NCBI RefSeq assembly: GCF_000243115.2
Contig: NZ_CP007035.1
Location: 1,612,001-1,676,000, forward strand
Reading direction: 5' to 3'
Source: Niabella soli DSM 19437
Lineage (GTDB): Bacteria > Bacteroidota > Bacteroidia > Chitinophagales > Chitinophagaceae
DNA: 64,000 nt
Of the stretch, positions 1-64,000 are shown one piece after another. Under the pieces are notes generated by a model. That model saw only the letters and a program-made list of their open reading frames with translations. It did no database searches and was not told the origin of the DNA. Position 1 is the first letter of the stretch. Each line of letters starts with the position of its first letter. The position numbers and the translations under genes are program-made.

Positions 1-392
1 AGAAAATCATAATGAAACAAATCAAACCAGCTCCCGTCCACATAGGCGCAGTTTTTATCGTAGACCGGGCTATTTTTCACATTAAATACAGGCATATTGC
101 CGTCAAATACTCTCGCTGTTTGCGCAAGTTCGGGAACTTCCTTTTTTAAGGTTTCCGCCAACAGTAATGGTGAGGTTTCCCATACCCATCCTTGTTCTTT
201 AAGATTGGTGGTAACCCTGTAGATATTATTAGAATCCGGATGATAATCATCAAAACTCCATTCGTTATGTACCCAGAAAAAAATAAACACCGCCGCCGTC
301 ATACCAACTGACAAGCCAATAAGATTAATAGCCCCCGCCACTTTATTTTTCCATAAACTCCGCCAGGCGGTTATAAAATAACTTTTGAGCAT
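1..392 (-). CDS. ABC transporter permease, FtsX/MacB type (N-terminal part, cut by window edge)
   Basis: The minus-strand reading frame starts with ATG at 392 and runs off the window at base 1, giving about 130 residues. It begins MLKSYFITAWRSLWKNK and is followed by a hydrophobic segment at about residues 20-42. This is the same N-terminal layout (short amphipathic helix, TM1, then a periplasmic MacB_PCD domain) as the two complete permeases at 675-3065 and 3311-5698. It is the third permease in the row and lies last in the transcription direction of those visible. Family knowledge: such proteins pair with a LolD/MacB-like ATPase and move lipids, peptides or drugs across the envelope by a mechanotransmission mechanism. 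The substrate cannot be told. Confidence 0.85.
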   Translation of the reverse strand, partial: MLKSYFITAWRSLWKNKVAGAINLIGLSVGMTAAVFIFFWVHNEWSFDDYHPDSNNIYRVTTNLKEQGWVWETSPLLLAETLKKEVPELAQTARVFDGNMPVFNVKNSPVYDKNCAYVDGSWFDLFHYDF

Positions 393-674
393 GGGATTAA
401 TTTATGATTTCTGATTTTTTGATCTCTGATCTTTAACGTTTGACATTTATCGTTTCACGAGAATAACTTTTTCCTATTCACTACTCGTCATTGATTATCC
501 ATCCCTTCCTCATTCCTTATTTTCCATTTATTATTCCTCATTTCCACCGGCAGGAGCTCCCTCCCCGGCTACGCAGGTGTCGGGATGACGCGTTTTATCA
601 GTTTGATATGCTGCATTTTTCATTTCCACATTTTCACATCTTCACATTAGCACATTATCAAACTTTCAAATTAT
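393..674. repeat. Spacer between permease genes with short-word repeats
   Basis: No convincing gene. The block near 410-470 is rich in TCTGAT and GTTTGACATT words. The block at about 569-605 reads CGCAGGTGTCGGGATGACG followed by CGTTTTATCAGTTTGATA. The block at 610-672 consists of degenerate CACATTTTCACATCTT units about 9-10 bases long. The same three blocks, in the same order, recur in 3066-3310 and partly in 5699-6014. The spacers of this permease array are therefore homologous and were probably duplicated along with the genes. Confidence 0.6.
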
Positions 675-3065
675 TCACTCGCTCCGCAACGCCTTTACCG
701 GGTTGGCAATAGCGGCTTTAATGGCCTGAAAACTTATGGTTAACAAGGCTATCAGCAGTGCCCCGGCTCCCGAAACAATAAATATCCACCAGCTTAATGT
801 TGTTTTGTAATCATATTGTTTCAGCCAGTGTGATAAATAATACCAGGCAAATGGAATGGCAATAAGGCAGGAAATACTTACCAATAAGACAAACTCTTTT
901 GAGAGCATTTGCCATAAATTCAAAACCGACGCGCCCAATACTTTGCGCACACCGATCTCTTTCTTACGCTGTTCGGCAACAAAAGAAGCAAGCCCAAACA
1001 ATCCGAGACAGGAAATCAATATGGCAAGAACAGTGAAGAAAGTTGCCAGTCGGCCCACACGCTGTTCATCAGCAAATTTCCTGGAATAGTCTTCATCGTT
1101 AAAGGAATAATCAAATGAAGCTGCAGGATTATATTTTTTAAAAACGACTTCAATTTTGGAAAGTGCATCTTTTATGCCAATTCCGGGCTTCATTTTCAGG
1201 TTGATTACGCTCGCTGACCCCGGATCATAGGTAAAAATAGTGGGATTTACCGGTTGATAGGGCGACTCCATGACCATATCTTTTATAATACCAACAACCG
1301 TATATTTCTTATCGTTCCATTTTATGGTTTGGCCAACGATATCCCGTTTCATATTTATTTGTCTAACAGCAGCCTCATTCAATATCATTGCAAGACTGTC
1401 CGTTGAAAAATCTTTCGAAAAATCGCGGCCTTCTTTTAGCTGCCAGCCAATGGTCTTTCCAAAATCGAGCGTTACACCAATAGTGCCAAATGCCGGCAAA
1501 GTGCCGGGATCTTTACCCTCCCATTCAAAGCCGATCTGGTTCGCAAAAACGGCCGTGGTAGGGCTTGATGATTCCGCCATATTTGCAACCGCTCCCGTCG
1601 CCATTAAATCAGTCCGCAATGCGTCATAATGGCCCTGCAGGTCAGGCGTTGTCATATATACCGTTATTAGTCCCGACTTATCATAATTCACCGGGCGGTT
1701 TTGCGCATATTGAATCTGTTTATAGACAATAATGGTCCCTATTATTAATGCAATGGAAAAGGCAAACTGGATCACTACAAGGATTTTGCGGGGAAGGGAG
1801 GCATATTTACCTGCCCGGAATGTCCCTTTCAAGACTTTTATCGGTTCAAACCGGGACAAATACAATGCGGGGTAACTACCGGAAATAAGCCCCGTTATTA
1901 ATGTGAACAAAATAGCCGCCAACCAAAAAGCCCCATTGCTCCAGGGAATGTGAATGCTTTTATCTGCCAGCTTATTAAATACGGAGAGCAATGAAACCGC
2001 CATTCCTATTGAAAGCACAAAAGAAAGAAAGGCCACCAATACAGATTCACTTAAAAACTGGCCAACCAATTGGCTTTTTACAGAGCCAACCGTTTTACGT
2101 ATGCCCACTTCTTTTGCCCTGTTTTCGCTGCGCGCGGTAGACAGGTTCATGAAATTAATGCAGGCCAGTAGCAAAACAAATACTCCAATTACCCCAAACA
2201 GCCACACAAACCGGATGCGACCGGCTTCCGCTCTGCCGTCTTTAAACTCACTGTATAAACGCCATTTGTCCATAGGATGTAATAAAGCTTCTTCTCTTCC
2301 ATCAGTTCTTGCATTTTTATGTACCATGGCGGCATTCCTGATCAGGCCATCGATCTTTGCAAAATTGGCAGCAGCATCCACCTGTACAAAACATTGCCAG
2401 GAGTGGTTATTCCATTGTGTGGCTGCTCGCTTCAACCCGTCTTCTGTGGTGACGTATTTTTTCCAGGGCAGCAGGATCTTCGTACTGGATAAAGTAGTGT
2501 TCTGAGGCAGATCTTCAAATACTCCGGCTACTTTAAGCTCATACTTATTATCAAAACGTATGATTTTATCCATGGCACTCTCATTTCCAAACAACGCTTT
2601 TGCAATAGAAGCGCTTATCAACACAGAGGAAGGATCATTAAGTGCATTGCTGTTTCCCTTTACCATTTTCAAAGAAAACATGGAAGGAAAGCCGCTCTCC
2701 ACCCACATTCCCTCGCCGGTAATTTTTGTATCTCCGACCGTCATCACGTGTCCGAAATTCCAGGAAGCCATCGATATGTTTTTAAAGTTGCTGCGGTATT
2801 TACTGCGCAACTCTTCACCAATCGGCATCGCCACAGCATGGCTGGTGGTATTTTTACTTCCATCGTTATCAATAAAGACCGTCATCAACTGGGCCAGTTG
2901 CTTGTGATTGGCATGGTAGTGATCATAGGAAACTTCGTCCCATATCCACAAACCGATCAACATGGCCACAGTAATACCAATCGCCAATCCCAGGATGTTG
3001 ATCATTGAGTATATTTTACTCTTGATAATATTTCTCCATGCTATTTTCAGATAATTTTTAAGCAT
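675..3065 (-). CDS. ABC transporter permease, doubled FtsX/MacB type
   Basis: A 796-residue inner-membrane protein. It has one N-terminal membrane helix (about 19-41) and a MacB_PCD periplasmic domain (about 50-270). A first FtsX block follows with helices at about 285-450 and the AGxRKxxG-like coupling sequence EVGIRKTVGS. A second periplasmic domain precedes a C-terminal FtsX block with a matching EIGVRKVLGAS sequence and three helices. It ends in ANPVKALRSE, like its neighbour. This 8-helix, doubled architecture of about 790 residues is common in Bacteroidota. It lies downstream of the ATPase (6015-6692) and permease (3311-5698) and forms one exporter locus with them. Several permeases with a single ATPase suggest hetero-dimers or alternative partners. 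The substrate is unknown. Confidence 0.93.
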   Translation of the reverse strand: MLKNYLKIAWRNIIKSKIYSMINILGLAIGITVAMLIGLWIWDEVSYDHYHANHKQLAQLMTVFIDNDGSKNTTSHAVAMPIGEELRSKYRSNFKNISMASWNFGHVMTVGDTKITGEGMWVESGFPSMFSLKMVKGNSNALNDPSSVLISASIAKALFGNESAMDKIIRFDNKYELKVAGVFEDLPQNTTLSSTKILLPWKKYVTTEDGLKRAATQWNNHSWQCFVQVDAAANFAKIDGLIRNAAMVHKNARTDGREEALLHPMDKWRLYSEFKDGRAEAGRIRFVWLFGVIGVFVLLLACINFMNLSTARSENRAKEVGIRKTVGSVKSQLVGQFLSESVLVAFLSFVLSIGMAVSLLSVFNKLADKSIHIPWSNGAFWLAAILFTLITGLISGSYPALYLSRFEPIKVLKGTFRAGKYASLPRKILVVIQFAFSIALIIGTIIVYKQIQYAQNRPVNYDKSGLITVYMTTPDLQGHYDALRTDLMATGAVANMAESSSPTTAVFANQIGFEWEGKDPGTLPAFGTIGVTLDFGKTIGWQLKEGRDFSKDFSTDSLAMILNEAAVRQINMKRDIVGQTIKWNDKKYTVVGIIKDMVMESPYQPVNPTIFTYDPGSASVINLKMKPGIGIKDALSKIEVVFKKYNPAASFDYSFNDEDYSRKFADEQRVGRLATFFTVLAILISCLGLFGLASFVAEQRKKEIGVRKVLGASVLNLWQMLSKEFVLLVSISCLIAIPFAWYYLSHWLKQYDYKTTLSWWIFIVSGAGALLIALLTISFQAIKAAIANPVKALRSE

Positions 3066-3310
3066 AAGATCAATTTATATGTCTGATTTTTTGATCCCGA
3101 TAGCCATCGGGACTGACGTCTGACGTTTATCGTTTCACGACAAACCCCACTTCCTATTCACTTTCGTCCTTCCGCCTGCACAAGCTTCCTCGCTAGTTCC
3201 GCAGGTGTCGGGATGACACGTTTTATCAGTTTGATATGCAGCATTTTTCATTTCCACATTTTCACATCTTCACATCTTCACATTAGCACATTATCAAACT
3301 TTCAAATTAA
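3066..3310. repeat. Spacer between permease genes, homologous to 393-674
   Basis: No gene. It contains a small hairpin TCCCGATAGCCATCGGGA near 3092-3109, a TGACGTCTGACGTTTATCG word block, and the CGCAGGTGTCGGGATGACA and CGTTTTATCAGTTTGATA block at about 3201-3236. A run of degenerate CACATCTTCACATT units lies at 3250-3307. Order and sequence match the spacers on either side of the neighbouring permeases. Confidence 0.6.
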
Positions 3311-5698
3311 TCATTCGCTCCGCAATGCCTTCACCGGGTTGGCAATGGCTGCTTTAATGGCCTGGAAGCTAACCGTAGCCAGCGCAATAAAAACCGACAA
3401 CGCCCCGGCCAATGCAAATACCCACCACTGGATGCTTATGCGATAACTATAGCCGGCCAACCATTTATTCATCAACCAATAGGCCAGCGGCGCTGCTATT
3501 AAAAAAGCTACCAGTACCAGTTTGAGAAAATCTTTCGACAGCAGGGTGCTAATACCCAGAACCGAAGCGCCTAATACTTTTCGCACACCAATTTCTTTAA
3601 CCCGGTTCTCCGCCATATAGGCAGCCAATGCAAACAGTCCCAGGCAGGAAATAAAAATCGTCAGCCCCGCAAACAACTCTGCCAGCTTTTTCTGACGCTG
3701 AACGTCGGTAAATTTTTTTGAATAATCTGCATCTACAAAAGTGGATTCAAAGGGGTATTGCGGGTTATATTTTTTAAATATCTTTTCAATGCTACGCAGG
3801 TTATCAGCAGTAGTATTTGCGGGATTCAGTTTTAAATGGATGACCTGTTCATAGTTTTTATTCGGGCCATAGACCATCATGGGACTTACTTTTTTTGAAA
3901 AAGGCGACTCCAGTATAAAATCCTTTATTACGCCCACAACCTTAATATACGCGTTGCTCGTATCCCCCACCTCCCGTATGATTGTTCCTACAGGGTCTTT
4001 AAGACGCATCATTTTTACGGCTGTTTCGTTCAGCAAAACCGCATTGGTGTCGGTAGGGTATTGATACACATCAATATCTCTCCCCGCCATCAATTTAATA
4101 TCCATTACTTTGGTAAAATCAGCATCAGTACCTAATCTTACAAAGTCTATTTTTTCATCATCTTTCGTGCTTCCATTCCATCTAAAGCCCCAGCTATCGC
4201 TATTTCTTTGGGTAATAGCATTGGCTGATTTGGTCAGCATAGTAACCGCTCCGCTGCCCAACAGTTCATTTTTTATAGCGGCATAGTGCTTATTAATGTC
4301 GCCTTGTGTGCGTATGTAAATCAGGTTATTTTGGTCGTACCCCCTGTCCCGGTTTAACCCATGCTCCAACTGCTTTACAATAATGATGGTTGCAATGATC
4401 AGGAAAATAGCAAAGGTAAATTGCGTAACCACCAGTATTTTTCTTGGCGCAACCAGTGCCTTCACTTTTTTAAAGGCGCCCTTTAATACTTTTACGGGGT
4501 TGAAAGAAGAAAGGTAAAAAGCAGGATAGCTGCCCGCCAGAACGCCTGTAAAAACCACAAAAGCCAATGCAGACAACCAGAATAAGCCGCTCCGGTATTG
4601 GATAAAAAGTTGCTTATTTGTGAGTTGATTGAACCATCCGAGGCTTATCTGCACTAAAAGCAATGCTATGATAAAAGCAATAAAACTCAACAATACACTC
4701 TCCGTCAAAAACTGGAGCACCAATGTTTTTCTTTCCGCGCCGGCCACTTTGCGTATGCCCACTTCCCTGGCGCGTTTTTCACTGCGTGCAGTGCTAAGAT
4801 TCATGAAGTTGATACAGGCAATCAACAAGATAAAAGCAGCAATAATCCCAAACAGGATCACCGTCTGAATCTGACCGCTTACCAGCTTACCGTTATCTGA
4901 TTTCCCATACAAATATGCACGCGGCAACGGTTGTGTAAAAACCTCTGTTGTAGAGGGGTTCCCGTCATTTTTAGTATGGTCGATGGTAATGGTCCGCACT
5001 TTTGCATCAAAGGCTTTTTGTGAGCTATTGGGTTTTAGCAACACAAATGTCCGCGGCCAGTTATTGCCCCAGTTGTCATTAAAAAAGCCCAGTTTTTTCG
5101 GATACGCCCAGGGAAGCAGGTATTCAAAATCAAACTGCGTATTAGGGGGCAGATCTTTCAGCACCCCTGTCACCGTGCAATTGTTCACACTATCAATACG
5201 GATTGTTTTTCCCAGGGCATTCTCCTTTCCAAAAAGTTTTTTTGCAAGTTTTTCTGTGATAACAATATCATAAACACTTGTCAGCGACTGCCGCACATCG
5301 CCCTGCAATAACGGAAAGCTGAACATGGACAAAAAGCCGCTATCCACTGCCAGCCCCTGCACATTCATCTTTTTATCTCCTACCGTAAACAAAAAGCCCA
5401 CATCAATTGCGCGCGTGGCGTCCTCAACCTCGGGATAATCCTTTTTTAAGGCAGGCGCCAGCGGAGTAGAAGTATTGCCCCATGCCCATGCTTCACCCGC
5501 AACCCGGTCCCGGTTGTACATCCAATAGATCCGGTCGCCTTTTGCATGAAACCGGTCCATGCTCCATTCATTTCCAATCCACAACAGTATCAACATTGCC
5601 GCCGCCATGCCAATGGCCAGTCCCAAAATATTAATGGCAGTAAATCCTCTGCTTTTCCAAAGATTCCTAAAGGCGGTTTTAAAATAATTTTTTATCAT
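3311..5698 (-). CDS. ABC transporter permease, doubled FtsX/MacB type
   Basis: A 795-residue paralogue of the protein at 675-3065 with the same order of parts: TM1 at about 20-42, MacB_PCD domain, FtsX helices with the coupling sequence EVGIRKVAGA, a second periplasmic domain, and a C-terminal FtsX block with EIGVRKVLGAS and the end ANPVKALRSE. It is the first permease after the ATPase gene in the transcription direction, with a 316-base spacer between them. The clear overall similarity but diverged periplasmic domains fit gene duplication followed by specialisation. The protein should sit in the inner membrane and act with the ATPase at 6015-6692 and the adaptor at 7236-8489. The substrate is not known. 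Confidence 0.93.
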   Translation of the reverse strand: MIKNYFKTAFRNLWKSRGFTAINILGLAIGMAAAMLILLWIGNEWSMDRFHAKGDRIYWMYNRDRVAGEAWAWGNTSTPLAPALKKDYPEVEDATRAIDVGFLFTVGDKKMNVQGLAVDSGFLSMFSFPLLQGDVRQSLTSVYDIVITEKLAKKLFGKENALGKTIRIDSVNNCTVTGVLKDLPPNTQFDFEYLLPWAYPKKLGFFNDNWGNNWPRTFVLLKPNSSQKAFDAKVRTITIDHTKNDGNPSTTEVFTQPLPRAYLYGKSDNGKLVSGQIQTVILFGIIAAFILLIACINFMNLSTARSEKRAREVGIRKVAGAERKTLVLQFLTESVLLSFIAFIIALLLVQISLGWFNQLTNKQLFIQYRSGLFWLSALAFVVFTGVLAGSYPAFYLSSFNPVKVLKGAFKKVKALVAPRKILVVTQFTFAIFLIIATIIIVKQLEHGLNRDRGYDQNNLIYIRTQGDINKHYAAIKNELLGSGAVTMLTKSANAITQRNSDSWGFRWNGSTKDDEKIDFVRLGTDADFTKVMDIKLMAGRDIDVYQYPTDTNAVLLNETAVKMMRLKDPVGTIIREVGDTSNAYIKVVGVIKDFILESPFSKKVSPMMVYGPNKNYEQVIHLKLNPANTTADNLRSIEKIFKKYNPQYPFESTFVDADYSKKFTDVQRQKKLAELFAGLTIFISCLGLFALAAYMAENRVKEIGVRKVLGASVLGISTLLSKDFLKLVLVAFLIAAPLAYWLMNKWLAGYSYRISIQWWVFALAGALSVFIALATVSFQAIKAAIANPVKALRSE

Positions 5699-6014
5699 AG
5701 AAGCAATTTCAAATTTCTGATTTCTGATGTCTGATTTTTGATCTCAATAGCCATCTGGACTAGTGCCTGACGTCTATCATCTCACGACAGCCACTCTCCT
5801 CCCATTTACCAATCACTATTGACTATTCACTTTTCCTCATTTCTTATTCTTCATTTCCACATTTTCACATTCTCAAATTTTCAAATTATTCATTCGTTCC
5901 GCCTGCACGGGCGGGCGCAGGTATCGGGATGACGCGTTTTATCAGTTTAATTTTCACATACACACATTCTCACATTTCCACATTTGCACATTCCCAAATT
6001 TTCAAATTTTCTCA
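5699..6014. repeat. Spacer between ATPase and permease genes with word repeats
   Basis: No gene seen. From right to left on the plus strand: degenerate CACATTCTCACATTTCC units (5955-6014), a GTATCGGGATGACGCG and TTTTATCAGTTTAA block (about 5923-5954), more CATTTTCACATTCTC units (5850-5890), CTATTGACTATTCACT words (5810-5835), and a TCTGATTTCTGATGTCTGAT block (5710-5740). The composition mirrors the other two spacers of the array. Inside an operon of this kind the units would be transcribed. Confidence 0.55.
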
Positions 6015-6692
6015 TTAAACCAAAATATTCTCCGTCACCGTTCTTCCATCCAGCATGCGGATGATACGATGACTGTAGCGGGCATCATGTTCGCTGTGGG
6101 TAACCATTACAATGGTGGTGCCCGCTTCGTTCAGGTCGGTAAGCATTTGCATCACCTCATTACCATTACTACTATCCAGGTTCCCGGTAGGTTCATCGGC
6201 GAGGATCAGCTTGGGTTTATTCACTACGGCTCTGGCAACGGCCACACGTTGTTGTTGTCCCCCGGAAAGCTGCTGGGGGAAGTGATTGCGCCGGTGCATG
6301 ATCTGCACTTTTTCCAGCACTTCATCCACCCGCGCCTTGCGGTCCGACTTTTTTACACCCGCATACATCAGCGGCAATTCCACATTTTCAAAAACGGTCA
6401 GCTCATCAATAAGGTTAAAACTCTGGAACACGAACCCGATATTCTTTTTGCGCATATCGGCCCGTTTGCGCTCATTGAACTTTGCCACTTCGGTGCCATT
6501 AAATAAAAAGCTACCCGCATCCGGGTCGTCCAGCAGGCCCAGGATATTCAGCAATGTAGATTTTCCACAGCCCGAAGGCCCCATCACCGCTACAAACTCT
6601 CCGTCCTTTACTTCAAAGGAAAGATCATTGAGCGCTACGGTTTCTACTTCTTCGGTCCGGTAAATTTTTTCGAGATTGGTTATTTTGATCAT
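6015..6692 (-). CDS. ABC transporter ATP-binding protein, LolD/MacB type
   Basis: A 225-residue cytoplasmic ATPase that powers the adjacent FtsX-type permeases. Seen in the sequence: Walker A GPSGCGKST (39-47), Q-loop FVFQSFNL (88-95), signature LSGGQQQR (142-149), Walker B LILADEPTGNLD (162-173) and switch His in MVTHSEHDAR (about 197-206). These fit the MacB/LolD/FtsE group. The length is normal for the family and the ATG start at 6692 gives a standard MIKITNLEKIY N-terminus. The permeases follow downstream on the same strand. Upstream, a four-helix-bundle gene on the opposite strand separates it from the adaptor gene (7236-8489). That gene may have been inserted into an original adaptor-ATPase-permease operon. 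Confidence 0.95.
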   Translation of the reverse strand: MIKITNLEKIYRTEEVETVALNDLSFEVKDGEFVAVMGPSGCGKSTLLNILGLLDDPDAGSFLFNGTEVAKFNERKRADMRKKNIGFVFQSFNLIDELTVFENVELPLMYAGVKKSDRKARVDEVLEKVQIMHRRNHFPQQLSGGQQQRVAVARAVVNKPKLILADEPTGNLDSSNGNEVMQMLTDLNEAGTTIVMVTHSEHDARYSHRIIRMLDGRTVTENILV

Positions 6693-6806
6693 TTTAATAG
6701 TTATCAGTTTTTAGTAATCAGTTATCAGTATTGTGTAAAATAGCTTATGTGTTGTCGTTAATTAATATTTTTTTATACCTTCAATTTCATCACCTAAAAA
6801 ACACTT
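6693..6806. repeat. Left flank of four-helix-bundle cassette: TTATCAGT words
   Basis: Directly after the ATPase start codon, at 6698-6732, lie three near-tandem copies of the word (G)TTATCAGT/AATCAGTTATCAGT. The same word returns, partly inverted (ACTGATAAC), in the right flank at 7155-7235. The rest is AT-rich and could hold promoters in either direction. Confidence 0.6.
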
Positions 6807-7154
6807 ATGCAAGACTTCACTAAATTAGTCGTGTGGCAAAGAAGCCACTTGTTCACATTAAGCATTTATCGCGTCAGCAAAAGATTTCCCAAAGAGGAAA
6901 TTATGGCGCTGACTTACCAGATGAGGAAAGCGGCTTATTCCATACCAACCAATATAGCAGAAGGCTGCGGAAGAAGAACAATTCCTCAATTTAAAAACTT
7001 CCTGGATATCGCGGCCGGTTCTGCTACAGAACTCCACTACCAGCTTATTCTATCTAAAGATCTTTTATATCTCACCCCTTTGATTGCTGATCAAATGATC
7101 AATGAAATCATCGAAATAAAAAGGATGCTTCACGGGCTCATGGGCAAGCTTTGA
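6807..7154 (+). CDS. Four-helix-bundle protein (23S rRNA intervening-sequence protein family)
   Basis: A 115-residue protein of the TIGR02436 / IVS family. Family marks seen: KLVVWQRSH at the N-terminus, FPKEE, then the core YSIPTNIAEGCGRR (about 49-62) and FLDIAAGSATELHYQL (about 67-82). The frame is intact and of usual length, with ATG at 6807. Family knowledge: proteins of this fold form barrel-like oligomers, bind nucleic acid, and include the accessory protein Avd of diversity-generating retroelements as a distant relative. The function of stand-alone copies is unsettled. No reverse transcriptase is present here. The gene lies antisense inside an ABC efflux operon and is bracketed by TTATCAGT/ACTGATAA repeats that touch both neighbours' coding ends, which suggests insertion as a unit. 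Confidence 0.9.
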   Translation: MQDFTKLVVWQRSHLFTLSIYRVSKRFPKEEIMALTYQMRKAAYSIPTNIAEGCGRRTIPQFKNFLDIAAGSATELHYQLILSKDLLYLTPLIADQMINEIIEIKRMLHGLMGKL

Positions 7155-7235
7155 GGTAACAGCTTTCAGCTTTTAGTTATCAGTCTTCAGTTATTGAACG
7201 CTAACAACTGATAACTACTCACTGATAACTGAGAA
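7155..7235. repeat. Right flank of four-helix-bundle cassette: TTATCAGT/ACTGATAA inverted words
   Basis: Begins right after the TGA at 7152-7154. The first half (7156-7195) carries CAGCTTTCAGCTTTTAGTTA, then TCAGTCTTCAGTTATTG. The second half (7203-7235) carries the inverse words AACAACTGATAACTAC and TCACTGATAACTGAG. The array ends at the stop codon of the adaptor gene. The halves can pair, so the transcript could fold here, but no U-tract terminator is visible. Confidence 0.65.
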
Positions 7236-8489
7236 CTACTTCTTCAACACCAGCTCCTGCATATCCCCGTAATTTTCATAGCTGCTGGTTACCACTTTAT
7301 CGCCGGGTTTCAGGCCCTTCAGCACTTCAAAGTAATCAGGATTCTGGCGTCCCAGCAGCACTTCAGCCTTATAAGCTGTTTTACCGTCTTCACTAACCTT
7401 AAATACCCAGTTGCCGCCTGTTTGCTGAAAAAAGCCGCCACGGGCCAGCAATACCGCCGTTGTTTCATCACTTAAGGCCAGGCTGATCTGCAGCGTTTGT
7501 CCGCGACGGATATCTTTTGGCACAGCTCCTGTAAATTCCATGTCCACCTGGAAGCGCCCGTTTGTTACCTGGGTATACACTTTTTTCACCCGCAGTTGGT
7601 AGGTCTTTGTTCCGATCGTTGCATCACCCGTCAGTCCGTTAAATACGCGGGAGATATAGTGTTCATCAATATCCACCCGAACTTTATACCCCGTCAGCAC
7701 ATCGATCTGCCCCAGTCGCTCGCCTTTATTTTTTGACTGTCCGATCTCTGCATCCAGGGAGGTCAGTTGCCCGTCTACCGGCGCACGAAGGATCAGGTCG
7801 CCTACTTTGCGGCTATATAAATTCAATGCTTTCTGGGAGTTGCTAAACGACTGGCTTGCCTGTTTGGTTTGTATTTTATTAGACTGCTGATCTTGCTCAG
7901 TAATCTTTTCCGCCAGGTCCCTTTTCTTTAATTTATAATTATAATCAATCTCCGACTTCCGGAATTCCTGCTCTCCAATGGCTTTATTTTCGTACAGGTA
8001 TTTGTTGAGGTTATACAAACGTTCTGCTTCCTTCAATTGACTTTCGGCATCGGTCATCTGGTTCAGGTTGTTTACCGTATTCTGCTGAGCCGTGGTTTTT
8101 GCTAATTGCACCTGTGCCAATGTAGTGTAAACAGAAGATTGCTGGCCAATCAGGTTCAGCTCCAGGTCGGTATTGCTCAGGCGCAGAATAGGTTCGCCTT
8201 TTTTCATCATAGCACCATCCTCCACATATTTTTCTTCCACCCGCCCGCCTTCCATTGCATCCAGGTAAATCGTACTGATGGGCAGCACCACCCCATTTAC
8301 CGGGATATATTCTTTAAAGGGCGCCTTCTTTACTTCGCTGATCGTAATCCGCTCTGTATCCACATTCAGTTTGCTTTTTCCGCCTGCCAATACAATACTG
8401 GAAACAATTAATGATACCAACGCAGTAACACCTGCAATGGTCCATATCCTTTTTTTATTCCAAAACTTCTTTTCAATTGCTCTGTCCAC
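7236..8489 (-). CDS. HlyD-family periplasmic adaptor of ABC efflux system
   Basis: A 417-residue membrane-fusion protein. It has a single N-terminal membrane anchor (about residues 16-36), a lipoyl/barrel half (about 60-100), a long coiled-coil hairpin (about 110-215, rich in Gln, Lys and Glu), the returning lipoyl half (RAPVDGQLTSLDAEIG, about 233-248) and a beta-barrel/membrane-proximal end. It should connect the inner-membrane permeases to an outer-membrane channel, which is not encoded here. The start is GTG at 8489. It is the first gene of the exporter operon, preceded by a long regulatory region shared with the divergent NtrC-type regulator (8908). The four-helix-bundle gene now separates it from the ATPase. 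Confidence 0.92.
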   Translation of the reverse strand: MDRAIEKKFWNKKRIWTIAGVTALVSLIVSSIVLAGGKSKLNVDTERITISEVKKAPFKEYIPVNGVVLPISTIYLDAMEGGRVEEKYVEDGAMMKKGEPILRLSNTDLELNLIGQQSSVYTTLAQVQLAKTTAQQNTVNNLNQMTDAESQLKEAERLYNLNKYLYENKAIGEQEFRKSEIDYNYKLKKRDLAEKITEQDQQSNKIQTKQASQSFSNSQKALNLYSRKVGDLILRAPVDGQLTSLDAEIGQSKNKGERLGQIDVLTGYKVRVDIDEHYISRVFNGLTGDATIGTKTYQLRVKKVYTQVTNGRFQVDMEFTGAVPKDIRRGQTLQISLALSDETTAVLLARGGFFQQTGGNWVFKVSEDGKTAYKAEVLLGRQNPDYFEVLKGLKPGDKVVTSSYENYGDMQELVLKK

Positions 8490-8609
8490 GTTTAACTTTT
8501 TTTATTTTAATACCGGCTGTCTGCATATGGCACCAGCCTTGGCGCCTGTCCCGCAGAAGCGGGATCGCAATCACTTCAGCGCCTGTGCTAATGGCATCAA
8601 TAATAATAC

Positions 8610-8624
8610 TCAAGAATATGCCAA
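8610..8624 (-). promoter_or_regulatory. Weak sigma-54-like promoter for the exporter operon
   Basis: On the minus strand, TTGGCAT is followed four bases later by TTGA, resembling the -24/-12 pattern (TGGCAC, five bases, TTGC). The gap is one base short and the -12 element is imperfect, so the call is tentative. Position supports it: about 120 bases before the GTG of the adaptor gene and 55-105 bases downstream, in the direction of transcription, of the repeated sites at 8678-8714, as expected for activation by an NtrC-type regulator. Confidence 0.25.
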
Positions 8625-8677
8625 TGTCATAAAATATTATAGATCAATTTATTATAATTATAATTTCCTGTTTTCCC

Positions 8678-8714
8678 GTCCGCTATCGCACAAAAACCGT
8701 CCGCTTTCGATACA
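8678..8714. promoter_or_regulatory. Paired direct repeats, possible binding sites for the NtrC-type regulator
   Basis: GTCCGCTATCGCACA (8678-8692) and GTCCGCTTTCGATACA (8699-8714) are direct repeats whose starts are 21 bases apart, two helical turns. A third copy, GTCCGTTTTTGATACA, lies at 8828-8843. They lie between the exporter operon and the divergent regulator gene. The 21-base phasing is typical for dimer sites of enhancer-binding proteins. That the regulator at 8908-10260 binds here is inference from position. Confidence 0.45.
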
Positions 8715-8734
8715 GCACGGATGCTGGTTTCCGG

Positions 8735-8803
8735 ATCAAGCATCTATCATCAAGCGTTCAGCGTTACACATTAAGCATTACGCATTAAGCGTTAAACATC
8801 CCC
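8735..8803. repeat. GCGTTA / CATTAAG word repeats
   Basis: A run of short words about ten bases apart: CAAGCGTTCAGCGTTACACA, TTAAGCATTACGC, ATTAAGCGTTAAACATC. It resembles the AACGC/GCGTT arrays at 29839-29950 and 38178-38262. No coding potential. Confidence 0.5.
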
Positions 8804-8867
8804 ATTATTGAAAAGCGAACACCTGCTGTCCGTTTTTGATACACTTTCAAAAAAATAAACCCGATAA

Positions 8868-8898
8868 TTTGTTATCCGATTTTCTCTGCGCATTTTTG
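8868..8898 (+). promoter_or_regulatory. Bacteroidota-type promoter of the regulator-kinase pair
   Basis: TTTG at 8868-8871, a 19-base gap, then CATTTTTG at 8891-8898, which matches TAnnTTTG in all but the first base. Transcription would start a few bases before the ATG at 8908, giving a very short leader. The third copy of the possible regulator site (8828-8843) lies just upstream, which would fit autoregulation. Confidence 0.5.
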
Positions 8899-8907
8899 CC
8901 ATCAGAT

Positions 8908-10260
8908 ATGCTTTTAAAAGATGCCACCATATTAATTGTGGACGATGATACGGATGTATTAACTGCCGCGCGGCTGTTGTTAAAATCCCAGGCTAAAGAA
9001 GTGACCACCGAAAAAAATCCTGAAAACCTCCGAAGCCTTTTTTCGAAAAAGGATTTTGATCTGGTGCTGATGGATATGAATTTCAACAGTACCATTAACA
9101 CCGGTAATGAGGGATTATACTGGTTGCGGAAAATAAGGGAGCTGGGATCCAAAGCCGCCATCATCATGATCACCGCCTATGGCGACATCGACCTTGCCGT
9201 ACGTTCCTTAAAAGAAGGCGCTTCTGATTTTATGCTGAAGCCCTGGCAGAACGACCAACTGATCCAGAACATAAAAGAGCTGTTGAAAAAACGGACGAAT
9301 AAATCCGCCGTACAACCTGCAGCTACCGCCGGGAGCGGGTTACTGGGGCAATCCGAAGCCATGCAGGACGTCTTAAAAAAGATTGAGAAAATAGCCCCCA
9401 CCGATGCAAATATTTTAGTGCTGGGCGAAAACGGCACCGGAAAAGACCTTGTGGCCCATGCCATCTACCAGCAATCCTTAAGAGCCGCCGGTCCCTTTAT
9501 AAAAACCGATGTAGGCGCCCTCACAGAAAGTCTTTTTGAAAGTGAATTGTTCGGGCATACCAAAGGGGCGTTTACCGATGCCCGGGAAGAGCGCATCGGC
9601 CGCTTTGAAGCGGCTCATGGCGGCACGCTGTTTTTGGATGAGATCGGCAATATTGCGCTGCATCAGCAGGCGCGGTTGCTGACGGTACTGCAAAACCGGC
9701 AGGTTACCAAACTGGGATCGCATCAGCCGGTGCCTATTGACATTCGCCTGGTATGCGCCACCAACCTGCCTTTGGAGGAACTGGCCAATGAAAAACGTTT
9801 TAGAAAAGACCTGATCTACCGGATCAATACCGTAGAGATCATCTTGCCTCCGCTGCGAAAAAGAACCGGCGATATTGAACTGCTGGCGCGGCATTTTGTA
9901 AAACAATATGGCGATAAATATTTTAAACCCGGCCTGGAACTGGTTAAAAAATCAATCGACAAACTGAACCTGTATCATTTCCCGGGGAACGTCCGGGAAC
10001 TGCAATATGCAATAGAGCGCGCGGTAATCATGAGCGACGGCGAAAGCATACAACCGGTAGATATTGTTTTTTCCCCTATTGAAAGCAGGGAGGCCGACAC
10101 CGCTAAAAGCCCTGAATCGATCAATCTCAATGTGCTGGAAAAAAATGCCATATTAATTGCCATTGAAAAAAATAATGGTAATATTACAAAAGCCGCTAAG
10201 GAACTGGGGCTTACACGAACCGCCCTGTATCGCCGGCTGAACAAATATGATATTGAGTAA
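8908..10260 (+). CDS. Sigma-54-dependent response regulator, NtrC family
   Basis: A 450-residue transcription activator. The receiver domain (5-125) has the acidic pocket VDDD and phospho-acceptor Asp56 (LVLMDMN). The AAA+ domain has Walker A GENGTGKD (173-180), the sigma-54 contact loop ELFGHTKGAFTDA (about 213-225, GAFT at 220-223) and Walker B TLFLDEIG (240-247). A Fis-type helix-turn-helix ends the protein (NGNITKAAKELGLTRTALYR). A longer frame can be read from TTG at 8836, but the ATG at 8908 starts the receiver domain correctly and follows a promoter directly. The stop overlaps the start of the kinase gene by 14 bases. The divergent exporter operon is the likely target. Confidence 0.95.
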   Translation: MLLKDATILIVDDDTDVLTAARLLLKSQAKEVTTEKNPENLRSLFSKKDFDLVLMDMNFNSTINTGNEGLYWLRKIRELGSKAAIIMITAYGDIDLAVRSLKEGASDFMLKPWQNDQLIQNIKELLKKRTNKSAVQPAATAGSGLLGQSEAMQDVLKKIEKIAPTDANILVLGENGTGKDLVAHAIYQQSLRAAGPFIKTDVGALTESLFESELFGHTKGAFTDAREERIGRFEAAHGGTLFLDEIGNIALHQQARLLTVLQNRQVTKLGSHQPVPIDIRLVCATNLPLEELANEKRFRKDLIYRINTVEIILPPLRKRTGDIELLARHFVKQYGDKYFKPGLELVKKSIDKLNLYHFPGNVRELQYAIERAVIMSDGESIQPVDIVFSPIESREADTAKSPESINLNVLEKNAILIAIEKNNGNITKAAKELGLTRTALYRRLNKYDIE

Positions 10261-11584
10261 AAAACGCATCGGGGTCATTGCCGAAATCTTATTCCTGCTC
10301 CTGGTAACCGCACTAATAGTTGCCTGCTTTATACAGCAGCACTGGTGGTGGGGCATAGCGGGCCTTCCCTTCTGGATCTACGCCATTGCCCGCATCATTA
10401 ACAGCACCGAAAAAACAGATAAGATCGTTCTTGAATTTGTAGAAGCCATAAAGTATAACGACTACAGTAAAAATTACAATACAGCCCAGGCTACCGGCGA
10501 TATCAAAAAATTATTAATAGGCCTAAACTCGATCACCGACCGTTTTAAAACAATTAATAAAGAGCGAAAAGCAGAGAGTATTTACCTGCAAACCATCCTG
10601 GAAACCGTTGGGATCGGTATTATCTCTTTTGATGACAATACGGGCGCCATCGATTGGATGAACGAATCATTTAAAAAAATTACGGACATTCCCTATTTCA
10701 GGAATATCGGGGCATTGGAAAAAAGAAATCCTGCTTTCCTGGACCTATTGCTGACGCTGGAGCCGGGGCAGTCGCAGGTATTTAATTTCAGGAAAGGATT
10801 GCTGGATGAAAAGTTGTTGATCACCGCCACATTTTTTACAACAAATGGCAAAACCGATAAATTAGTATCGTTGCAAAATGTAGAAGAAACGCTCGACGAA
10901 ACAGAATCCATAGCCTGGCAAAAACTGCTGAACGTGATGACGCACGAGATCATGAATTCTGTTGCGCCTATTTCCTCCCTGGCCGATACCTTAAAAAAAC
11001 AACTGGAACCGGCGGAAAACGGCGCCAATCCGCATATTGATCCCGATGACCTGCGACTGGGATTGGAAACGATCAAAAAAAGAAGCGAAGGACTGCAGCG
11101 CTTTGCCATCACCTACCGCAACCTGAATAAGATCACCAAGCCGGTGCTGAAAAAAGTATTGGTCAGTGAAATTTTCGACAACCTGCAGAACCTGATGCAA
11201 CCCACGTTGGATCAAAAAAATATTGAACTGGATGTGATCCTGAAGGATCCGTTTCTTTCTATCCAGGCCGACACCAGCCTGGTAGAGCAGGTGCTCATCA
11301 ACTTAATGACCAATGCCATTGAAGCGGTAAAAAGCAGCTCCCACCCCCGCATTGTACTGTCAGCATTGATCGACGGAGAAAAAGCCTGCGTAAAAGTTGC
11401 AGACAACGGAATGGGCATTCCTGCATCCATTGCAGAGCAAATATTTATTCCTTTTTTCAGCACCCGAAAAAATGGTAACGGCATCGGCCTGAGTCTTTGC
11501 AAACAGATCATGCTATTGCATAAAGGCAACATTCAAATGAAAAGTAAGGAAGGAGAAGGCACGGTTTTTTTGTTGCATTTTTGA
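10247..11584 (+). CDS. Sensor histidine kinase paired with the NtrC-type regulator
   Basis: A 445-residue kinase. Two close N-terminal membrane helices (about 9-28 and 34-52) leave almost no periplasmic part, so sensing is probably within the membrane or by the cytoplasmic PAS-like region (about 108-215). The dimerisation and phosphotransfer helix carries His233 in MTHEIMNSVAPI. The ATPase domain has the N box (LMTNAIEAV), the G1 box VADNGMGIP and the G2 box GNGIGLSLCK. The start ATG at 10247 overlaps the regulator gene, so the two are translationally coupled. This kinase type usually acts with NtrC-type regulators in Bacteroidota. Its signal may be envelope or membrane stress, given the adjacent ABC exporter (inference). 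Confidence 0.93.
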   Translation: MILSKKRIGVIAEILFLLLVTALIVACFIQQHWWWGIAGLPFWIYAIARIINSTEKTDKIVLEFVEAIKYNDYSKNYNTAQATGDIKKLLIGLNSITDRFKTINKERKAESIYLQTILETVGIGIISFDDNTGAIDWMNESFKKITDIPYFRNIGALEKRNPAFLDLLLTLEPGQSQVFNFRKGLLDEKLLITATFFTTNGKTDKLVSLQNVEETLDETESIAWQKLLNVMTHEIMNSVAPISSLADTLKKQLEPAENGANPHIDPDDLRLGLETIKKRSEGLQRFAITYRNLNKITKPVLKKVLVSEIFDNLQNLMQPTLDQKNIELDVILKDPFLSIQADTSLVEQVLINLMTNAIEAVKSSSHPRIVLSALIDGEKACVKVADNGMGIPASIAEQIFIPFFSTRKNGNGIGLSLCKQIMLLHKGNIQMKSKEGEGTVFLLHF

Positions 11585-11650
11585 CAGGGTTACAGGTTGC
11601 AGGTTACAAGTTTCAGGTTACTGGTTCAGGCTACAGTTTGCTGATTGTAG
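11585..11650. repeat. Left flank of second four-helix-bundle gene: CAGGTTAC words
   Basis: Starts directly after the kinase stop codon. Tandem degenerate words CAGGGTTACAGGTTGCAGG, TTACAAGTTTCAGGTTACTG and GTTCAGGCTACAG. The inverse words (CCTGAACAAGCCTGAAACC and so on) close the cassette at 12092-12132. The same family appears once more, without a gene, at 45793-45835. Confidence 0.65.
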
Positions 11651-11703
11651 ATGCTTCCTGGATTTTGTAATAAAAAAGTTAACTTGCAACTAAATGCTAA
11701 CAC

Positions 11704-12096
11704 ATGAAAAGTTATAAGGATTTAAACATCTATCAAGAAGCGCATCGCCTTGCCTTATTAGTTCACAGATTAAGTATGAAACTTCCAAAATTTGAATTGT
11801 ATGAGGAAGGAAGCCAGGTCAGAAGATCTGCAAAGGCAGTATCAACGGCTATTGTAGAAGGATATGGAAGAAAAAGATACAAAGCAGATTTTATCAGGTT
11901 TCTTGTCTAAGCACACTCAGAATGCTATGAAACAAGGGAACATCTTGATTTCCTGTTTGAAAGCCGTTCGTTTACTGATAATGAAAAATATGACCTGCCT
12001 AAAAATGAGTATGTAAAGCTAAGTAAACAGTTAAACAGATTTATTGTATGGATTGAAGACAACTGGAACAATTCCCATTCTACCGACATAGCCTGA
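11704..12096 (+). pseudogene. Four-helix-bundle protein gene interrupted by in-frame TAA
   Basis: Reads [19 protein letters not shown] and then the family core [20 protein letters not shown], then a TAA at 11908-11910 (codon 69). The same frame goes on without a break as AHSECYETREHLDFLFES and ends at TGA 12094-12096, 131 codons in all. The joined product is a normal-length TIGR02436-type protein. The stop replaces one residue, by family pattern probably aromatic, as one base change from a Tyr codon would do. The final stop codon itself lies within the right repeat flank. It is unlike the copy at 6807-7154 in sequence and belongs to another subgroup. Either a recent nonsense mutation or a sequencing error explains the break. 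Confidence 0.85.
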
Positions 12097-12132
12097 ACAA
12101 GCCTGAAACCTGAACCTTGCAACCTGCAACCG
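12092..12132. repeat. Right flank of second four-helix-bundle gene: inverted CAGGTT words
   Basis: CCTGAACAAGCCTGAAACC, then TGAACCTTGCAACCTGCAACC, the inverse of the words at 11585-11650. It overlaps the last codons of the interrupted gene and stops just before the end of the DUF4421 gene (12135). Confidence 0.65.
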
Positions 12133-12134
12133 TT

Positions 12135-13112
12135 TCACAATATCCCCAATATCTTCTTAGGCAGCGAATGGAACCGGTAGCCTGCCGTAACACTCACACC
12201 GTCGCCATACCCGTTAAGCTTTTTGATAATCAGGTTGGTTTGCTGGTATTGAACATGAGCATTAACATAGCTATACCAGTTCCGGCCACTATACCCTGCA
12301 TTGATCCATCCTTGTAAACTAAAGACCGCCTGAATGAGGTTGTGGTTATTCACTTCCTTTAGCCCTCCTGCCGATATTGTTGCCGCCGGAGATACGATCC
12401 ATTTGCCCTTGTCAATTGAAAAATTATAGTTGTAGCCCGCGCCCGCAATTAAACTCACCCATTGCGGATCGGAGGACAGTAAGGTATAGGTAAGCGAATC
12501 TTTGATCAGCGACCGGTTGGGGCTTACCCAGTTAATTCGTTGCCATTGCGGTGTTGCCGTAACAATAATGCCCCCTGCCGATCGTACCTGCTGTTCTCCA
12601 AATGTGGACCCTGCCTGGTAAGAGAATTTACCGGTATTGGTGTAATACATCAGCTTTGCGCCCGTCGTATAATAACGCATGTCCCGGAACGCATCAAAAT
12701 TTCGGGATCGTCTCCTTTTTTGCAGCAGCAGCCCGTTATAGAAATCGTAAAAGGGGTTGATGCTGATTTTCGGGCGCCGGTAAGTAAACGCAAAAGAAGT
12801 ATGTTTTAATTTAACCTTATTGTCGAGCTCCGTTCCCGGGATACCCCAGTTATATTGCAGGGCCACCCATTTATAATTTAAAAAGAAGCCGGTGTACCAG
12901 TTGGAATTAGCCGCCAGCATAAAATTGGAGGGATGTTTGGCAAAACCCTGAAAATTAAACGTAGAGGAATAATCACCCGTGTTCCATTCGATCACATTGC
13001 CTTTTTCATATCTCCGGACAAAAGCAGCGTCGCGGGTGTCCTGAGCCCGGGAGCCCAAAACGCCAGTTACCAAACTGCACACCAATAGTATCTTCAATCT
13101 AAAACGAGCCAC
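12135..13112 (-). CDS. DUF4421-like outer-membrane beta-barrel protein
   Basis: About 325 residues. A signal peptide (VARFRLKILLVCSLVTGVLG, cleaved after SRA) is followed by alternating aromatic and hydrophobic strands (for example FNFQGFAKHPSNFMLAANSN and WVALQYNWGIPGTELDN). It ends in a barrel-like strand before PKKILGIL. It resembles Bacteroidota proteins called DUF4421. I chose GTG at 13112, four bases after the TGA of the VirJ-like gene. A longer frame from 13193 would lie inside that gene and put the signal peptide in the middle. It is the last gene of an operon with MprF- and VirJ-like proteins, so it may take part in lipid or surface-charge handling at the outer membrane (inference). 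Confidence 0.75.
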   Translation of the reverse strand: MARFRLKILLVCSLVTGVLGSRAQDTRDAAFVRRYEKGNVIEWNTGDYSSTFNFQGFAKHPSNFMLAANSNWYTGFFLNYKWVALQYNWGIPGTELDNKVKLKHTSFAFTYRRPKISINPFYDFYNGLLLQKRRRSRNFDAFRDMRYYTTGAKLMYYTNTGKFSYQAGSTFGEQQVRSAGGIIVTATPQWQRINWVSPNRSLIKDSLTYTLLSSDPQWVSLIAGAGYNYNFSIDKGKWIVSPAATISAGGLKEVNNHNLIQAVFSLQGWINAGYSGRNWYSYVNAHVQYQQTNLIIKKLNGYGDGVSVTAGYRFHSLPKKILGIL

Positions 13113-13116
13113 CGGT

Positions 13117-13779
13117 TCACATATATTTCTGAATGGTTGCTGCCAGCCCGTCTGTATTTCCGGCGAAATGATGACCACCGGGCAACCGCTCACTCCTGAA
13201 ATTCTTTAAGGATACGGATCGCAATGGAAAATCTTTACCATCCTCGCCCAGGATAATGGCTGTTTTATGATTTCCCATTTTATTGATCTCTGCAATAACA
13301 TCCATGCTTCTTTTTTTGGGCTTTCCCCACATATCCGACACATGGATCTCAAAATCGGTTGAAGTGGAGGGATCCATTAATATAACACTAGCCAGGTGCT
13401 TCTTTGCCGAGGCGGATAGCCGGTTGATAATAAACGGACTTACATCCCCCCCAAAGGAATACCCCAGGAGGATCAATTGCTGACCAGCCCGGCTCTTAAA
13501 CGCATCATCGATATAGGCTGAAATAGCGGCTGCAGCCTGTTCGGGCGATATCTTCGACCAAAAGTAAGAACGGGAATTCAGCGCCGTTACGGTATATCCT
13601 TTTTTGTTTACCGAAGCGCAAAACCCATTGGTAAAAGTATTGAATCCTCCGTCGCCACTGATGTACAATACCAGGGGGTTCCTGTCATTACCCTTCCAGG
13701 TTTTCAACGGCAACTCCTGTGCCTTCGAAAATAAACTTGTTGCCGAAAGCAACCCTATTAAAAAAAATTTTATCATCAC
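13117..13779 (-). CDS. VirJ/AcvB-like periplasmic alpha/beta hydrolase
   Basis: 220 residues with a signal peptide (cleavage near FSKAQ, residue 20). The alpha/beta-hydrolase core has VLYISGDGGF (37-46), the nucleophile elbow GYSFGGDVSPF with Ser108, an acidic residue near GEDGKD (178-183) and His203/His204 in PGGHHF. The SGDGGF and YSFGGDV marks are those of the AcvB/VirJ family. Family knowledge: Agrobacterium AcvB degrades lysyl-phosphatidylglycerol and is encoded with an MprF homologue (LpiA). Here too the gene directly follows an mprF-like gene (38 bases), so a role in turning over aminoacylated phospholipid in the periplasm is well supported by context. Substrate identity remains inference. 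Confidence 0.88.
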   Translation of the reverse strand: MMIKFFLIGLLSATSLFSKAQELPLKTWKGNDRNPLVLYISGDGGFNTFTNGFCASVNKKGYTVTALNSRSYFWSKISPEQAAAAISAYIDDAFKSRAGQQLILLGYSFGGDVSPFIINRLSASAKKHLASVILMDPSTSTDFEIHVSDMWGKPKKRSMDVIAEINKMGNHKTAIILGEDGKDFPLRSVSLKNFRSERLPGGHHFAGNTDGLAATIQKYM

Positions 13780-13816
13780 ACCCGTTTTACATTTTACATT
13801 CCTTATTTCTTATTCC

Positions 13817-16423
13817 TTATTTTACACTCCCCTCCGGCCTCATTGCTTTTCTTAACGCGCCCGGGATCTGCAGCAGATCGAAATCATTTTCGAAGATCAT
13901 GTATTTATTCTCCCAGATCGTTGCATATTTTTCCTTAAAATCCCGCAAGGTTTGATAATGCTTAAAACTTCCGATCCGCCTGGAGGCATATTTGATAAGC
14001 TGTTCCGCGGGGTTATCCGGCTGCTCTATTCCGTTCAGCGGGATCATACCCAGGTTCAGGTATCTATATTTTTTTTCTTTCGCGAACTCCGCCAGTTTCA
14101 CGATCATCGCATCCATACAGCCCCCCGGCGCTTCCAGACGTTTTCTTATTAAATCATACGTACATTCTTCGGGTGTATAATCCCTGATAATATTCAAGAA
14201 CGACTGTACGACGCCATTATCATCTTTCACCACAACAACATCCTGCCCCAGCATTTCATCAGAATCGAACATCCCCTGGGAAAAGACCATTTCCCTCTTT
14301 TCAAATTTATCCAGCCATTCATCGGAGACCTCCTGTAATGCAGCAACAAATTCCTTTGTATGCGGTGCTTTGACCACTTCCGTGCGGTACCCTTTCTTTT
14401 GTAAACTGTTTAGCCCATTACGCAGCGATTTCCGGTCTTTACCTTCCAATGAAAATTTTGCAATTTCCATGATCGCCTCCTGGCCAATAAAAATCTTCAT
14501 CTTCTTTAAATCCGAAAAATAGAACAGGCTGCTTTCATCCACCCGGTAGTAGACCGTCTTTAATCCCTTTTGCTTGCAAAAACGTTCAAACTCTTCAATT
14601 ACTTCTGCCTTATCTTCTGCCGCGCACACGGGCTCTTCCAATACGGCAGCAAAATCATTTGCCACCCGGTAGGCCACAAAGGCATCCGTAAGGTCTGAAA
14701 AGAATAGCTGTTTATCGGGAGTTGTTTTGAAATAGTCAACAGCAGAGCTTCCGTGCTCTTCCAGTATTTCCTTCGCCATTTCCAGTTCCGTGCGCGGATC
14801 GGGCTGATGATGGCTAAAGATCCTGGGGCGCAAAAGCGAATAGATCAGCAGGCTCCAGGAACAAACACCCAGGAATTTGGTGATGTTGATAAAGTCGCGT
14901 CCGAAAGAAGTTTTGGGCACCAGCTCGTCATCAGAAAAAAGCAGGAAACTTTTCAAACTGTAATAAATAGATTGCTGCCAGGTAAAATCGATACCAAAAT
15001 GCCGTTTATCTATAAAATAAAAACTAAGAAAGTCAAAAATACATACTGAGATCAGCGCAATAAAAAAGGTGGTAAACCCGATACGCACCCATTTGCGGTT
15101 TGTTTTGATACGGTACTGTTTACTATTGGTGAGCAGTAACACCAGGATGAACACGGCAAAAAGACTTTCTTCATAGTCGAGGGCCTTTACCAGGTTCCCA
15201 ATAATGGAAAGCACCGTGAGGACTATGGCCGCGATCCATGCGGCCCGTATCCCTTTAATGAGGTAGGCCGAGGTTACCAGTAGCGCCACCCCTATTACCA
15301 ATACCATTAACTTAGATGCATGAATGGCTTCTACCGGCATATAATAACGATCCAGCTTCATGCGCTCGGCCAGTGGCGGTGTGGCCACTGAAATAATATT
15401 TATAATGCCCAGCACAAAAATGGCCACCGCCGGAACAATTCTTGCCACCAACTGCCGTCCTCTCCATATGAAGGCAAATAATCCGAATAACAGCGGCAAC
15501 CAGAATTCAAATAAGCGGTACAATAAGGTTACTTCCAATCCCTGTGTATGGGTATAACCATATCCCATAAAAATATAGATCATGGTAAACTCAACAGCGC
15601 CCAATCCCCGCAGGAACGGAGAAACAATCATTAACACTACTGAAATCGTATAGCCCACTGCGGCTACTTCAAACGAAGGTGCAACGTTCAGCGCATACAT
15701 ACTTATAAAGACGTGTGCAATGCCGCAGCACTCAATTCCCAGTGAAGCCCATATGGTTAAATACAGTTGCTTTCTGTTAATGTCGCCCGAAAAGATCTCG
15801 TCAATGGTAGTTACCATACCGGGGAACTTACCGGCCGTCCACCGGTACAGCGGCCCTTTTACCCGGAAAGAATAGGCCAGGTAAAAAACAATCGTCAGAA
15901 TAATACCAAGAATGATAAGCGATAGCCAGGCATTGCCAAAATTGTGATTATGCCAGAGCGTATAAACCACAACGGGTATGCCTATCATAAACACCGTCAG
16001 TAATCCCACATAGCCGTATAATGCACTGGCCTGGTGAATTTGAGTGGAATTAAGGTTCCGGCGCCGCAGTTGGGAAGTGGTGTATGCTAATGAACTGATA
16101 CCTCCGGCCGGCAGGAATACACTTAAAAAATTACGTTTCAAAAAAAGCTCCACCGCATCACTCAGCCGCAGGCGCAATCCCATCGCCTTAAAACTGTACA
16201 CATACATTAATGCCTGCAGTAAAACATATACTATACTGACCAGCACTCCCAAACTTACCCACCAATGATCCGCTGCCTGTAACTGGGGAATAATAGATCT
16301 TAATTCCTTCCGTTCGCTTTTAAAAAAAACAAAGGCCAGCAGGATGATAAAAACAGCAAGGATCTCCTTCCAGTAGGTTTTAGGAGAAAACTTTTTCAGG
16401 CCTTTAAGAATTCGCTCCTTCAT
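13817..16423 (-). CDS. MprF-like aminoacyl-phosphatidylglycerol synthase/flippase
   Basis: An 868-residue membrane enzyme. Residues about 20-530 hold some 13-14 membrane helices of the LPG-synthase/flippase type, including the FLSVFLPAGGISSLAYTTS stretch (about 95-113). Residues about 545-865 form the DUF2156 catalytic domain (GNAT-like pair), with SLEGKDRKSLRNGLN, EVSDEWL and the end motif LNLGMIPLNG. The known reaction is transfer of an amino acid (Lys or Ala in characterised members) from its tRNA to phosphatidylglycerol, then flipping to the outer leaflet. This lowers the negative surface charge and gives resistance to cationic peptides. It is second in an operon after a beta-barrel protein (12-base gap) and before the VirJ-like hydrolase. 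The amino acid used cannot be read from sequence. Confidence 0.93.
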   Translation of the reverse strand: MKERILKGLKKFSPKTYWKEILAVFIILLAFVFFKSERKELRSIIPQLQAADHWWVSLGVLVSIVYVLLQALMYVYSFKAMGLRLRLSDAVELFLKRNFLSVFLPAGGISSLAYTTSQLRRRNLNSTQIHQASALYGYVGLLTVFMIGIPVVVYTLWHNHNFGNAWLSLIILGIILTIVFYLAYSFRVKGPLYRWTAGKFPGMVTTIDEIFSGDINRKQLYLTIWASLGIECCGIAHVFISMYALNVAPSFEVAAVGYTISVVLMIVSPFLRGLGAVEFTMIYIFMGYGYTHTQGLEVTLLYRLFEFWLPLLFGLFAFIWRGRQLVARIVPAVAIFVLGIINIISVATPPLAERMKLDRYYMPVEAIHASKLMVLVIGVALLVTSAYLIKGIRAAWIAAIVLTVLSIIGNLVKALDYEESLFAVFILVLLLTNSKQYRIKTNRKWVRIGFTTFFIALISVCIFDFLSFYFIDKRHFGIDFTWQQSIYYSLKSFLLFSDDELVPKTSFGRDFINITKFLGVCSWSLLIYSLLRPRIFSHHQPDPRTELEMAKEILEEHGSSAVDYFKTTPDKQLFFSDLTDAFVAYRVANDFAAVLEEPVCAAEDKAEVIEEFERFCKQKGLKTVYYRVDESSLFYFSDLKKMKIFIGQEAIMEIAKFSLEGKDRKSLRNGLNSLQKKGYRTEVVKAPHTKEFVAALQEVSDEWLDKFEKREMVFSQGMFDSDEMLGQDVVVVKDDNGVVQSFLNIIRDYTPEECTYDLIRKRLEAPGGCMDAMIVKLAEFAKEKKYRYLNLGMIPLNGIEQPDNPAEQLIKYASRRIGSFKHYQTLRDFKEKYATIWENKYMIFENDFDLLQIPGALRKAMRPEGSVK

Positions 16424-16435
16424 ACAGATTTTGGT

Positions 16436-17008
16436 TTATTGTTTCAGGCGGTAAACATAGCCCAATTTACCTGTAATTCCATGCGGGTTTACATCCAAAT
16501 TGTTAAAAGACAAATGAAATCCTTTCATGCCCGCTTCTGCAAAAAATCCAGACCGGGAAGACAAATAATAATTAGTTCCTATACCGGCGGCGCCATAAAA
16601 GCCCAATTCTTTTATATGATAACGCGGACCGGGGTTATCCTGAAACTCCTTATCATAACTGCCAAAAGTCACCCCCTGCTGCAAATGGATATAGGGCGTC
16701 CAACGGAGGCCTGTGCATAACTTGTAGTGTTCACTTATGTAAACCGGCACAAAATGCAGGTGGTATAAGTTCCATCCATTATCATTATGCGTGGGGGTAT
16801 GGGAATACTCAATACCTGCACCCAGCTCCCACTTTCTTCCTAACTCTTTGTTGTAAGAAGCGCTTACTCCGGAGAAATTATTTCCGTGCGTGCTACGTAA
16901 GCATTCGATATTCGTCTTAAGGGTAGTAATGGATTGCGCGTGCGCACCACTTAAACTAACAAATGCAATAATTGAATAAACAAAGGCCTTATTCCGTTTA
17001 GCGCTCAT
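16436..17008 (-). CDS. Outer-membrane beta-barrel protein of unknown function
   Basis: 190 residues. The signal peptide is MSAKRNKAFVYSIIAFVSL (cleavage near AHA-Q), and it is followed by a small barrel rich in Gly, Tyr and Phe with a final strand GITGKLGYVYRLKQ. ATG at 17008 gives the cleanest signal peptide. ATG at 17026 is also possible, but the region just upstream is an intrinsic terminator (17042-17069). It is first in the operon with the mprF-like gene (12-base gap), so joint expression is expected. I do not recognise the family. It could be a porin-like or lipid-modifying small barrel, but no catalytic signature is visible. Confidence 0.75.
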   Translation of the reverse strand: MSAKRNKAFVYSIIAFVSLSGAHAQSITTLKTNIECLRSTHGNNFSGVSASYNKELGRKWELGAGIEYSHTPTHNDNGWNLYHLHFVPVYISEHYKLCTGLRWTPYIHLQQGVTFGSYDKEFQDNPGPRYHIKELGFYGAAGIGTNYYLSSRSGFFAEAGMKGFHLSFNNLDVNPHGITGKLGYVYRLKQ

Positions 17009-17041
17009 TCCAAAAAACAATTCCATAAGCAAAAATACAGC

Positions 17042-17069
17042 AAAAAAACAACCCCAAAGAATGGGGTTG
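17042..17069 (-). terminator. Intrinsic terminator, minus strand
   Basis: An 8-base-pair stem CAACCCCA/TGGGGTTG (17049-17056 with 17062-17069) with loop AAGAA, followed on the minus strand by seven U (17048-17042). No protein gene ends just upstream. The transcript it closes is likely the candidate small RNA at 17042-17180. Confidence 0.75.
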
Positions 17070-17180
17070 ACTCTGCATGTAACCTTTAACCAAAACCTAT
17101 AAATTGAGTTCCTTTATTAATTTATTTTTTTACAATCAACAACCGCGTTCAGGCCAGTAAATGATTGCTTGTTATTTACT
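17042..17180 (-). ncRNA. Candidate small RNA with own promoter and terminator
   Basis: Between the terminator of the small peptide gene (17423-17448) and the next gene start (17008), the minus strand has a promoter-like pair. This is TTTG (17212-17209), a 17-base gap, then TATCTTTA (17191-17184). About 115-140 bases further on lies the strong terminator at 17069-17042. Nothing between them codes for a recognisable protein. An independent transcript of roughly 135 bases is therefore predicted. It could instead be a long leader or an attenuator for the downstream mprF operon, because transcription that passes the hairpin enters the gene at 17008. Confidence 0.4.
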
Positions 17181-17422
17181 ACGTAAAGATACCCCCGGAG
17201 CAAAAACACAAAACAGCCCAATAGGCTAAACGGCAAAATCAGTCGGCGAAACGGTTACCACAGCTTCTGAAAAGGGTTTTGTATAGCAATACAAATCAAA
17301 CATCCAAGCGAGGGACTGATTAAAAAAATTGCCGGTAAGGTGGCAAGCTGGAACCAATCGAAAAAATAAGCCCTTCCCGCCTTTTCGACTTCCCGGCACT
17401 CAACTTTTTAGTCAACCGCAAC

Positions 17423-17448
17423 AAAAAAAGCCCCGGGTAACCCGGGGC
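17423..17448 (-). terminator. Intrinsic terminator of the small repeat-peptide gene
   Basis: A perfect 8-base-pair stem GCCCCGGG/CCCGGGGC (17430-17437 with 17441-17448), three-base loop, followed on the minus strand by seven U. It lies 24 bases past the stop codon at 17472 and is the strongest terminator in the window. Confidence 0.9.
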
Positions 17449-17471
17449 CAACAATCAAAACTCAAAACGTA

Positions 17472-17711
17472 CTATTTTTTCTTATTTTCTTTATAACGCT
17501 TATCCGGCGTGCCGTCTTTTTTTACATGCTTGTTCTCTTTATATCGCTTATCTGGTGTACCATCTTTTTTTACGTGCTCTGCATGAGTGGCAGTTACTGT
17601 TTTTGTTGTGGTTGCTTTAGCAGGTTTCGTTTGCGCAGGAGCGGCAGTTTGTGCCTGCGTAGCCAAACTAAAGCTGATGAAGGTTAATACTGCAATAAAA
17701 AGTTTTTTCAT
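17472..17711 (-). CDS. Small secreted basic protein with duplicated 16-residue motif
   Basis: 79 residues. The signal peptide is MKKLFIAVLTFISFSLATQA (cut before QTAAPA), followed by an Ala/Thr/Lys linker and then the motif HVKKDGTPDKRYKENK twice in tandem (46-61 and 62-77). The two motif copies are identical in protein but differ at eight third-codon positions, so the peptide is under selection and the duplication is not recent. Similar short KDGTPD proteins occur in other Bacteroidota, with no function known to me. The motif is very basic and polar, which would suit binding of an anionic surface polymer or nucleic acid (speculation). It has its own promoter (17750-17781) and terminator and so forms a single-gene unit. 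Confidence 0.85.
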   Translation of the reverse strand: MKKLFIAVLTFISFSLATQAQTAAPAQTKPAKATTTKTVTATHAEHVKKDGTPDKRYKENKHVKKDGTPDKRYKENKKK

Positions 17712-17749
17712 GTTTTCGTTTATTTAGTTAAAAGTTGAAAATGTTCTTA

Positions 17750-17781
17750 TAAAGCTAAATAAAATCGCAATTAAAATCAAG
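17750..17781 (-). promoter_or_regulatory. Bacteroidota-type promoter of the small repeat-peptide gene
   Basis: On the minus strand CTTG (17781-17778), a 20-base gap, then TAGCTTTA (17757-17750). This fits the TTTG / TAnnTTTG pattern with one mismatch in each element. The start of transcription would be about 30 bases before the ATG at 17711. Confidence 0.5.
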
Positions 17782-17836
17782 CGGCAATAGCCCAAAAGGC
17801 AAAAATAGTCGATGAATATTCAAGCTCCAATAACCG

Positions 17837-20029
17837 CTATCGGTACGTTTTATCGTAATATTCTTTCACCTCTGCCAAAACCGCATGGCTTATTTTTTGC
17901 AGTGCTGCAATATCCCTCCGGTGATCTGTTTTTTCATCATTCTTTTCCAACAGATCAAAATAAGCATAAAACGTTTCATCGAGGCCCACGACCCCCACCG
18001 TGGTTTTCATGCTGTGCACTATTTTCGAAACAGGCGCCGGGTCTCCCTCTTCAATACGGGCGGTTAATGCATCCAGTTGTTCAGGAAACAATTCAAGAAA
18101 CTGTTCAAAAACTTCTTTTTCATATTCCCTATTTCCCCGGCTGACACTGGTGAGGTACTCCAGTTTCAGGTATTGCAGGTTTTGTTGCCCGTGATGCTCC
18201 TGCTGCCCACTGTCGCCGTACAGGTTTTCATGTTGCAGTCCATGGGCGATCATTTTTTTCAACTCCGATTCGTTGATCGGTTTGGAAAGATATTCATTCA
18301 TGCCCGCCGCCATACAACGTTCTTTTTCCCCCGGAAGTGCATCAGCCGTCATGGCCACAATGGGCGTATCAATTTTTAAATCATTTCTTATCACACCTGC
18401 GGTGGAATACCCATCCGCCACCGGCATTTGAATATCCATTAAAATGAGCGCATACTTTTGGGTTTTTAAATAGGCGATCGCTTCCGCACCATTACCGGCC
18501 GTATCGAAGTCAATTGCCCAGTTCCTGAACAACTGTTGCAGCAACAACTGGTTCAGCTCATTGTCTTCCACGATCAGTATTTTCCTGCCCTGTGCATTTA
18601 TGAATCCGGGAGCCTCTTCGGGGCCATAGTCCACAATTGTATCAGCTTCCGCTATTTGAAAAGGAATTTCTATTATAAAAGAAGAGCCCCAGCCCTTTTT
18701 GCTGTGCACTTCTATCGTCCCGTTCATCAAATGCACCAGGTCTTTAACAATAGAAAGGCCCAGCCCCGTTCCGCCATAGCGCCTTGCGATCCCTTCCTCA
18801 CTTTGCTGAAACCGTTCAAAGATGGCCGCTTCCTCCGGCTCCGTCATCCCAATCCCGGTATCGATCACCTGGAATTTCAGCGTTATGGCATCCCCGGTCT
18901 TTTTCCTGCTGGTAACAATAACCTGTATGGACCCTTTGTCGGTGAATTTAATTGCATTGCCCACCAGGTTTACGATCATCTGCGTAACGCGCACTTCGTC
19001 CCCCAGCAGGAACTGCGGCACCCCCTCATCAATAGTAACAATAAATTCGAGCCCTTTTTCAATACACTTCTGATTATAGATATTCCGGATATCAGAAAAG
19101 GTGTGCCGGATTTCAAAAGGGGCATGTTCCACCACCATCATACCTGCCTCAATTTTTGAAATATCCAGAATATTATTTACGATTTGCAACAGGTTCTCCC
19201 CGGCTTTATGTATGGACGTGGTATAGTTCCCTGCCTGCGAAGACAGTTCGGGCTCTTGTTTTAACAAGCCTGTAAATCCAAGTATTGCATTTAAGGGAGT
19301 GCGAATTTCATGGCTCATATTCGCCAGAAAATTTTCTTTCACCCGGGCGGACTGACGGGCTTTAAGCTCCGATATATTTAACCGGTGGATGAGCCGCTGC
19401 TGTTCGATTATTTTGTAGGAGATATACCCAAAAGCGATCAGGGAGGTAACCACCGCCACAATGGCCAGGATCGTACCAAAGGTTTTGGCCTGCCTGCCGC
19501 TATTATCTGCGCTGCGGATCAGTTCGGTAACGTTTACCTGGTATCGTTCATCAATTTGATTGGAAAGCCAGCGGATGGAATCGCTGAGCAATTGCCCCGC
19601 CTGGGTATTGATCAATTTTTCAGCGGAATCTTTACCATCGCCCGCAAAAGTGCGCAGCACTTCGGTGTTCATATTTACCTTCCTGCTCACCAACTGACGC
19701 AACTCCTGGATGCTGGCGCCGATCGTTTGGTTGGTTTCAAATGAATCCAGCAATTGAAACGAGTTATCGATCCGTTTGATCTGTTGTTGAAAGCGCCCGT
19801 CCTGCAGATCCTCCCCCCGGATTACAATACTCTTCGCCTCTGCTTCCAACTGAGCTACATTTTTTTGTACCTGCTGCAACTCGGATTTGACCTTTAAAAC
19901 GCTCATCAGGTCTTCATTGCCATTGATCAGCTCATTGGTGCTTCTGTTAGAATTAAATTGCAGGAAGACAATTGCAGCAATTGCCGTTATAAAACTAGCT
20001 ACAAGAATATAACGAAAGGACGACTTCAT
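17837..20029 (-). CDS. Hybrid sensor histidine kinase with receiver and Hpt domains
   Basis: 730 residues. TM1 (7-24) and TM2 (184-205) enclose a helical sensor of CHASE3 type (about 28-180). The HisKA domain has His240 in NMSHEIRTPLNAILG. The HATPase domain has N box NLVGNAIKF (354-362), G1 box VIDTGIGM and G2 box GGTGLGLSIV. The receiver domain (about 483-600) has phospho-acceptor Asp532 in LILMDIQMP. The C-terminal Hpt domain has His672 in SKIVHSMKTTVG. The phosphoryl path is thus His-Asp-His within one protein, with an outside receiver as the end point. The LytTR regulator gene next upstream on the same strand (20408-21106) is the obvious candidate, though this pairing is inference. Confidence 0.95.
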   Translation of the reverse strand: MKSSFRYILVASFITAIAAIVFLQFNSNRSTNELINGNEDLMSVLKVKSELQQVQKNVAQLEAEAKSIVIRGEDLQDGRFQQQIKRIDNSFQLLDSFETNQTIGASIQELRQLVSRKVNMNTEVLRTFAGDGKDSAEKLINTQAGQLLSDSIRWLSNQIDERYQVNVTELIRSADNSGRQAKTFGTILAIVAVVTSLIAFGYISYKIIEQQRLIHRLNISELKARQSARVKENFLANMSHEIRTPLNAILGFTGLLKQEPELSSQAGNYTTSIHKAGENLLQIVNNILDISKIEAGMMVVEHAPFEIRHTFSDIRNIYNQKCIEKGLEFIVTIDEGVPQFLLGDEVRVTQMIVNLVGNAIKFTDKGSIQVIVTSRKKTGDAITLKFQVIDTGIGMTEPEEAAIFERFQQSEEGIARRYGGTGLGLSIVKDLVHLMNGTIEVHSKKGWGSSFIIEIPFQIAEADTIVDYGPEEAPGFINAQGRKILIVEDNELNQLLLQQLFRNWAIDFDTAGNGAEAIAYLKTQKYALILMDIQMPVADGYSTAGVIRNDLKIDTPIVAMTADALPGEKERCMAAGMNEYLSKPINESELKKMIAHGLQHENLYGDSGQQEHHGQQNLQYLKLEYLTSVSRGNREYEKEVFEQFLELFPEQLDALTARIEEGDPAPVSKIVHSMKTTVGVVGLDETFYAYFDLLEKNDEKTDHRRDIAALQKISHAVLAEVKEYYDKTYR

Positions 20030-20108
20030 GAAGCGGAATTACCCTCAAACCTACATAAAATTTTTTATCCGGACTTTGCAGGCGCTCCAAAAAAAGAGGA
20101 AGAACAGA

Positions 20109-20324
20109 TCAGTAATCATCCCGGCGGTTGGCAGTGATGCTCCAAAATAATTTTACAAACAATATAATATCCCCTACGATCAGCAAGCAGAACAATAAAA
20201 CGACGAACCAGTTTTTTATAACATATAACTCGTAAAGCAGACCATAGATAAACGCGATCAGCATTACCGCAGTAATTACCATCAATATAATGCTTCTGCT
20301 GTTCACCTGGTATTTCACATTCAT
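20109..20324 (-). CDS. Small membrane protein with two predicted helices
   Basis: 71 residues with a short N-terminus (MNVKYQVNSRS), helices at about 12-30 and 37-58, and a polar C-terminal end ANRRDDY. No family recognised. It lies between the hybrid kinase and the LytTR regulator on the same strand, with gaps of 79 and 83 bases, so it may be co-transcribed with them. Two-helix proteins in such positions sometimes modulate a sensor kinase, but nothing in the sequence proves it. The codon use looks like that of the neighbours. Confidence 0.6.
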   Translation of the reverse strand: MNVKYQVNSRSIILMVITAVMLIAFIYGLLYELYVIKNWFVVLLFCLLIVGDIILFVKLFWSITANRRDDY

Positions 20325-20407
20325 CTATGAAAATACCTTTGTTAACCCCGTAATATCCTTAAAAATCGCCGAATCGGCAATAAAGATCGATGGAAAACAC
20401 CCCCGTT

Positions 20408-21106
20408 TCAAAGGATATTTAATCGTTTATTAAGACTGTTACGGTACCCGTCTGCCACTGGAACCGCCTTATTATGCAGGATAAGCGCTCCCTGTTCGAT
20501 GCTGTCAATTTTATCAACCGCAACGATATAAGAACGATGCACTCTTATAAATTTATTCGCCGGCAGGCGCTCCTCTACGCTCTTAAGCGGGCTGTGGACC
20601 GCGTAAAATTTTTTAGCAGTATGCAGTTTCACATAATCACCCATGGCTTCCGCAAAAAGGATCTCGTTGAAGTGGAGCCGCTTCACCACATTTGAATCCC
20701 GTATAAAAATAAATTCATCATTGTTCACACTTACATCGGCATCATTGCTTTCTATAATTTCCCGGGCGCGGTCGATAGCCTGTATAAACCGCGCCGGTTG
20801 AACAGGTTTGGTAATATAATCGGCCACATTCAGTTCAAAAGCCTCGAAGGCATAATCCTTTTTTGCAGAAATAAATATGATCACCGGCTTATCCGTTCCC
20901 AGATTCCGGGTCAGTTCCAACCCGGTTATACCGTCCATTTCAACATCCAGTAATAACAGATCGACCGGGTTTTCCTTCAGCAGGTTATGCGCTTCCATGG
21001 CGCTTGCCGCTTCTCCAACCATTTTCAGGTCATGAATCTGGCCGGCCAATTGTTTCAATGTAGTTCTCGCAAGCTTGTTATCATCCACAATAAGACATCT
21101 GATCAT
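20408..21106 (-). CDS. LytTR-family response regulator
   Basis: 232 residues. The receiver domain has CLIVDDN (4-10) and phospho-acceptor Asp54 in LLLDVEMDG. The LytTR DNA-binding domain (about 130-230) has FIRVHRSYIVAVDKID and the end RNSLNKRL. An open frame extends back to 21382, but it would overlap the divergent gene at 21222. ATG at 21106 begins the receiver domain exactly, so this start is chosen. LytTR regulators bind as dimers to short direct repeats and often control envelope or secreted functions. The gene lies next to a hybrid kinase (17837-20029), which could feed it. Confidence 0.93.
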   Translation of the reverse strand: MIRCLIVDDNKLARTTLKQLAGQIHDLKMVGEAASAMEAHNLLKENPVDLLLLDVEMDGITGLELTRNLGTDKPVIIFISAKKDYAFEAFELNVADYITKPVQPARFIQAIDRAREIIESNDADVSVNNDEFIFIRDSNVVKRLHFNEILFAEAMGDYVKLHTAKKFYAVHSPLKSVEERLPANKFIRVHRSYIVAVDKIDSIEQGALILHNKAVPVADGYRNSLNKRLNIL

Positions 21107-21221
21107 AGATTTTTGTTTGATACGAATGCTATCAAAAATAGTGGATATTCCCCGCATCCCTTCCATTCCTTGTTTTTTAGTAAAAAATAAATAAATTGTA
21201 GGAGCACTAAAGCCCTTCGCC

Positions 21222-22289
21222 ATGAAGAATATAAGAAAGAGCATCGTATGGGTCGTCTGCCTGGGTGTATGTACATTCACAGGGAATGCACAATTCATAC
21301 CCCGGCAATCGTTACTTGCGTTATCCAAAGCCAACCACATGCTTGCCATTGTAGACGCCGCAACCTTACAAGTAACCGCCACGGTTCCTGTTGGTGAAGA
21401 TCCGCATGAAGTTATTGCGTCGTCTGACGGGAAGACCGCGTACGTTTCGATCTATGGTGGGGGCAGCCTGCATACGATAAATGTCATTGATCTTGCAACG
21501 CAAAAACATTTAAAAGATATCGACACCCGGCCCTTGCTGGGTCCTCATGGCCTGGCATTTGTCAACAATAAATTATGGTTTACCGTTGAAGGATCAAAGA
21601 CGATCGGCTCTTATAACCCTTCCACGGATTCAATCGACTGGTGTATGGGCACCGGGCAGGACCGCACCCACATGATCTATGTAACAAACGATGCGAAAAA
21701 GATCTACACTACGAACGTGGCATCTGGTACCGTAAGCATCCTGCAGGAGACGCCGCCAAAAATGGAACGCATGCCGCCACCGTCCGGCAATGTCCCCCAA
21801 GGAAAAATGCCATCGCCCCCTGCCGGCAGAATACAGGTACGGCATAATTGGGAGCAGTCCGTTATTGCCGTTGCCAATGGTTCAGAAGGGTTCGATGTAT
21901 CGCCCGATAGCAACGAATTATGGACCGCCTCTGCTGAAAACGGGAGGATTTATATTATTGACCTTCCTGCAAAAAAATTGATACAAACAATAGATGCAAA
22001 AGTGCAGGGCGCCAACCGTTTAAAATTTACACCGGATGGCAAAATGGTTTTTATCACCAGTTTGCGATCGGGCAATCTTACAGTATATGATGCAAAAGCC
22101 CGGAAACTTTTAAAACAAATAAACATTGGTAATGGCGCAGCGGGAATTATGATGCAGCCCGACGGTACGCGTGCCTTTGTGGCCTGCACCCCCGATCATT
22201 ACATTGCCGTCATTGATTTGAAAACATTAACCCTTGTCGACAAGATCGACGTAGGTGGTGCGCCAGACGGGCTGGCCTGGGCGCAATAG
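21222..22289 (+). CDS. Secreted YVTN/YncE-type beta-propeller protein
   Basis: 355 residues with a signal peptide (MKNIRKSIVWVVCLGVCTF, cleavage near GNAQ). Seven-bladed-propeller type repeats each show a core like ATVPVGEDPHEV, GTVSI and VDKIDVGGAPDGL, the usual YVTN pattern (valine-rich strand, then GxxPxG). A proline- and methionine-rich insert at about 188-210 (PPKMERMPPPSGNVPQGKMP) interrupts one blade. Homologues are periplasmic or surface proteins, often with unknown ligand, some linked to copper or quinoprotein use. It is transcribed divergently from the LytTR regulator with 115 bases between starts. This suggests control by that regulator, without proof. Confidence 0.85.
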   Translation: MKNIRKSIVWVVCLGVCTFTGNAQFIPRQSLLALSKANHMLAIVDAATLQVTATVPVGEDPHEVIASSDGKTAYVSIYGGGSLHTINVIDLATQKHLKDIDTRPLLGPHGLAFVNNKLWFTVEGSKTIGSYNPSTDSIDWCMGTGQDRTHMIYVTNDAKKIYTTNVASGTVSILQETPPKMERMPPPSGNVPQGKMPSPPAGRIQVRHNWEQSVIAVANGSEGFDVSPDSNELWTASAENGRIYIIDLPAKKLIQTIDAKVQGANRLKFTPDGKMVFITSLRSGNLTVYDAKARKLLKQINIGNGAAGIMMQPDGTRAFVACTPDHYIAVIDLKTLTLVDKIDVGGAPDGLAWAQ

Positions 22290-22525
22290 CACTTATATCT
22301 ATCCAGGCGGCGTAGCCGTTTCTCGTATTAATCTATATATGCTCGTTTCCGATCAGTGAAAAAAAGAATTTCCTATTGTTGTAATTACTCTGTTCTAATC
22401 GTTAACATTTGTGTTAGCAGGCGCTGGTTCTATTGCAATTCCACTTTGAAGCTTTTAACTAAATTGCATGAAAATCTGTAAATGGATAAAAACACGCCCT
22501 TTGTTAGTCTGAAAAAACACGCTGC
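22290..22525. other. Intergenic region with small hairpins
   Basis: No gene. A short palindrome CGGCGTAGCCG lies at about 22309-22319 and belongs to the GGCGTAGCC-type hairpins also found at about 57905-57925. The rest is AT-rich and probably contains the promoter of the gene at 22526. No clear terminator with a U tract was seen. Confidence 0.4.
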
Positions 22526-23803
22526 ATGAACCGAAATATAAGAAGAATTATTTTGCTTATAATCCTGTCAGGTTTATTCCTGTCTGTAAACACTTTTGTT
22601 GAGTGGCTGTATCATCTCAGGTTTATACACCGTGTTTTACCGCATTACCCCGAAGCCCAATTTAAAGACTACTATGAGGGCGAATACAATGTAGGTTTTG
22701 ACAGGGCTTTTGTGAATTTCGGGCTTGCCCTGTTAAGTCTTATCCTGATAGGCATCTTACGAACGCAGGAAAATTTCGAAAAATGGAAAAGGCAATGTAA
22801 AGTCATTCCAAAATATTTACTGGTACGCACTTTTTACAGCCGCTTGCTTTTATACATTTTTTTAATGGTGCCTGTTATTGTATTCATCGTTGTCATCGGT
22901 GATGCCATTGATTCGTCGAATGATATTATCATGTATGGGATGATGTTTTTTCTGATTAATTCGATGGCACTTTTTCCTTATCTGGCGCTGAAGGATCTTG
23001 CTGCTGTTTTTAAATTCAAAGACGTGATTCTTTTTAATGTGGGGATGGCCGTTGTGTTATTTATCTGTATAAAACTGGGGGTAAAATCCTATGCGGCTGC
23101 GGCAATTGCAGGGCCAGTTGCCGGGCTTCCGTTTGTTCGAAAAATGCACACGAATTTTGATCAACTGGCTGAGTTTTTCGATATGAAAAATAAGAATCTT
23201 TCCGAGGCTATGAGTTCCGAGCCCTTCGAGTTGTATCAGCAATCTTCCTCAACCAGTATGCCGCATACTGTTTCTGATATACCGGATGAACTGGTATACC
23301 TGGTTCCCGAAAGAAGAAGCAGGCAATTGTTGATGCCTGTGGGCGCGGCGTTGGCCATTTTTTCATTCTTTCTTTACCAATACCTTTCTTCCGGAACTAT
23401 AAAATTCGGGGTGGAACTGCTTTTCGCCGGACTTCCGTGGGCATTGCTTTTATACTGCTTTATCAAAATTATCATCAACCGAAACAAAACCACGTTGCTA
23501 AGGGCAAATGATAAAGAAATTACTGTTATAAAGATCGATTATCGGGCATTCAATTTATTGAAAGTGGCATTCAGGCTTTACATAAACCCTGCATATAAAA
23601 CTTTCGGTTATGCTGATATTGAAAAAATATCCGTCGTTGATAATAGGGTGACCGGCCCAGTTGTAACGTTTCATATGAATCAGCAAACAGAATGGGGCCT
23701 CTTATTTTATTATGACGACAATATTACGCCCGGGGTCTTATGCGAGCAACTTAACCTAAAACGGAGCGCTTATTTCAGAAAAAAGATAAACTTTTGGGAA
23801 TAA
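22526..23803 (+). CDS. Polytopic membrane protein of unknown function
   Basis: 425 residues, not recognised. Membrane helices are predicted at about 8-26, 66-84, 107-128, 140-157, 168-186 and, after a polar loop (about 215-268), at 273-292 and 298-318. The C-terminal part (about 325-425) is a soluble domain with beta-strand pattern (NDKEITVIKIDYRAFNLL and YADIEKISVVDN), reminiscent of a PH-like or bPH2 domain in its KTxxY and IEKISVVDN strands. It stands alone on the plus strand, far from its neighbours (236 bases upstream, 233 to the tRNA). Its AT content is higher than that of flanking genes, which could mean transfer. Confidence 0.6.
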   Translation: MNRNIRRIILLIILSGLFLSVNTFVEWLYHLRFIHRVLPHYPEAQFKDYYEGEYNVGFDRAFVNFGLALLSLILIGILRTQENFEKWKRQCKVIPKYLLVRTFYSRLLLYIFLMVPVIVFIVVIGDAIDSSNDIIMYGMMFFLINSMALFPYLALKDLAAVFKFKDVILFNVGMAVVLFICIKLGVKSYAAAAIAGPVAGLPFVRKMHTNFDQLAEFFDMKNKNLSEAMSSEPFELYQQSSSTSMPHTVSDIPDELVYLVPERRSRQLLMPVGAALAIFSFFLYQYLSSGTIKFGVELLFAGLPWALLLYCFIKIIINRNKTTLLRANDKEITVIKIDYRAFNLLKVAFRLYINPAYKTFGYADIEKISVVDNRVTGPVVTFHMNQQTEWGLLFYYDDNITPGVLCEQLNLKRSAYFRKKINFWE

Positions 23804-23994
23804 AAAATCTTTTTATCCGCCAGGTCTGGTAATTCCCAGTGGCTCTGGATACGTATTTTTTGGAAGTCATTCCTCCTTCAAAGCCCGAACATCATAAGTA
23901 AAGTTCGCCCAATCTGGAAGTTGCCAGTTATAGATCATGTAATTGCCTCAGAATTCCATATTCACTTTTCAAGATCAACCGGTGAAAAAAAAAT

Positions 23995-24026
23995 GTTGGT
24001 AATAAGCCTCCGATCTATTAAATTTG
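23995..24026 (+). promoter_or_regulatory. Promoter of tRNA-Ala
   Basis: GTTG at 23995-23998, a 20-base gap, then TAAATTTG at 24019-24026, which matches the Bacteroidota -7 box fully and the -33 box with one change. The tRNA begins eleven bases after the -7 box. Confidence 0.65.
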
Positions 24027-24036
24027 CGCTCCGTTT

Positions 24037-24110
<74 letters not shown>

Positions 24111-24143
24111 CTTTTTAAAAGTGCTTACCAATTGCTAACCTGT

Positions 24144-24608
24144 TTACCGTGCTTTTTTTTTCACAGCCATCACAGATTCTTTTTTTGAGCCCTTATTTTT
24201 CGGATAGGGAACATCTGCCGCCTTGAAATTGACATCACGAAGCTTGTCTGCAAAATGGTGCATCGATGCGGTTATATTATCAGAGGCCTTTAAAGCTATC
24301 AGATAAGTAGAGAGTTTTTTAATCAAAACAGGGGCAACCAGGCGGGGCAACCAGCCGGCTTTCCGCAGGATACCTTTCTTTACAATAAGATTGGTCAATT
24401 GCTCTACTCCCAGCCCCAATAGCGGAAACTCGCTATCCGCAGTAAAAATGCTTCGCGTCGTTTTTGCTACCTTAACAATAGGGCTCAATTCATCTTTAAT
24501 AGCAGCGAAAGAATGACCGAGGTTTTCTTTGCGCTGCTTTAAACTTGCTTTTAACCGCTCTTTTTCAGCCTCCAGGTCTGCAAGCGATCGTATTATTGGT
24601 TTAGTCAT
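24144..24608 (-). CDS. Uncharacterised protein linked to YtxH and holin-like genes
   Basis: 154 residues. A charged helical N-terminus (about 10-45) is followed by a middle region with weakly hydrophobic helices (LVAPVLIKKLSTYLIAL, about 90-106) and a Lys-rich tail (KKESVMAVKKKAR). No catalytic motif and no known family beyond Bacteroidota hypothetical proteins. The start ATG at 24608 overlaps the stop of the preceding gene by eight bases (ATGACTAA), so translation is coupled to the holin-like protein. The triad YtxH / DUF1469-type membrane protein / this protein is common in Bacteroidota and is thought to serve envelope stress. Confidence 0.75.
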   Translation of the reverse strand: MTKPIIRSLADLEAEKERLKASLKQRKENLGHSFAAIKDELSPIVKVAKTTRSIFTADSEFPLLGLGVEQLTNLIVKKGILRKAGWLPRLVAPVLIKKLSTYLIALKASDNITASMHHFADKLRDVNFKAADVPYPKNKGSKKESVMAVKKKAR

Positions 24609-24942
24609 ACAAATTTTTAATGATCACATTACGAATAAGCGGCACAATCACTTTCTTTTTAAGGGCTAAAATAAGAACGAGCACTAATAGCAAAAACCCG
24701 GCAACGATCAAAAACCCCCACATAGGATGCCCCAATGCATTTCCGATCCACCAACTGACCCCAAAACCGATAAACAGAAAACTGAAAAAGGCAAGCAAGG
24801 TCACCAGGCCAATCACCAGTAACGCTGCGCCCAGTTTACTTCCTTTTTGTACCAACTGGATCACGGAAAGCCGGTAATAACTCTGTGCAATTTCCTCAAT
24901 ATTTTCCGCAACATTTTCTATCTTATCTTTTAGCTCAAACAT
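24601..24942 (-). CDS. Phage-holin-superfamily-6 (DUF1469)-like membrane protein
   Basis: 113 residues with an N-terminal amphipathic helix (FELKDKIENVAENIEEIAQS) and two membrane helices (about 38-60 and 71-92), followed by a basic end. This is the layout of PF07332-type proteins (actinobacteriophage holin III superfamily, phage_holin_3_6), which in most bacteria are ordinary membrane proteins rather than lysis proteins. It is encoded between a YtxH-type gene (130 bases upstream) and the gene at 24144-24608 (overlapping). A role in envelope stability under stress is usual for this set. No phage genes are near. Confidence 0.85.
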   Translation of the reverse strand: MFELKDKIENVAENIEEIAQSYYRLSVIQLVQKGSKLGAALLVIGLVTLLAFFSFLFIGFGVSWWIGNALGHPMWGFLIVAGFLLLVLVLILALKKKVIVPLIRNVIIKNLYD

Positions 24943-25072
24943 AAACTGAAGTTTTAACGGTATTCAATAAAAAAGTTGTCTAAAAAGTAAATTGTATTTT
25001 TAGCAAAATGCAAGTGCCAAACAGAACAACAAACTTATCAGACAACCGATCGGGAAGAGGCGCTCCTCCTTA

Positions 25073-25366
25073 TTACCTTACTTTATTTGCATAGTCATCC
25101 GCCAGGTCACTATAGGCATCCTCTGCGTCCCCTTTTAACTTGCTATAACTTTTTTTTGCTTTTTTCATGGCTTTGTGAGACAGGTCAGATAAATTTTCTT
25201 TACCTGAGGCGATAAGACTTCCTAAAGAATCGGCCCAATCGTTGGCAGTGCTTTTCATTTTTTTGCGGGTTTTCTTTCCTTCATCGGTGTAAAATAATAA
25301 ACCGATAGCAATTCCCGCCAAAGCGGCGCCGGCAATTCCAATAATGTATTTATCCCTATTTTTCAT
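25073..25366 (-). CDS. YtxH-domain protein
   Basis: 97 residues with an N-terminal membrane anchor (IIGIAGAALAGIAIGLLFY, about 8-26), the conserved TDEGKKTRKKM patch and a long charged amphipathic helix rich in Lys, Asp, Ser and Ala. This is the typical YtxH layout, a family induced by general stress in Bacillus and common in Bacteroidota. It is first of three small genes on the minus strand (25366-24144). The ATG at 25366 is well placed. Its biochemical role is unknown. It probably tethers a helical rod at the membrane. Confidence 0.88.
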   Translation of the reverse strand: MKNRDKYIIGIAGAALAGIAIGLLFYTDEGKKTRKKMKSTANDWADSLGSLIASGKENLSDLSHKAMKKAKKSYSKLKGDAEDAYSDLADDYANKVR

Positions 25367-25474
25367 AATCTTTTATTTAGGTTATATAATAGAATTATGT
25401 ATATCGCATTAAAAACCGTACCAAAACAGGCTTTGCTCCTATTTTTCACAATAATACTAAATAACGGCAGCGGG

Positions 25475-26800
25475 CTAGTCTCCCAGGTGCTCCACCTCTT
25501 TATTCAACCATCTTTTTACCGCTGCTGTTGTTACCGATTTCGGGCGTTCCAACGGCATTCCCAGCGCCCGGTCCCAACAAAGGCTGGACAATACTCCCAA
25601 CGAACGGCTTACCGCAAAAAGAACGGTATAATATTCGTATTCCTTCATTCCATAATGCACCAGCAGCGCCCCGCTATGCGCATCCACATTGGGCCAGGGG
25701 TTCTTCACCTTACCCAATCCCTGTAATATAGGGGGAACGGTTTCATAGATCCGCCATACGGTATTAACCAGCGGGTCGTTGGGCATGTGCTTTTTACCAA
25801 ATTCCATCTGGGCGGTGAACCGGGGGTCCGTCTGGCGCAATACAGCATGGCCGTAACCGGGCACCACCTTTCCTTCGCTCAACGTTTTCTTTACATATTC
25901 CGCGATCTGCTCACTTGTAGGGGCATCGGTCTTTAACTCTTTTTGCATTTCAAAGATCCATTTGATCACCTCCTGGTTGGCCAGGCCATGCAAGGGGCCT
26001 GCCAGGCCATTCATCCCTGCGGCATAGCTCAGGTAAGGATCGCTCAGCGCAGAACCTACCAGGTGGGTGGCATGCGCCGACACATTCCCGCCTTCATGAT
26101 CCGAATGGATCACCATATATAAACGCATCAACTCTTTAAACTCTTCATTGTCGTAACCCAGCATATGTGCAAAGTTGGCGGCCCAGTCAAGCATTCCATC
26201 CGGCTGCACTATTTTGCTTCCTTTATATTTACGGCGGTACACGAACGCGGCTATATGGGGCAGCCGGGCAATAAGATTCAACGTATCTTCTAAAGTGGCT
26301 TCCCAATAGTCTTTTTTATTAAATCCATCCGCATAGCGCTTGGCAAATACGCTTTCATTTTGCAAGGCCATCACCCCAACTACAAACTGCGTCATGGGAT
26401 GGGTTTCCTCCGGCAGGGCCTCCATCGCATCAAACACGTAGGCCGGAACATGACTGCGGCGCTGCAACATGGCGCTCAGGTTTTCCACATCCTTGTCTGT
26501 GGGAATTTCACCGATCAGCATCAGATAAAACAGGGCCTCGGGCAGCGGCTCATTGCCCCCTTTAGCTTTGGGCAATTGTGCCCGCAGTTCCGGAATCGTG
26601 CGTCTTTTAAAACGAATGCCGTCCTGGGCGTCCAGCAATGAAGTCTCCGTGACCAATGCCGTCATCCCCCTCATCCCCTGGTAGATCTGCGCCAGCGTCG
26701 TTTCCCCAATTACAGTGTTTCCATGCTCCTGAAGCATGATCTTGATCTCCCCACCAAGCTTATCTGCCTGCTCTTTAAACTTCAGTTTAAATTGTTCCAT
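25475..26800 (-). CDS. gltA: Citrate synthase (mitochondrial-like type)
   Basis: 441 residues. It condenses oxaloacetate and acetyl-CoA to citrate at the entry of the TCA cycle. Catalytic residues by comparison with the pig heart enzyme are His271 (in LAGPLHGLANQE), His318 (in VVPGYGHAVLRQTDPR) and Asp373 (in NVDAHSGALL). The block HSDHEGGNVSAHATHLVG (232-249) is also that of eukaryote-like citrate synthases, rather than the NADH-inhibited hexameric GltA type of enterobacteria. Several Bacteroidota carry this form. Complete frame from ATG 26800, with a good promoter at 26840-26871. It is a single-gene unit. Confidence 0.95.
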   Translation of the reverse strand: MEQFKLKFKEQADKLGGEIKIMLQEHGNTVIGETTLAQIYQGMRGMTALVTETSLLDAQDGIRFKRRTIPELRAQLPKAKGGNEPLPEALFYLMLIGEIPTDKDVENLSAMLQRRSHVPAYVFDAMEALPEETHPMTQFVVGVMALQNESVFAKRYADGFNKKDYWEATLEDTLNLIARLPHIAAFVYRRKYKGSKIVQPDGMLDWAANFAHMLGYDNEEFKELMRLYMVIHSDHEGGNVSAHATHLVGSALSDPYLSYAAGMNGLAGPLHGLANQEVIKWIFEMQKELKTDAPTSEQIAEYVKKTLSEGKVVPGYGHAVLRQTDPRFTAQMEFGKKHMPNDPLVNTVWRIYETVPPILQGLGKVKNPWPNVDAHSGALLVHYGMKEYEYYTVLFAVSRSLGVLSSLCWDRALGMPLERPKSVTTAAVKRWLNKEVEHLGD

Positions 26801-26839
26801 ATGTCTGTTGTATCTTAACTATTAAAAATAGGTTTGCGC

Positions 26840-26871
26840 TAAAGATAACTAAAGGCAATTGCCATAACAAA
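26840..26871 (-). promoter_or_regulatory. Promoter of citrate synthase gene
   Basis: On the minus strand TTTG (26871-26868), exactly 20 bases, then TATCTTTA (26847-26840), one change from TAnnTTTG. The leader would be about 35 bases. This is among the best promoter matches in the window. Confidence 0.65.
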
Positions 26872-27006
26872 TTATATTTTAGTATTTTCTGAACGGCAAC
26901 AAATAGTTAACAAATAAGAGGAAAAACAGTTTACCGCCGTCCTAAAGCCCTCTCTGGTCCTTATATAATGGTGCGCGTCCGCTCCAAAAATGGGATTCGA
27001 GCAAAC

Positions 27007-27468
27007 TTATTTCCTTAGCCGTGTGTATTTTTCTATATTGATCCGGTTCACCCCAATGCTATCAATCCGTTCAATACCGGTGAGCACCAGGGTATCCTTA
27101 TTTACACTGTAGGAGAAGCGGAAATCGTTTCCCTCCCAGTTCCGGGCATTACAATAAATAAGATGCTCGGTATAACTGCTATCCGTTAACGAATAGGTTC
27201 CCCCTCCGGAAGAATAGAACGCGGCGCTGTCCTTTCCATGGTTCAGATCATGCCCTAAAAAGGAAAAATGGCCATCGTAAATGATCTTCACAAATGATTT
27301 TCCTTTCAGATAATCGGTAACCACCGTATCTTTTTTTTCGATGAGCGTGCCGGTTACCAGTTTCCAAACGCCCTGAATGGGATCCCGGCCTATTGAGGGA
27401 ACGCTGGCAGTATTTTTACAGGAAGCAATAAACAGCAGGAAGGCGGCAGCCGTTATCATTTTTATCAT
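27007..27468 (-). CDS. Lipoprotein, lipocalin-like
   Basis: 153 residues. The lipoprotein signal peptide MIKMITAAAFLLFIASC has its lipobox (IASC) with Cys17. The mature part starts with the lipocalin-like mark IQGVWKLVTG (about 33-42), followed by regular beta strands (FVKIIYDGHFSFLG, GGTYSLTDSSYTEHL, DTLVLTGIE). Proteins of this build are frequent in Bacteroidota as small lipid- or ligand-binding lipoproteins of unknown ligand. It stands upstream of citrate synthase and downstream of the LptG-type gene on the same strand (57-base gap), so it may be co-transcribed with the latter. Confidence 0.8.
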   Translation of the reverse strand: MIKMITAAAFLLFIASCKNTASVPSIGRDPIQGVWKLVTGTLIEKKDTVVTDYLKGKSFVKIIYDGHFSFLGHDLNHGKDSAAFYSSGGGTYSLTDSSYTEHLIYCNARNWEGNDFRFSYSVNKDTLVLTGIERIDSIGVNRINIEKYTRLRK

Positions 27469-27525
27469 AAATAGAATATTTTACTTTTGGCAGGAGCGAA
27501 AATAAAACAGCCGGGTAATCTTTTA

Positions 27526-28632
27526 TTATTTTGGTGCCATCAGGTACAGGCGCCAGGCAACCAATGAAAACACAATATTAGGGATCCAGGCAGCCAAAAT
27601 CGGAGGAAAGCTACTCTTAACAGCAAATACGGTTGAAAACTGGTCGGCTATAATAAAGACGGCGGCTATAACAATGCCAAGAGCCAAATGCATCCCGCTA
27701 CCCCCGCGGGTTTTGCGGCTGGCAATAACGGCGCCGATAAAGGTGAGCAATAATACAGTAAACGGCGCAGCGGCTCTTTTATAAAGCTCCACCCTTAGTG
27801 CATTTAACCCCTCGGTTCCGCGCAATTGCTCGTTTTTTATCAACCGCCGGAGCTGCGGTGTGGTCAACTTGTCTTTCAGGTATTCATCTTTAACCAGCTC
27901 ATCCGGCGCAATATTCAGCCGCACCACTTTTTCTTTTAACTGCTTCACGCGCTCTCCGAGGCTATCTACCTGCCGCTCCACAACATTTTCAGCGATCCAT
28001 CGTCTTTGCCTGTTGGTAGTATCCCACCGCAACGATGCGGCCCGCAAATTATACACCACTTTGCCGTTCTTCACCCGGTCCATAAAAAAAGGACCGTTAC
28101 TTCTTTTGGCAGCCATGTCAAAATTCTTAACCCCCATGTAAGTATCTGCATCCACCCTTTTATAAAAACAAGTGGTACAGGTAACATTTGATATTTGTTT
28201 CAGCGGGTCGTTTTTATCCAGATACGTTTTTTTAAAGGTGTTCATGGTATCGTTCGCCATCGGTATAAAATAGGTACGCCCCAGGAAAAGGATACCGGAA
28301 AGCAGTAAGCCACCCACCATATAAGGACGTAGAAAGCGCATAAAACGGGTACCACTGGCCAGTATGGCTATGATCTCCGACCGCATCGCCATCTTGCTCG
28401 TAAAAAAAATAACGGCAATAAAAACAAATAAAGGGAATAAGAGGCTCCAGATAAAAGGAATAAAACCGGTGTAATATTTAGTGAAGATCTGCCAGCCGCT
28501 CAGGCCGGTTTTAACAAAATCGTCCGACTTTTCACTGGTATCAATCGCCACGGCAATGACTGTAAACAGCAGCATACAAAACACAAACGAAACCAAAAGC
28601 TTGTTTAATATGTACCAGTCAAGTTTCTTCAT
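27526..28632 (-). CDS. lptG: LptF/LptG-type LPS export permease
   Basis: 368 residues of the YjgP/YjgQ family. Three membrane helices precede (about 10-32, 52-76, 98-120) and three follow (about 283-300, 311-330, 338-360) a large periplasmic beta-jellyroll domain (about 125-275), the LptF/LptG plan. Together with LptB ATPases such permeases extract lipopolysaccharide from the inner membrane. The sequence LDWYILNKLLVSF at the start fits the coupling helix. Whether it is LptF or LptG cannot be settled here, and Bacteroidota often encode the two apart. It lies 42 bases after tgt on the same strand, a pairing often seen in this phylum. Confidence 0.9.
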   Translation of the reverse strand: MKKLDWYILNKLLVSFVFCMLLFTVIAVAIDTSEKSDDFVKTGLSGWQIFTKYYTGFIPFIWSLLFPLFVFIAVIFFTSKMAMRSEIIAILASGTRFMRFLRPYMVGGLLLSGILFLGRTYFIPMANDTMNTFKKTYLDKNDPLKQISNVTCTTCFYKRVDADTYMGVKNFDMAAKRSNGPFFMDRVKNGKVVYNLRAASLRWDTTNRQRRWIAENVVERQVDSLGERVKQLKEKVVRLNIAPDELVKDEYLKDKLTTPQLRRLIKNEQLRGTEGLNALRVELYKRAAAPFTVLLLTFIGAVIASRKTRGGSGMHLALGIVIAAVFIIADQFSTVFAVKSSFPPILAAWIPNIVFSLVAWRLYLMAPK

Positions 28633-28674
28633 GAATTATTATCCTTCAAAAATAACCGAAAAAACGGTTATTCC

Positions 28675-29814
28675 TTACAGGCGGTTTTTTAACTTAACAA
28701 TCATTTGGTTTTTCCAGGCATTATAGGTTCCCGCGATGATCTGCTTCCGGGCCTCCCCCACCAGCCACAGGTAAAACGCAAGGTTGTGCACGCTGGCTAT
28801 CGTAAGCGCCAGGAGCTCCCCGCTTTTAAATAAATGCCGCAGATACGCTTTGCTGTATAAATGGCTCATAGGATTGGGCAAACCGGCATCAATAGGCGAA
28901 TAATCAAACTCCCATTTTTTATTATCAATATTAATGACCCCCTCCGTGGTAAATAACATAGCGTTCCTGCCATTGCGGGTGGGCATTACGCAATCAAACA
29001 TATCGATCCCCATCCCAATACACTCCAGTATATTCCAGGGAGTGCCCACTCCCATCAGGTACCGCGGTTTTTCTTTGGGCAAATGCTGACAGCACCAGTC
29101 GCAGATCTCGTACATCTTATCTTCCGGTTCGCCCACACTAAGGCCCCCGATGGCATTACCCGGCGCATTCTTTTCCGAAACGTATTCGCAGGATTCCTTC
29201 CTGAGGTCTTTATAGGTAGCCCCCTGAACAATGGGAAACAGATTTTGCGTATAGCCGTATTTATCGGGGGTCTGATTAAACTGTGTAAAGCAGCGATCCA
29301 GCCAGCGATGCGTCAGGTCGAGGCTTTTTCGGGCATACTCATATTCGCTGCCGCCGGGCGGGCATTCATCAAAGGCCATAATAATATCCCCCCCGATACT
29401 TCGCTGAATATCCATCACCCGCTCGGGTGTAAACAGATGTTTACTTCCGTCGATATGAGAAGCAAACGTGACCCCTTCTTCTTTTATCTTCCGGGTGCCG
29501 GCCAGGGAAAATACCTGGAAGCCGCCGCTATCGGTAAGAACAGGGTGTTTCCACTGGTTAAACTGGTGCAGCCCCCCGGCTTTTTCCAAAACTTCTAACC
29601 CAGGTCTTAAATATAAATGATAGGTGTTGCCCAGGATGATCTGCGCTTTTACCTCATTTTCCAATTGCGCCTGCGTTACCGCCTTCACCGAGCCGGCGGT
29701 ACCTACCGGCATAAAAATGGGCGTTTGAATAGTACCGTGATCGGTGGTGATCATCCCCGCCCTCGCCGATGAATCTTTATCTGTATGTTGTAACTGAAAG
29801 TGTAACTGCGCCAT
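28675..29814 (-). CDS. tgt: tRNA-guanine transglycosylase
   Basis: 379 residues. It exchanges guanine 34 for preQ1 in tRNAs with GUN anticodons (queuosine pathway). Seen: Asp95 in TDSGGFQVFSL, the FDECPP block (148-153), GGLSVGEP (223-230) and the nucleophile Asp274 in MFDCVMPTRNGRN. The usual zinc site CxCxxC...H is not there. In place of the Cys residues stands DAGLPNPMSHLY (309-320), while the His of the site is kept (ASVHNLAFY, His343). Loss of zinc ligands is, as far as I recall, general in Bacteroidota Tgt proteins. It is followed by the lptG-like gene and is the first gene in its strand run. Confidence 0.95.
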   Translation of the reverse strand: MAQLHFQLQHTDKDSSARAGMITTDHGTIQTPIFMPVGTAGSVKAVTQAQLENEVKAQIILGNTYHLYLRPGLEVLEKAGGLHQFNQWKHPVLTDSGGFQVFSLAGTRKIKEEGVTFASHIDGSKHLFTPERVMDIQRSIGGDIIMAFDECPPGGSEYEYARKSLDLTHRWLDRCFTQFNQTPDKYGYTQNLFPIVQGATYKDLRKESCEYVSEKNAPGNAIGGLSVGEPEDKMYEICDWCCQHLPKEKPRYLMGVGTPWNILECIGMGIDMFDCVMPTRNGRNAMLFTTEGVINIDNKKWEFDYSPIDAGLPNPMSHLYSKAYLRHLFKSGELLALTIASVHNLAFYLWLVGEARKQIIAGTYNAWKNQMIVKLKNRL

Positions 29815-29838
29815 AACCGGACGGCAAAAGTACTGGAA

Positions 29839-29950
29839 AATGCTGAACGCAAGATGCTGAATGCTCTTAGTCGTTACCAGCTAACGCTCTGCCTTCTGCG
29901 TTGTGCATTCCGCGTTCGGCGTTTTGCATTGCGCGTTTAGCGTTTAGCAT
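29839..29950. repeat. GCGTTTAGCGTTT / AACGC word repeats, inverted halves
   Basis: The left half has TGCTGAACGCAAGATGCTGA and ATGCTC. The right half has GCGTTCGGCGTTTTGC and GCGCGTTTAGCGTTTAGC, the inverse words. They lie between the divergent tgt and glycosyltransferase genes. The right end forms the upstream part of the promoter at 29959. Same word class as 8735-8803 and 38178-38262. Confidence 0.55.
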
Positions 29951-29958
29951 AATCCTCC

Positions 29959-29966
29959 TATATTTG
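29959..29966 (+). promoter_or_regulatory. -7 box of the glycosyltransferase gene
   Basis: TATATTTG, a perfect TAnnTTTG, ends three bases before the ATG at 29970. A weak -33 element, TTTA, lies 19 bases upstream inside the word repeat. The transcript would start at or next to the ATG, hence be leaderless or almost so. Confidence 0.5.
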
Positions 29967-29969
29967 CGC

Positions 29970-31091
29970 ATGCCGTATTTGAACCCGGGTGATATCATTT
30001 TTATAGCGCTTCTGTTGGTTACGGCAATACTCCTTTTTTATTATCTGTGGTTTTTTGCACGACTTGCCTTTTATAAGGATCGAAACAGTGCCAATGGCGC
30101 CGGGCAGCCAGTAAGCATTATTGTTTGCGGGAAAAATGAGGCCTCCAATTTTGCCAAAAACGTTCCCGCATTGCTGCAGCAGCAATCCGGAACCGCTTAT
30201 CAGGTGCTTATTGTTAATGATCAGTCTACCGACGATACTGCATCTATCCTGGCAGCGCTGAAAAGCGATCACCCCACGCTTACCGTCCTGAATCTTTCGC
30301 AAAACCCAACCGGAATGCCGGGAAAAAAATATCCATTGTCTGCCGGCATCAACAATGCCGCCAATGAGCTGTTGCTCTTAACGGATGCCGATTGCGTTCC
30401 AGCCTCGGAGCACTGGCTGGAACGCATGACAAATCCCTACAGAAATGGTGCGGAAGTTGTTTTGGGCTATGGGGCCTACCAGAAATACCCAGGTTTTTTA
30501 AATAAGGTGATCCGCTACGAAACCTTTCATAGCGCATTACAATACCTGTCCTATGCACTGGCCGGTATCCCTTATATGGGCGTCGGCAGAAATCTCAGCT
30601 ATAAAAAAGATCTTTTTTTTAAGAATAACGGCTTTGCCGATATCAGCCATTTGCCTGGCGGCGACGATGACCTGTTCATAAACAAGGTGGTCACTTCAAA
30701 AAATACTGCCGTCGTAATAGCCCCGGAAGCCCATACGATCAGCGCCCCCAAACGAACCTGGGCAGAATGGAAAACACAAAAGACCAGGCATTTTAGTACT
30801 TCAAAATATTACAAATCCAATCACAAGGTATTACTTGGGTTATACAGTTTATCTCATTTTTTATTCTATATATTTATTATTACGACCGGCTTTGCGTACC
30901 ACTGGCGGGAAGCATTACTGGTACTTGTTCTCAAATCATTGATCCAACAGGTGATTTTTGGCCGGGTAATGAAAAAACTAAACGAGCCCGACCTTTGCAA
31001 ATGGGCCCTTGCGATGGATCTCTGGATGGTTGTTTATTACCTGCTTTTTGCCCCCATGCTTTTCAAAAAAGAAAAAAAATCCTGGAATTAG
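29970..31091 (+). CDS. Family 2 glycosyltransferase, membrane-anchored
   Basis: 373 residues. N-terminal membrane helix (about 7-28), GT-A fold with VSIIVCGKNEASNF (about 46-59), nucleotide-binding DDT and the metal motif TDADC (about 133-137). The acceptor/catalytic region PGGDDDLFINK (about 231-241) and QKTRHF (compare QxxRW of processive enzymes, about 271-276) follow, then two or three C-terminal helices. The start ATG at 29970 is preferred over an upstream in-frame start at 29901 because a promoter lies between them. The sugar and acceptor are unknown. It may add sugars to a lipid-linked glycan at the inner membrane. It stands alone between tgt and the serpin. Confidence 0.9.
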   Translation: MPYLNPGDIIFIALLLVTAILLFYYLWFFARLAFYKDRNSANGAGQPVSIIVCGKNEASNFAKNVPALLQQQSGTAYQVLIVNDQSTDDTASILAALKSDHPTLTVLNLSQNPTGMPGKKYPLSAGINNAANELLLLTDADCVPASEHWLERMTNPYRNGAEVVLGYGAYQKYPGFLNKVIRYETFHSALQYLSYALAGIPYMGVGRNLSYKKDLFFKNNGFADISHLPGGDDDLFINKVVTSKNTAVVIAPEAHTISAPKRTWAEWKTQKTRHFSTSKYYKSNHKVLLGLYSLSHFLFYIFIITTGFAYHWREALLVLVLKSLIQQVIFGRVMKKLNEPDLCKWALAMDLWMVVYYLLFAPMLFKKEKKSWN

Positions 31092-31151
31092 CCGCCCTGG
31101 TGTTGCGCTAAGCATTATTTCTTCGTATTACTTGTTACAAACCTGTAAATC

Positions 31152-32393
31152 ATGAAGAATTTGCTTGCGATAGCTGTTACTTCAGCAAGTGGAATCCTAT
31201 TGTTTTCTGCATGCGCGAAAAATAATGTTCCGGAAGGGCCAAATAAGCCAGACGCCCCCATCACTCTTATATCCCTGGCACAACCTGTTAAAGAGTCAAT
31301 GTCTGGCTTTTCCTTTACTTTTTTTAAGACCCTGATGAAAGAAAAGCCGGTAAACGAAAACATATTCGTTTCTCCCCTTAGTCTGCACATAGCGCTGGGA
31401 ATGGTAGCCAATGGTGCAGCAGGCGAAACCCGGGATGAGATCGTAAAAGTGCTGGAAGCCCAGAACCTTTCAAAAGAGGACCTGAATCAATCCTATCGCA
31501 CTCTATTGGAAAAACTGCCCAATGCAGACCCTAAGACTTCCCTGGGGCTTGCCAATTCAATATGGTACAAAAACAGTTTTGCAGTAGAACCCGACTTTAT
31601 AAAAACATCAAAAGATTATTTTAACGCCCAGGTTACAGGACTGCCTTTCCAGCCTTCAGACGTAAATACCATTAATAAATGGGCAAGCGATAACACCAAC
31701 GGGAAAATTCCAAAAGTTATCGACAAGTTCGATGACGGGCTGGTGATGCTTTTGATGAATGCGTTGTATTTTAAGGGCGACTGGCGGGCAAAGTTTGACA
31801 AATCAAAAAACCAGTCCAAAGAATTTACAAAAGCGGATGGCACAAAAATACCTGTACAAATGATGCGGCTGGAAGACACTGTAAAATACGCATCTAACGG
31901 CAACTATACAGCAGTGCAGAAACTCTACGGAAGCGGTCAGTTTTCAATGACCATCCTGCTGCCGCAGAGTGGAACCATCGAAGAGGTGTTCAACCAGCTG
32001 AATCTGCAGGAATGGAATGCGTTGCAAGGCGGGCTACATACTACAAAAGTGGCATTGGAGTTACCAAAATTCAAATTAGAACAGGAGTTTCGCCTGGAGC
32101 AGTGCCTGCAAACAATGGGAATACAAAAAGCATTTACGAACGTCGCTGATTTTAGTATGCTTAGCAAAGCATTCACAAAAATTAGTTTTGTAAAACAGAA
32201 CACTTTTGGCGCCGTGGATGAAGCCGGAACAGAGGCCGCAGCAGTGACCACAATAGGTATGATTTTGACGGCAGAAAACCCAGACGCCATCCCCAAATTT
32301 ATCTGCGACCGTCCTTTTGGAATTATTATTAGTGAAAATACTTCAAATACAATACTGTTTATGGGGCGTATAACACAACCCGTTAGCCAATAA
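31152..32393 (+). CDS. Serpin lipoprotein (protease inhibitor)
   Basis: 413 residues. Lipoprotein signal MKNLLAIAVTSASGILLFSAC (lipobox FSAC), then a full serpin fold: NIFVSPLSLHIALGMVANGA, NALYFKGDW and the shutter and breach motifs. The hinge of the reactive-centre loop reads DEAGTEAAAVT (about 356-366), with the small residues P12-P10 needed for inhibitory loop insertion. The closing DRPFGIIISENTSNTILFMG is intact. The expected cleavage site is in the TAENPDA region, and the exact P1 cannot be fixed. Anchored in the outer membrane or periplasm, it may protect the cell from host or own proteases. Bacterial serpins are patchily distributed and often moved between lineages. A terminator follows at 32421-32455. 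Confidence 0.93.
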   Translation: MKNLLAIAVTSASGILLFSACAKNNVPEGPNKPDAPITLISLAQPVKESMSGFSFTFFKTLMKEKPVNENIFVSPLSLHIALGMVANGAAGETRDEIVKVLEAQNLSKEDLNQSYRTLLEKLPNADPKTSLGLANSIWYKNSFAVEPDFIKTSKDYFNAQVTGLPFQPSDVNTINKWASDNTNGKIPKVIDKFDDGLVMLLMNALYFKGDWRAKFDKSKNQSKEFTKADGTKIPVQMMRLEDTVKYASNGNYTAVQKLYGSGQFSMTILLPQSGTIEEVFNQLNLQEWNALQGGLHTTKVALELPKFKLEQEFRLEQCLQTMGIQKAFTNVADFSMLSKAFTKISFVKQNTFGAVDEAGTEAAAVTTIGMILTAENPDAIPKFICDRPFGIIISENTSNTILFMGRITQPVSQ

Positions 32394-32420
32394 TATTAAC
32401 CCGATACCAACACCACTAGT

Positions 32421-32455
32421 TACCCTGCCCATTTTTTGGTGCAGGGTATTTTTTT
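32421..32455 (+). terminator. Intrinsic terminator of the serpin gene
   Basis: Stem TACCCTGC/GCAGGGTA (8 base pairs, 32421-32428 with 32441-32448), 12-base loop, then seven T. It lies 28 bases past the serpin stop codon. Confidence 0.8.
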
Positions 32456-32601
32456 CAGTGGTCACAACTCCCTCACTTGATCCTTTAATAATTTTAGCAG
32501 CGCATCAAATTCTTTGGACAAATAGCCTGTTGACAGGTTTTTCATCCTGCCGTGCAAAATTGTATATTCGCAGCTCCTATTGGTTTAATATTAAATAATA
32601 A

Positions 32602-35028
32602 ATGACAATATCCTATAAGTGGCTGAGTGAATACCTGCCGGAACCCGTTAACATTAACAGATTAAGCGTAATACTGACCTCCATTGGCCTTGAAGTAGAG
32701 GCCCTGCACGACTATGAAGAAATAAAAGGCGGCCTCAAAGGGCTGGTTATTGGTGAAGTGCTGGAAACGCAGCCACACCCGAACGCGGACAAATTAAAGC
32801 TTACCAGGGTAAACATTGGCGGCGATGCGCCCCTGAACATTGTTTGCGGCGCGCCTAATGTTGCCGCCGGTCAAAAAGTAGTGGTAGCACCGGTGGGGGC
32901 TACCATTTACCCCACCAACGGCGACCCGCTGACGATGAAGCTGGCAAAAATACGGGGCGAAGAAAGCCAGGGAATGATCTGCGCGGAGGACGAGATCGGC
33001 CTGGGCACATCGCATGCGGGGATCATGATATTGCCTGCGGAGGTAAAACCCGGCACCCCGGCGGCAGAATATTTTCAGAACTATTCAGATACGATCATAG
33101 AAATCGGTCTTACCCCCAACCGGATGGACGCCATGAGCCATTGGGGCGTGGCCCGCGATGTTTGCGCGTACCTGAGCCATCATGATAAAAAGACAGTAGC
33201 GCCCCGGCTGCCGGTTACCAATAACCTTACTATTCCAAAAGGGAAAGCCCCTTTGACGGTTTCCATTGAAAACGACAAGGCCTGTCCCCGGTATAGCGGC
33301 ATTTGTATTGAAGCGATTCGCATCGCCCCCTCCCCTAAATGGTTGCAGCACAAACTAAAAGCTATTGGACTGAAACCCATAAGCAATATAGTAGATATCA
33401 CCAATTTTATCCAACATGAAACCGGGCAACCGTTGCACGCGTTTGATGCGGATAAGATCCGCGGGCAACAAGTGATCGTAAAAAATCTTCCGGAGGGCAC
33501 TCCTTTTATTACCCTGGATGGGAAGGAACGCAAACTGAGCGCAGAAGACATCATGATCTGCGATGCGGAAGGCGGCATGTGCATTGGCGGTGTTTTTGGC
33601 GGACTGGAAAGTGGCGTAAGCGACAGTACGAAAAACATATTTTTGGAAAGCGCTTATTTTGATCCAACCACCATCCGTAAAACCTCTTTCCGGCATGGGC
33701 TCAGAACCGATGCCGCCACCCGTTTTGAAAAAGGTACCGATAGCTCCGCCACCGTTACTGTTCTAAAACGCGCCGCGGCGTTGATCCTTGAAATTTGCGG
33801 CGGCAAGCTCTCTTCAGACATTTATGATCTTTACCCCGATCCGCAGCCAAAAAAAGAGATCCTTCTCAAATATCATTATTTGAAGAAACTCAGCGGCAAG
33901 AACTACCACCCCGAAACGGTAAAAACCATTCTGGAATCATTGGGTTTTGAAATAGAAAAGGATGATATAGATTCCCTGCTGATCACCGTTCCCTATCATA
34001 AACCGGATGTAACCCTGCCGGCAGATGTGGTGGAAGAACTGTTGCGGATCGACGGGCTGGACAATGTGGAAATACCTACATCTATTAAAATAACACCTTC
34101 AGTTGATGAAAATATTGAAGCAGAATTAATTAAAAATAAAATATCCTCCTTTTTAGCCGGCTCCGGGCATAATGAGATCCTGACCAATTCCATAACAAAT
34201 AGTGCGTATTATGCTGAAAATGAAATGCATACCGTGGTTAAGATGAAAAATAGCCTGAGCACGGAACTCAACATCATGCGCCCCAATATGTTGGAAACAG
34301 GGTTGGAGATAGTGGTGCACAATTTGAACCGAAAGAACGATAATTTAAAATTATTTGAATTTGGTAAAACATACATTTTCAATGAAAAAGGAAAATTTGA
34401 AGAACCGGAGCATTTGTGTATTTACCTGACCGGGCAGCAGCAAACCCAGAACTGGAAACAGCCTGCAATCAAGTATGATTTTTTTGCATTAAAAGGGCTT
34501 GTGGATCAATCGCTCGCTCTCCTGGATATTACGTCACTGCGCTATGATGAATCGCAGGACACCAACCTGGGGTATGGTCTTGAGATCAGATCCGGACAGG
34601 TAACACTCGGAACTATCGGTGCCGTGGACCAGCAATTATTAAACCGTTTTGGAATTAAACAAGAGGTGTTTTTTGCAGATCTGAATTGGGATGCGTTGCG
34701 CAAACTGGCGCTCAGGAATAACACACAATTTAAACCGCTCTCCCGTTTTCCCGCCGTGCAGCGGGATATCGCCATGATCGTTCCCCGGGAGCTGCCCTAT
34801 CAATCAGTTGAAGCAGTCATTCAAAAATTAAATCTGAAAAAATTACAATCCTTACAGCTTTTCGACGTTTTTATAAGCGACAAGCTGGGGGCCGATAAAA
34901 AATCATTCGCTATTAATTTCATCTTCCAGGATGAAGAAAAAACATTGACGGATAATGAAATTGATAGCTGGATGAAAAAGGTCATGCAAAGTTTGGAGAG
35001 AGATTTGCAGGTAGAAATCAGAAAATAG
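32602..35028 (+). CDS. pheT: Phenylalanyl-tRNA synthetase beta subunit
   Basis: 808 residues, the usual length of the bacterial beta chain. The tRNA-binding EMAPII-like domain (about 40-150) has GEVLETQPHPNADKLKLTRV. The B3/B4 editing region (about 210-390) has FGGLESGVS. The B5 domain is at about 405-475, then the catalytic-like core, and the C-terminal FDX-ACB domain (about 712-805) has SRFPAVQRDIAMIVP. It joins PheS to charge tRNA-Phe, and pheS is not in the window. A small coiled-coil gene and zapA follow on the same strand with gaps of 10-20 bases. This order is conserved in Bacteroidota. Confidence 0.97.
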   Translation: MTISYKWLSEYLPEPVNINRLSVILTSIGLEVEALHDYEEIKGGLKGLVIGEVLETQPHPNADKLKLTRVNIGGDAPLNIVCGAPNVAAGQKVVVAPVGATIYPTNGDPLTMKLAKIRGEESQGMICAEDEIGLGTSHAGIMILPAEVKPGTPAAEYFQNYSDTIIEIGLTPNRMDAMSHWGVARDVCAYLSHHDKKTVAPRLPVTNNLTIPKGKAPLTVSIENDKACPRYSGICIEAIRIAPSPKWLQHKLKAIGLKPISNIVDITNFIQHETGQPLHAFDADKIRGQQVIVKNLPEGTPFITLDGKERKLSAEDIMICDAEGGMCIGGVFGGLESGVSDSTKNIFLESAYFDPTTIRKTSFRHGLRTDAATRFEKGTDSSATVTVLKRAAALILEICGGKLSSDIYDLYPDPQPKKEILLKYHYLKKLSGKNYHPETVKTILESLGFEIEKDDIDSLLITVPYHKPDVTLPADVVEELLRIDGLDNVEIPTSIKITPSVDENIEAELIKNKISSFLAGSGHNEILTNSITNSAYYAENEMHTVVKMKNSLSTELNIMRPNMLETGLEIVVHNLNRKNDNLKLFEFGKTYIFNEKGKFEEPEHLCIYLTGQQQTQNWKQPAIKYDFFALKGLVDQSLALLDITSLRYDESQDTNLGYGLEIRSGQVTLGTIGAVDQQLLNRFGIKQEVFFADLNWDALRKLALRNNTQFKPLSRFPAVQRDIAMIVPRELPYQSVEAVIQKLNLKKLQSLQLFDVFISDKLGADKKSFAINFIFQDEEKTLTDNEIDSWMKKVMQSLERDLQVEIRK

Positions 35029-35044
35029 CAATAAAAATTTGTTC

Positions 35045-35335
35045 ATGAGTCAGGTAATTGAAGAAAAGATCAAACAGATCCAGGAAAAATTGATACAGCT
35101 TTGCCGCAGGAATGCCGCCATCGAAAAAGAGAACAGCCTGTTAAAAGAAGCCCTGGAAGAGCAAAAAACAGCCGCAGCCAATGCGCAGACAAATATGGAA
35201 GCCATGCAGCAACAACTGGATATTGCCCGCTACGGCAACAGCGAAATGAATCCGACTGAGCGAAAGGCTTTTGAGAAAAGAATCAATACCTACCTGAAAG
35301 AGATTGATAAATGCATTGCGTTATTGAGTGTATAA
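35045..35335 (+). CDS. Small coiled-coil protein between pheT and zapA
   Basis: 96 residues, all helical. It has heptad-like leucines in IEEKIKQIQEKLIQLCRR, then IEKENSLLKEALEEQ, then a Gln/Ala-rich part and a second short helix (NPTERKAFEKRINTYLKEI). ATG at 35045 is used; the earlier in-frame start at 35039 is a TTG. Genes of this size and kind stand before zapA in many Bacteroidota. By size, coiled-coil nature and position it could be a ZapB-like partner of ZapA or FtsZ, but that is inference. Same operon as pheT and zapA. Confidence 0.85.
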   Translation: MSQVIEEKIKQIQEKLIQLCRRNAAIEKENSLLKEALEEQKTAAANAQTNMEAMQQQLDIARYGNSEMNPTERKAFEKRINTYLKEIDKCIALLSV

Positions 35336-35347
35336 TTAAAAAAAATT

Positions 35348-35641
35348 ATGTCCGACAACCTGATACCCGCCAATATAATGATTGCCGACAGGCATTTCCG
35401 TATAAGAGTAGAGCCTGCAGATGAAGAAACCGTCCGGCACTCCATCAAGATCATCAATGATAAAGTGATGGAGTTTAAAAAAATGTTCCCGGGAAAAGAT
35501 ATGCAGGACTATGTGTCCATGGTATTGATATGGTTTGCTACCGAGTTTAAGGCTGAAGGCGTTTCTTCTATTGACACGGAAGCCGTCATGGGTAAACTGA
35601 AGCAGTTGGAAGCCATACTCGATAGTGAGCTGGGGGAATAA
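35348..35641 (+). CDS. zapA: ZapA-like cell-division protein
   Basis: 97 residues. The N-terminal beta-hairpin globular head, IPANIMIADRHFRIRVEPADE (about 6-26), is followed by VRHSIKIINDKVMEFKKMF and a C-terminal coiled-coil helix (MGKLKQLEAILDSEL). ZapA bundles FtsZ protofilaments in the Z ring. The length and order of parts match the family. It directly follows the coiled-coil gene (12 bases). The stop is immediately followed by the word repeats at 35650-35785, where many Bacteroidota have a 6S RNA gene or rny. Neither is seen here. Confidence 0.9.
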   Translation: MSDNLIPANIMIADRHFRIRVEPADEETVRHSIKIINDKVMEFKKMFPGKDMQDYVSMVLIWFATEFKAEGVSSIDTEAVMGKLKQLEAILDSELGE

Positions 35642-35649
35642 GTATTTTT

Positions 35650-35785
35650 GCCACTAAGACACGAAGACACTAAGATTTTTACTCTTAATGCCATAGTGCC
35701 TTTGTGGTCTATTTTTTATTTTGTCACTAAGACACATGGGCACTAAGGACTTTTTACTCTTCGTGCCGTAGTGCCTTCGTGGCCT
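35650..35785. repeat. Two copies of the CACTAAGACACGAAG / CTTCGTGCC inverted word unit (right of GxxExxY gene)
   Basis: Unit one: GCCACTAAGACACGAAGACA (from 35650), then ATGCCATAGTGCCTTTGTGG (to about 35707). Unit two: TCACTAAGACACATGGGCAC (from about 35734), then TTCGTGCCGTAGTGCCTTCG (to about 35780). Each unit is an inverted repeat that could form a long hairpin. A third unit lies on the other side of the GxxExxY gene (36245-36303). Confidence 0.7.
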
Positions 35786-35802
35786 ATTTTTTGCCTGTTC
35801 AG

Positions 35803-36195
35803 CTAATTCCTGAATCTTCTTATACCCTTTTTAATCAGGGGAATGTTAAAGTTAATAAGATACCCAAGTTCCAGCCCTGTCAATTTTAAATGGCTGATAA
35901 TTTGAGCTTCCCATACAGGATTAACCAGTTCAACGGATTTTATCTCTACTACAACAAAATCGTCTACCAATAAATCTAATCGCAGACCTTCGTCAAATTG
36001 GATGCCATCGTATTCTATAGGAACGTCAACCTGCCTCCTTACCTTAAATCCCGCCTTGCGAAGCTCGTGCGCCATACATATTTCATATATTTTTCCCAAC
36101 AGGCCAGGCCCCAGTGCTTTATGTATTTTAAAAGCGGCGTTTACAATAGCACTACCGATTTGCTCCTGTTTTTCAGATAAGTCTTTGTATAGCAT
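35803..36195 (-). CDS. GxxExxY protein, PD-(D/E)XK-nuclease-like fold
   Basis: 130 residues. Family marks: IVNAAFKIHKALGPG (17-31), HELRKAGFKVRRQV (43-56), the nuclease-like pattern RLDLLVDDFVVVEIK with Asp74, Glu84 and Lys86, and HLKLTGLELGYLINFN (102-117). The name-giving motif GxxExxY reads GLLGKIY here. Glu is replaced by Gly34 (codon GGA, one transition from GAA). ATG at 36195 fits the family; longer forms read into the repeats. Function is unknown in the family, and nuclease activity is suggested only by fold. It is bracketed on both sides by CACTAAGACACGAAG word units, like homologues I recall in other phyla. Confidence 0.9.
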   Translation of the reverse strand: MLYKDLSEKQEQIGSAIVNAAFKIHKALGPGLLGKIYEICMAHELRKAGFKVRRQVDVPIEYDGIQFDEGLRLDLLVDDFVVVEIKSVELVNPVWEAQIISHLKLTGLELGYLINFNIPLIKKGIRRFRN

Positions 36196-36213
36196 ACCTA
36201 CTAAGGTTTCTAT

Positions 36214-36354
36214 TCTTCGTGCCGCGATGCCACGGTGCCTTTTTGCCATAAGACACGAAGACACTAAGGTTTTTTCTCTTCGTGCCTTAGTGCCTTCGTG
36301 GCCTCCTTTTTGCCGCCAAGCTCTTCTTTTTTGTGGCTTTGTGCCTCCGTAGTC
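36214..36354. repeat. CTTCGTGCC / CACTAAGACACGAAG word units (left of GxxExxY gene)
   Basis: It contains CTTCGTGCCGCGATGCCACG (36216-36235). A complete inverted unit from GCCATAAGACACGAAGACAC to GTGCCTTAGTGCCTTCGTGG lies at 36245-36303. A decayed end, TTGTGGCTTTGTGCCTCCG, follows (36331-36349). It borders the phosphoglucomutase gene. Confidence 0.7.
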
Positions 36355-36367
36355 TAAATTTTTCCAG

Positions 36368-38095
36368 TTACTGCAACTGCATCGCCGCGATAATACCATC
36401 TATTTTTGCATCCAGCTTTTTATCGGTTGCATCAAATTCGGCCCCACTGCTCAGTTGTTCCCTTACGCTAAAATAGAATTTTATCTTAGGTTCGGTACCA
36501 CTGGGGCGGGCTGAAATCAGGCTCCCGTCTTCCAGCCGGAATTGCAGGACGTTTGATTTCGGCAACAGGATGTCTGTAGCTTCCCCGGTATGAGGGTCGG
36601 TGGATTTACTGCTTTGATAATCCAGCACCCGCACCACTTTAGAACCATTAATTTCTTTGGGAAGATTGTCCCGGTACTGCTGCATCATAGCAGCGATCTG
36701 CTGTTGCCCGTCCATTCCCTTTTTGGTAATGGAGATCAGCTTTTCCTTATAGAACCCGAATTTGATATACAGTTCTATCAATTTATCAAACAGGGTTTTG
36801 CCTTTGTTTTTTTCATAAGCCGCCATTTCGCAAAGCAGGGCAACCGCGCTCACCGCATCCTTATCGCGGATCTTGTCTCCTATCATCAAACCAAAGCTTT
36901 CCTCCCCCCCTATGATATAGGTTTCTTTTCCCTCTTTTTCGCGGATGAGCTCGGCGATCCATTTAAATCCGGTTAGTACGCGATAGCAGTTCACCCCGTA
37001 TCCTTTTGCCAGCTCATCGGCCATGCCGGTAGTAACAATAGTAGTAATGATCATATCATTCGCCTGCGCAATACCTTTTTCTTTCCTTGCTTCCAGCAGA
37101 TAGTTAAAGGCAAGCACGGCGGTCTGATTGCCATTCATCAGCACCCATTCGCCATGATTATTTTTAACGCCGATACCCACCCGGTCGGCATCCGGATCCG
37201 TACCCAGCAAAATATCCGCATCCAGTGCCTTGGCTTTTTGCAAGCCAATACTCATGGTTTCCTTTTCCTCGGGATTGGGGTACTCCACCGTTGGAAAGTT
37301 TCCGTCCGGAGTTTTTTGTTCTTCTACAATAGTAACATTCTTAAATCCGAACCGTTCCAGCACCAGTGGCACCAGGGTAATACCCGTTCCGTGAATGGGC
37401 GTGTATACAATTTTAAGATCACTTTGCTTTTCGATTACCTCCGGGAATACGCTGAGGCCTTTTACCATTTCAATATATTGTTCATCTATATCTTTTCCGA
37501 TAATGGTAATATTCTCATCCTGGCCGGTCCATTTTACATCATCCACTGATGCAATTTTTTCCACTTCTTTGATCACGTTTTTATCATGCGGAGGCACTAA
37601 CTGACCGCCATCATTCCAGTAAGCTTTGTAGCCATTATACTCTTTTGGATTGTGTGAAGCAGTACACACTACGCCACCCTGGCATTTCAAGGTGCGGATG
37701 GCGAACGAAAGCTCAGGTGTGGGCCGCAACGCTTCAAAAAGGAACACTTTTATGCCATTAGCGGCAAAAACATGGGCCGTTGTTTCCGCAAAAAAGCGAC
37801 TGTTATTCCGGCTATCATGTGCAATAGCTACCCGCACTTCTGTACCGGGAAAAGATTGTATTAAATAATTGGCATAGCCCTGCGTAGCCATGCCCACGGT
37901 ATATTTGTTCATCCGGTTGGTTCCCACGCCCATAATCCCACGCAGCCCGCCGGTGCCGAATTCCAGGTTCTGATAAAAAGCGTCCTCCAATTGTTTGGGG
38001 TCGTTTTTTTCCAGTTGTTTAATAGTATCTTTTGTTTCGGGATCATAATTGCCCTGCAACCACTGATCTACTTTTTGCTGAATAGCACTATCCAT
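36368..38095 (-). CDS. Phosphoglucomutase/phosphomannomutase
   Basis: 575 residues of the alpha-D-phosphohexomutase family. Catalytic phosphoserine Ser147 in VVCTASHNPKEYNGYK, Mg site GTDPDADRVG (about 298-307), sugar-binding GGEESFG (about 397-403) and phosphate-binding loop RPSGTEPKIK (about 537-546). FGTGGLRG at 46-53 is typical of the PgcA-like group in Bacteroidota and Bacillus. It converts glucose-1-phosphate and glucose-6-phosphate (or the mannose pair), giving precursors for glycan synthesis. Complete, ATG at 38095. The preference for glucose or mannose cannot be set from the sequence. Confidence 0.94.
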   Translation of the reverse strand: MDSAIQQKVDQWLQGNYDPETKDTIKQLEKNDPKQLEDAFYQNLEFGTGGLRGIMGVGTNRMNKYTVGMATQGYANYLIQSFPGTEVRVAIAHDSRNNSRFFAETTAHVFAANGIKVFLFEALRPTPELSFAIRTLKCQGGVVCTASHNPKEYNGYKAYWNDGGQLVPPHDKNVIKEVEKIASVDDVKWTGQDENITIIGKDIDEQYIEMVKGLSVFPEVIEKQSDLKIVYTPIHGTGITLVPLVLERFGFKNVTIVEEQKTPDGNFPTVEYPNPEEKETMSIGLQKAKALDADILLGTDPDADRVGIGVKNNHGEWVLMNGNQTAVLAFNYLLEARKEKGIAQANDMIITTIVTTGMADELAKGYGVNCYRVLTGFKWIAELIREKEGKETYIIGGEESFGLMIGDKIRDKDAVSAVALLCEMAAYEKNKGKTLFDKLIELYIKFGFYKEKLISITKKGMDGQQQIAAMMQQYRDNLPKEINGSKVVRVLDYQSSKSTDPHTGEATDILLPKSNVLQFRLEDGSLISARPSGTEPKIKFYFSVREQLSSGAEFDATDKKLDAKIDGIIAAMQLQ

Positions 38096-38177
38096 AATCG
38101 TTAATTTTTACAGGCCTGAAGATACCTATAATAATTTCCAATCGGAAAATTTAACGGGATTTTTTTACAGCCATTGG

Positions 38178-38262
38178 TATGCTTAACGCGGAACGCTCAA
38201 TGCTGAACGCCCGATGCTGAATGTGAAACATCAAACATCAGACATCGAACATCATCCATCAG
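38178..38262. repeat. AACGC and ACATC word repeats
   Basis: Two word families side by side: TGCTTAACGCGGAACGCTCA, then TGCTGAACGCCCGATGCTGA (38178-38222), and ACATCAAACATCAGACATCG, then ACATCATCCATCAG (38228-38262), with a period of about ten bases. It runs up to the stop codon of the EamA gene (38259). Confidence 0.6.
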
Positions 38263-39239
38263 TTATCGACCAGCTCTTTACAAACCGGCATACGATCCGC
38301 TTCGGGCTCCTGGCGCTGTGCCTGTTTCTTCTCGCGCTCCTTTTTGGCAAGGTTGATACAGAGCACGCTTCCCAATATAATGGCCAGCCCGGTCAGTTGC
38401 AGCCGGGTCAAATGATCCCCATTAATAAAAACGCCCAGTAAAACCGCCACCAACGGATTTACATATGCATAGCTGCTCACCTGCGCCGCGCTCCGGGCGC
38501 TTAGCAAAAACACATAGGCGCTATAGCCGACAATAGACCCCATAATGATCAGGTAAATTAAGGCACCCCATGCTTCGCCGGGGATAGCGCCCCAGTTTGT
38601 TTTTTCAATACTCCCGTCGGCAAATCCGATTATAAAAAATACGATGCCCGCCGAAAAGATCTGCCATGCCGAGTTTACGGACGGGGATACTCCTTTAACC
38701 TTATATTTTGAATACAGCGAACCTACCACCCAACCGATGTTGCCGATAAAGATCGCCAGGATGGGCACTAAAGTATTCGTACTGCCATCGCTTGTCAGCT
38801 TTTCATAGAACAATGCGATCACCCCCAACAGCCCGATGAACACCCCAAGCAGGGTAAACCGGTTGGTAAAATTCTCCGTCCAGTTCGGCTTATCAAAAAC
38901 CAGGAACCATATAGGGGCCGAAGCCAGGAAAATAGCAACAAAGGAACTATGCAGGTATTGTTCTGCCCAGATAACGGCGCCGTTGCCTACAAATAACATC
39001 AGTATACCGCTGATCACCGAATGAAGGATCGCCTTCCGGTTCCATACCCGCTCGCCTTTAGCGGCCACCCATACCAGCATCATAACGCCTGCTGTCACAA
39101 AACGTAATCCGCCTAAAAGCATCGGTGGAATATATTTCACCCCGCGTTCGATAAAAAAGTAGGTTGATCCCCATATAATATATACCGCCGCAAATGCCAG
39201 TATGACCATTAATGCGGACGGAGCTTTTTGCTGATTCAT
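38259..39239 (-). CDS. EamA-family (DMT) transporter
   Basis: 326 residues with ten predicted membrane helices in two repeated EamA units (about 8-145 and 158-300). Typical segments are YIIWGSTYFFIERGVKYIPP at the start and PLVAVLLGVFINGDHLTRLQ in the last third. A basic, charged cytoplasmic tail follows (LAKKEREKKQAQRQEPEADR). Family members export amino acids and related metabolites. It follows the Lrp-type regulator gene directly. The ATG at 39239 begins five bases after the regulator's TAA, so the pair is one operon, and an amino acid as substrate is plausible. It ends within a word-repeat array. Confidence 0.9.
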   Translation of the reverse strand: MNQQKAPSALMVILAFAAVYIIWGSTYFFIERGVKYIPPMLLGGLRFVTAGVMMLVWVAAKGERVWNRKAILHSVISGILMLFVGNGAVIWAEQYLHSSFVAIFLASAPIWFLVFDKPNWTENFTNRFTLLGVFIGLLGVIALFYEKLTSDGSTNTLVPILAIFIGNIGWVVGSLYSKYKVKGVSPSVNSAWQIFSAGIVFFIIGFADGSIEKTNWGAIPGEAWGALIYLIIMGSIVGYSAYVFLLSARSAAQVSSYAYVNPLVAVLLGVFINGDHLTRLQLTGLAIILGSVLCINLAKKEREKKQAQRQEPEADRMPVCKELVDN

Positions 39240-39243
39240 TTTA

Positions 39244-39714
39244 TTATTCAATTGAAATATGAGCAGATTCTTTTACGGTCTCCAATACAATGGTAGTGCG
39301 CATGGAAACGATATTGGATATTTTACTGAATCTCGATCGCTTCAGCTCCATCAGTTCCAATGGCCCCGAAAGCCGCGCTTTTACCAGGTAACAATCCTCC
39401 CCTGCAATATGATGTACTTCCATCACCTGAGGAATCGCCGCCAGCGCCCGTGCCGATTTATCATTCGCAAAACTGTCTTTCGTCTTTATAAAAATGAAGA
39501 CCAGCAGCTCCTTGTCTATCGTCAGCGGGTCAATAGCCGCAGAATAGCCCCGGATCACTCCTTTTTCCTCCAGTTTCCTTACCCGTTCCAACATCGCCGA
39601 CGGCGCCATTTTGAGTTGATTGGCCAATGCTACATTGGTGATGCGGGCATCCTCCTGCAACAGCCGCAGAATACTCAAGTCCGTTTCATCCAAGTTAATT
39701 TCCAGCTTCTTCAT
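39244..39714 (-). CDS. Lrp/AsnC-family transcriptional regulator
   Basis: 156 residues. N-terminal winged HTH (ILRLLQEDARITNVALANQ, then LKMAPSAMLERVRKLEEKGV, about 14-55) and C-terminal RAM ligand-binding domain (about 72-150, with VMEVHHIAGEDCYLVKAR). Such proteins form octamers and sense amino acids. It is co-transcribed with an EamA exporter, so the likely job is to induce export when an amino acid is in excess. The AT-rich palindromes just upstream (39726-39766) are probable own binding sites. Confidence 0.92.
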   Translation of the reverse strand: MKKLEINLDETDLSILRLLQEDARITNVALANQLKMAPSAMLERVRKLEEKGVIRGYSAAIDPLTIDKELLVFIFIKTKDSFANDKSARALAAIPQVMEVHHIAGEDCYLVKARLSGPLELMELKRSRFSKISNIVSMRTTIVLETVKESAHISIE

Positions 39715-39725
39715 ATCTCAAATTT

Positions 39726-39766
39726 AATATTATTCTGAATAAAAACAAAAAACAGAATATTATTCT
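39726..39766. promoter_or_regulatory. Palindromes upstream of the Lrp-type gene
   Basis: AATATTATTCTGAAT (39726-39740) and CAGAATATTATTCT (39753-39766). The second holds the exact inverted repeat AGAAT-ATT-ATTCT, and ATTCTG/CAGAAT also pair across 27 bases. They lie 12-52 bases before the regulator start codon, fitting autoregulation by an Lrp-type protein. Confidence 0.5.
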
Positions 39767-39876
39767 TTAAATAAAGTATAATAAGATTTAAAATTCTGAA
39801 TCATCCGACACTATACGCCTTCTCCGCGGATCTGTTAAACCTTTTTATGTTGCATCAAACTTTGAGTGTTTCTTTT

Positions 39877-39884
39877 ATTTTTGC
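39877..39884 (+). promoter_or_regulatory. -7 box of the glutamine cyclotransferase gene
   Basis: TATTTTTG matches TAnnTTTG fully. A possible -33 element (GTTG) lies about 23 bases upstream. Transcription would start near 39890. Confidence 0.45.
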
Positions 39885-39911
39885 ACAGCCGCAATGGGCG
39901 CCTATTTAAAT

Positions 39912-40745
39912 ATGACAAGAAGATTTTATTCTGCACTTATCGTTGCAGCAACGTTTGCAGCATCCTGTAATAATAATGGCAATAACGATAACACTACACC
40001 GGAGGTGGATGCGCCTAAGGCGAACGCGGTAAAAAATATCGGGTTCTCCATCATTAAGACCTACCCGCACGATACCACCTCCTACACCCAGGGACTTTTG
40101 GTTTATAAAGGCAAAATGTATGAAGGCACCGGTGGTGATGACTCCAGTGTGGTGAGCAGCAAGTTATCCCGGCTACTGGAAACGGATGTAACTACGGGAA
40201 AAACACTGAAGGCGCTGGACATTGGTAAAAAGTATTTTGGAGAGGGCATTACCATTTTAAATGATACGATCTACCAGCTGACCTGGACCGAGCATACGGT
40301 TTTTGTATACGACATGAATTTCAAAAAAATAAAGGAATTTCCGCTGAATACCGAAGGCTGGGGCCTTACCAATAACGGGAAGGAACTCATTGCGAGTGAT
40401 GGCGTCACCAGTAACCTGTATTTTTACGATCCGCACACCTTCCAACTGCTGAGAACCCAATCCGTGAGCATGAACGGCGATTTGATCAATAACATTAATG
40501 AGCTGGAATTTATTGACGGGTTTGTCTACGCTAATATTTACACCACACCCTACATTGTCAAAATTGATCCCGCCAGCGGGCAGGTGGTTGGGCGTATTGA
40601 TATAACACAGATCTGGGACCGCATCAAGCAAGTTGATCCTGACGCAGATGTTCCCAATGGGATTGCTTACGATCCGGATACAAAGAAAATTTACGTTACG
40701 GGCAAGAAATGGCCGGAATTGTACGAAGTGCAGTTTGGGAATTAG
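39912..40745 (+). CDS. Glutaminyl-peptide cyclotransferase, lipoprotein
   Basis: 277 residues. Lipoprotein signal MTRRFYSALIVAATFAASC with lipobox AASC. The mature protein is a five-bladed-propeller glutamine cyclotransferase of the plant/bacterial type: FSIIKTYPHDTTSYTQGLL, YEGTGGDDSS, GLTNNGKELIASDG, ELEFIDGFVYAN and PNGIAYDP all match the family. It converts N-terminal Gln of secreted peptides to pyroglutamate. An in-frame ATG at 39894 would add six residues. The later start is preferred because it leaves a normal leader after the promoter at 39877-39884. Single-gene unit. Confidence 0.92.
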   Translation: MTRRFYSALIVAATFAASCNNNGNNDNTTPEVDAPKANAVKNIGFSIIKTYPHDTTSYTQGLLVYKGKMYEGTGGDDSSVVSSKLSRLLETDVTTGKTLKALDIGKKYFGEGITILNDTIYQLTWTEHTVFVYDMNFKKIKEFPLNTEGWGLTNNGKELIASDGVTSNLYFYDPHTFQLLRTQSVSMNGDLINNINELEFIDGFVYANIYTTPYIVKIDPASGQVVGRIDITQIWDRIKQVDPDADVPNGIAYDPDTKKIYVTGKKWPELYEVQFGN

Positions 40746-41193
40746 GGAAAAGCATGGCTACAAGTCGTCGATTTTCGTTGCACAAAGTATTAATGTGATC
40801 CAATCCGTAAAGGAATGCTCCTGTTTAAGCTAAACGCATCTAAATTTTAGGGCCATTGGCTCGTTCTGTTTTGTAATGCCGTACTTTAGCGCAGCAACGT
40901 ATACGAAGTGATCGGCGGAGTGCCATCGGCACCGTGTATTATGAGCCGAACCTATGGTTCTCCATCCTTCTGAGCAGCCCGTTAAACGGGTTGAAACCCG
41001 TTTTTGAAAAATCTTTTCGAGGCAATGCCTCTCCCCTTCTAATTTAGATGGGCTTGTTCTGTGCTCCTATTTGTCAATGATTAGCATTATCTCTGTGCAG
41101 TCTAATTCCTATTAGTCCCTGAAGCAATTCAAACCAGTGGGTTTCGTTTTTTATATACGCTCTCCGCTCAGCGAGACTTGCAGTCTCGCTTCA
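40746..41193. other. Intergenic region with a chain of small hairpins
   Basis: No gene supported. Small palindromes follow one another: GTGCCATCGGCAC (about 40920-40932), CCCGTTAAACGGG (near 40979-40991), GAGGCAATGCCTC (near 41019-41031) and AGCGAGACTTGCAGTCTCGCT (a 9-base-pair stem, 41170-41190). The last lies just past the methyltransferase stop codon and may end its transcript. The chain resembles that at 57551-58102, so it is probably a dispersed multi-hairpin repeat. Confidence 0.5.
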
Positions 41194-42105
41194 TTATTCT
41201 ATCGCCTCAGGCGATAACTGGATCACGTAGATCACAGAGCTGCAGGCTTTCGCATTGCCGATGGCGTTAATGTTTGAAGAAAGTCCGTGCAGGCCTGAAC
41301 TGACGTATTGGGTTTTCCCGGATTTATATTTGCTGCTCAGCATATCTACATAGAAACTATCGAACCACATGGGTAAGTACGTTGCAATCTGCAAGCCATG
41401 CATTGCCATTAATGTCTCCATCGCTTTTGGCGAAAAATGATACAGATGCCGGGGCACATCGTATGCCGCCCAATACTGCTGGTAGGCTGTTGCATCTTTA
41501 CTCGTATAGTTGGGCACCGCAATGAATAACACCCCGTCCGTTTTTAAGCACTTTCTCAGTTGCGCCACATATGCCTGCAGTTCATGCACATGCTCCAGCA
41601 CATGCCACAGCGTAATGGCATCATAAAAATTTTCCGGCTGTTGGTACAGTTCATGTGCCGGGGCAACCTCCAGTCCGTAAAGGGTTTTAGCCATCGCGCG
41701 GGCATCAGCATCGGGCTCTAGTCCTGCTACCTGCCAGCTTTCCCCCCTCATTGTGTTTAAGAAAGTGCCCGTACCACAACCCAGGTCCAATAAATGCCCG
41801 GTCTTTTCCCGGGTAAATTTTTTTATGATCCCGGCCTTTTGTTTCATCGTGCGGGTACGAACGGCCTGGTACAATTTACTGATGATCCCCTTGCTGGTAT
41901 TAGTATGAGAAATATAGTCCTCCGATTTATAATAAGGACCGATGGACTCCTGGTCCGGAACATCCTGGGTAAACCGCAGGCTACAACGATCACATTCGGC
42001 AACAGCAAACACTTCGCCGCTTACGGTGTAATCTTTTACATTAAAAACGCTATGCTGCTGTCCGGAACCACAAACCGGGCAGTTCGAATAATGAATGGTA
42101 GGCAT
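41194..42105 (-). CDS. SAM-dependent methyltransferase with zinc ribbon
   Basis: 303 residues. The N-terminal zinc-binding part has Cys9, Cys12, Cys38 and Cys41 (CPVC ... CDRC). The class I methyltransferase domain (about 95-205) has motif I LLDLGCGTGTF, the acidic end of strand 2 (GLEPD), and motif VLEHVHEL. The build matches the methyltransferases with N-terminal Cys pairs found in glycan loci and others, whose substrate is often a sugar or lipid. The substrate here is unknown. It is 9 bases downstream of the Fe-S carrier gene and so is in one operon with it. Confidence 0.9.
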   Translation of the reverse strand: MPTIHYSNCPVCGSGQQHSVFNVKDYTVSGEVFAVAECDRCSLRFTQDVPDQESIGPYYKSEDYISHTNTSKGIISKLYQAVRTRTMKQKAGIIKKFTREKTGHLLDLGCGTGTFLNTMRGESWQVAGLEPDADARAMAKTLYGLEVAPAHELYQQPENFYDAITLWHVLEHVHELQAYVAQLRKCLKTDGVLFIAVPNYTSKDATAYQQYWAAYDVPRHLYHFSPKAMETLMAMHGLQIATYLPMWFDSFYVDMLSSKYKSGKTQYVSSGLHGLSSNINAIGNAKACSSVIYVIQLSPEAIE

Positions 42106-42114
42106 GCGCGAATT

Positions 42115-42462
42115 TTAAACAGCGAAACTGGTGCCGCATCCGCAGGTGCTGGAAGCGTTGGGGTTAGCAAAAGTGAATCCACGGTTATCCAAACCTTCCG
42201 ACCAGTCAATTTCCATCCCGGCCAGGTACATTTCATGCGCTTTATTGATAATACAGGGAATCCCTTCTATCTCAAAAAATTTATCGTTATCTTCTTTTTT
42301 GTCAAATCCCAGCATGTAGCTCAACCCCGAACATCCGCCTCCTTTTACACCTACGCGTAAAAACTGTTCCGGATCAAAATCCGGAGCGCTCATCAGTCTT
42401 TTCACCTCTTTAATGGCGCCACTGGTCAAAACTACCGGTGCCGTTACTGCAACATTTTCCAT
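42115..42462 (-). CDS. A-type iron-sulfur carrier (IscA/SufA/ErpA family)
   Basis: 115 residues. The three ligand cysteines are Cys44 (GGGCSGLSY), Cys107 and Cys109 (STCGCGTSF). The HesB-like core LDNRGFTFANPNA is present. The protein carries Fe-S clusters or iron to target enzymes. Which of the A-type proteins it is cannot be decided from sequence alone. The -7-like box TAATTTTG on the minus strand (42473-42466) is only three bases from the ATG, so the transcript may be nearly leaderless. It shares its transcript with the methyltransferase gene. Confidence 0.93.
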   Translation of the reverse strand: MENVAVTAPVVLTSGAIKEVKRLMSAPDFDPEQFLRVGVKGGGCSGLSYMLGFDKKEDNDKFFEIEGIPCIINKAHEMYLAGMEIDWSEGLDNRGFTFANPNASSTCGCGTSFAV

Positions 42463-42491
42463 TTTGCAAAATTAATCAATTTATGATGAAT

Positions 42492-42605
42492 TGCCACAGA
42501 AGCACTGAAACACAGCTCTTTTTACAGGTGCCCCTTACCGTATATGAGGCTTCAATAGCGCATTTATCTGATCATAACCCTCAGGCCCTCAGTGTTTCAG
42601 TAGCT
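42492..42605. repeat. Inverted pair of GCACTGAAACACAG words without a gene
   Basis: Left arm TGCCACAGAAGCACTGAAAC, then ACAGC (42492-42516); right arm CCTCAGTGTTTCAGTAGC (about 42587-42604). The arms are imperfect inverses. The 70 bases between them hold no gene. It looks like an empty or decayed cassette of the kind that brackets the GxxExxY gene. Confidence 0.5.
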
Positions 42606-42685
42606 AACAACAAATATTATTTAGCATTACTGCAACATTTTTACAATTGTAATGTTAGTGTAAAAGATCCCATTTTTTGACGTAA

Positions 42686-42718
42686 TTTTGCCTGCCCGTT
42701 CGGTTCAGGCGGGCAAAA
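42686..42718 (+). promoter_or_regulatory. Hairpin at the promoter/leader of ccmE
   Basis: Left arm TTTTGCCTGCC (42686-42696) pairs with GGCGGGCAAAA (42708-42718) over 11 base pairs with one G-U. The left arm overlaps a -7-like box TAATTTTG (42683-42690), so the structure lies at the transcription start. It could influence expression of the ccmE-ccmF pair. Confidence 0.45.
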
Positions 42719-42734
42719 ATTTTAAACTCCGGTA

Positions 42735-43193
42735 ATGAAGAAGATCCATATTGTTTTGCTGGTATTGGTGGCGGCCGCAATCGCTGTCCTGGTAAGTTTT
42801 TTACAAACAACAACAACCTACGATACGGTGGCCACGGCAAAAGAAAAACCCGGCAAATTTGTGCACCTGATGGCAAAATGGGATAAAAATGAGCCGCTGG
42901 AATATGATGCTGTTAAAAACCCGAATTACCTTTCGTTTACTGCCGTTGACAGCCTGGGGCAAAAAGTAAATGTGGTGTATCATAATCCGAAACCTGAGAA
43001 TTTTGAATTGAGCGAGCGGTTGGTGATGAAAGGGAAATATGATAATGGCGTATTTGAATGCCAGAGCATCCAGACAAAATGCCCCAGTAAATATAAAGAC
43101 CAGGACGCATCCAAGCACATCCCTCAACCCGGCGATGTTAAATCAACCACATATTCAACTACTCAGCAACCTGCTGCTGCGATCAAACAATAG
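42735..43193 (+). CDS. ccmE: Cytochrome c maturation protein CcmE, CxxxY variant
   Basis: 152 residues. One N-terminal membrane anchor (5-23) and a periplasmic OB-fold (about 38-115: GKFVHLMAKWDK, LSFTAVDSLGQKVNVVYH, LVMKGKYDNGVFEC). The heme-binding motif is CPSKY (Cys116, Tyr120) in place of the HxxxY of proteobacterial CcmE. This Cys form is known from Desulfovibrio and some archaea (system I*). CcmE carries heme in the periplasm to CcmF. The gene is followed after six bases by ccmF. No ccmA, B, C, D, G or H gene is in the window. Confidence 0.9.
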   Translation: MKKIHIVLLVLVAAAIAVLVSFLQTTTTYDTVATAKEKPGKFVHLMAKWDKNEPLEYDAVKNPNYLSFTAVDSLGQKVNVVYHNPKPENFELSERLVMKGKYDNGVFECQSIQTKCPSKYKDQDASKHIPQPGDVKSTTYSTTQQPAAAIKQ

Positions 43194-43199
43194 AACAGC

Positions 43200-45791
43200 A
43201 TGAATTATATAGGCGAAAACCTGCTGCCCGGACAAGCGGGACATTTTTTTATTATCCTGTCGCTCGTTGCGTCGTTCGTTGCCAGTTTCAGTTACCTCAA
43301 AGTTACCCGCAGCCAGCTCCCCGATGAACGGAGATCCTGGCTGAAGATTGCCCGCATTTCTTTTTTTATTGAAGCTTTTTCGGTGCTGGTGATCTTCGCC
43401 ACGCTCTTTCATATTCTGTATCATCACCTGTTTGAATATAAATACGCCTGGCAGCACAGTAGCCGTTCGCTGGAATTGAAATATATCTTAAGCGCTTTTT
43501 GGGAAGGCCAGGAAGGCAGTACTTTATTATGGACCTTCTGGCATTGTGTACTGGGACTGATCGTTATAAAAAGAGACAAAGAATGGGAAGCGCCGGTGAT
43601 GATGATCGTAAGCTTTGCCCAATTCTTCCTTGCCTCTATGATACTGGGCATCTATATTTTTGATGTCAAGATCGGATCGAACCCCTTTGTTTTATTAAGA
43701 GAATCCGGTGTGCTGGATAACGCCCCAGTGATGCACGTGGGATTCAATACGGCCAATCCGATTCGCCCGGATTATATGACGATGATCAAGGACGGGAACG
43801 ATCTGAATCCGCTGCTGCAGAACTACTGGATGACTATTCACCCGCCCATATTGTTCCTCGGGTTCGCTTCCACCCTTTTCCCCTTTGCCTATGCAATGGC
43901 GGCACTGTGGACCGGCAAAACAAAAGAATGGATCAATAAAGTATTGCCCTGGTCGCTTTTTTCAGTAGCTCTATTGGGACTGGGAATTATGATGGGCGCC
44001 AAATGGGCTTATGAGTCGCTGAACTTTGGCGGCTACTGGGCCTGGGATCCCGTAGAGAACGCTTCGCTGGTGCCCTGGCTGATGATGGTTTCCGGTGTGC
44101 ATACGCTATTGATCTATAAGCACACGGGCTTCTCGTTGCGTTCCACATTTTTATTCTTCGGACTTTCCTTCCTCTTTATTCTCTACTCCACTTTCCTTAC
44201 CAAAAGCGGTGTTTTGGGAGATGCTTCCGTACACGCTTTTGCAGATATTGGAATGAACGGACAGCTATTCCTGTTCCTCCTGGTTTTTGCTTGGCTGATG
44301 CCGCTTGTTGCCGCCACCAAAGACAAACAACGCTGGATCATTGCCGCAATAACAGCGGCGCTTTCGATAGGCACGTATTTTCTCAACGATGTTATTCCAG
44401 GCTTTCCGTTGTATGTGATCCTCGGCGGAATCATCACCTTTATTGTTTTTATGAACAAGCAGGTGCCGGCGGTTAAAAAAGAGGAAAGCGCCAGCAGCCG
44501 TGAGTTCTGGATGTTTATCGGCTCCCTGGTTTTATTTCTTTCTTCACTGATCATTATCTTCCAAACCTCGTTGCCGGTATTTAATAAACTCTATAAAATA
44601 AATACGGCCCCGGGTGAGAATAATGAATTTGCTTATAACCAGATACAAGTGTTGGTAGCCATCATCATCGGCATTTTGACCGCAGTCTCCCAATATTTCC
44701 GGTACAAAGCCACTCCCCAAAAAATATTTTTTAAAAAAATTGCACTCCCTGGCCTGATCAGTGCTGTGATAGCAGCCTTTATTCTGCTGGTAGTTAAGAT
44801 CAGTTATAACAAGGAAGGGATGGGCTTCCTGATCAATATCTGGATCGCCCTTGTGGCCGGTGTATTCGCCGTTGTTGCCAATCTTTCTTATATGCTTACC
44901 GCGATGAAGGGTAACATCAAAAACAGCGGCGCCTCTATTGCGCATTTTGGTTTCGGGCTGGTATTGGTAGGCATCCTGCTTTCCTCAGGGAAAAAAGAGA
45001 TCCTTTCGCTCAACACCAGTGGCATTGCGATCCCTTTTGAAAAGAACAGCAAGGAAAAGACCGGCGAGAACCTGACGCTGGTAAAAGGCGTTCCCACAAG
45101 AATGGGCGACTACGATGTAACCTATGTAGGTGATTCTGCCCATCCGAAAAAGGCCCTCACTTATTTTAAGATCTATTTTAAATCGCCCACAGATAGCTTT
45201 ACGCTGCACCCGAATGCGTTCATCAATTATAAAGGCAACGAGGGGTTGATGGCAAATCCTTCGGCACGGCATTATTGGGATCATGATGTGTTCACCTATG
45301 TATCTGCATTACCCGATCCTGAAAAAAATAAGGATACCGCTCAGTTTGTTGAAAGTTCAAAAAAGATCGGCGATACTATTTATTACAGCAGGGGCTTTAT
45401 TGTTCTGGAAAAACTGGCCGGCAAGGACAACCTGCCTGTTGCCGGCTTTGACAAATCCGATACGGGATATACAGCCGCATTAAAAATACAATCTATCAAC
45501 GGACCTTCTTATCAATCCGATCTGCTGACGATAAAAGGTAAAGGTCAAACACTGTTCCAGTCGCAGGACACGGTGATGGCGCAAAGCCTGGTGCTCACCT
45601 TAAATGATGTAAACAATGGCGTTGCCCGCATTGGGGTGAAGGAATCATCCAATGTAATGGAATATGTAACGCTGAAGGCTTATAAATTCCCCTATATCAA
45701 TGTGCTCTGGGGCGGCGTGGTTATAACTGTGCTGGGAACATTGATCGCTATGATCAGGAGATTGCGATTAAACCGGCTAAAACGTGCTTAA
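43200..45791 (+). CDS. ccmF: Heme lyase subunit CcmF
   Basis: 863 residues, a polytopic membrane protein of the heme-handling superfamily. The WWD signature FGGYWAWDPVENASLVPW is at 276-293. Conserved periplasmic histidines stand near YAWQHSS (His86), MTIHPP (His214) and SGVHTLL (about 300). About fifteen membrane helices reach residue 585, followed by a periplasmic domain (about 600-835) and a last helix (about 836-853). Length is greater than E. coli CcmF because of this domain. It ligates heme from CcmE to the CxxCH motif of apocytochromes c. It directly follows ccmE. Confidence 0.95.
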   Translation: MNYIGENLLPGQAGHFFIILSLVASFVASFSYLKVTRSQLPDERRSWLKIARISFFIEAFSVLVIFATLFHILYHHLFEYKYAWQHSSRSLELKYILSAFWEGQEGSTLLWTFWHCVLGLIVIKRDKEWEAPVMMIVSFAQFFLASMILGIYIFDVKIGSNPFVLLRESGVLDNAPVMHVGFNTANPIRPDYMTMIKDGNDLNPLLQNYWMTIHPPILFLGFASTLFPFAYAMAALWTGKTKEWINKVLPWSLFSVALLGLGIMMGAKWAYESLNFGGYWAWDPVENASLVPWLMMVSGVHTLLIYKHTGFSLRSTFLFFGLSFLFILYSTFLTKSGVLGDASVHAFADIGMNGQLFLFLLVFAWLMPLVAATKDKQRWIIAAITAALSIGTYFLNDVIPGFPLYVILGGIITFIVFMNKQVPAVKKEESASSREFWMFIGSLVLFLSSLIIIFQTSLPVFNKLYKINTAPGENNEFAYNQIQVLVAIIIGILTAVSQYFRYKATPQKIFFKKIALPGLISAVIAAFILLVVKISYNKEGMGFLINIWIALVAGVFAVVANLSYMLTAMKGNIKNSGASIAHFGFGLVLVGILLSSGKKEILSLNTSGIAIPFEKNSKEKTGENLTLVKGVPTRMGDYDVTYVGDSAHPKKALTYFKIYFKSPTDSFTLHPNAFINYKGNEGLMANPSARHYWDHDVFTYVSALPDPEKNKDTAQFVESSKKIGDTIYYSRGFIVLEKLAGKDNLPVAGFDKSDTGYTAALKIQSINGPSYQSDLLTIKGKGQTLFQSQDTVMAQSLVLTLNDVNNGVARIGVKESSNVMEYVTLKAYKFPYINVLWGGVVITVLGTLIAMIRRLRLNRLKRA

Positions 45792-46011
45792 ATTCAAAGT
45801 TACAGGTTACTGGTTCCAGGATTCAAGTTGCTGGTCGATCGTTTCATGTTTGACGCCTGAGGTTTGAGGTCTTGCCGCGTTTCCATTCATAATCAGGATA
45901 GCGTCATTGTCATAATATCCCTTATAAAGAGTCGGTTGTTGATCTAGTTTTTATCTCTATTGAAAGATTCAATAACCCGGAGCGGCAAGGATTTATCAGG
46001 GCAACAATGAT
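45792..46011. other. Intergenic region with CAGGTTAC words
   Basis: Directly after the ccmF stop, 45793-45835 carries AAAGTTACAGGTTACTGG and TTCCAGGATTCAAGTTGCTG, the same word family as around the broken four-helix-bundle gene (11585-12132) but without a gene or the inverse arm. The remainder shows nothing recognisable. Confidence 0.5.
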
Positions 46012-46143
46012 GAGGCTGTATCAAAAGTCTCCGTTGTCATACCTCCCGATGGCCATCGGGATGATCCGGTATCGTATGGTTACTAATAGATCCTGAAACA
46101 AGTTCAGAACGACATTTCGTAAAACGACTTTTGATACAGCTTC
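46012..46143. mobile_element. MITE-like element, 132 bases
   Basis: Terminal inverted repeats GAGGCTGTATCAAAAGTC (46012-46029) and GACTTTTGATACAGCTTC (46126-46143) agree in 17 of 18 positions. Inside lie a TCCCGATGGCCATCGGGA hairpin and the words GATCCTGAAACAAGTTCAGA and ACGACA. No coding capacity, so it would depend on a transposase elsewhere. The ends resemble those of some IS4/IS5/IS1182-type insertion sequences (GAGGCTGTxTCAAAA). No clear target duplication is visible. Confidence 0.6.
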
Positions 46144-46169
46144 ACTTTACATTTACTATTTTATATTCT

Positions 46170-47024
46170 TTATTTAAATGCCGTCACCTGTTGCCGGGAG
46201 GTTCCCAGCTTTTCGATGCCCAGTTCCACTACATCGCCGGGTTTCAGGTACCAGGGTTCCGGTTTTTGGCCGAGCCCCACTCCTGCCGGCGTTCCGGTGG
46301 AAATAACATCCCCGGACAACAATGTCATAAACTGGCTCAGATGACTGATCACCTGTTGTATGTTAAAAATAAAATCTGAGGTGGTTGAGTTTTGCATTTC
46401 CTGCCCGTTAACTTTTAACCAGAGGTTCAGGTTATTCGGATTTTCTATTTCGTCTTTGGTTGCAAGAAAAGGTCCTAACGGTGCAAACGTATCACAGCTT
46501 TTGCCTTTTACCCACTGGCCGCCCCGCTCGATCTGGAAAGCCCGTTCGCTGTAATCATTATGCAGGGCATAACCCGCTACGTAATCCATGGCATCTGCCT
46601 CTTCAACATAGGAGGCCTTCTTACCAATAACTACCGCAAGCTCCACCTCCCAGTCTGTTTTTAGGGAATTTTTGGGAATGACCACATCATCGAAAGGGCC
46701 GCATAAGGCCGTAGTGGATTTAAAGAACACTACCGGCTCCTTAGGGATCGGCGCATTGGTTTCCTTAGCATGCAACGCATAGTTCAGCCCGATGCAAATA
46801 ATCTTTGACGGACGTGCCACGCAACTCCCCCAGCGCGCTGCTTCATTTACCTTCGGAAGTTTTCCTGCATTATCATCCACAAACTTTTTCAGCCGCTCCA
46901 AACCATTGTTTTCAAAAAAGGATTCGTTATAGTCTTCGCCGAATGCGGCGGTATCATACCGTACACCGTCAATAAGTACCCCTGTTTTTTCCGTTCCCGG
47001 TTGCCCGTATCGAATTAATTGCAT
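46170..47024 (-). CDS. Fumarylacetoacetate-hydrolase-family protein
   Basis: 284 residues. C-terminal FAH fold (about 75-280) with metal ligands in DWEVELAVVIGKKA (Glu pair, about 125-138) and NDYSER (Asp, about 154-159). The SGDVISTGTPAGVGLGQKP block (about 238-256) is the family signature. ARPSKIICIGLNYALHAKE matches the ureidoglycolate-lyase-like/2,4-diketo-3-deoxy-L-fuconate hydrolase group. With the SDR gene just upstream (47069-47833, 44-base gap), the pair fits the last two steps of the oxidative L-fucose (or L-rhamnose-type) route: oxidation of 2-keto-3-deoxy-fuconate, then hydrolysis to pyruvate and lactate. The assignment to fucose is inference. Confidence 0.88.
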   Translation of the reverse strand: MQLIRYGQPGTEKTGVLIDGVRYDTAAFGEDYNESFFENNGLERLKKFVDDNAGKLPKVNEAARWGSCVARPSKIICIGLNYALHAKETNAPIPKEPVVFFKSTTALCGPFDDVVIPKNSLKTDWEVELAVVIGKKASYVEEADAMDYVAGYALHNDYSERAFQIERGGQWVKGKSCDTFAPLGPFLATKDEIENPNNLNLWLKVNGQEMQNSTTSDFIFNIQQVISHLSQFMTLLSGDVISTGTPAGVGLGQKPEPWYLKPGDVVELGIEKLGTSRQQVTAFK

Positions 47025-47068
47025 AATTGAATTACTAATTTATTATTGATTATTTTGCGTTCACTATT

Positions 47069-47833
47069 CTAATTATTCAGCCTTATAAACCCGCCGTCAA
47101 TCGGGTAGTCGCAGCCGGTAGTAAAGGAAGCCTCATCACTGCAAAGGTATAAGATCTGCGCAGCGATCTCTTCAGGCTTCGCCATACGGCCGATGGGCTG
47201 CGTTTTGGACAGCTTATCAAACATTTCCTGTTCCCGGCCGGGATAATTTTTTGCCAGGAATCCATCCACAAAGGGCGTGTGCACCCGCGCCGGAGATACG
47301 CAATTACAGCGGATACCATCGCCGATATAATCCTTTGCAACAGACAAGGTCATTGCCAGGACTGCGCCCTTGCTCATAGAATAGGCAAACCGGTCGGGCA
47401 GGCCAACGCTGGAGGCGATCGACGCCATATTCAGGATCGCTCCCCCGCCCTGCTGTTTCATTTTGGGAAGCGCCGCATGCAACATATTGTACACCCCTTT
47501 TACGTTTACGTTATACACCCGGTCAAAATCCGCTTCGCTGGTGGTATCCGCTTTGCCGATATGAGAAATGCCCGCGCTGTTTACCAGTATGTCAATACGA
47601 TTAAGCCCCGCCAATGCCGCCACAACCTGCGTCTGCGCCGAAACATCAACAATGATACTGCTTGCATTACCGCCGGCCTTTGTTATTTCATCAATTGTTT
47701 GCCGGGCCGCTTCTTCATTAAAGTCAACGGCAACTACCCGCGCGCCGGCTTGCGCAAACAGCAATGCCACCGCTTTTCCTATACCGCTTCCCGCCCCTGT
47801 TATCACGGCTATCTTATCTGTCAACTGGAACAT
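47069..47833 (-). CDS. Short-chain dehydrogenase/reductase, likely 2-keto-3-deoxy-L-fuconate dehydrogenase type
   Basis: 254 residues, classical SDR: NAD-binding TGAGSGIG (about 11-18), NSAG (about 84-87), catalytic Ser, Tyr and Lys in MASIAS...YSMSKGAV (Tyr about 149, Lys about 153), and the closing YPIDGGF. The start ATG at 47833 gives the usual MFQLTDKIAVITGAG; a longer frame from 47866 adds eleven unlikely residues. It is followed by the FAH-family hydrolase in one operon. The order SDR-FAH is that of deoxy-sugar-acid degradation clusters. The other genes of such a route (fucose mutarotase, dehydrogenase, dehydratase, permease) are not in the window. Confidence 0.88.
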   Translation of the reverse strand: MFQLTDKIAVITGAGSGIGKAVALLFAQAGARVVAVDFNEEAARQTIDEITKAGGNASSIIVDVSAQTQVVAALAGLNRIDILVNSAGISHIGKADTTSEADFDRVYNVNVKGVYNMLHAALPKMKQQGGGAILNMASIASSVGLPDRFAYSMSKGAVLAMTLSVAKDYIGDGIRCNCVSPARVHTPFVDGFLAKNYPGREQEMFDKLSKTQPIGRMAKPEEIAAQILYLCSDEASFTTGCDYPIDGGFIRLNN

Positions 47834-47998
47834 AATCTGAGCTTTATTTTTATTTAAGAGCGGCAATTTAACAATTTAGCAGCAATAATCCGTGTTACAG
47901 GTAACGTTAAAAATTTGGGCAAACCTGCGTTGCATCCGTGAATTGTAGCGCGTCAATACAGATATCATTATCTTTATGCGGATGAAACAGCATTATGT

Positions 47999-50356
47999 AT
48001 GAGTTCTGTACCCGCGTTCCTGAAAAAACAGTTTTGTATAATAGTGTTTTTATTGCTGGGGTGTATTGTCAATGCCCAAACGCAACCGCGGCGTGCGCAG
48101 GGACCGTCGGTGCTGGCAGACACCAATGATGTAACTAACGCCGATTATCTGGCGGGGCTCCAAAAAGTATACGAGGCGCTCAACAAGGTGCCGGTGGTAA
48201 CGGGTTCTTTTGAGCGGATCCCGGATCTTGAAAAAGAGCTTTCAGATAATGATAGCGCTATCAGCCTTCTTAAACAACGGCTGTCTTTCAATACCCGCAC
48301 CTTCAATTTGCAGAACCTGCATATGTTCAGGGCCTTATTGAATGAGCTTTCCGAAAATGAACAGGATTACAGGCAAACCATTGCTACGTACGATACCGCG
48401 CTGATCAGCATCAAGAAAGAGCTCCTTCATCTTCGTAAAGACAGCCTTATTCGTAAAGTATTCCGGACGCCGGCCTTAAGAGATTCTTTTGCCCTTCAGG
48501 TAAACGATATCCGTACAAAATGGAAAATCGCCGATAGCCTGCTTACGGGGAATACTACCAGCATAAACAACCTGAAATCGAAGATCGCAGCAAATGGGCT
48601 GGCTATACAGGAATTACTTTATCAGACCGCTGCCCAGTTAAAAGCTGTGGGGCCGCGGGCTTTTCAAAAGGACCGGAGCTATATCTGGCAGCGAAGCCCC
48701 GTCAATGCGGCAAAAAAAAGGTTTGCCAGAAGAGCGCAATTGCTCAGTAATGAGAAGCAGATCGCCAACTACTATTTTAAATATACCCGCAGCGATCGCC
48801 TTAGCCTGGTGCTCATTTCCCTTGCATTTTTTCTGTGGGTGGCCTTTAGTTACAGGGGGTTAATAAGAACCCATAAACTTGCCGCGCTCAATGAACTGGA
48901 GCTGCGCCTGCTGTCTGCCCGCCCCTGGTGGCTCTCCCTCATTTTTTTATTTACTCTTATACCTGCTTTCGAGCTGGAGGCCCCGGCGCTTTATATTGAA
49001 CTGATGCAGGTATTGCTGGCATTGGCTTTATCCAGGTTCTTCTATAAAAAAATCCCGAAGGATGGATATAAATATTGGCTGCTCTTTGTGGCACTGTTCT
49101 TAACCGTGCCGTTGCTCCGGATCATTTTTACCACATTTTCGGTAGAACGGTGGTTCATTCTTTTGGTAAATATCGGGGCGCTTGCCCTTGGGGTGCTGGT
49201 GTTAAAAAAATATCAATCGTTTTACAAAAGCTTCCGGCTTTGCTATAGTGCCACCCTGCTTTTTGTTACACTGAACCTGCTGGCCCTGTTTGCAAATATC
49301 CTGGGGCGGAGCACTTTAACCCAATTGTTTTATACTACGGCCTTCTATGCATTATTGTACGCAGTAGGACTTACGGTTACTATTCAAAGTCTGAGGGAGG
49401 CCTTTCTTGTCCATATCAAAAATTGCCGCGCCCAAAAGGGGTATACCGATCATTTTGAGTGGAAGCCTGTAGCCACCGATATCACAAAAGTGCTATCGCT
49501 GGTTGCGGTTATTTTATGGTTATTGCTGCTGGCGGTTAACCTTGATCTTTTTGATTCCCTGACTACTTCTATGGGCGCCTTTCTTTCCAAGCCAAGAAAA
49601 CTGGGCGGTTTTTCTATTACTTTCGGTGGCATCTTTTTATGTATCGGCATTATCTGGCTGGCTAATTTTCTTCAGAAGTATATCGCTTACTTTTTTGGAG
49701 AGACCGGGGAGGATGCCATTGAACACGTTAATGCGCAGCACTCCAGGTTGCTGATCACCCGGCTCGTGTTGCTGGTAACGGGTTTTTTCCTTGCCGTTGC
49801 CGCCTCCGGCCTCCCTATTGATAAGATCACCGTTATTATTGGCGCCCTTAGTGTGGGTATAGGACTGGGATTGCAAAGCATTGTCAATAATTTTATTTCC
49901 GGTATTATTTTAATTTTTGACCGTACCATCCGCGTGGGAGACGTGGTAGAGCTCAGCAGCCGCAAAGGAAAAGTAAAGGAAATCGGCATCCGCTCCAGCA
50001 CCCTGCTCAGTGATGAAGGCGCGGATATCATTATCCCCAATGGCGATATTTTATCCCATAACATTATTAACTGGACGCTCAGTAATAACATGGTGCGCTC
50101 TTCTGTTACCCTCATCATTTCAAAAACAACAGACATTGAAACCCTTTCCAATGCCATCGCGGAGGCTGTAACGGCCACAAACGGTGTAGCCGCTGCCAAG
50201 CCCCCCGCTATTTATATAAGTCCTATTAGCGCCAAATGGTCCACACTGAAAGTTTTCTTCTGGAGCGACTTGTCCGGCGCCACTACAATCAAGAACAGGG
50301 TTACAGAAACCCTTTATGCAAAATTGAAGGAACTGGAAATTGCAATTCCTGAATAA
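47999..50356 (+). CDS. MscS-family mechanosensitive channel with large N-terminal domain
   Basis: 785 residues. Signal peptide (about 1-26, cut near VNAQ), a periplasmic helical domain (about 30-235) with many coiled-coil heptads, and about eleven membrane helices from 262 on. The MscS pore and beta domain at about 600-700 reads GALSVGIGLGLQSIVNNFIS, then IRVGDVVELSSRKGKVKEIG and IIIPNGDILSHNIINWT. The C-terminal alpha/beta domain closes the channel cage. The size and extra periplasmic domain put it with the MscK/MscM-like group. It releases solutes on osmotic downshift. Alone on the plus strand, ATG at 47999. Confidence 0.93.
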   Translation: MSSVPAFLKKQFCIIVFLLLGCIVNAQTQPRRAQGPSVLADTNDVTNADYLAGLQKVYEALNKVPVVTGSFERIPDLEKELSDNDSAISLLKQRLSFNTRTFNLQNLHMFRALLNELSENEQDYRQTIATYDTALISIKKELLHLRKDSLIRKVFRTPALRDSFALQVNDIRTKWKIADSLLTGNTTSINNLKSKIAANGLAIQELLYQTAAQLKAVGPRAFQKDRSYIWQRSPVNAAKKRFARRAQLLSNEKQIANYYFKYTRSDRLSLVLISLAFFLWVAFSYRGLIRTHKLAALNELELRLLSARPWWLSLIFLFTLIPAFELEAPALYIELMQVLLALALSRFFYKKIPKDGYKYWLLFVALFLTVPLLRIIFTTFSVERWFILLVNIGALALGVLVLKKYQSFYKSFRLCYSATLLFVTLNLLALFANILGRSTLTQLFYTTAFYALLYAVGLTVTIQSLREAFLVHIKNCRAQKGYTDHFEWKPVATDITKVLSLVAVILWLLLLAVNLDLFDSLTTSMGAFLSKPRKLGGFSITFGGIFLCIGIIWLANFLQKYIAYFFGETGEDAIEHVNAQHSRLLITRLVLLVTGFFLAVAASGLPIDKITVIIGALSVGIGLGLQSIVNNFISGIILIFDRTIRVGDVVELSSRKGKVKEIGIRSSTLLSDEGADIIIPNGDILSHNIINWTLSNNMVRSSVTLIISKTTDIETLSNAIAEAVTATNGVAAAKPPAIYISPISAKWSTLKVFFWSDLSGATTIKNRVTETLYAKLKELEIAIPE

Positions 50357-50420
50357 AGAGGGATCCAGGGTCTTGATTACAACTTTAAAAAATATAATCG
50401 ATTTAGCTAATAATATGATT

Positions 50421-50472
50421 TATAAGCTTTTTAACTAATAATTTTATTTATAAGCATAATAGCTTATATTTG
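50421..50472 (+). promoter_or_regulatory. Operator-promoter of the satD gene
   Basis: The perfect inverted repeat TATAAGC-ATAATA-GCTTATA (50449-50468) overlaps the -7 box TATATTTG (50465-50472). A half-site TATAAGC stands 28 bases upstream (50421-50427). A protein bound here would block RNA polymerase. The SatD-type protein downstream has a C-terminal helix-turn-helix and is the natural candidate for autorepression. The -7 box ends four bases before the ATG at 50477, so the mRNA is probably leaderless. Confidence 0.6.
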
Positions 50473-50476
50473 AGTT

Positions 50477-51088
50477 ATGATCGCAATAATTACAGGAGAT
50501 ATTATTGGCTCAGAAACCACGCCACCCGGCACATGGATGCCCCTCTTGAAAACATTCCTGGGCAGGCAGGGGACAACGCCGCGGGACTGGGAAATCTACC
50601 GGGGTGATGCCTTCCAGCTAAAGCTGACAACCGAAGAGGCCTTATACAAAAGCATACTGCTCCGAAGTATCATAAAACAACATCCGGGGCTGGACGTGAG
50701 GGTAAGCATCGGGATCGGCGCCATCAATTACCACACAAAAAAAATAACCGAATCCAACGGCACTGCCTTTGTACGCTCCGGAAGAAAATTCGATGACCTC
50801 AAAGAGGAAAAGACCAACCTTGCCTTTGCAACGGGCGATGAGCAGGCAGACGCCACACTCAACCTGATGGCCCGTTTTGCTTCCCTGATCATGGACAACT
50901 GGAGCGTTGTGGTGGCAGCAACCGTACAGTTATTCTTAGAGCGGCCGGAGTGGAACCAGCAACAGTTGGCAGAACATTTAAAGATCAATCAATCGGCGGT
51001 AAGCCAGAGCCGGAAACGCGCGCAACTGGACCTGTTGATGGATTTCAATACCTATTATAAAAACAGGCTAAACCATTTAACGCAATGA
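50477..51088 (+). CDS. SatD-family protein with C-terminal helix-turn-helix
   Basis: 203 residues. The N-terminal part (1-about 145) resembles SatD-family domains: IAIITGDIIGSE at the start, WEIYRGDAFQLKL, DVRVSIGIGAI and SGRKFDDL. The C-terminus has a winged-helix-like HTH, WNQQQLAEHLKINQSAVSQS (about 156-175). The gene overlaps the DUF3307 gene by four bases (ATGA), a conserved pair. SatD/SatE genes were first seen beside the signal recognition particle genes of Streptococcus and linked to acid tolerance. The biochemical role is unknown. The operator at its promoter suggests that it regulates itself. Confidence 0.85.
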   Translation: MIAIITGDIIGSETTPPGTWMPLLKTFLGRQGTTPRDWEIYRGDAFQLKLTTEEALYKSILLRSIIKQHPGLDVRVSIGIGAINYHTKKITESNGTAFVRSGRKFDDLKEEKTNLAFATGDEQADATLNLMARFASLIMDNWSVVVAATVQLFLERPEWNQQQLAEHLKINQSAVSQSRKRAQLDLLMDFNTYYKNRLNHLTQ

Positions 51089-51822
51089 TGCTATTTATAA
51101 AATTATTGCTGGCCCATCTTTTAGGCGACTTTGTATTGCAACCCACCAGTTGGGTAGAAGAGAAAGAACGCAAAAGATATAAAAGCCCTAAACTATACCT
51201 GCATGCGCTCATACACTTTGGATTGATCCTTTTAGTAACGATGGACCCGCAGTACCTGCTCCCGGCTGTCGTTATTACGCTCAGCCATTTATTGATCGAC
51301 GCGGCAAAACTTCAATTCCAAAATAAAAAAAACCAACGGATCCTTTTTATCGCCGACCAGGTATTGCATCTGGCAGTGCTGGCAGCAGCAGCATACCTGG
51401 CCACCCCAACCCAGCCCGCCTCCAGCCTTTCAATAACTCAATGGAACAGCTTCCTGATTATTGCCACCGGGGTCGCATTCCTTACCACCCCTGTGTCGGT
51501 CATTGTCCGGATCGTCCTTTCCAAATGGGCGCCGGCCACGGCAATAAGAACAGATGTGATCGAAACAAAATCGCTGCAACACGCCGGTATGATGATCGGT
51601 TACCTGGAGCGGATATTAGTGCTCATTTTTATCCTGCAGGGGCAGTGGTCGGCCATTGGGTTTTTGGTAACCGCCAAATCTGTTTTCCGCTTCAGCGATC
51701 TGAAAATGGGGCAAGACCGTAAGCTCACCGAGTACATACTCATTGGCACCCTGTTGAGCTTTGGTATTGCCATTGTAACCGGGATCCTTGTTACAAAATT
51801 ATTAGTACTGATTACCGGGTAA
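51085..51822 (+). CDS. DUF3307 membrane protein
   Basis: 245 residues. The N-terminal DUF3307 domain (about 1-120) has LLLAHLLGDFVLQPTSWVEEK (about 7-27) and the conserved LSHLLIDAAK. Membrane helices follow at about 42-58, 63-80, 95-112, 130-155, 188-205 and 220-242. His and Asp in the helices (HLLGDF, SHLLID) could bind a metal, as they are the family's most conserved residues. The function is unknown. Start ATG at 51085 overlaps the stop of the SatD-type gene, so their translation is coupled. Confidence 0.88.
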   Translation: MMLFIKLLLAHLLGDFVLQPTSWVEEKERKRYKSPKLYLHALIHFGLILLVTMDPQYLLPAVVITLSHLLIDAAKLQFQNKKNQRILFIADQVLHLAVLAAAAYLATPTQPASSLSITQWNSFLIIATGVAFLTTPVSVIVRIVLSKWAPATAIRTDVIETKSLQHAGMMIGYLERILVLIFILQGQWSAIGFLVTAKSVFRFSDLKMGQDRKLTEYILIGTLLSFGIAIVTGILVTKLLVLITG

Positions 51823-52230
51823 ACAATTGCGGTGGGGTGGCTAAAAACGTATTTTCCGGCCTGGTTAAATACGGAGACTATAAAAGACAAAACTTATACT
51901 AAGTATACAAAATCGGAAAAACCTCCCCTGCCAAATTCTTGGAACGAATGGCTTTTTGGTCAGCCCCGAATAATGGTACAAGGCTCCAAGCTTCGTACAG
52001 CGGGCATAACAAGCCGTTCCGGTCGGGCGGGCATTAAGGGTTAAGATGCTCATTAAGTCATTTTCTTAATAAGCTTAATGCCTCAATGGTTTGAAACCTG
52101 TGCATTCGATTGATCACCAACAATCCGGCGCGCATCATCCTGCGCAATCGATTCCATTAACCAGCCATTGACCTGGTTTGTTGTGTACCTTTACGGGATC
52201 AATTATTTACCATTTTAACTTCTACAATTA
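51823..52230. other. Intergenic region upstream of the GH31 gene
   Basis: No gene supported. A weak promoter pattern lies near the right end: TTTG, then TACCTTTA at about 52189-52196, some 35 bases before the ATG at 52231. AT-rich TTAAGATGCTCATTAAG and TTAATAAGCTTAATG words stand at 52041-52080. No repeat family of the kinds listed elsewhere is strong here. Confidence 0.3.
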
Positions 52231-55200
52231 ATGAACCGGAAATTGAAGGTTGCCCTGTCAACAGTTATGGCGTGCCTGGCACTGTTCAGTTGTCAACTAT
52301 GCTTTAACGCAGCAGCTCAAACCATTCAAAAAGACACAGCGGCGGTGCATATCCTGGGTGCAAAAAAAATAAATTCCACAACCGTACAAGCAGTCTGTTC
52401 AAACGGCCAGCAACTGCTCCTGGATTTTTATGGCGAGAACATCTTCCGTATGTTCCAGGACAGTACCGGGAAAACAATGCACGATCCTGAAGCCACCCCT
52501 CCGGCAAAAATACTGGTCAACAATCCCCGGAAACCTGTTGCAGCGCTAACACTGAGCGACGAAGGCGCTACCATAACTATTACCACAAAAGACCTGCGCC
52601 TGCAACTAAACAAGGCAACTGCCGGCATCACCGTATTTAATAAAACAACTAATACCATTGCCGTTCGGATAAACGCGCCGGCCCGGTTTGACAAAAAGCA
52701 GGTATCCTTACAACTGCAGGAAGCTCCTGATGAATATTTTTACGGCGGCGGTGTGCAAAACGGCCGGTTTTCACACAAGGGAAAAATTATTGCGATAGAA
52801 AACCAGAATAGCTGGACCGATGGCGGAGTGGCCTCCCCCACGCCGTTCTATTGGTCAACCAAGGGATATGGTTTTATGTGGTATACCTTTAAAAAAGGAC
52901 GTTATGATTTTGGCGCTAAAGAAAAAGATCTTGTTCACCTGTCGCACGAAACCCGTAACCTGGACGTGTTCTTTATGATCGATAAGGAGCCCGCAGCGTT
53001 GCTCAACGATTTTTACCAACTCACAGGCAACCCGGTATTGCTGCCCAAATTCGGGTTTTATGAGGGCCATCTGAATGCTTACAACCGCGATTACTGGAAA
53101 ACCGACTCCGCAGGTATTCTTTTTGAAGACGGTAAGCGTTACAAAGAAAGCCAGAAGGACAATGGTGGCATCAAAGAATCCTTAAATGGCGAAAAAAACA
53201 ATTATCAATTCTCTGCCCGGGCCGTTATCGACCGATATAAGGCGCATGATATGCCACTGGGCTGGATCCTGCCCAACGACGGCTATGGCGCGGGCTACGG
53301 ACAAACAAGCACGCTGGACAGCAATATTCAAAACCTGAAATCCTTTGGCGACTACGCCCGCAGGAACGGCGTACAGATCGGTTTATGGACACAATCGGAC
53401 CTGCATCCGAAGGGAGGTATTCCGGCTTTATTACAACGTGACATTGTAAAAGAAGTAGGCGTGGCCGGCGTACGGGTGCTGAAAACGGATGTGGCCTGGG
53501 TGGGCCCGGGTTATTCGTTCGGATTGAATGGCGTGGCAGACGTGGCACATATTATGCCCCAATATGGCCAGGATGCACGGCCTTTTATTATTTCACTAGA
53601 CGGATGGGCGGGAACACAGCGCTACGCAAGCGTTTGGACGGGTGACCAGACCGGCGGGACCTGGGAATATATCCGTTTTCATATTCCCACTTATATAGGA
53701 GCAGGATTATCGGGGCAGCCCAATATCACTTCCGATATGGACGGCATCTTTGGCGGCAAAAACCCCAAAGTAAACGCCCGCGATTTTGAATGGAAAGCCT
53801 TCACCCCCATGCAACTGAACATGGATGGCTGGGGAGCCAATGAGAAATATCCGCATGCATTGGGCGAACCCGCCACTTCTATCAACCGCACGTATTTAAA
53901 GTTAAAATCAGAGTTGATCCCCTATACCTACAGCATCGCCTGGCAGGCAACAAAAGGGCTGCCGATGATGCGCGCATTATTCCTGGAAACGCCTAATGCT
54001 TTCACTCACGGAAAAGCAACCCAGTACGAATATATGTACGGTCCGTATTTTCTTGTAGCGCCCGTGTACCAGGAAACAAAGGCCGATACAGCCGGCAACG
54101 ATATCCGCAATGGTATTTACCTGCCTGAAGGAACCTGGATCGATTATTTTTCAGGAGCAACCTATACCGGCAATCGCATCATCAATAATTTTGATGCGCC
54201 TTTATGGAAACTACCCTTGTTTGTAAAAAGCGGCGCCATCATCCCGATGACCCACCCTAACAACCACGTAAACGAAATTGATCCGCACCTGCGCATTTAC
54301 GAATTATACCCGGCAGGAAAAACTTCGTTCACCGAATACGATGATAATGGTTTTACAGAAGCCTATAAGACCGGGCAAAGCGTTACCACACTTATTCGAT
54401 CTTCTGTAGTAAATAATACTGCTTCCATAACCGTGTACCCTGCCAAAGGAAATTTTGAAGGGTTTGAAAAAAACAAGACCACCGAATTTCATATTAATGT
54501 AACCCGGCGGCCAACGAAGGTGCAGGCAAAAACCGGGGGTCGCGCTGTTAAATTATCGGAAGCAAAAACAAAAGAGGCCTTCCGGAACGGCACCAACGTT
54601 TATTTTTATGATGCGGCGCCTAACCTGAACCGCTTTGCCACCGGCGGAAGCCCGTTTGAAAAAGTTGTTATGACCAAAAATCCGCAATTATTGGTAAAAC
54701 TGACGGCAACGGATATTACTCAAAACGCCGTAACCCTTACCGTTAGCGGGTTCCGGCTTAATGCTCCCGATCATCTGTTACAAGCAACCGGGGCTTTAAC
54801 GGCCCCCCTGGCGGTCGTCGCCGATTCCAATAAGCAGGCATATACCTTAAAACCTTCCTGGAATAAAATACCCCACGCTGATTATTATGAAATAGACTTT
54901 GACGGGCAACGATACAGTACCATCCGGGATACTACCTTATTATTCGAGGGCTTATCGCCCGAAACGGATTATCATTTTAAGATCCGCGCGGTGAACAAAG
55001 CCGGGAACTCCGACTGGAAAGCCTTCGTTGCAAAAACAAGTATAAACCCATTGGAATTTGCGATCAAAGATATTCTTGGAGAAACGTCCGCTCCGTACCA
55101 GGAAGACAATGAAATTGCTAAATTATTTGATTTTGATGAGTCCGATCTGTGGCATACCAAATGGGGAACCAAAGCCGTGCCGTTTGATCTGATAATGGAT

Positions 55201-55308
55201 CTGCGGTCCGTGAACCAGCTCGATAAAATCCGGTACCTGCCCCGGTCCAGAGGCAATGGCATTCTTTTAAAAGGAACGATTGCTTACAGTGCGGATAAAA
55301 CAAACTGA
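52231..55308 (+). CDS. Glycoside hydrolase family 31, with FN3 and discoidin domain cut by TGA
   Basis: 1025 residues up to an in-frame TGA. Signal peptide (about 1-29), galactose-mutarotase-like N-domain, and GH31 barrel (about 240-610). The likely nucleophile is Asp420 in VLKTDVAWVGPGYSF and the likely acid/base is Asp472 in WTGDQTGGTWEY. Beta-sandwich domains reach about 800, an FN3 domain lies at about 850-935, and the first half of an F5/8-type C (discoidin) domain starts near 945. The TGA at 55306-55308 stands where that domain normally has Trp (YSADKTN, stop, VKAGSFDW), and the frame continues to 56067. Alpha-glucosidase, xylosidase or galactosidase activity is possible. The catalytic part is complete despite the stop. 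Confidence 0.92.
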   Translation: MNRKLKVALSTVMACLALFSCQLCFNAAAQTIQKDTAAVHILGAKKINSTTVQAVCSNGQQLLLDFYGENIFRMFQDSTGKTMHDPEATPPAKILVNNPRKPVAALTLSDEGATITITTKDLRLQLNKATAGITVFNKTTNTIAVRINAPARFDKKQVSLQLQEAPDEYFYGGGVQNGRFSHKGKIIAIENQNSWTDGGVASPTPFYWSTKGYGFMWYTFKKGRYDFGAKEKDLVHLSHETRNLDVFFMIDKEPAALLNDFYQLTGNPVLLPKFGFYEGHLNAYNRDYWKTDSAGILFEDGKRYKESQKDNGGIKESLNGEKNNYQFSARAVIDRYKAHDMPLGWILPNDGYGAGYGQTSTLDSNIQNLKSFGDYARRNGVQIGLWTQSDLHPKGGIPALLQRDIVKEVGVAGVRVLKTDVAWVGPGYSFGLNGVADVAHIMPQYGQDARPFIISLDGWAGTQRYASVWTGDQTGGTWEYIRFHIPTYIGAGLSGQPNITSDMDGIFGGKNPKVNARDFEWKAFTPMQLNMDGWGANEKYPHALGEPATSINRTYLKLKSELIPYTYSIAWQATKGLPMMRALFLETPNAFTHGKATQYEYMYGPYFLVAPVYQETKADTAGNDIRNGIYLPEGTWIDYFSGATYTGNRIINNFDAPLWKLPLFVKSGAIIPMTHPNNHVNEIDPHLRIYELYPAGKTSFTEYDDNGFTEAYKTGQSVTTLIRSSVVNNTASITVYPAKGNFEGFEKNKTTEFHINVTRRPTKVQAKTGGRAVKLSEAKTKEAFRNGTNVYFYDAAPNLNRFATGGSPFEKVVMTKNPQLLVKLTATDITQNAVTLTVSGFRLNAPDHLLQATGALTAPLAVVADSNKQAYTLKPSWNKIPHADYYEIDFDGQRYSTIRDTTLLFEGLSPETDYHFKIRAVNKAGNSDWKAFVAKTSINPLEFAIKDILGETSAPYQEDNEIAKLFDFDESDLWHTKWGTKAVPFDLIMDLRSVNQLDKIRYLPRSRGNGILLKGTIAYSADKTN

Positions 55309-56067
55309 GTGAAAGCCGGTAGTTTCGACTGGCCCAAAAACGGGGATACCAAGGTTTTCAATTTCACCAATCATCCCACGGCGCGTTACCTAAAACTATC
55401 CGTAACGGAAGCTGCGGGGGATTACGGCTCCGGTCGCGAGTTATACGTATTTAAAGTGCCCGGCTTCGAAAGCGTTATCCCCGGCGATATAAACAATGAT
55501 CATATAATCGATAATAACGACCTCACTTCCTACCGGAATTATACCGGGTTAAGAAAAGGCGATGGCGATTTTGAAGGGTATGTAAGCAAAGGGGATATCA
55601 ATAAAAACAACCTGATCGATGCCTATGACATCTCCAATGTGGCCACGCGGCTGGACGGCGGCATCGTTGCCACAACGCCCGATAGTCTTAGCGGAAAGCT
55701 GGAATTGCAGGTTAGCAAAAAAACATTTGACAAAGACGAAACGATCGCTATTGCGGTAAAAGGATTAAACCTGAGATCGGTGAACGCTTTAAGTTTTGCG
55801 TTGCCTTATAGCCAGCAGGATCTCGAATTTGTGAGCATTGAGCCGGTAAATATGTTAAACATGGACAACATGACCAACGACCGGCTACACAGCAACGGGC
55901 AAAAAGCGTTATACCCCACTTTTGTTAATGTGGGCGATCAGCCGGTGCTGGAGGGTAGTAAGGAATTGTTTATCATTAAATTCCGGGCAAAGCGCAAACT
56001 GAGTTTCGATCCGAAATATGCAGATGGGATATTGGTAGATAAACATTTAAATACGGTGACCTTTTAA
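55309..56067 (+). pseudogene. C-terminal continuation of the GH31 gene: discoidin end, dockerin and cohesin-like domain
   Basis: 252 further codons in the same frame after the TGA. First comes the missing half of the discoidin domain (VKAGSFDWPKNG, ARYLKLSV). Next is a dockerin type I pair of Ca-binding loops (GDINNDHIIDNNDLTSYR and GDINKNNLIDAYDISNV). Last is a beta-sandwich like a cohesin (KLELQVSKKTFDKDETIAIA ... ELFIIKFRAKRK). It has no ribosome-binding context or start of its own; the GTG at 55309 is simply the next codon. The intact gene would give 1278 residues. The break is a single G-to-A change from TGG, a sequencing error, or readthrough. Confidence 0.85.
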
Positions 56068-56227
56068 GCAGCCATCAGCATCTTTCTTTTTGCCACAGAG
56101 GTACAGGAACATCAGTGTTTCGCTGCTTTTGTGGCTGATTTTATAACGGGATAATTTAGATTCATTTGCCTCGCAAACACGTCCATTTTAACGCGCGCAT
56201 ACACCAATCGCATTATGGTAACAAAAG

Positions 56228-56857
56228 TCAGGAATCGATACCAAAGACTTTTTTGGCCTTAAGATAATAAACCAACCGGCCGTTTAACCCGGTTAGCCCG
56301 CCATTGATGATCTTAGTGATCTTTGTAAAATCCCCGGCATCGGCGTATTGGTTCAGCCTGGAGTCGGCCCACTCTCTGCAGGCAGATAAAACAGCATATT
56401 GAGGAATAGCCATATCATCGGGGCTCGTTATAAAATCATGCTTTGTCAGGTTTGTCATCTCCTGGTAAAATGCCTTTCCTGTGCCATTAAACCAACCCCG
56501 CCCCCTGTAGCGGTATCCATCCCCGCTTGCTGCATCGCCGTTGCCCATTCGGTTTGCATAAACAAAGTTCCCCAATTTTTCCGGGTTCTTTGTATAAGGC
56601 AGGGCGCTGGCCACTGTTGGAAAACGGCTGGGCCATACCTGCTGCAAGCGCTGTGGTGTTGTGTAATACATATTCTCTACCAGTTCCCGCAACTCGCCGC
56701 TTTCATAAGCCCCCTGGGCCAGGTAGGCGGCAATACGCAAGGGCGAATCAATATCATACTCCGGCAACTGTGCGTTAAATTCATCAAGGAAATGCTGCGC
56801 AAGCTGGGTGCGCGCCTGGGGCATGATCTTCATCAGTTGGTCTAAAGTAATATTCAT
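56228..56857 (-). CDS. GH19-type chitinase/endolysin-like protein
   Basis: 209 residues with no signal peptide. Family marks: the catalytic Glu in QGAYESGELRELVEN (Glu52, with Glu55 beside it; the family usually has AHESG), GNGDAASGDGYRYRGRGWFN (about 104-123) and TKIINGGLTGLNGR (about 182-195). The stretch after RYRGRG is WFNGTG where RGLIQLTG is common, so substrate binding may differ. Such short GH19 proteins are found as phage endolysins or as cell-wall hydrolases of secretion and toxin systems. None of those genes is adjacent. Without a signal peptide, export would need a partner or lysis. Confidence 0.85.
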   Translation of the reverse strand: MNITLDQLMKIMPQARTQLAQHFLDEFNAQLPEYDIDSPLRIAAYLAQGAYESGELRELVENMYYTTPQRLQQVWPSRFPTVASALPYTKNPEKLGNFVYANRMGNGDAASGDGYRYRGRGWFNGTGKAFYQEMTNLTKHDFITSPDDMAIPQYAVLSACREWADSRLNQYADAGDFTKITKIINGGLTGLNGRLVYYLKAKKVFGIDS

Positions 56858-57169
56858 GGCTTAGTGTATTTTGTTTTTCAAATTGATGTCTGAATCAAAA
56901 TTATATCCGGGCTATCCCGGTATCAGGCGTTCTTTTACGCAAAACCGAGAGCGGCAATTCACCGCATTGAGCAATTTTTTATAAGAACAGAAGGACCTGT
57001 TATAATTTATCTGCAAATTTCTAACCGATCTCTTTCCCTTACCGGTGCGGAACCAGGCAGCAATATTCTTAACGGGCCTGCAATCGTCTGAGCATTCGCC
57101 GGCCGACACCGGCCGGACGGGAATGGCTTAGTTGGACCGATGCGGGAACTGTTGTTATAAAATACAGGT
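56858..57169. other. Intergenic region with a GC-rich hairpin
   Basis: No gene seen. A 7-base-pair stem CCGGCCG/CGGCCGG (57099-57105 with 57110-57116, loop ACAC) and a smaller one, CCGGGCTATCCCGG (about 56908-56921), are present. Neither is followed by a U tract, so they are not clear terminators. Confidence 0.4.
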
Positions 57170-57550
57170 CTAAACCGTTGGCAAACCGGCTTCTTTCCAG
57201 GCCTTAAACCCACCTTCCATATGGGCTACATTATCAAACCCCATCATTTTTAATGTTTGTACGGCCAGGGCTGAACGTCCGCCACCCGCACAATGGAGGA
57301 TGATACGTTTGGTCTTGTCAAATTCGGGCTTGTGATATGGCAGCGCCGCATCGGCATAAAATTCCAGCATACCCCGGGGCGCGTGCACGGAACTTTCAAT
57401 TTTCCCGTCCCGTTCCAGTTCTTCCCCCTCGCGGAGGTCAATTAATACGGTGTCACCGGAAGTCATTTCTTCCTGCACCCGGGCCGGCGAAAGATTTTCG
57501 ATCAGCGCTTTAGCTTCCTTAACCATATCCATGGCAGACTTTGAGCTCAT
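57170..57550 (-). CDS. Rhodanese-domain protein
   Basis: 126 residues, one rhodanese domain. Active-site Cys87 lies in LHCAGGGRSALAVQTL (85-100). VLIDLREGEELERDGKI and VHAPRG are conserved surrounding motifs. The loop CAGGGRS is six residues long, the length typical of sulfurtransferases rather than of arsenate/phosphatase-type members. The protein is cytoplasmic and could transfer sulfane sulfur. A single gene, with an insertion-like hairpin region downstream (57551-58102 on the plus map, that is upstream of its start). Partners are unknown. Confidence 0.9.
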   Translation of the reverse strand: MSSKSAMDMVKEAKALIENLSPARVQEEMTSGDTVLIDLREGEELERDGKIESSVHAPRGMLEFYADAALPYHKPEFDKTKRIILHCAGGGRSALAVQTLKMMGFDNVAHMEGGFKAWKEAGLPTV

Positions 57551-58102
57551 CGTTCTACTTATTTAGGAACCATAAATTTAATCAATGGAACGGCGGTAGT
57601 CAATACCTGAAATGTGTGAGGGCCTTATTCTATTTTATAATGAGCCGATATCAAAATTACTATAATGGACTTAGCGATGCTCCTTTATTTTGATCAAGGT
57701 AGACAGGGGCTTGTTAACTAAAAAAAGTAGTAGTCCGGAGTTGCTTTCAAATTCAAAACGGGTCGTGCCCATGGCACTCGATCTCCTATATCTGGCTCCG
57801 CACTTCGAAATAAATTCCGAAGTTACCTGATATTCACAAGCCTCTGGCTTTCTGTCACATTAAGAATAACATTGTGCCGGCAGAAAGCTCCGGTCGGTGA
57901 ATTTTAAAGAGGCGTAGCCTCGGTTTAATAGGTTAACAAGGAACTAAAGCTCCTTGTTAACCCGTGCGCAACCAAAAGCAGAGAGCCGTCGACTCGGCCT
58001 ATAAGTTGATCCCCGAATGGTATCCCATCAGCAGCCTTTGGAATTTCGGGGCAAATCACGACTCTTCTTTGTACAAATCCGTAACAACGGTGCGTTATAC
58101 AG
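57551..58102. repeat. Multi-hairpin repeat region
   Basis: No gene in 552 bases. A series of palindromes: GTGCCCATGGCAC (about 57766-57778), CTTCGAAATAAATTCCGAAG (about 57803-57822), GAGGCGTAGCCTC (about 57909-57921), GTTAACAAGGA/TCCTTGTTAAC with a short loop (an 11-base-pair stem, about 57932-57961), and GCCGTCGACTCGGC (about 57986-57999). Similar single palindromes stand at 22309, 40920 and 41019. It looks like a chain of REP-like units. Confidence 0.55.
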
Positions 58103-59107
58103 CTAGCGAAGCGGGCGGGCGGGCACACCGGTATTGGTAAGTACAACCGGTTTTATTGAACCATCCCCGTTAAAATACATCCGTTCGATGCAGGTTTCCC
58201 GGGCATTGCCGTCTTTTTCGGTAAGCGGGCGGCGATGGTACACGATATACCATTCATCTTTCCCCGGGATCTTTATAACCGAGTGGTGGCCGGCTCCGGT
58301 TGCTATTTTGGGATCCTGCTGTAATATTTTAGCCACTCTTTTAAACGGGCCTGCGGGTGAATCCGCTACGGCATAGGCCACGCTATAATCAGGTCCCGTC
58401 CACCCGCCTTCGGACCACATAAAGTAGTATTTGCCGTTGCGCAGGAACATAACCGGTCCTTCTACGTAGCCTTGTGGCGTTATTTCTTTAAACAGAGTGC
58501 CATCCTTAAAAGGAAGGAACCCTGTGAAATCATTTTTTAACCGCGCTATATTGCAATGCCGCCAGCCGCCATATATTAAATACCAGGCGCCGTCTTTATC
58601 CTTAAAAACGAACTGATCTATGGGCTGCGCGCCATGGTGGAATTTACCAACCAGGGGCTTGCCCAAATAGTCTTTAAACGGGCCTTCAGGCCGGTTGGCC
58701 ACCGCAACCCCAATACCGCCTGTGGCGCTGTCGTTCTGAATATCATTTGCTCCGAAAAACAAAAAATATTGTTGTCCCTTCTTTACGATTGCCGGCGCCC
58801 ACAGCGCCCGTTTCGCCCATTTCACAGCGGCGGTGTCAATAATATGCGAATGCTTTGTCCAGGTAACCAAATCGGGGGACGAAAAGGCATCCATGAAAAC
58901 CTGTTTATTATATGGGGCTGAATAAGTGGGATAGATCCAATAGGTATTTCCAAACAGCGCGGCTTCGGGATCTGCATACCAGCCCGGAAACAAAGGATTG
59001 CCGGATAGTTGCTTCTGTGCCTGAGCGATGCTCCCCCACAGGCATAATACAATCGGCACTAAAACTTTTGCTATGTACTGCACCTTGCATTTAAATAATC
59101 GGACCAT
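58103..59107 (-). CDS. Glycoside hydrolase family 43
   Basis: 334 residues. Signal peptide (MVRLFKCKVQYIAKVLVPIV ... AQAQ, about 1-31), then a five-bladed propeller. The general base Asp is in GWYADPEAALF and WAPAIVKKGQQYFLFFG is the blade motif. HHGAQPIDQFVFKDKDGAWY holds the third carboxylate Asp, and the general acid Glu is in GYVEGPVMFLRNGKYYFMWS. ATG at 59107 gives the signal peptide; the frame extends to 59263 but that part is full of repeat words. Substrates in GH43 are arabinose- or xylose-containing glycans. Together with the GH31 enzyme nearby, it fits plant-polymer use. No SusC/SusD genes are in the window. Confidence 0.92.
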   Translation of the reverse strand: MVRLFKCKVQYIAKVLVPIVLCLWGSIAQAQKQLSGNPLFPGWYADPEAALFGNTYWIYPTYSAPYNKQVFMDAFSSPDLVTWTKHSHIIDTAAVKWAKRALWAPAIVKKGQQYFLFFGANDIQNDSATGGIGVAVANRPEGPFKDYLGKPLVGKFHHGAQPIDQFVFKDKDGAWYLIYGGWRHCNIARLKNDFTGFLPFKDGTLFKEITPQGYVEGPVMFLRNGKYYFMWSEGGWTGPDYSVAYAVADSPAGPFKRVAKILQQDPKIATGAGHHSVIKIPGKDEWYIVYHRRPLTEKDGNARETCIERMYFNGDGSIKPVVLTNTGVPARPLR

Positions 59108-59200
59108 TGATTTTTCGTTTACGGGTTTATGTCCATCAGCCACAAAAGTATTTTTCAATGCTGATTTCGCAGACTGAAAAAACAAATATAAGAAGGACCT

Positions 59201-59298
59201 TCTGTGATAATCGGTGTAATCCGTGAGCAACAGATAAATATTGCTTTTTATTTGTCCGTTCATTTATCTCACAGATGCCACAGATTCGCACAGATTTT
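59201..59298. repeat. Inverted pair of CACAGATT words without a gene
   Basis: Left arm TCTGTGATAATCGGTGTAAT, then CCGTGAG (59201-59227); right arm CTCACAGATGCCACAGATTC and GCACAGATTTT (59268-59298), the inverse words. About 40 AT-rich bases lie between. The same plan as the cassettes around accessory genes, but empty. Confidence 0.55.
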
Positions 59299-59399
59299 GG
59301 AAGCATTAGGTTTAGTAAAAAAATGGCTTAATGAACGGCTTATCCTGCGCCGCTGTGTGGTTCAATATAGTCATTAATTTACTTGCCTGATCGGCACCA

Positions 59400-59810
59400 T
59401 TACCTTAACAACCGGTCGGCAACAAAGGTAATAGCCGTTTTTCCATGAGGAGTAGGCATGCCCTCTTTGTTCAGATTTACAAACACCAACCGGTCAATTG
59501 TCAGGATCTGTTGATGATCCATTTTATTACGAACTTCACAGCGGAGCGTTAGCGAAGTAGTGCCAAATTTTGTTGCAACAATGCCTATTTCAATAATATC
59601 TCCCTGCTTTGGAGAAGATATAAAATTAATTTCAGAGATAAATTTAGTAACGATATGCGTATTCTCCAGTTGAATGATCGCATATAAGGCTGCCTCTTCG
59701 TCAATCCATTGCAAGAGGCGGCCGCCAAATAAAGATTGATTGGGATTCAGGTCTTCCGGCTTTACCCATTTACGGGTATGAAAACGCATCTCATTATCCT
59801 GTTCGTCCAT
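59400..59810 (-). CDS. Acyl-CoA thioesterase, hot-dog fold
   Basis: 136 residues. The hot-dog helix carries NQSLFGGRLLQWIDEEAALYA (about 24-44), with the catalytic-site Asp/Glu region, and VTKFISEINFISSPKQGDII is the following strand pair. This matches the YciA/BFIT-type acyl-CoA thioesterases, which hydrolyse acyl-CoA. The acyl chain preference is not readable. The gene starts 12 bases after the stop of the dsbD gene and is probably in its operon. Short ordinary cytoplasmic enzyme. Confidence 0.9.
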   Translation of the reverse strand: MDEQDNEMRFHTRKWVKPEDLNPNQSLFGGRLLQWIDEEAALYAIIQLENTHIVTKFISEINFISSPKQGDIIEIGIVATKFGTTSLTLRCEVRNKMDHQQILTIDRLVFVNLNKEGMPTPHGKTAITFVADRLLR

Positions 59811-59822
59811 ATATCAGATTAT

Positions 59823-61886
59823 TTACGAGTTTCTCTTTTTATATTCGGCAATAACTTGCTCCAAATGTTTTTTAAAACGTCCTTTCAGATCCGGTAACGC
59901 ATCATAGGGAAAGCCATCCGGCGCCAGGCGTTTTTCATCTTTATCCAGGAAAAAATAAAAAGGCTGTGTGTTGGATCCAAAACGGGACACCTGGATATCG
60001 GCGTTCCGGTCGCCCAGGTCTTCGATCTGTTTTCCCAGGTCCTTGGAATAATACTGTTCCGCCTGCGGAAGATCTACCCCGTTGTGCACATCCACATATA
60101 AAGAAACAATTACAAATTCATTTTTCAGCAATTGCATCACCTCGGGATCGCTCCATACCTGGCCTTCCATTTTGCGGCAGTTCACGCAATTGATACCGGT
60201 AAAATCAAGCATCAGCGGCTTTTTTAGTTTACGGGCCACTTCGAGCGCTTCATTATAATCGAAATAAGTGACCAGCCCGCTGTTTACCACCACATCGGGT
60301 TCGTACTTCTTCATTACCGCCGCATAGTTAACCGGCTCCGGTAAGCCGCCGGTGTAATGGGCGGTAGTGTCGTTTTTACCGCTACTGTTTTTAGACAGCG
60401 TCCTGAGGTCAAAACCTGGCGGCAGATCATCTGCATTAAAATCCTGGGTGCCCATTGGCGGCAGAAAAGCAGACAACCCTTTTAGCGGTGCGCCGAAAAG
60501 GCCCGGCACCATATATACCACCATACTAAAGGAGGCGATTGCAAAAAACAGACGTGTGACTGAAAGATAGGGCAGCCCAAAATCATTCTTTGGCAATTCA
60601 TCATCATGTTTGAATTTTATTTTGCCCAGCAGGTAAAGCCCCAGCAGAAAGAAGATCACCACCCATAAAACGATAAATACCTCCCGGTCCAGTATGCGCC
60701 AGTTCTTTACCAGGTCTGCATTCGACAAAAATTTCAATGCCAGCGCCAGCTCCAGGAACCCCAGGGTTACCTTGATTGCGTTCAGCCACCCTCCTGCTTT
60801 TCCCAGTACGTTCAATTTGCTGGGGAAAAAGGCAAATAGGGCAAAGGGCAATGCCAGGGCCAGCGAAAAGCCAAACATCCCGATCAGCGGACCGTAATAG
60901 CTGCCTTTGGACGCCGCCACCAATAAGGGCCCGATGATGGGACCGGTACAGGAAAAGGAAACAATAACAAGGGTCAGCGCCATAAAGAAGATACCCCAAA
61001 AGCTACTGGTGCCCGCTTTACTATCGACCCGGGTTGACCAGGAACTGGGTAACGAAAGCTCAAAAGCACCCAGGAAGGAAATCCCAAACAACACAAAAAT
61101 CAGGAAGAAAATAACGTTGGCCACCCAATTGGTCGCCAGGTTATTTAAAGCGGCAGGGCCGTAAATAAGCGTTACCAGGAAACCGATAAAAGTAAAAATG
61201 ATAATTATTGAAAAGGAATACTGCAACGCATTTTTGATGCCATCCTTTCTTGTTTTGCTTCTCTTGGTGAAAAAGCTTACCGTTACGGGTATCATCGAAT
61301 AGATACAAGGCGTTAACAGCGCCAGTAGCCCTCCGCCAAATGCAGCCAGGAACACCCACCACAAGGGTTTTGTTTCAGCAGCATTGTCCGTTGGTGCGCC
61401 CGTACCCGCGTTGCTGCTTATAGTTCTCGTGTTTTTTACAAAAAATTTAAAAGGCTCTTCAAAACTCGAAAACTCCTCTCCTGATTTATAAGAATAGGTA
61501 ACGCTGCCTTTAATGACCGCGCTGTCATTTTTTCTCAACTGCACCACCTGGGCCCATTGAATAGAGTCCCTTACATAGGCAACCGGTACATTTAATATGG
61601 AATCCCGCGCCTGCACCAGGTTCCCCTGCTGTTGTAAAGAGTCTTTCAGGTAGTTTTTTCCGGTTGAATCAAATACAACTGCTGAAAATATGCCACTGTT
61701 TTCCGGTGTTTGGATACCAAATAATTCCGTTCCCGGATGGAGTACCCGCGCCGTTATAATCAGCCGTATTTGATCGTTACCGCTTTGCTCCTGCCGGTAA
61801 CTAAACTTTATTTTTGACGAGTCCTGGGCTGCTGAAAACTGGGCAATTAAAAACAATAACGCTGTTAGTACTACGAATCGCTTCAT
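59823..61886 (-). CDS. dsbD: DsbD-family thiol:disulfide reductase
   Basis: 687 residues in three parts. After the signal peptide (1-20) comes a periplasmic N-domain (about 22-160). The CcdA/DsbD-type membrane part follows with eight helices (about 175-460), including LTPCIYSMIPVTVSFF and FSCTGPIIGPLL, whose Cys residues relay electrons. The C-terminal periplasmic thioredoxin domain has NCVNCRKM (Cys567 and Cys570). It carries reducing power from cytoplasmic thioredoxin to the periplasm, for example to apocytochromes c and isomerases. It therefore may serve the CcmE/CcmF system, whose genes lie elsewhere in the window. The thioesterase gene follows directly. Confidence 0.94.
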   Translation of the reverse strand: MKRFVVLTALLFLIAQFSAAQDSSKIKFSYRQEQSGNDQIRLIITARVLHPGTELFGIQTPENSGIFSAVVFDSTGKNYLKDSLQQQGNLVQARDSILNVPVAYVRDSIQWAQVVQLRKNDSAVIKGSVTYSYKSGEEFSSFEEPFKFFVKNTRTISSNAGTGAPTDNAAETKPLWWVFLAAFGGGLLALLTPCIYSMIPVTVSFFTKRSKTRKDGIKNALQYSFSIIIIFTFIGFLVTLIYGPAALNNLATNWVANVIFFLIFVLFGISFLGAFELSLPSSWSTRVDSKAGTSSFWGIFFMALTLVIVSFSCTGPIIGPLLVAASKGSYYGPLIGMFGFSLALALPFALFAFFPSKLNVLGKAGGWLNAIKVTLGFLELALALKFLSNADLVKNWRILDREVFIVLWVVIFFLLGLYLLGKIKFKHDDELPKNDFGLPYLSVTRLFFAIASFSMVVYMVPGLFGAPLKGLSAFLPPMGTQDFNADDLPPGFDLRTLSKNSSGKNDTTAHYTGGLPEPVNYAAVMKKYEPDVVVNSGLVTYFDYNEALEVARKLKKPLMLDFTGINCVNCRKMEGQVWSDPEVMQLLKNEFVIVSLYVDVHNGVDLPQAEQYYSKDLGKQIEDLGDRNADIQVSRFGSNTQPFYFFLDKDEKRLAPDGFPYDALPDLKGRFKKHLEQVIAEYKKRNS

Positions 61887-62042
61887 TCATTTACATTTAT
61901 ACAAGTATACAAGCTTCAAATATATACAAATAAAAAAACGGAACAGAGGCCTTAGACGACCTCCTGATTATTTAAATAAATTTCAAAATAAGGCGGATCC
62001 TGTTCCAGGACCTTTAATAAAAACACCCGTTCATCGGATTTG

Positions 62043-62915
62043 TTATGCTACTTCCATCATTTCGATACATTTTTTTAAACTACTTTCCCAGTAGGGTATA
62101 TTAAGATGGAAGGTATCTTTAAAGGATGACTTATCCAGAACAGAATAAGAAGGCCGTTTTGCCGGAGTTGGAAAAGCGGAGGTTGGGATCGGGTGCACCT
62201 CACAGCTACTGCTGGCAAGTTTTTTTATAGCAACGGCAAAATCGTACCAGGTGGTGGTGCCTTCATTTGTGTAATGATAAATACCCGCCACCCACTTGCC
62301 TTTGGAGACCAGGTCCAGGATTGCCGCGGCCAGGTCGCGTGCATAAGTGGGCGACCCCTGCTGATCGCTCACTACATTAATAGCAGGTCGCTCACTCATC
62401 AGCCGGAGCATTGTTTTTACAAAATTTTTCCCAAAGGAAGAATATACCCAGGCGGTGCGAATGATCACGGCATCGGTATGCGCCGCTGCCAATTGTTCTC
62501 CCTTTAACTTGGTAGCTCCGTAAACGCTTACGGGGTTAGTGGCGGCATCCGGCCGGTAAGGCTGATGAGCCGTTCCATCAAATACATAATCCGTTGATAT
62601 ATGAACCAGTTTTGTATTATGGGCCGTACAGGTCCTTGCCAGCAGCTCCACAGCATCGGCGTTTATCTGTGTTGCAATAACCGCGGCTGCAGCCTCTTCC
62701 GCCTTGTCAACCGCTGTATAGGCGGCACAATTGATACAGTAATCCGGCTCAAAATCCCGGAAACAGCTTTCAACAGCTTCGGGATCGGTTATCGACATAT
62801 TGGATCGATCCGTAAATTTAAAAACAAGAGCCGGGTATTGATGGCTCAAGGCGTTTAGCTCTGACCCCACCTGCCCGTTTGAACCCGTTACCAAAACTTT
62901 TATTTGCTTATTCAT
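62043..62915 (-). CDS. rfbD: dTDP-4-dehydrorhamnose reductase
   Basis: 290 residues, SDR-extended fold: nucleotide-binding VTGSNGQVGSEL (about 8-19), catalytic Tyr and Lys in YGATKLKGEQ (about 128-137), and HISTDYVFDGT (about 101-111). It makes dTDP-L-rhamnose from the 4-keto-L-sugar in the last step of the pathway. The start ATG at 62915 precedes IKVLVTGSNG. It follows a nucleotide-sugar dehydrogenase gene on the same strand with a 99-base gap, so both belong to a surface polysaccharide cluster that lies mostly beyond the window. The other genes of rhamnose synthesis (rfbA, B, C) are not seen. Confidence 0.92.
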   Translation of the reverse strand: MNKQIKVLVTGSNGQVGSELNALSHQYPALVFKFTDRSNMSITDPEAVESCFRDFEPDYCINCAAYTAVDKAEEAAAAVIATQINADAVELLARTCTAHNTKLVHISTDYVFDGTAHQPYRPDAATNPVSVYGATKLKGEQLAAAHTDAVIIRTAWVYSSFGKNFVKTMLRLMSERPAINVVSDQQGSPTYARDLAAAILDLVSKGKWVAGIYHYTNEGTTTWYDFAVAIKKLASSSCEVHPIPTSAFPTPAKRPSYSVLDKSSFKDTFHLNIPYWESSLKKCIEMMEVA

Positions 62916-63014
62916 AGCAGAAATGCGAATTAATACATTGAAGATTTTTTTCAAACATTAAGAAGTTAAAAAATTTAAGGGAGAGCCCTTAGTCACCTTA
63001 ATTCCTTAATGGTT

Positions 63015-64000
63015 TTACAAACTAAAATAACTTCTCTTGCTGATCTTATTTCTATAGATCCCCTTTAGATCCGCGATCAACGCGTCCTCCTTCGTAATGC
63101 TACAAAAATAGTCTTCATCCAAGTGCAGGTATTGCCGGTGTGGTACGGTAATAATGACGGCATCATAATTATCCGAAACTCGTTCGGTCAGTCCAAATCC
63201 GAAGGCTTTTTCAAGCGCCCCGGAGGAGGCAAAGGGATCTTCCACATGCACCGCTATAGAATATTCTTTTAAAGCAGCTACCACATTTGCCACTTTGCTA
63301 TTGCGGATATCACTAATATTTTCCTTAAAAGTGGCCCCTTTTATTAGCACCGCCGCATCCGCTATATTCATACGTTTTTTAAGAATATGTTTTACCACTT
63401 TTGCCGCTACCTGTGCGGCCATCCGGTCGTTAATATTGCGTCCTGCCAGGATCACATCCGCATTATAGCCCAGTTGTTCTGCTTTATGCGTTAAATAGTA
63501 AGGATCCACATCAATACAATGCCCGCCTACCAAGCCCGGCTGAAAATTTAAAAAATTCCACTTGGTACGTGCAGCAGCCAGTACATCAAAAGTATTGATC
63601 CCCATTTTGTCGAAAATAAGCGAGAGCTCATTCATCAAAGCTATATTAAGATCGCGTTGCGTATTCTCAATAATTTTTGCGGCTTCCGCAACCTTTACCG
63701 ACGGCGCTTTATGCACCCCCGCGGTTACCACCAGTTTGTACACTTTTGCGATCTCATCAAGCGCTGTTGCATCACAACCCGAAACAACTTTCACTATTTG
63801 AGACAGGGTATGTGTTTTGTCTCCCGGATTGATCCGTTCGGGAGAGTAACCCGATTTAAAATCGGCGCCGTTCTTCAATCCGGCTATTTTTTCAATGACG
63901 GGTAAACAGTCTTCTTCGGTGCAACCCGGGTAAACCGTTGATTCAAAAACGACATAATCGCCTTTTTTCAAAGCGCGACCAACCGTTGCCGATGCACTTA
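63015..64000 (-). CDS. Nucleotide-sugar dehydrogenase, C-terminal part (cut by window edge)
   Basis: About 328 residues are inside the window, and the frame is open to base 64000, so the N-terminal NAD-binding part lies outside. Seen: VFESTVYPGCTEE (the family's central strand), the catalytic Cys in GGHCIDVDPYYL, the central dimer domain (EAAKIIENTQRDLNIALMNE) and the C-terminal sugar-binding domain with GATFKENISDIRNSKV. These features point to the UDP-N-acetyl-hexosamine dehydrogenase group (WbpO/TviB-like, UDP-GalNAcA or related). It oxidises the C6 of a UDP-sugar twice. A capsule or O-antigen locus is expected beyond 64000. Confidence 0.92.
   Translation of the reverse strand, partial: SASATVGRALKKGDYVVFESTVYPGCTEEDCLPVIEKIAGLKNGADFKSGYSPERINPGDKTHTLSQIVKVVSGCDATALDEIAKVYKLVVTAGVHKAPSVKVAEAAKIIENTQRDLNIALMNELSLIFDKMGINTFDVLAAARTKWNFLNFQPGLVGGHCIDVDPYYLTHKAEQLGYNADVILAGRNINDRMAAQVAAKVVKHILKKRMNIADAAVLIKGATFKENISDIRNSKVANVVAALKEYSIAVHVEDPFASSGALEKAFGFGLTERVSDNYDAVIITVPHRQYLHLDEDYFCSITKEDALIADLKGIYRNKISKRSYFSL

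What the first reader, a model, noticed from the sequence alone, without database searches (positions are those of the whole stretch)
6693..36367. Small accessory genes each bracketed by a private family of short inverted words: a possible class of mini-mobile cassettes
Seen: three unrelated small genes (four-helix-bundle at 6807-7154, broken four-helix-bundle at 11704-12096, GxxExxY PD-(D/E)XK-like at 35803-36195) are each enclosed by near-tandem 7-12-base words. The word differs from gene to gene (TTATCAGT, CAGGTTAC, CACTAAGACACGAAG) but is shared by the two flanks of one gene in inverse orientation. The flanks reach right up to neighbouring coding ends. Similar inverted arrays without a gene occur at 42492-42605 and 59201-59298, and one-sided arrays at 8735-8803, 29839-29950, 38178-38262 and 45793-45835. 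Known: the four-helix-bundle family includes nucleic-acid binders related to Avd of diversity-generating retroelements; the GxxExxY fold is nuclease-like. Inference: the proteins act on, or spread together with, their word repeats.
Basis: partly seen in the sequence, partly recalled or inferred. Interest (0 to 1): 0.8.

Follow-up and report, generated by a model that had tools for sequence, protein, structure and literature searches.

The report
Gene cassettes framed by private words
Small genes of two unrelated families sit in this bacterium between mirror-image arrays of a short repeated DNA word, each gene with its own word, and comparison with related genomes suggests that gene and words form one cassette of the same kind as the long-puzzling inserts in bacterial ribosomal RNA genes.

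Summary
In the window's genus (17 genomes) 54 of 97 scorable PF05635 (23S-rRNA-IVP, four-helix) genes and 16 of 32 PF13366 (GxxExxY) genes have inverted flanks scoring at least 18, against 5 of 633 other genes of the own genome and 44 of 970 swapped IVP flank pairs. IVP arms are 7-mer arrays, sometimes 8-mer, with more G than C on the 5' side (74 of 83). The word follows the protein subfamily at unrelated sites (0 of 2000 permutations) and, more weakly, across genera (r 0.20, 0 of 1000). Occupied, internally deleted and empty versions of one junction exist in sister genomes. Geneless arrays are mostly written in words of resident cassettes. Two IVP genes lying inside 23S rRNA, in Azospirillum and Endozoicomonas, have the same heptad arms. 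So these look like intergenic relatives of rRNA intervening sequences (IVS), and GxxExxY genes use the same layout with 8-9-mer words. That the protein recognises its word is inferred; how the unit moves is unknown. A G.U test gave no support for RNA pairing as the selected feature.

The parts
6698..6729 (+). left word arm of cassette 1 (TTATCAG heptads)
   Evidence: inverted pair with 7207-7238, score 20; sequence
6807..7154 (+). IVP (PF05635) gene of cassette 1
   Evidence: PF05635 E 1.2e-35, 122 bits
7160..7238 (+). right word arm of cassette 1, itself a hairpin of the same word
11585..11641 (+). left word arm of cassette 2 (GGTTACA heptads), starts at the stop codon of the upstream gene
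   Evidence: score 25 inverted pair 11579-11633 / 12089-12140; tandem repeat 11588-11641
11704..12096 (+). IVP gene of cassette 2, broken by an in-frame TAA at 11908-11910
   Evidence: PF05635 88 bits, one TAA; first piece E 3.4e-16
12089..12131 (+). right word arm of cassette 2, overlaps the gene's end
35646..35792 (+). left arrays of cassette 3, two hairpins of CACTAAGA / CACGAAGA octads
35803..36195 (-). GxxExxY (PF13366, PDDEXK_3) gene of cassette 3; the open frame runs on to 36399
   Evidence: PF13366 E 4.1e-37; ORF 35803-36399
36196..36360 (+). right arrays of cassette 3, hairpins of the same octads (end by eye)
   Evidence: hairpin 36249-36289
621..678 (.). geneless array in the word of the resident IVP cassette L010
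   Evidence: score 26, shuffled max 18
3249..3308 (.). geneless array, L010 word
   Evidence: score 28, shuffled max 18
5700..5742 (.). geneless array, L011 word
   Evidence: score 24, shuffled max 16
5852..5892 (.). geneless array, L010 word
   Evidence: score 25, shuffled max 16
5950..6016 (.). geneless array, L010 word
   Evidence: score 27, shuffled max 17
8735..8803 (.). geneless array, L005 word
   Evidence: score 29, shuffled max 14
29839..29950 (.). geneless two-sided array, L005 word
   Evidence: score 24, shuffled max 15
38178..38225 (.). geneless array, L005 word
   Evidence: score 28, shuffled max 13
38226..38262 (.). geneless array, L011 word (weak)
   Evidence: score 16, shuffled max 15
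45793..45835 (.). geneless array in the word of cassette 2 (L008)
   Evidence: score 23, shuffled max 13
   Evidence: score 13, shuffled max 15
   Evidence: score 13, shuffled max 16

Best explanation
Each unit is a small mobile cassette: a 5' arm of 7- or 8-base near-tandem words with more G than C, one ORF (IVP or GxxExxY), and the inverse arm. Shown: the layout, its excess over other genes, the word's linkage to the protein subfamily, occupied, decayed and empty sites, geneless arrays in resident words, and the same arms on two IVP genes inside 23S rRNA. Inferred: the cassette settles behind stop codons inside operons, is expressed from the host transcript (75 of 97 IVP genes lie in sense between co-directional neighbours), and its protein, as a ring of five four-helix bundles, binds its own word array, which keeps both arms in one word and lets the word drift in step with the protein. 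Geneless arrays are deletion derivatives or copies spread in trans. The strand-exchange chemistry is unknown; neither family is a known transposase.
For: Enrichment against genome genes and swapped partners; generality in Bacteroidota, 24 of 30 loci at score 15 or more, and elsewhere, 15 of 22; heptad periodicity at lags 7, 14, 21, 28; word-protein linkage at non-syntenic sites and, weaker, across genera; sufB|sufC junction in 17 genomes: 6 with cassette (one of them broken), 4 internally deleted with both arms, 1 with one arm, 5 empty, 1 other; window cassette 1 site with two different IVP subfamilies and words, and empty in others; cassette 2 site empty in G008; GxxExxY at nuoF|nuoG occupied in 11, empty by match spacing in 4 of 17; geneless copies follow resident words, own against foreign arms p 1e-6, arms not independent; dN/dS 0.06-0.13 in five of the six pairs that could be scored out of 11; rRNA IVS with the same arms.
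Against: 75 of 97 IVP loci fall into 19 sites shared by two or more genomes, so most copies look inherited, not freshly moved. No target duplication or excision product was seen. Co-inheritance alone would give the word-protein correlation. Seven of 31 foreign IVP words also have geneless copies in the own sample, two of them (L080, L169) three each. 14 of 97 IVP loci score below 14. Across genera only 10 pairs have proteins 60% or more alike, so the linkage there is weak.
Confidence: 0.6

Rival explanations
1. Old, vertically inherited accessory genes whose flanks are shaped by a local mutation process: slippage makes the near-tandem words and template switching between inverted repeats keeps the two arms alike. 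No recognition and little movement.
For: Most loci are shared between genomes at one site; arms of orthologous cassettes drift together; word-protein linkage follows from common descent alone.
Against: Different IVP subfamilies with different words occupy the same junction in related genomes (46-49% protein identity for the two measured, against 80-86% DNA identity of the two neighbour genes); empty junctions without arms; geneless arrays elsewhere follow the resident words; G over C polarity (74 of 83) is absent from ordinary hairpins (35 more, 29 fewer of 70).
Confidence: 0.2
2. An RNA-level element like the rRNA IVS: the arms pair in the transcript and RNase III cuts the cassette out of the operon mRNA, so insertion is harmless; pairing is the selected feature and the protein is incidental.
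For: Sense orientation in 75 of 97; predicted arm pairing, z -3.6 for 11585-12134; published RNase III excision and tandem heptamers in the Coxiella IVS (PMC4990558, passages and discussion read); arms inside 23S rRNA.
Against: Mismatches between IVP arms show no excess of sense-strand G.U pairs (113 against 116; GxxExxY 43 against 34, p 0.36), and 574 of 2685 aligned IVP positions differ; 9 of 97 lie antisense in co-directional operons; low dN/dS of the protein.
Confidence: 0.25
3. The arms are the mobile part and are moved by a resident Y1/RAYT transposase as REP elements are; the enclosed genes are passengers.
For: The own genome has 10 PF01797 hits; the most copied resident word has 22 geneless copies in the sample; in G013 a Y1 transposase gene sits in the remains of a cassette.
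Against: The RAYT genes are flanked by other, GC-rich palindromes, not heptad arrays (by eye); passengers would not be expected to track words.
Confidence: 0.06

Closest known systems
23S rRNA intervening sequences (IVS) with an S23/IVP ORF
   Same: Same protein family; ORF between complementary arms; heptad arms in Azospirillum and Endozoicomonas and heptamers GACAGAT reported for Coxiella (PMC4990558)
   Different: Window units are intergenic, many per genome, each with its own word; processing by RNase III not shown
TAACTGA heptamer repeats of Beggiatoaceae, cyanobacteria and Bacteroidetes (PMC4679880; abstract, passages and two sections read)
   Same: Intergenic heptads; that paper suggests a repeat-binding protein may be the mobile element; the right arm of window cassette 1 contains TAACTGA
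   Different: The term 's23' occurs 0 times in it and the 11 passages shown for 'inverted', 'mobile' and related terms describe no gene cassette
STRR heptad repeats of cyanobacteria (name recalled)
   Same: Nostoc, Anabaena and Pseudanabaena IVP genes lie between inverted heptad arrays
   Different: Identity with published STRR units not tested
REP/RAYT elements (REPtrons)
   Same: Intergenic palindromes around a small gene, geneless derivatives
   Different: RAYT is a Y1 transposase; words here are near-tandem heptads private to each cassette
Avd of diversity-generating retroelements
   Same: Related fold (PMC10053308, passage); bAvd profile 27.8 bits on the window protein
   Different: Below the bAvd cut-off of 40; reverse transcriptase and template/variable repeats not searched for
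IVP genes in CRISPR-cas loci (PMC3936711, passage)
   Same: Anabaena 90 and Pseudanabaena IVP between cas6 and cas4
   Different: The passages shown do not mention word arms

Membership tests
rRNA intervening sequence (IVS) element | ORF of the 23S_rRNA_IVP/S23 family | tested here: met
   for two window units; the third has PF13366 instead
rRNA intervening sequence (IVS) element | complementary terminal arms around the ORF | tested here: met
rRNA intervening sequence (IVS) element | located inside an rRNA gene | tested here: not met
   Rfam finds no rRNA in the window; met for L334 and L338
rRNA intervening sequence (IVS) element | excision from the transcript by RNase III | not testable with these tools
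   needs RNA data
REPtron (RAYT with REP palindromes) | Y1 transposase encoded in the unit | tested here: not met
   enclosed window genes are PF05635 or PF13366; the 10 Y1 matches of the genome lie elsewhere with other palindromes
Insertion sequence / MITE | transposase or target-site duplication | tested here: inconclusive
   no transposase family in the enclosed genes; junctions too diverged to see a duplication
Diversity-generating retroelement Avd | bAvd profile above its cut-off | tested here: not met
   27.8 bits, cut-off 40
Diversity-generating retroelement Avd | reverse transcriptase with template and variable repeats nearby | not tested
   not searched

The most novel reading that the evidence does not exclude
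A widespread class of selfish cassettes in which a small protein reads a private heptad code: word and protein diversify in lockstep, two unrelated proteins (IVP and GxxExxY) have taken up the same layout, the rRNA intervening sequences are its members that landed in rRNA, and the unexplained intergenic heptad arrays of Bacteroidota and cyanobacteria are its geneless derivatives.
Probability: 0.35. Interest if true: 0.92.

Novelty: new variant of a known kind. Interest (0 to 1): 0.8.

Why it matters
If right, one explanation would cover rRNA intervening sequences, heptad repeat arrays of cyanobacteria, Beggiatoaceae and Bacteroidota, and two common gene families of unknown role (PF05635 matches in 157 of 198 sampled Bacteroidota genomes). 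It would also supply scores of natural protein-word pairs, so that a nucleic-acid recognition code of a four-helix ring could be read from genomes and tested in vitro.

Tried and rejected
A universal AG core in the words: enriched in the phylum set (z 9.7) but weaker in the genus (3.4) and not among the top dinucleotides of the GxxExxY set (the script then stopped with an error on an empty set, and the hairpin part was redone), so not claimed; the G over C polarity was kept. RNA pairing as the selected feature: no G.U bias. A first copy-number comparison of own against foreign words was blurred because many foreign arms are orthologues of own ones; it was redone with own-like arms set apart. 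A first test across genera (r 0.316) had left in pairs of one genus and shared sites; redone without them it is r 0.203, and only that value is used. RAYT as the mover: other palindromes. Empty site for cassette 3: outside G013 its two neighbours are not matched side by side, so not testable. Rfam on the window, L188, L189 and L031 gave one tRNA only. The profile scan of named genomes failed; a single protein gave 4 loci.
Full report
What is there. The window is G000:C1:1612001-1676000 of a 4.70-Mb genome in one contig. It holds two PF05635 (23S_rRNA_IVP) genes, one broken, and one PF13366 (GxxExxY) gene, each between inverted arrays of a short word. The genome has 12 PF05635 matches (one below the cut-off) and 4 PF13366 matches. 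Read by eye, nearly all 16 have inverted word arms, with a different word at each. Two layouts occur: one arm on each side, or a complete hairpin on each side.

Is it more than chance. I scored 300 bases upstream against the reverse complement of 300 bases downstream. Of 634 genes called in 40 random 20-kb stretches plus the window (the window's own IVP gene included), 6 reach 18, with a median of 10; of the 16 cassette genes 11 reach 18, the others scoring 12, 12, 14, 14 and 16. Among small genes under 220 residues 3 of 219 reach 18. Two of the high-scoring controls are ribosomal protein genes L6 and L16, which lie between geneless hairpins of one octad. In the genus I fetched 100 of 167 PF05635 matches, the higher-scoring and longer ones; 97 could be scored (3 cut by contig ends): 54 reach 18, against 44 of 970 swapped upstream/downstream pairs (which include orthologues sharing a word) and 5 of 633 control genes. 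For GxxExxY 33 of 100 matches were fetched, 32 scored, 16 reach 18, swapped 16 of 320.

Anatomy. IVP arms (148) have self-identity 0.56 at lag 7 (z 40) with peaks at 14, 21 and 28; 78 have best lag 7 and 31 lag 8; the 42 GxxExxY arms peak at 8 (z 7.9) and 9 (z 4.2) but only 5 are clearly periodic one by one. The 5' arm has more G than C in 74 of 83 IVP loci scoring 14 or more, fewer in 5, equal in 4; for GxxExxY 17, 5 and 3 of 25. Because an inverted pair reads alike on both strands, this polarity does not depend on gene direction. Ordinary hairpins of the own genome show none (35 more, 29 fewer, 6 equal, n 70); 15 word-like ones give 9 and 6. By nearest arm at non-syntenic sites, 94 of 97 IVP loci and 21 of 32 GxxExxY loci find their own family, with 97 and 32 on offer. 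Longest-open-frame neighbours put 75 of 97 IVP genes in sense between co-directional genes, 9 antisense, 9 between divergent and 4 between convergent neighbours; for GxxExxY 17, 4, 4 and 7 of 32. These counts include orthologues.

Word and protein go together. Leaving out pairs with homologous outer flanks, arm similarity of IVP loci (74 with score 15 or more, 2608 pairs) rises with protein identity: r 0.32, 0 of 2000 permutations. An excess of 8 or more is seen in 0.6% of pairs below 40% identity, 33% at 60-70% (n 24) and 82% at 70% or more (n 11). For GxxExxY (21 loci, 200 pairs) r is 0.58, 0 of 2000. Between genera, again without pairs sharing flanks (113 loci of which 74 are of the window's genus, 3572 pairs), r is 0.203, 0 of 1000; only 10 pairs have proteins 60% or more alike, so the effect is small. 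Shared descent of gene plus arms is enough to give this; it shows one unit of inheritance, not binding.

Occupied and empty sites. The sufB|sufC junction (both named above cut-off) was compared in 17 genomes: cassette in G000, G012, G006, G003, G014 and G011 (the last broken); internally deleted with both arms left, by eye, in G010, G002, G016 and G001; one arm in G013; 54-63 bp without arms in G004, G005, G007, G008 and G009; 128 bp of other sequence in G015. The G014 copy is another subfamily (36-43% identity to four others at the site) with another word. At the site of window cassette 1 (ABC ATPase | periplasmic adaptor), nine genomes carry intact or decayed cassettes; in three of them (G003, G010, G001) the copy looks like a second subfamily with other words, 46-49% identical to the window protein for the two measured, while the ATPase gene is 85-86% and the adaptor gene 80% identical in DNA; G009, G016 and G005 have 48, 50 and 103 bp; G015 has a longer insert that I did not read; in four genomes no such locus was matched. 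Cassette 2 is absent in G008, where the matches to the two neighbours lie 17 bp apart; in G013 a Y1 transposase gene has replaced it with one arm left; the other six of eight genomes searched were not read at this junction. A GxxExxY gene (L015) lies between nuoF and a nuoG-like gene (NuoG below cut-off); that site is occupied in 11 of 17, empty by match spacing in 4 (two of them read), other in 1, not found in 1. Grouping by both flanks gives 19 sites shared by 75 of the 97 IVP loci and 22 single ones (neighbouring cassettes can be merged by this rule), so most copies are inherited within the genus.

Geneless arrays. In the own 864 kb with cassettes masked, arms of resident IVP cassettes have on average 3.9 copies elsewhere (median 1; 9 of 10 have at least one), arms of sister genomes that resemble a resident word 3.8 (27 of 42), and unrelated foreign arms 0.35 (7 of 31); shuffled arms 0.07-0.15. 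For GxxExxY the means are 3.25, 1.14 and 0.07 (4, 7 and 14 arms). Own against foreign arms, both families together, p is 1e-6, arms not independent. The L010 word has 22 copies in the sample for one gene, more than simple decay would suggest. Of 15 strict word hairpins, 2 belong to cassettes; 10 of the other 13 match a cassette arm and 9 of these a resident one. Ten of 12 arrays tested in the window match a resident word.

Beyond the genus. PF05635 has matches in 157 of 198 sampled genomes of the phylum. Of 30 loci (the best-scoring match of 30 genomes) 24 score 15 or more, swapped 76 of 870, and the 5' arm has more G in 24 of 25. On plasmids 26 records match, mostly cyanobacteria; 20 were fetched and 18 scored, 2 near-copies being left out. 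With the 4 named contigs, 15 of 22 score 15 or more and 12 score 18 or more; swapped 33 and 15 of 462; of the 16 cyanobacterial loci 10 score 15 or more. In Azospirillum lipoferum 4B (L334) and Endozoicomonas sp. ONNA2 (L338) the IVP gene lies inside a large-subunit rRNA gene by Rfam, between heptad arms of GACAG type. The Coxiella IVS was reported to have tandem GACAGAT heptamers before its S23 ORF (PMC4990558, passages). This ties the intergenic cassettes to the rRNA IVS.

Mechanism. Best supported: a cassette that moves rarely, lands in operon junctions, is read from the host transcript, and whose protein recognises its own word array. Five of six scorable pairs out of 11 have dN/dS 0.06-0.13 (two of them share a gene, one includes the broken cassette 2), the sixth 0.53 with very few changes; the other five were saturated. 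A relative of the protein has a solved structure (2GSC, five chains) described in a reference title as an assembly of five four-helix bundles. Against RNA pairing as the selected feature, IVP arm mismatches show 113 sense-type and 116 antisense-type wobble changes; the transcript of cassette 2 does fold with paired arms, z -3.6. Binding, insertion chemistry and RNA processing are not shown.

Literature. In the listings I saw no paper on word arms around S23/IVP or GxxExxY genes outside rRNA; the lists are capped and only open-licence PubMed Central papers are held, so this is weak evidence of novelty. Nearest are PMC4679880 (TAACTGA repeats; a repeat-binding protein proposed as the mobile element), PMC4990558, PMC3936711, PMC10053308 and PMC11270868 (passages).

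Noticed in passing
L188, L189, L191, L192 (sufB|sufC junction of G010, G006, G003, G001): A second short element of about 100 bp (core like CTTCGTTGTGTCACTCACTTG...TGCAGTACAT; more diverged in G003) lies inside the same junction next to the left word arm; related pieces in G013 and G015 (by eye). Rfam has no match in L188 and L189.
   Followed up: no
L331, L337, L344: Cyanobacterial IVP genes sit inside CRISPR operons: between cas6 and cas4 in Pseudanabaena and Anabaena 90, between cas10/cmr2 and cmr3 in Picosynechococcus.
   Followed up: partly
L031 1701-1789, 2725-3518 and 6356-7025 (own genome, ribosomal protein operon): Geneless octad or heptad hairpins lie beside ribosomal protein genes, on both sides of L6 and of L16.
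   Followed up: partly
L029 7998-8266, L041 13794-14070, L042 17523-17800: A repeated element of about 270 bp with terminal inverted repeats (core like CATGCGCGTCAAGATAAG) in the own genome.
   Followed up: no
L341 1344-2054: In a Cloacimonadota contig the IVP gene lies between two tRNA genes.
   Followed up: no
L304/L312 (G013, site of window cassette 2): A Y1 (PF01797) transposase gene with palindromes around it has replaced the IVP gene beside the remaining right word arm.
   Followed up: partly
window 17481-17578: Two tandem copies of a 48-base unit between the ORFs 16436-17032 and 17837-20029.
   Followed up: no
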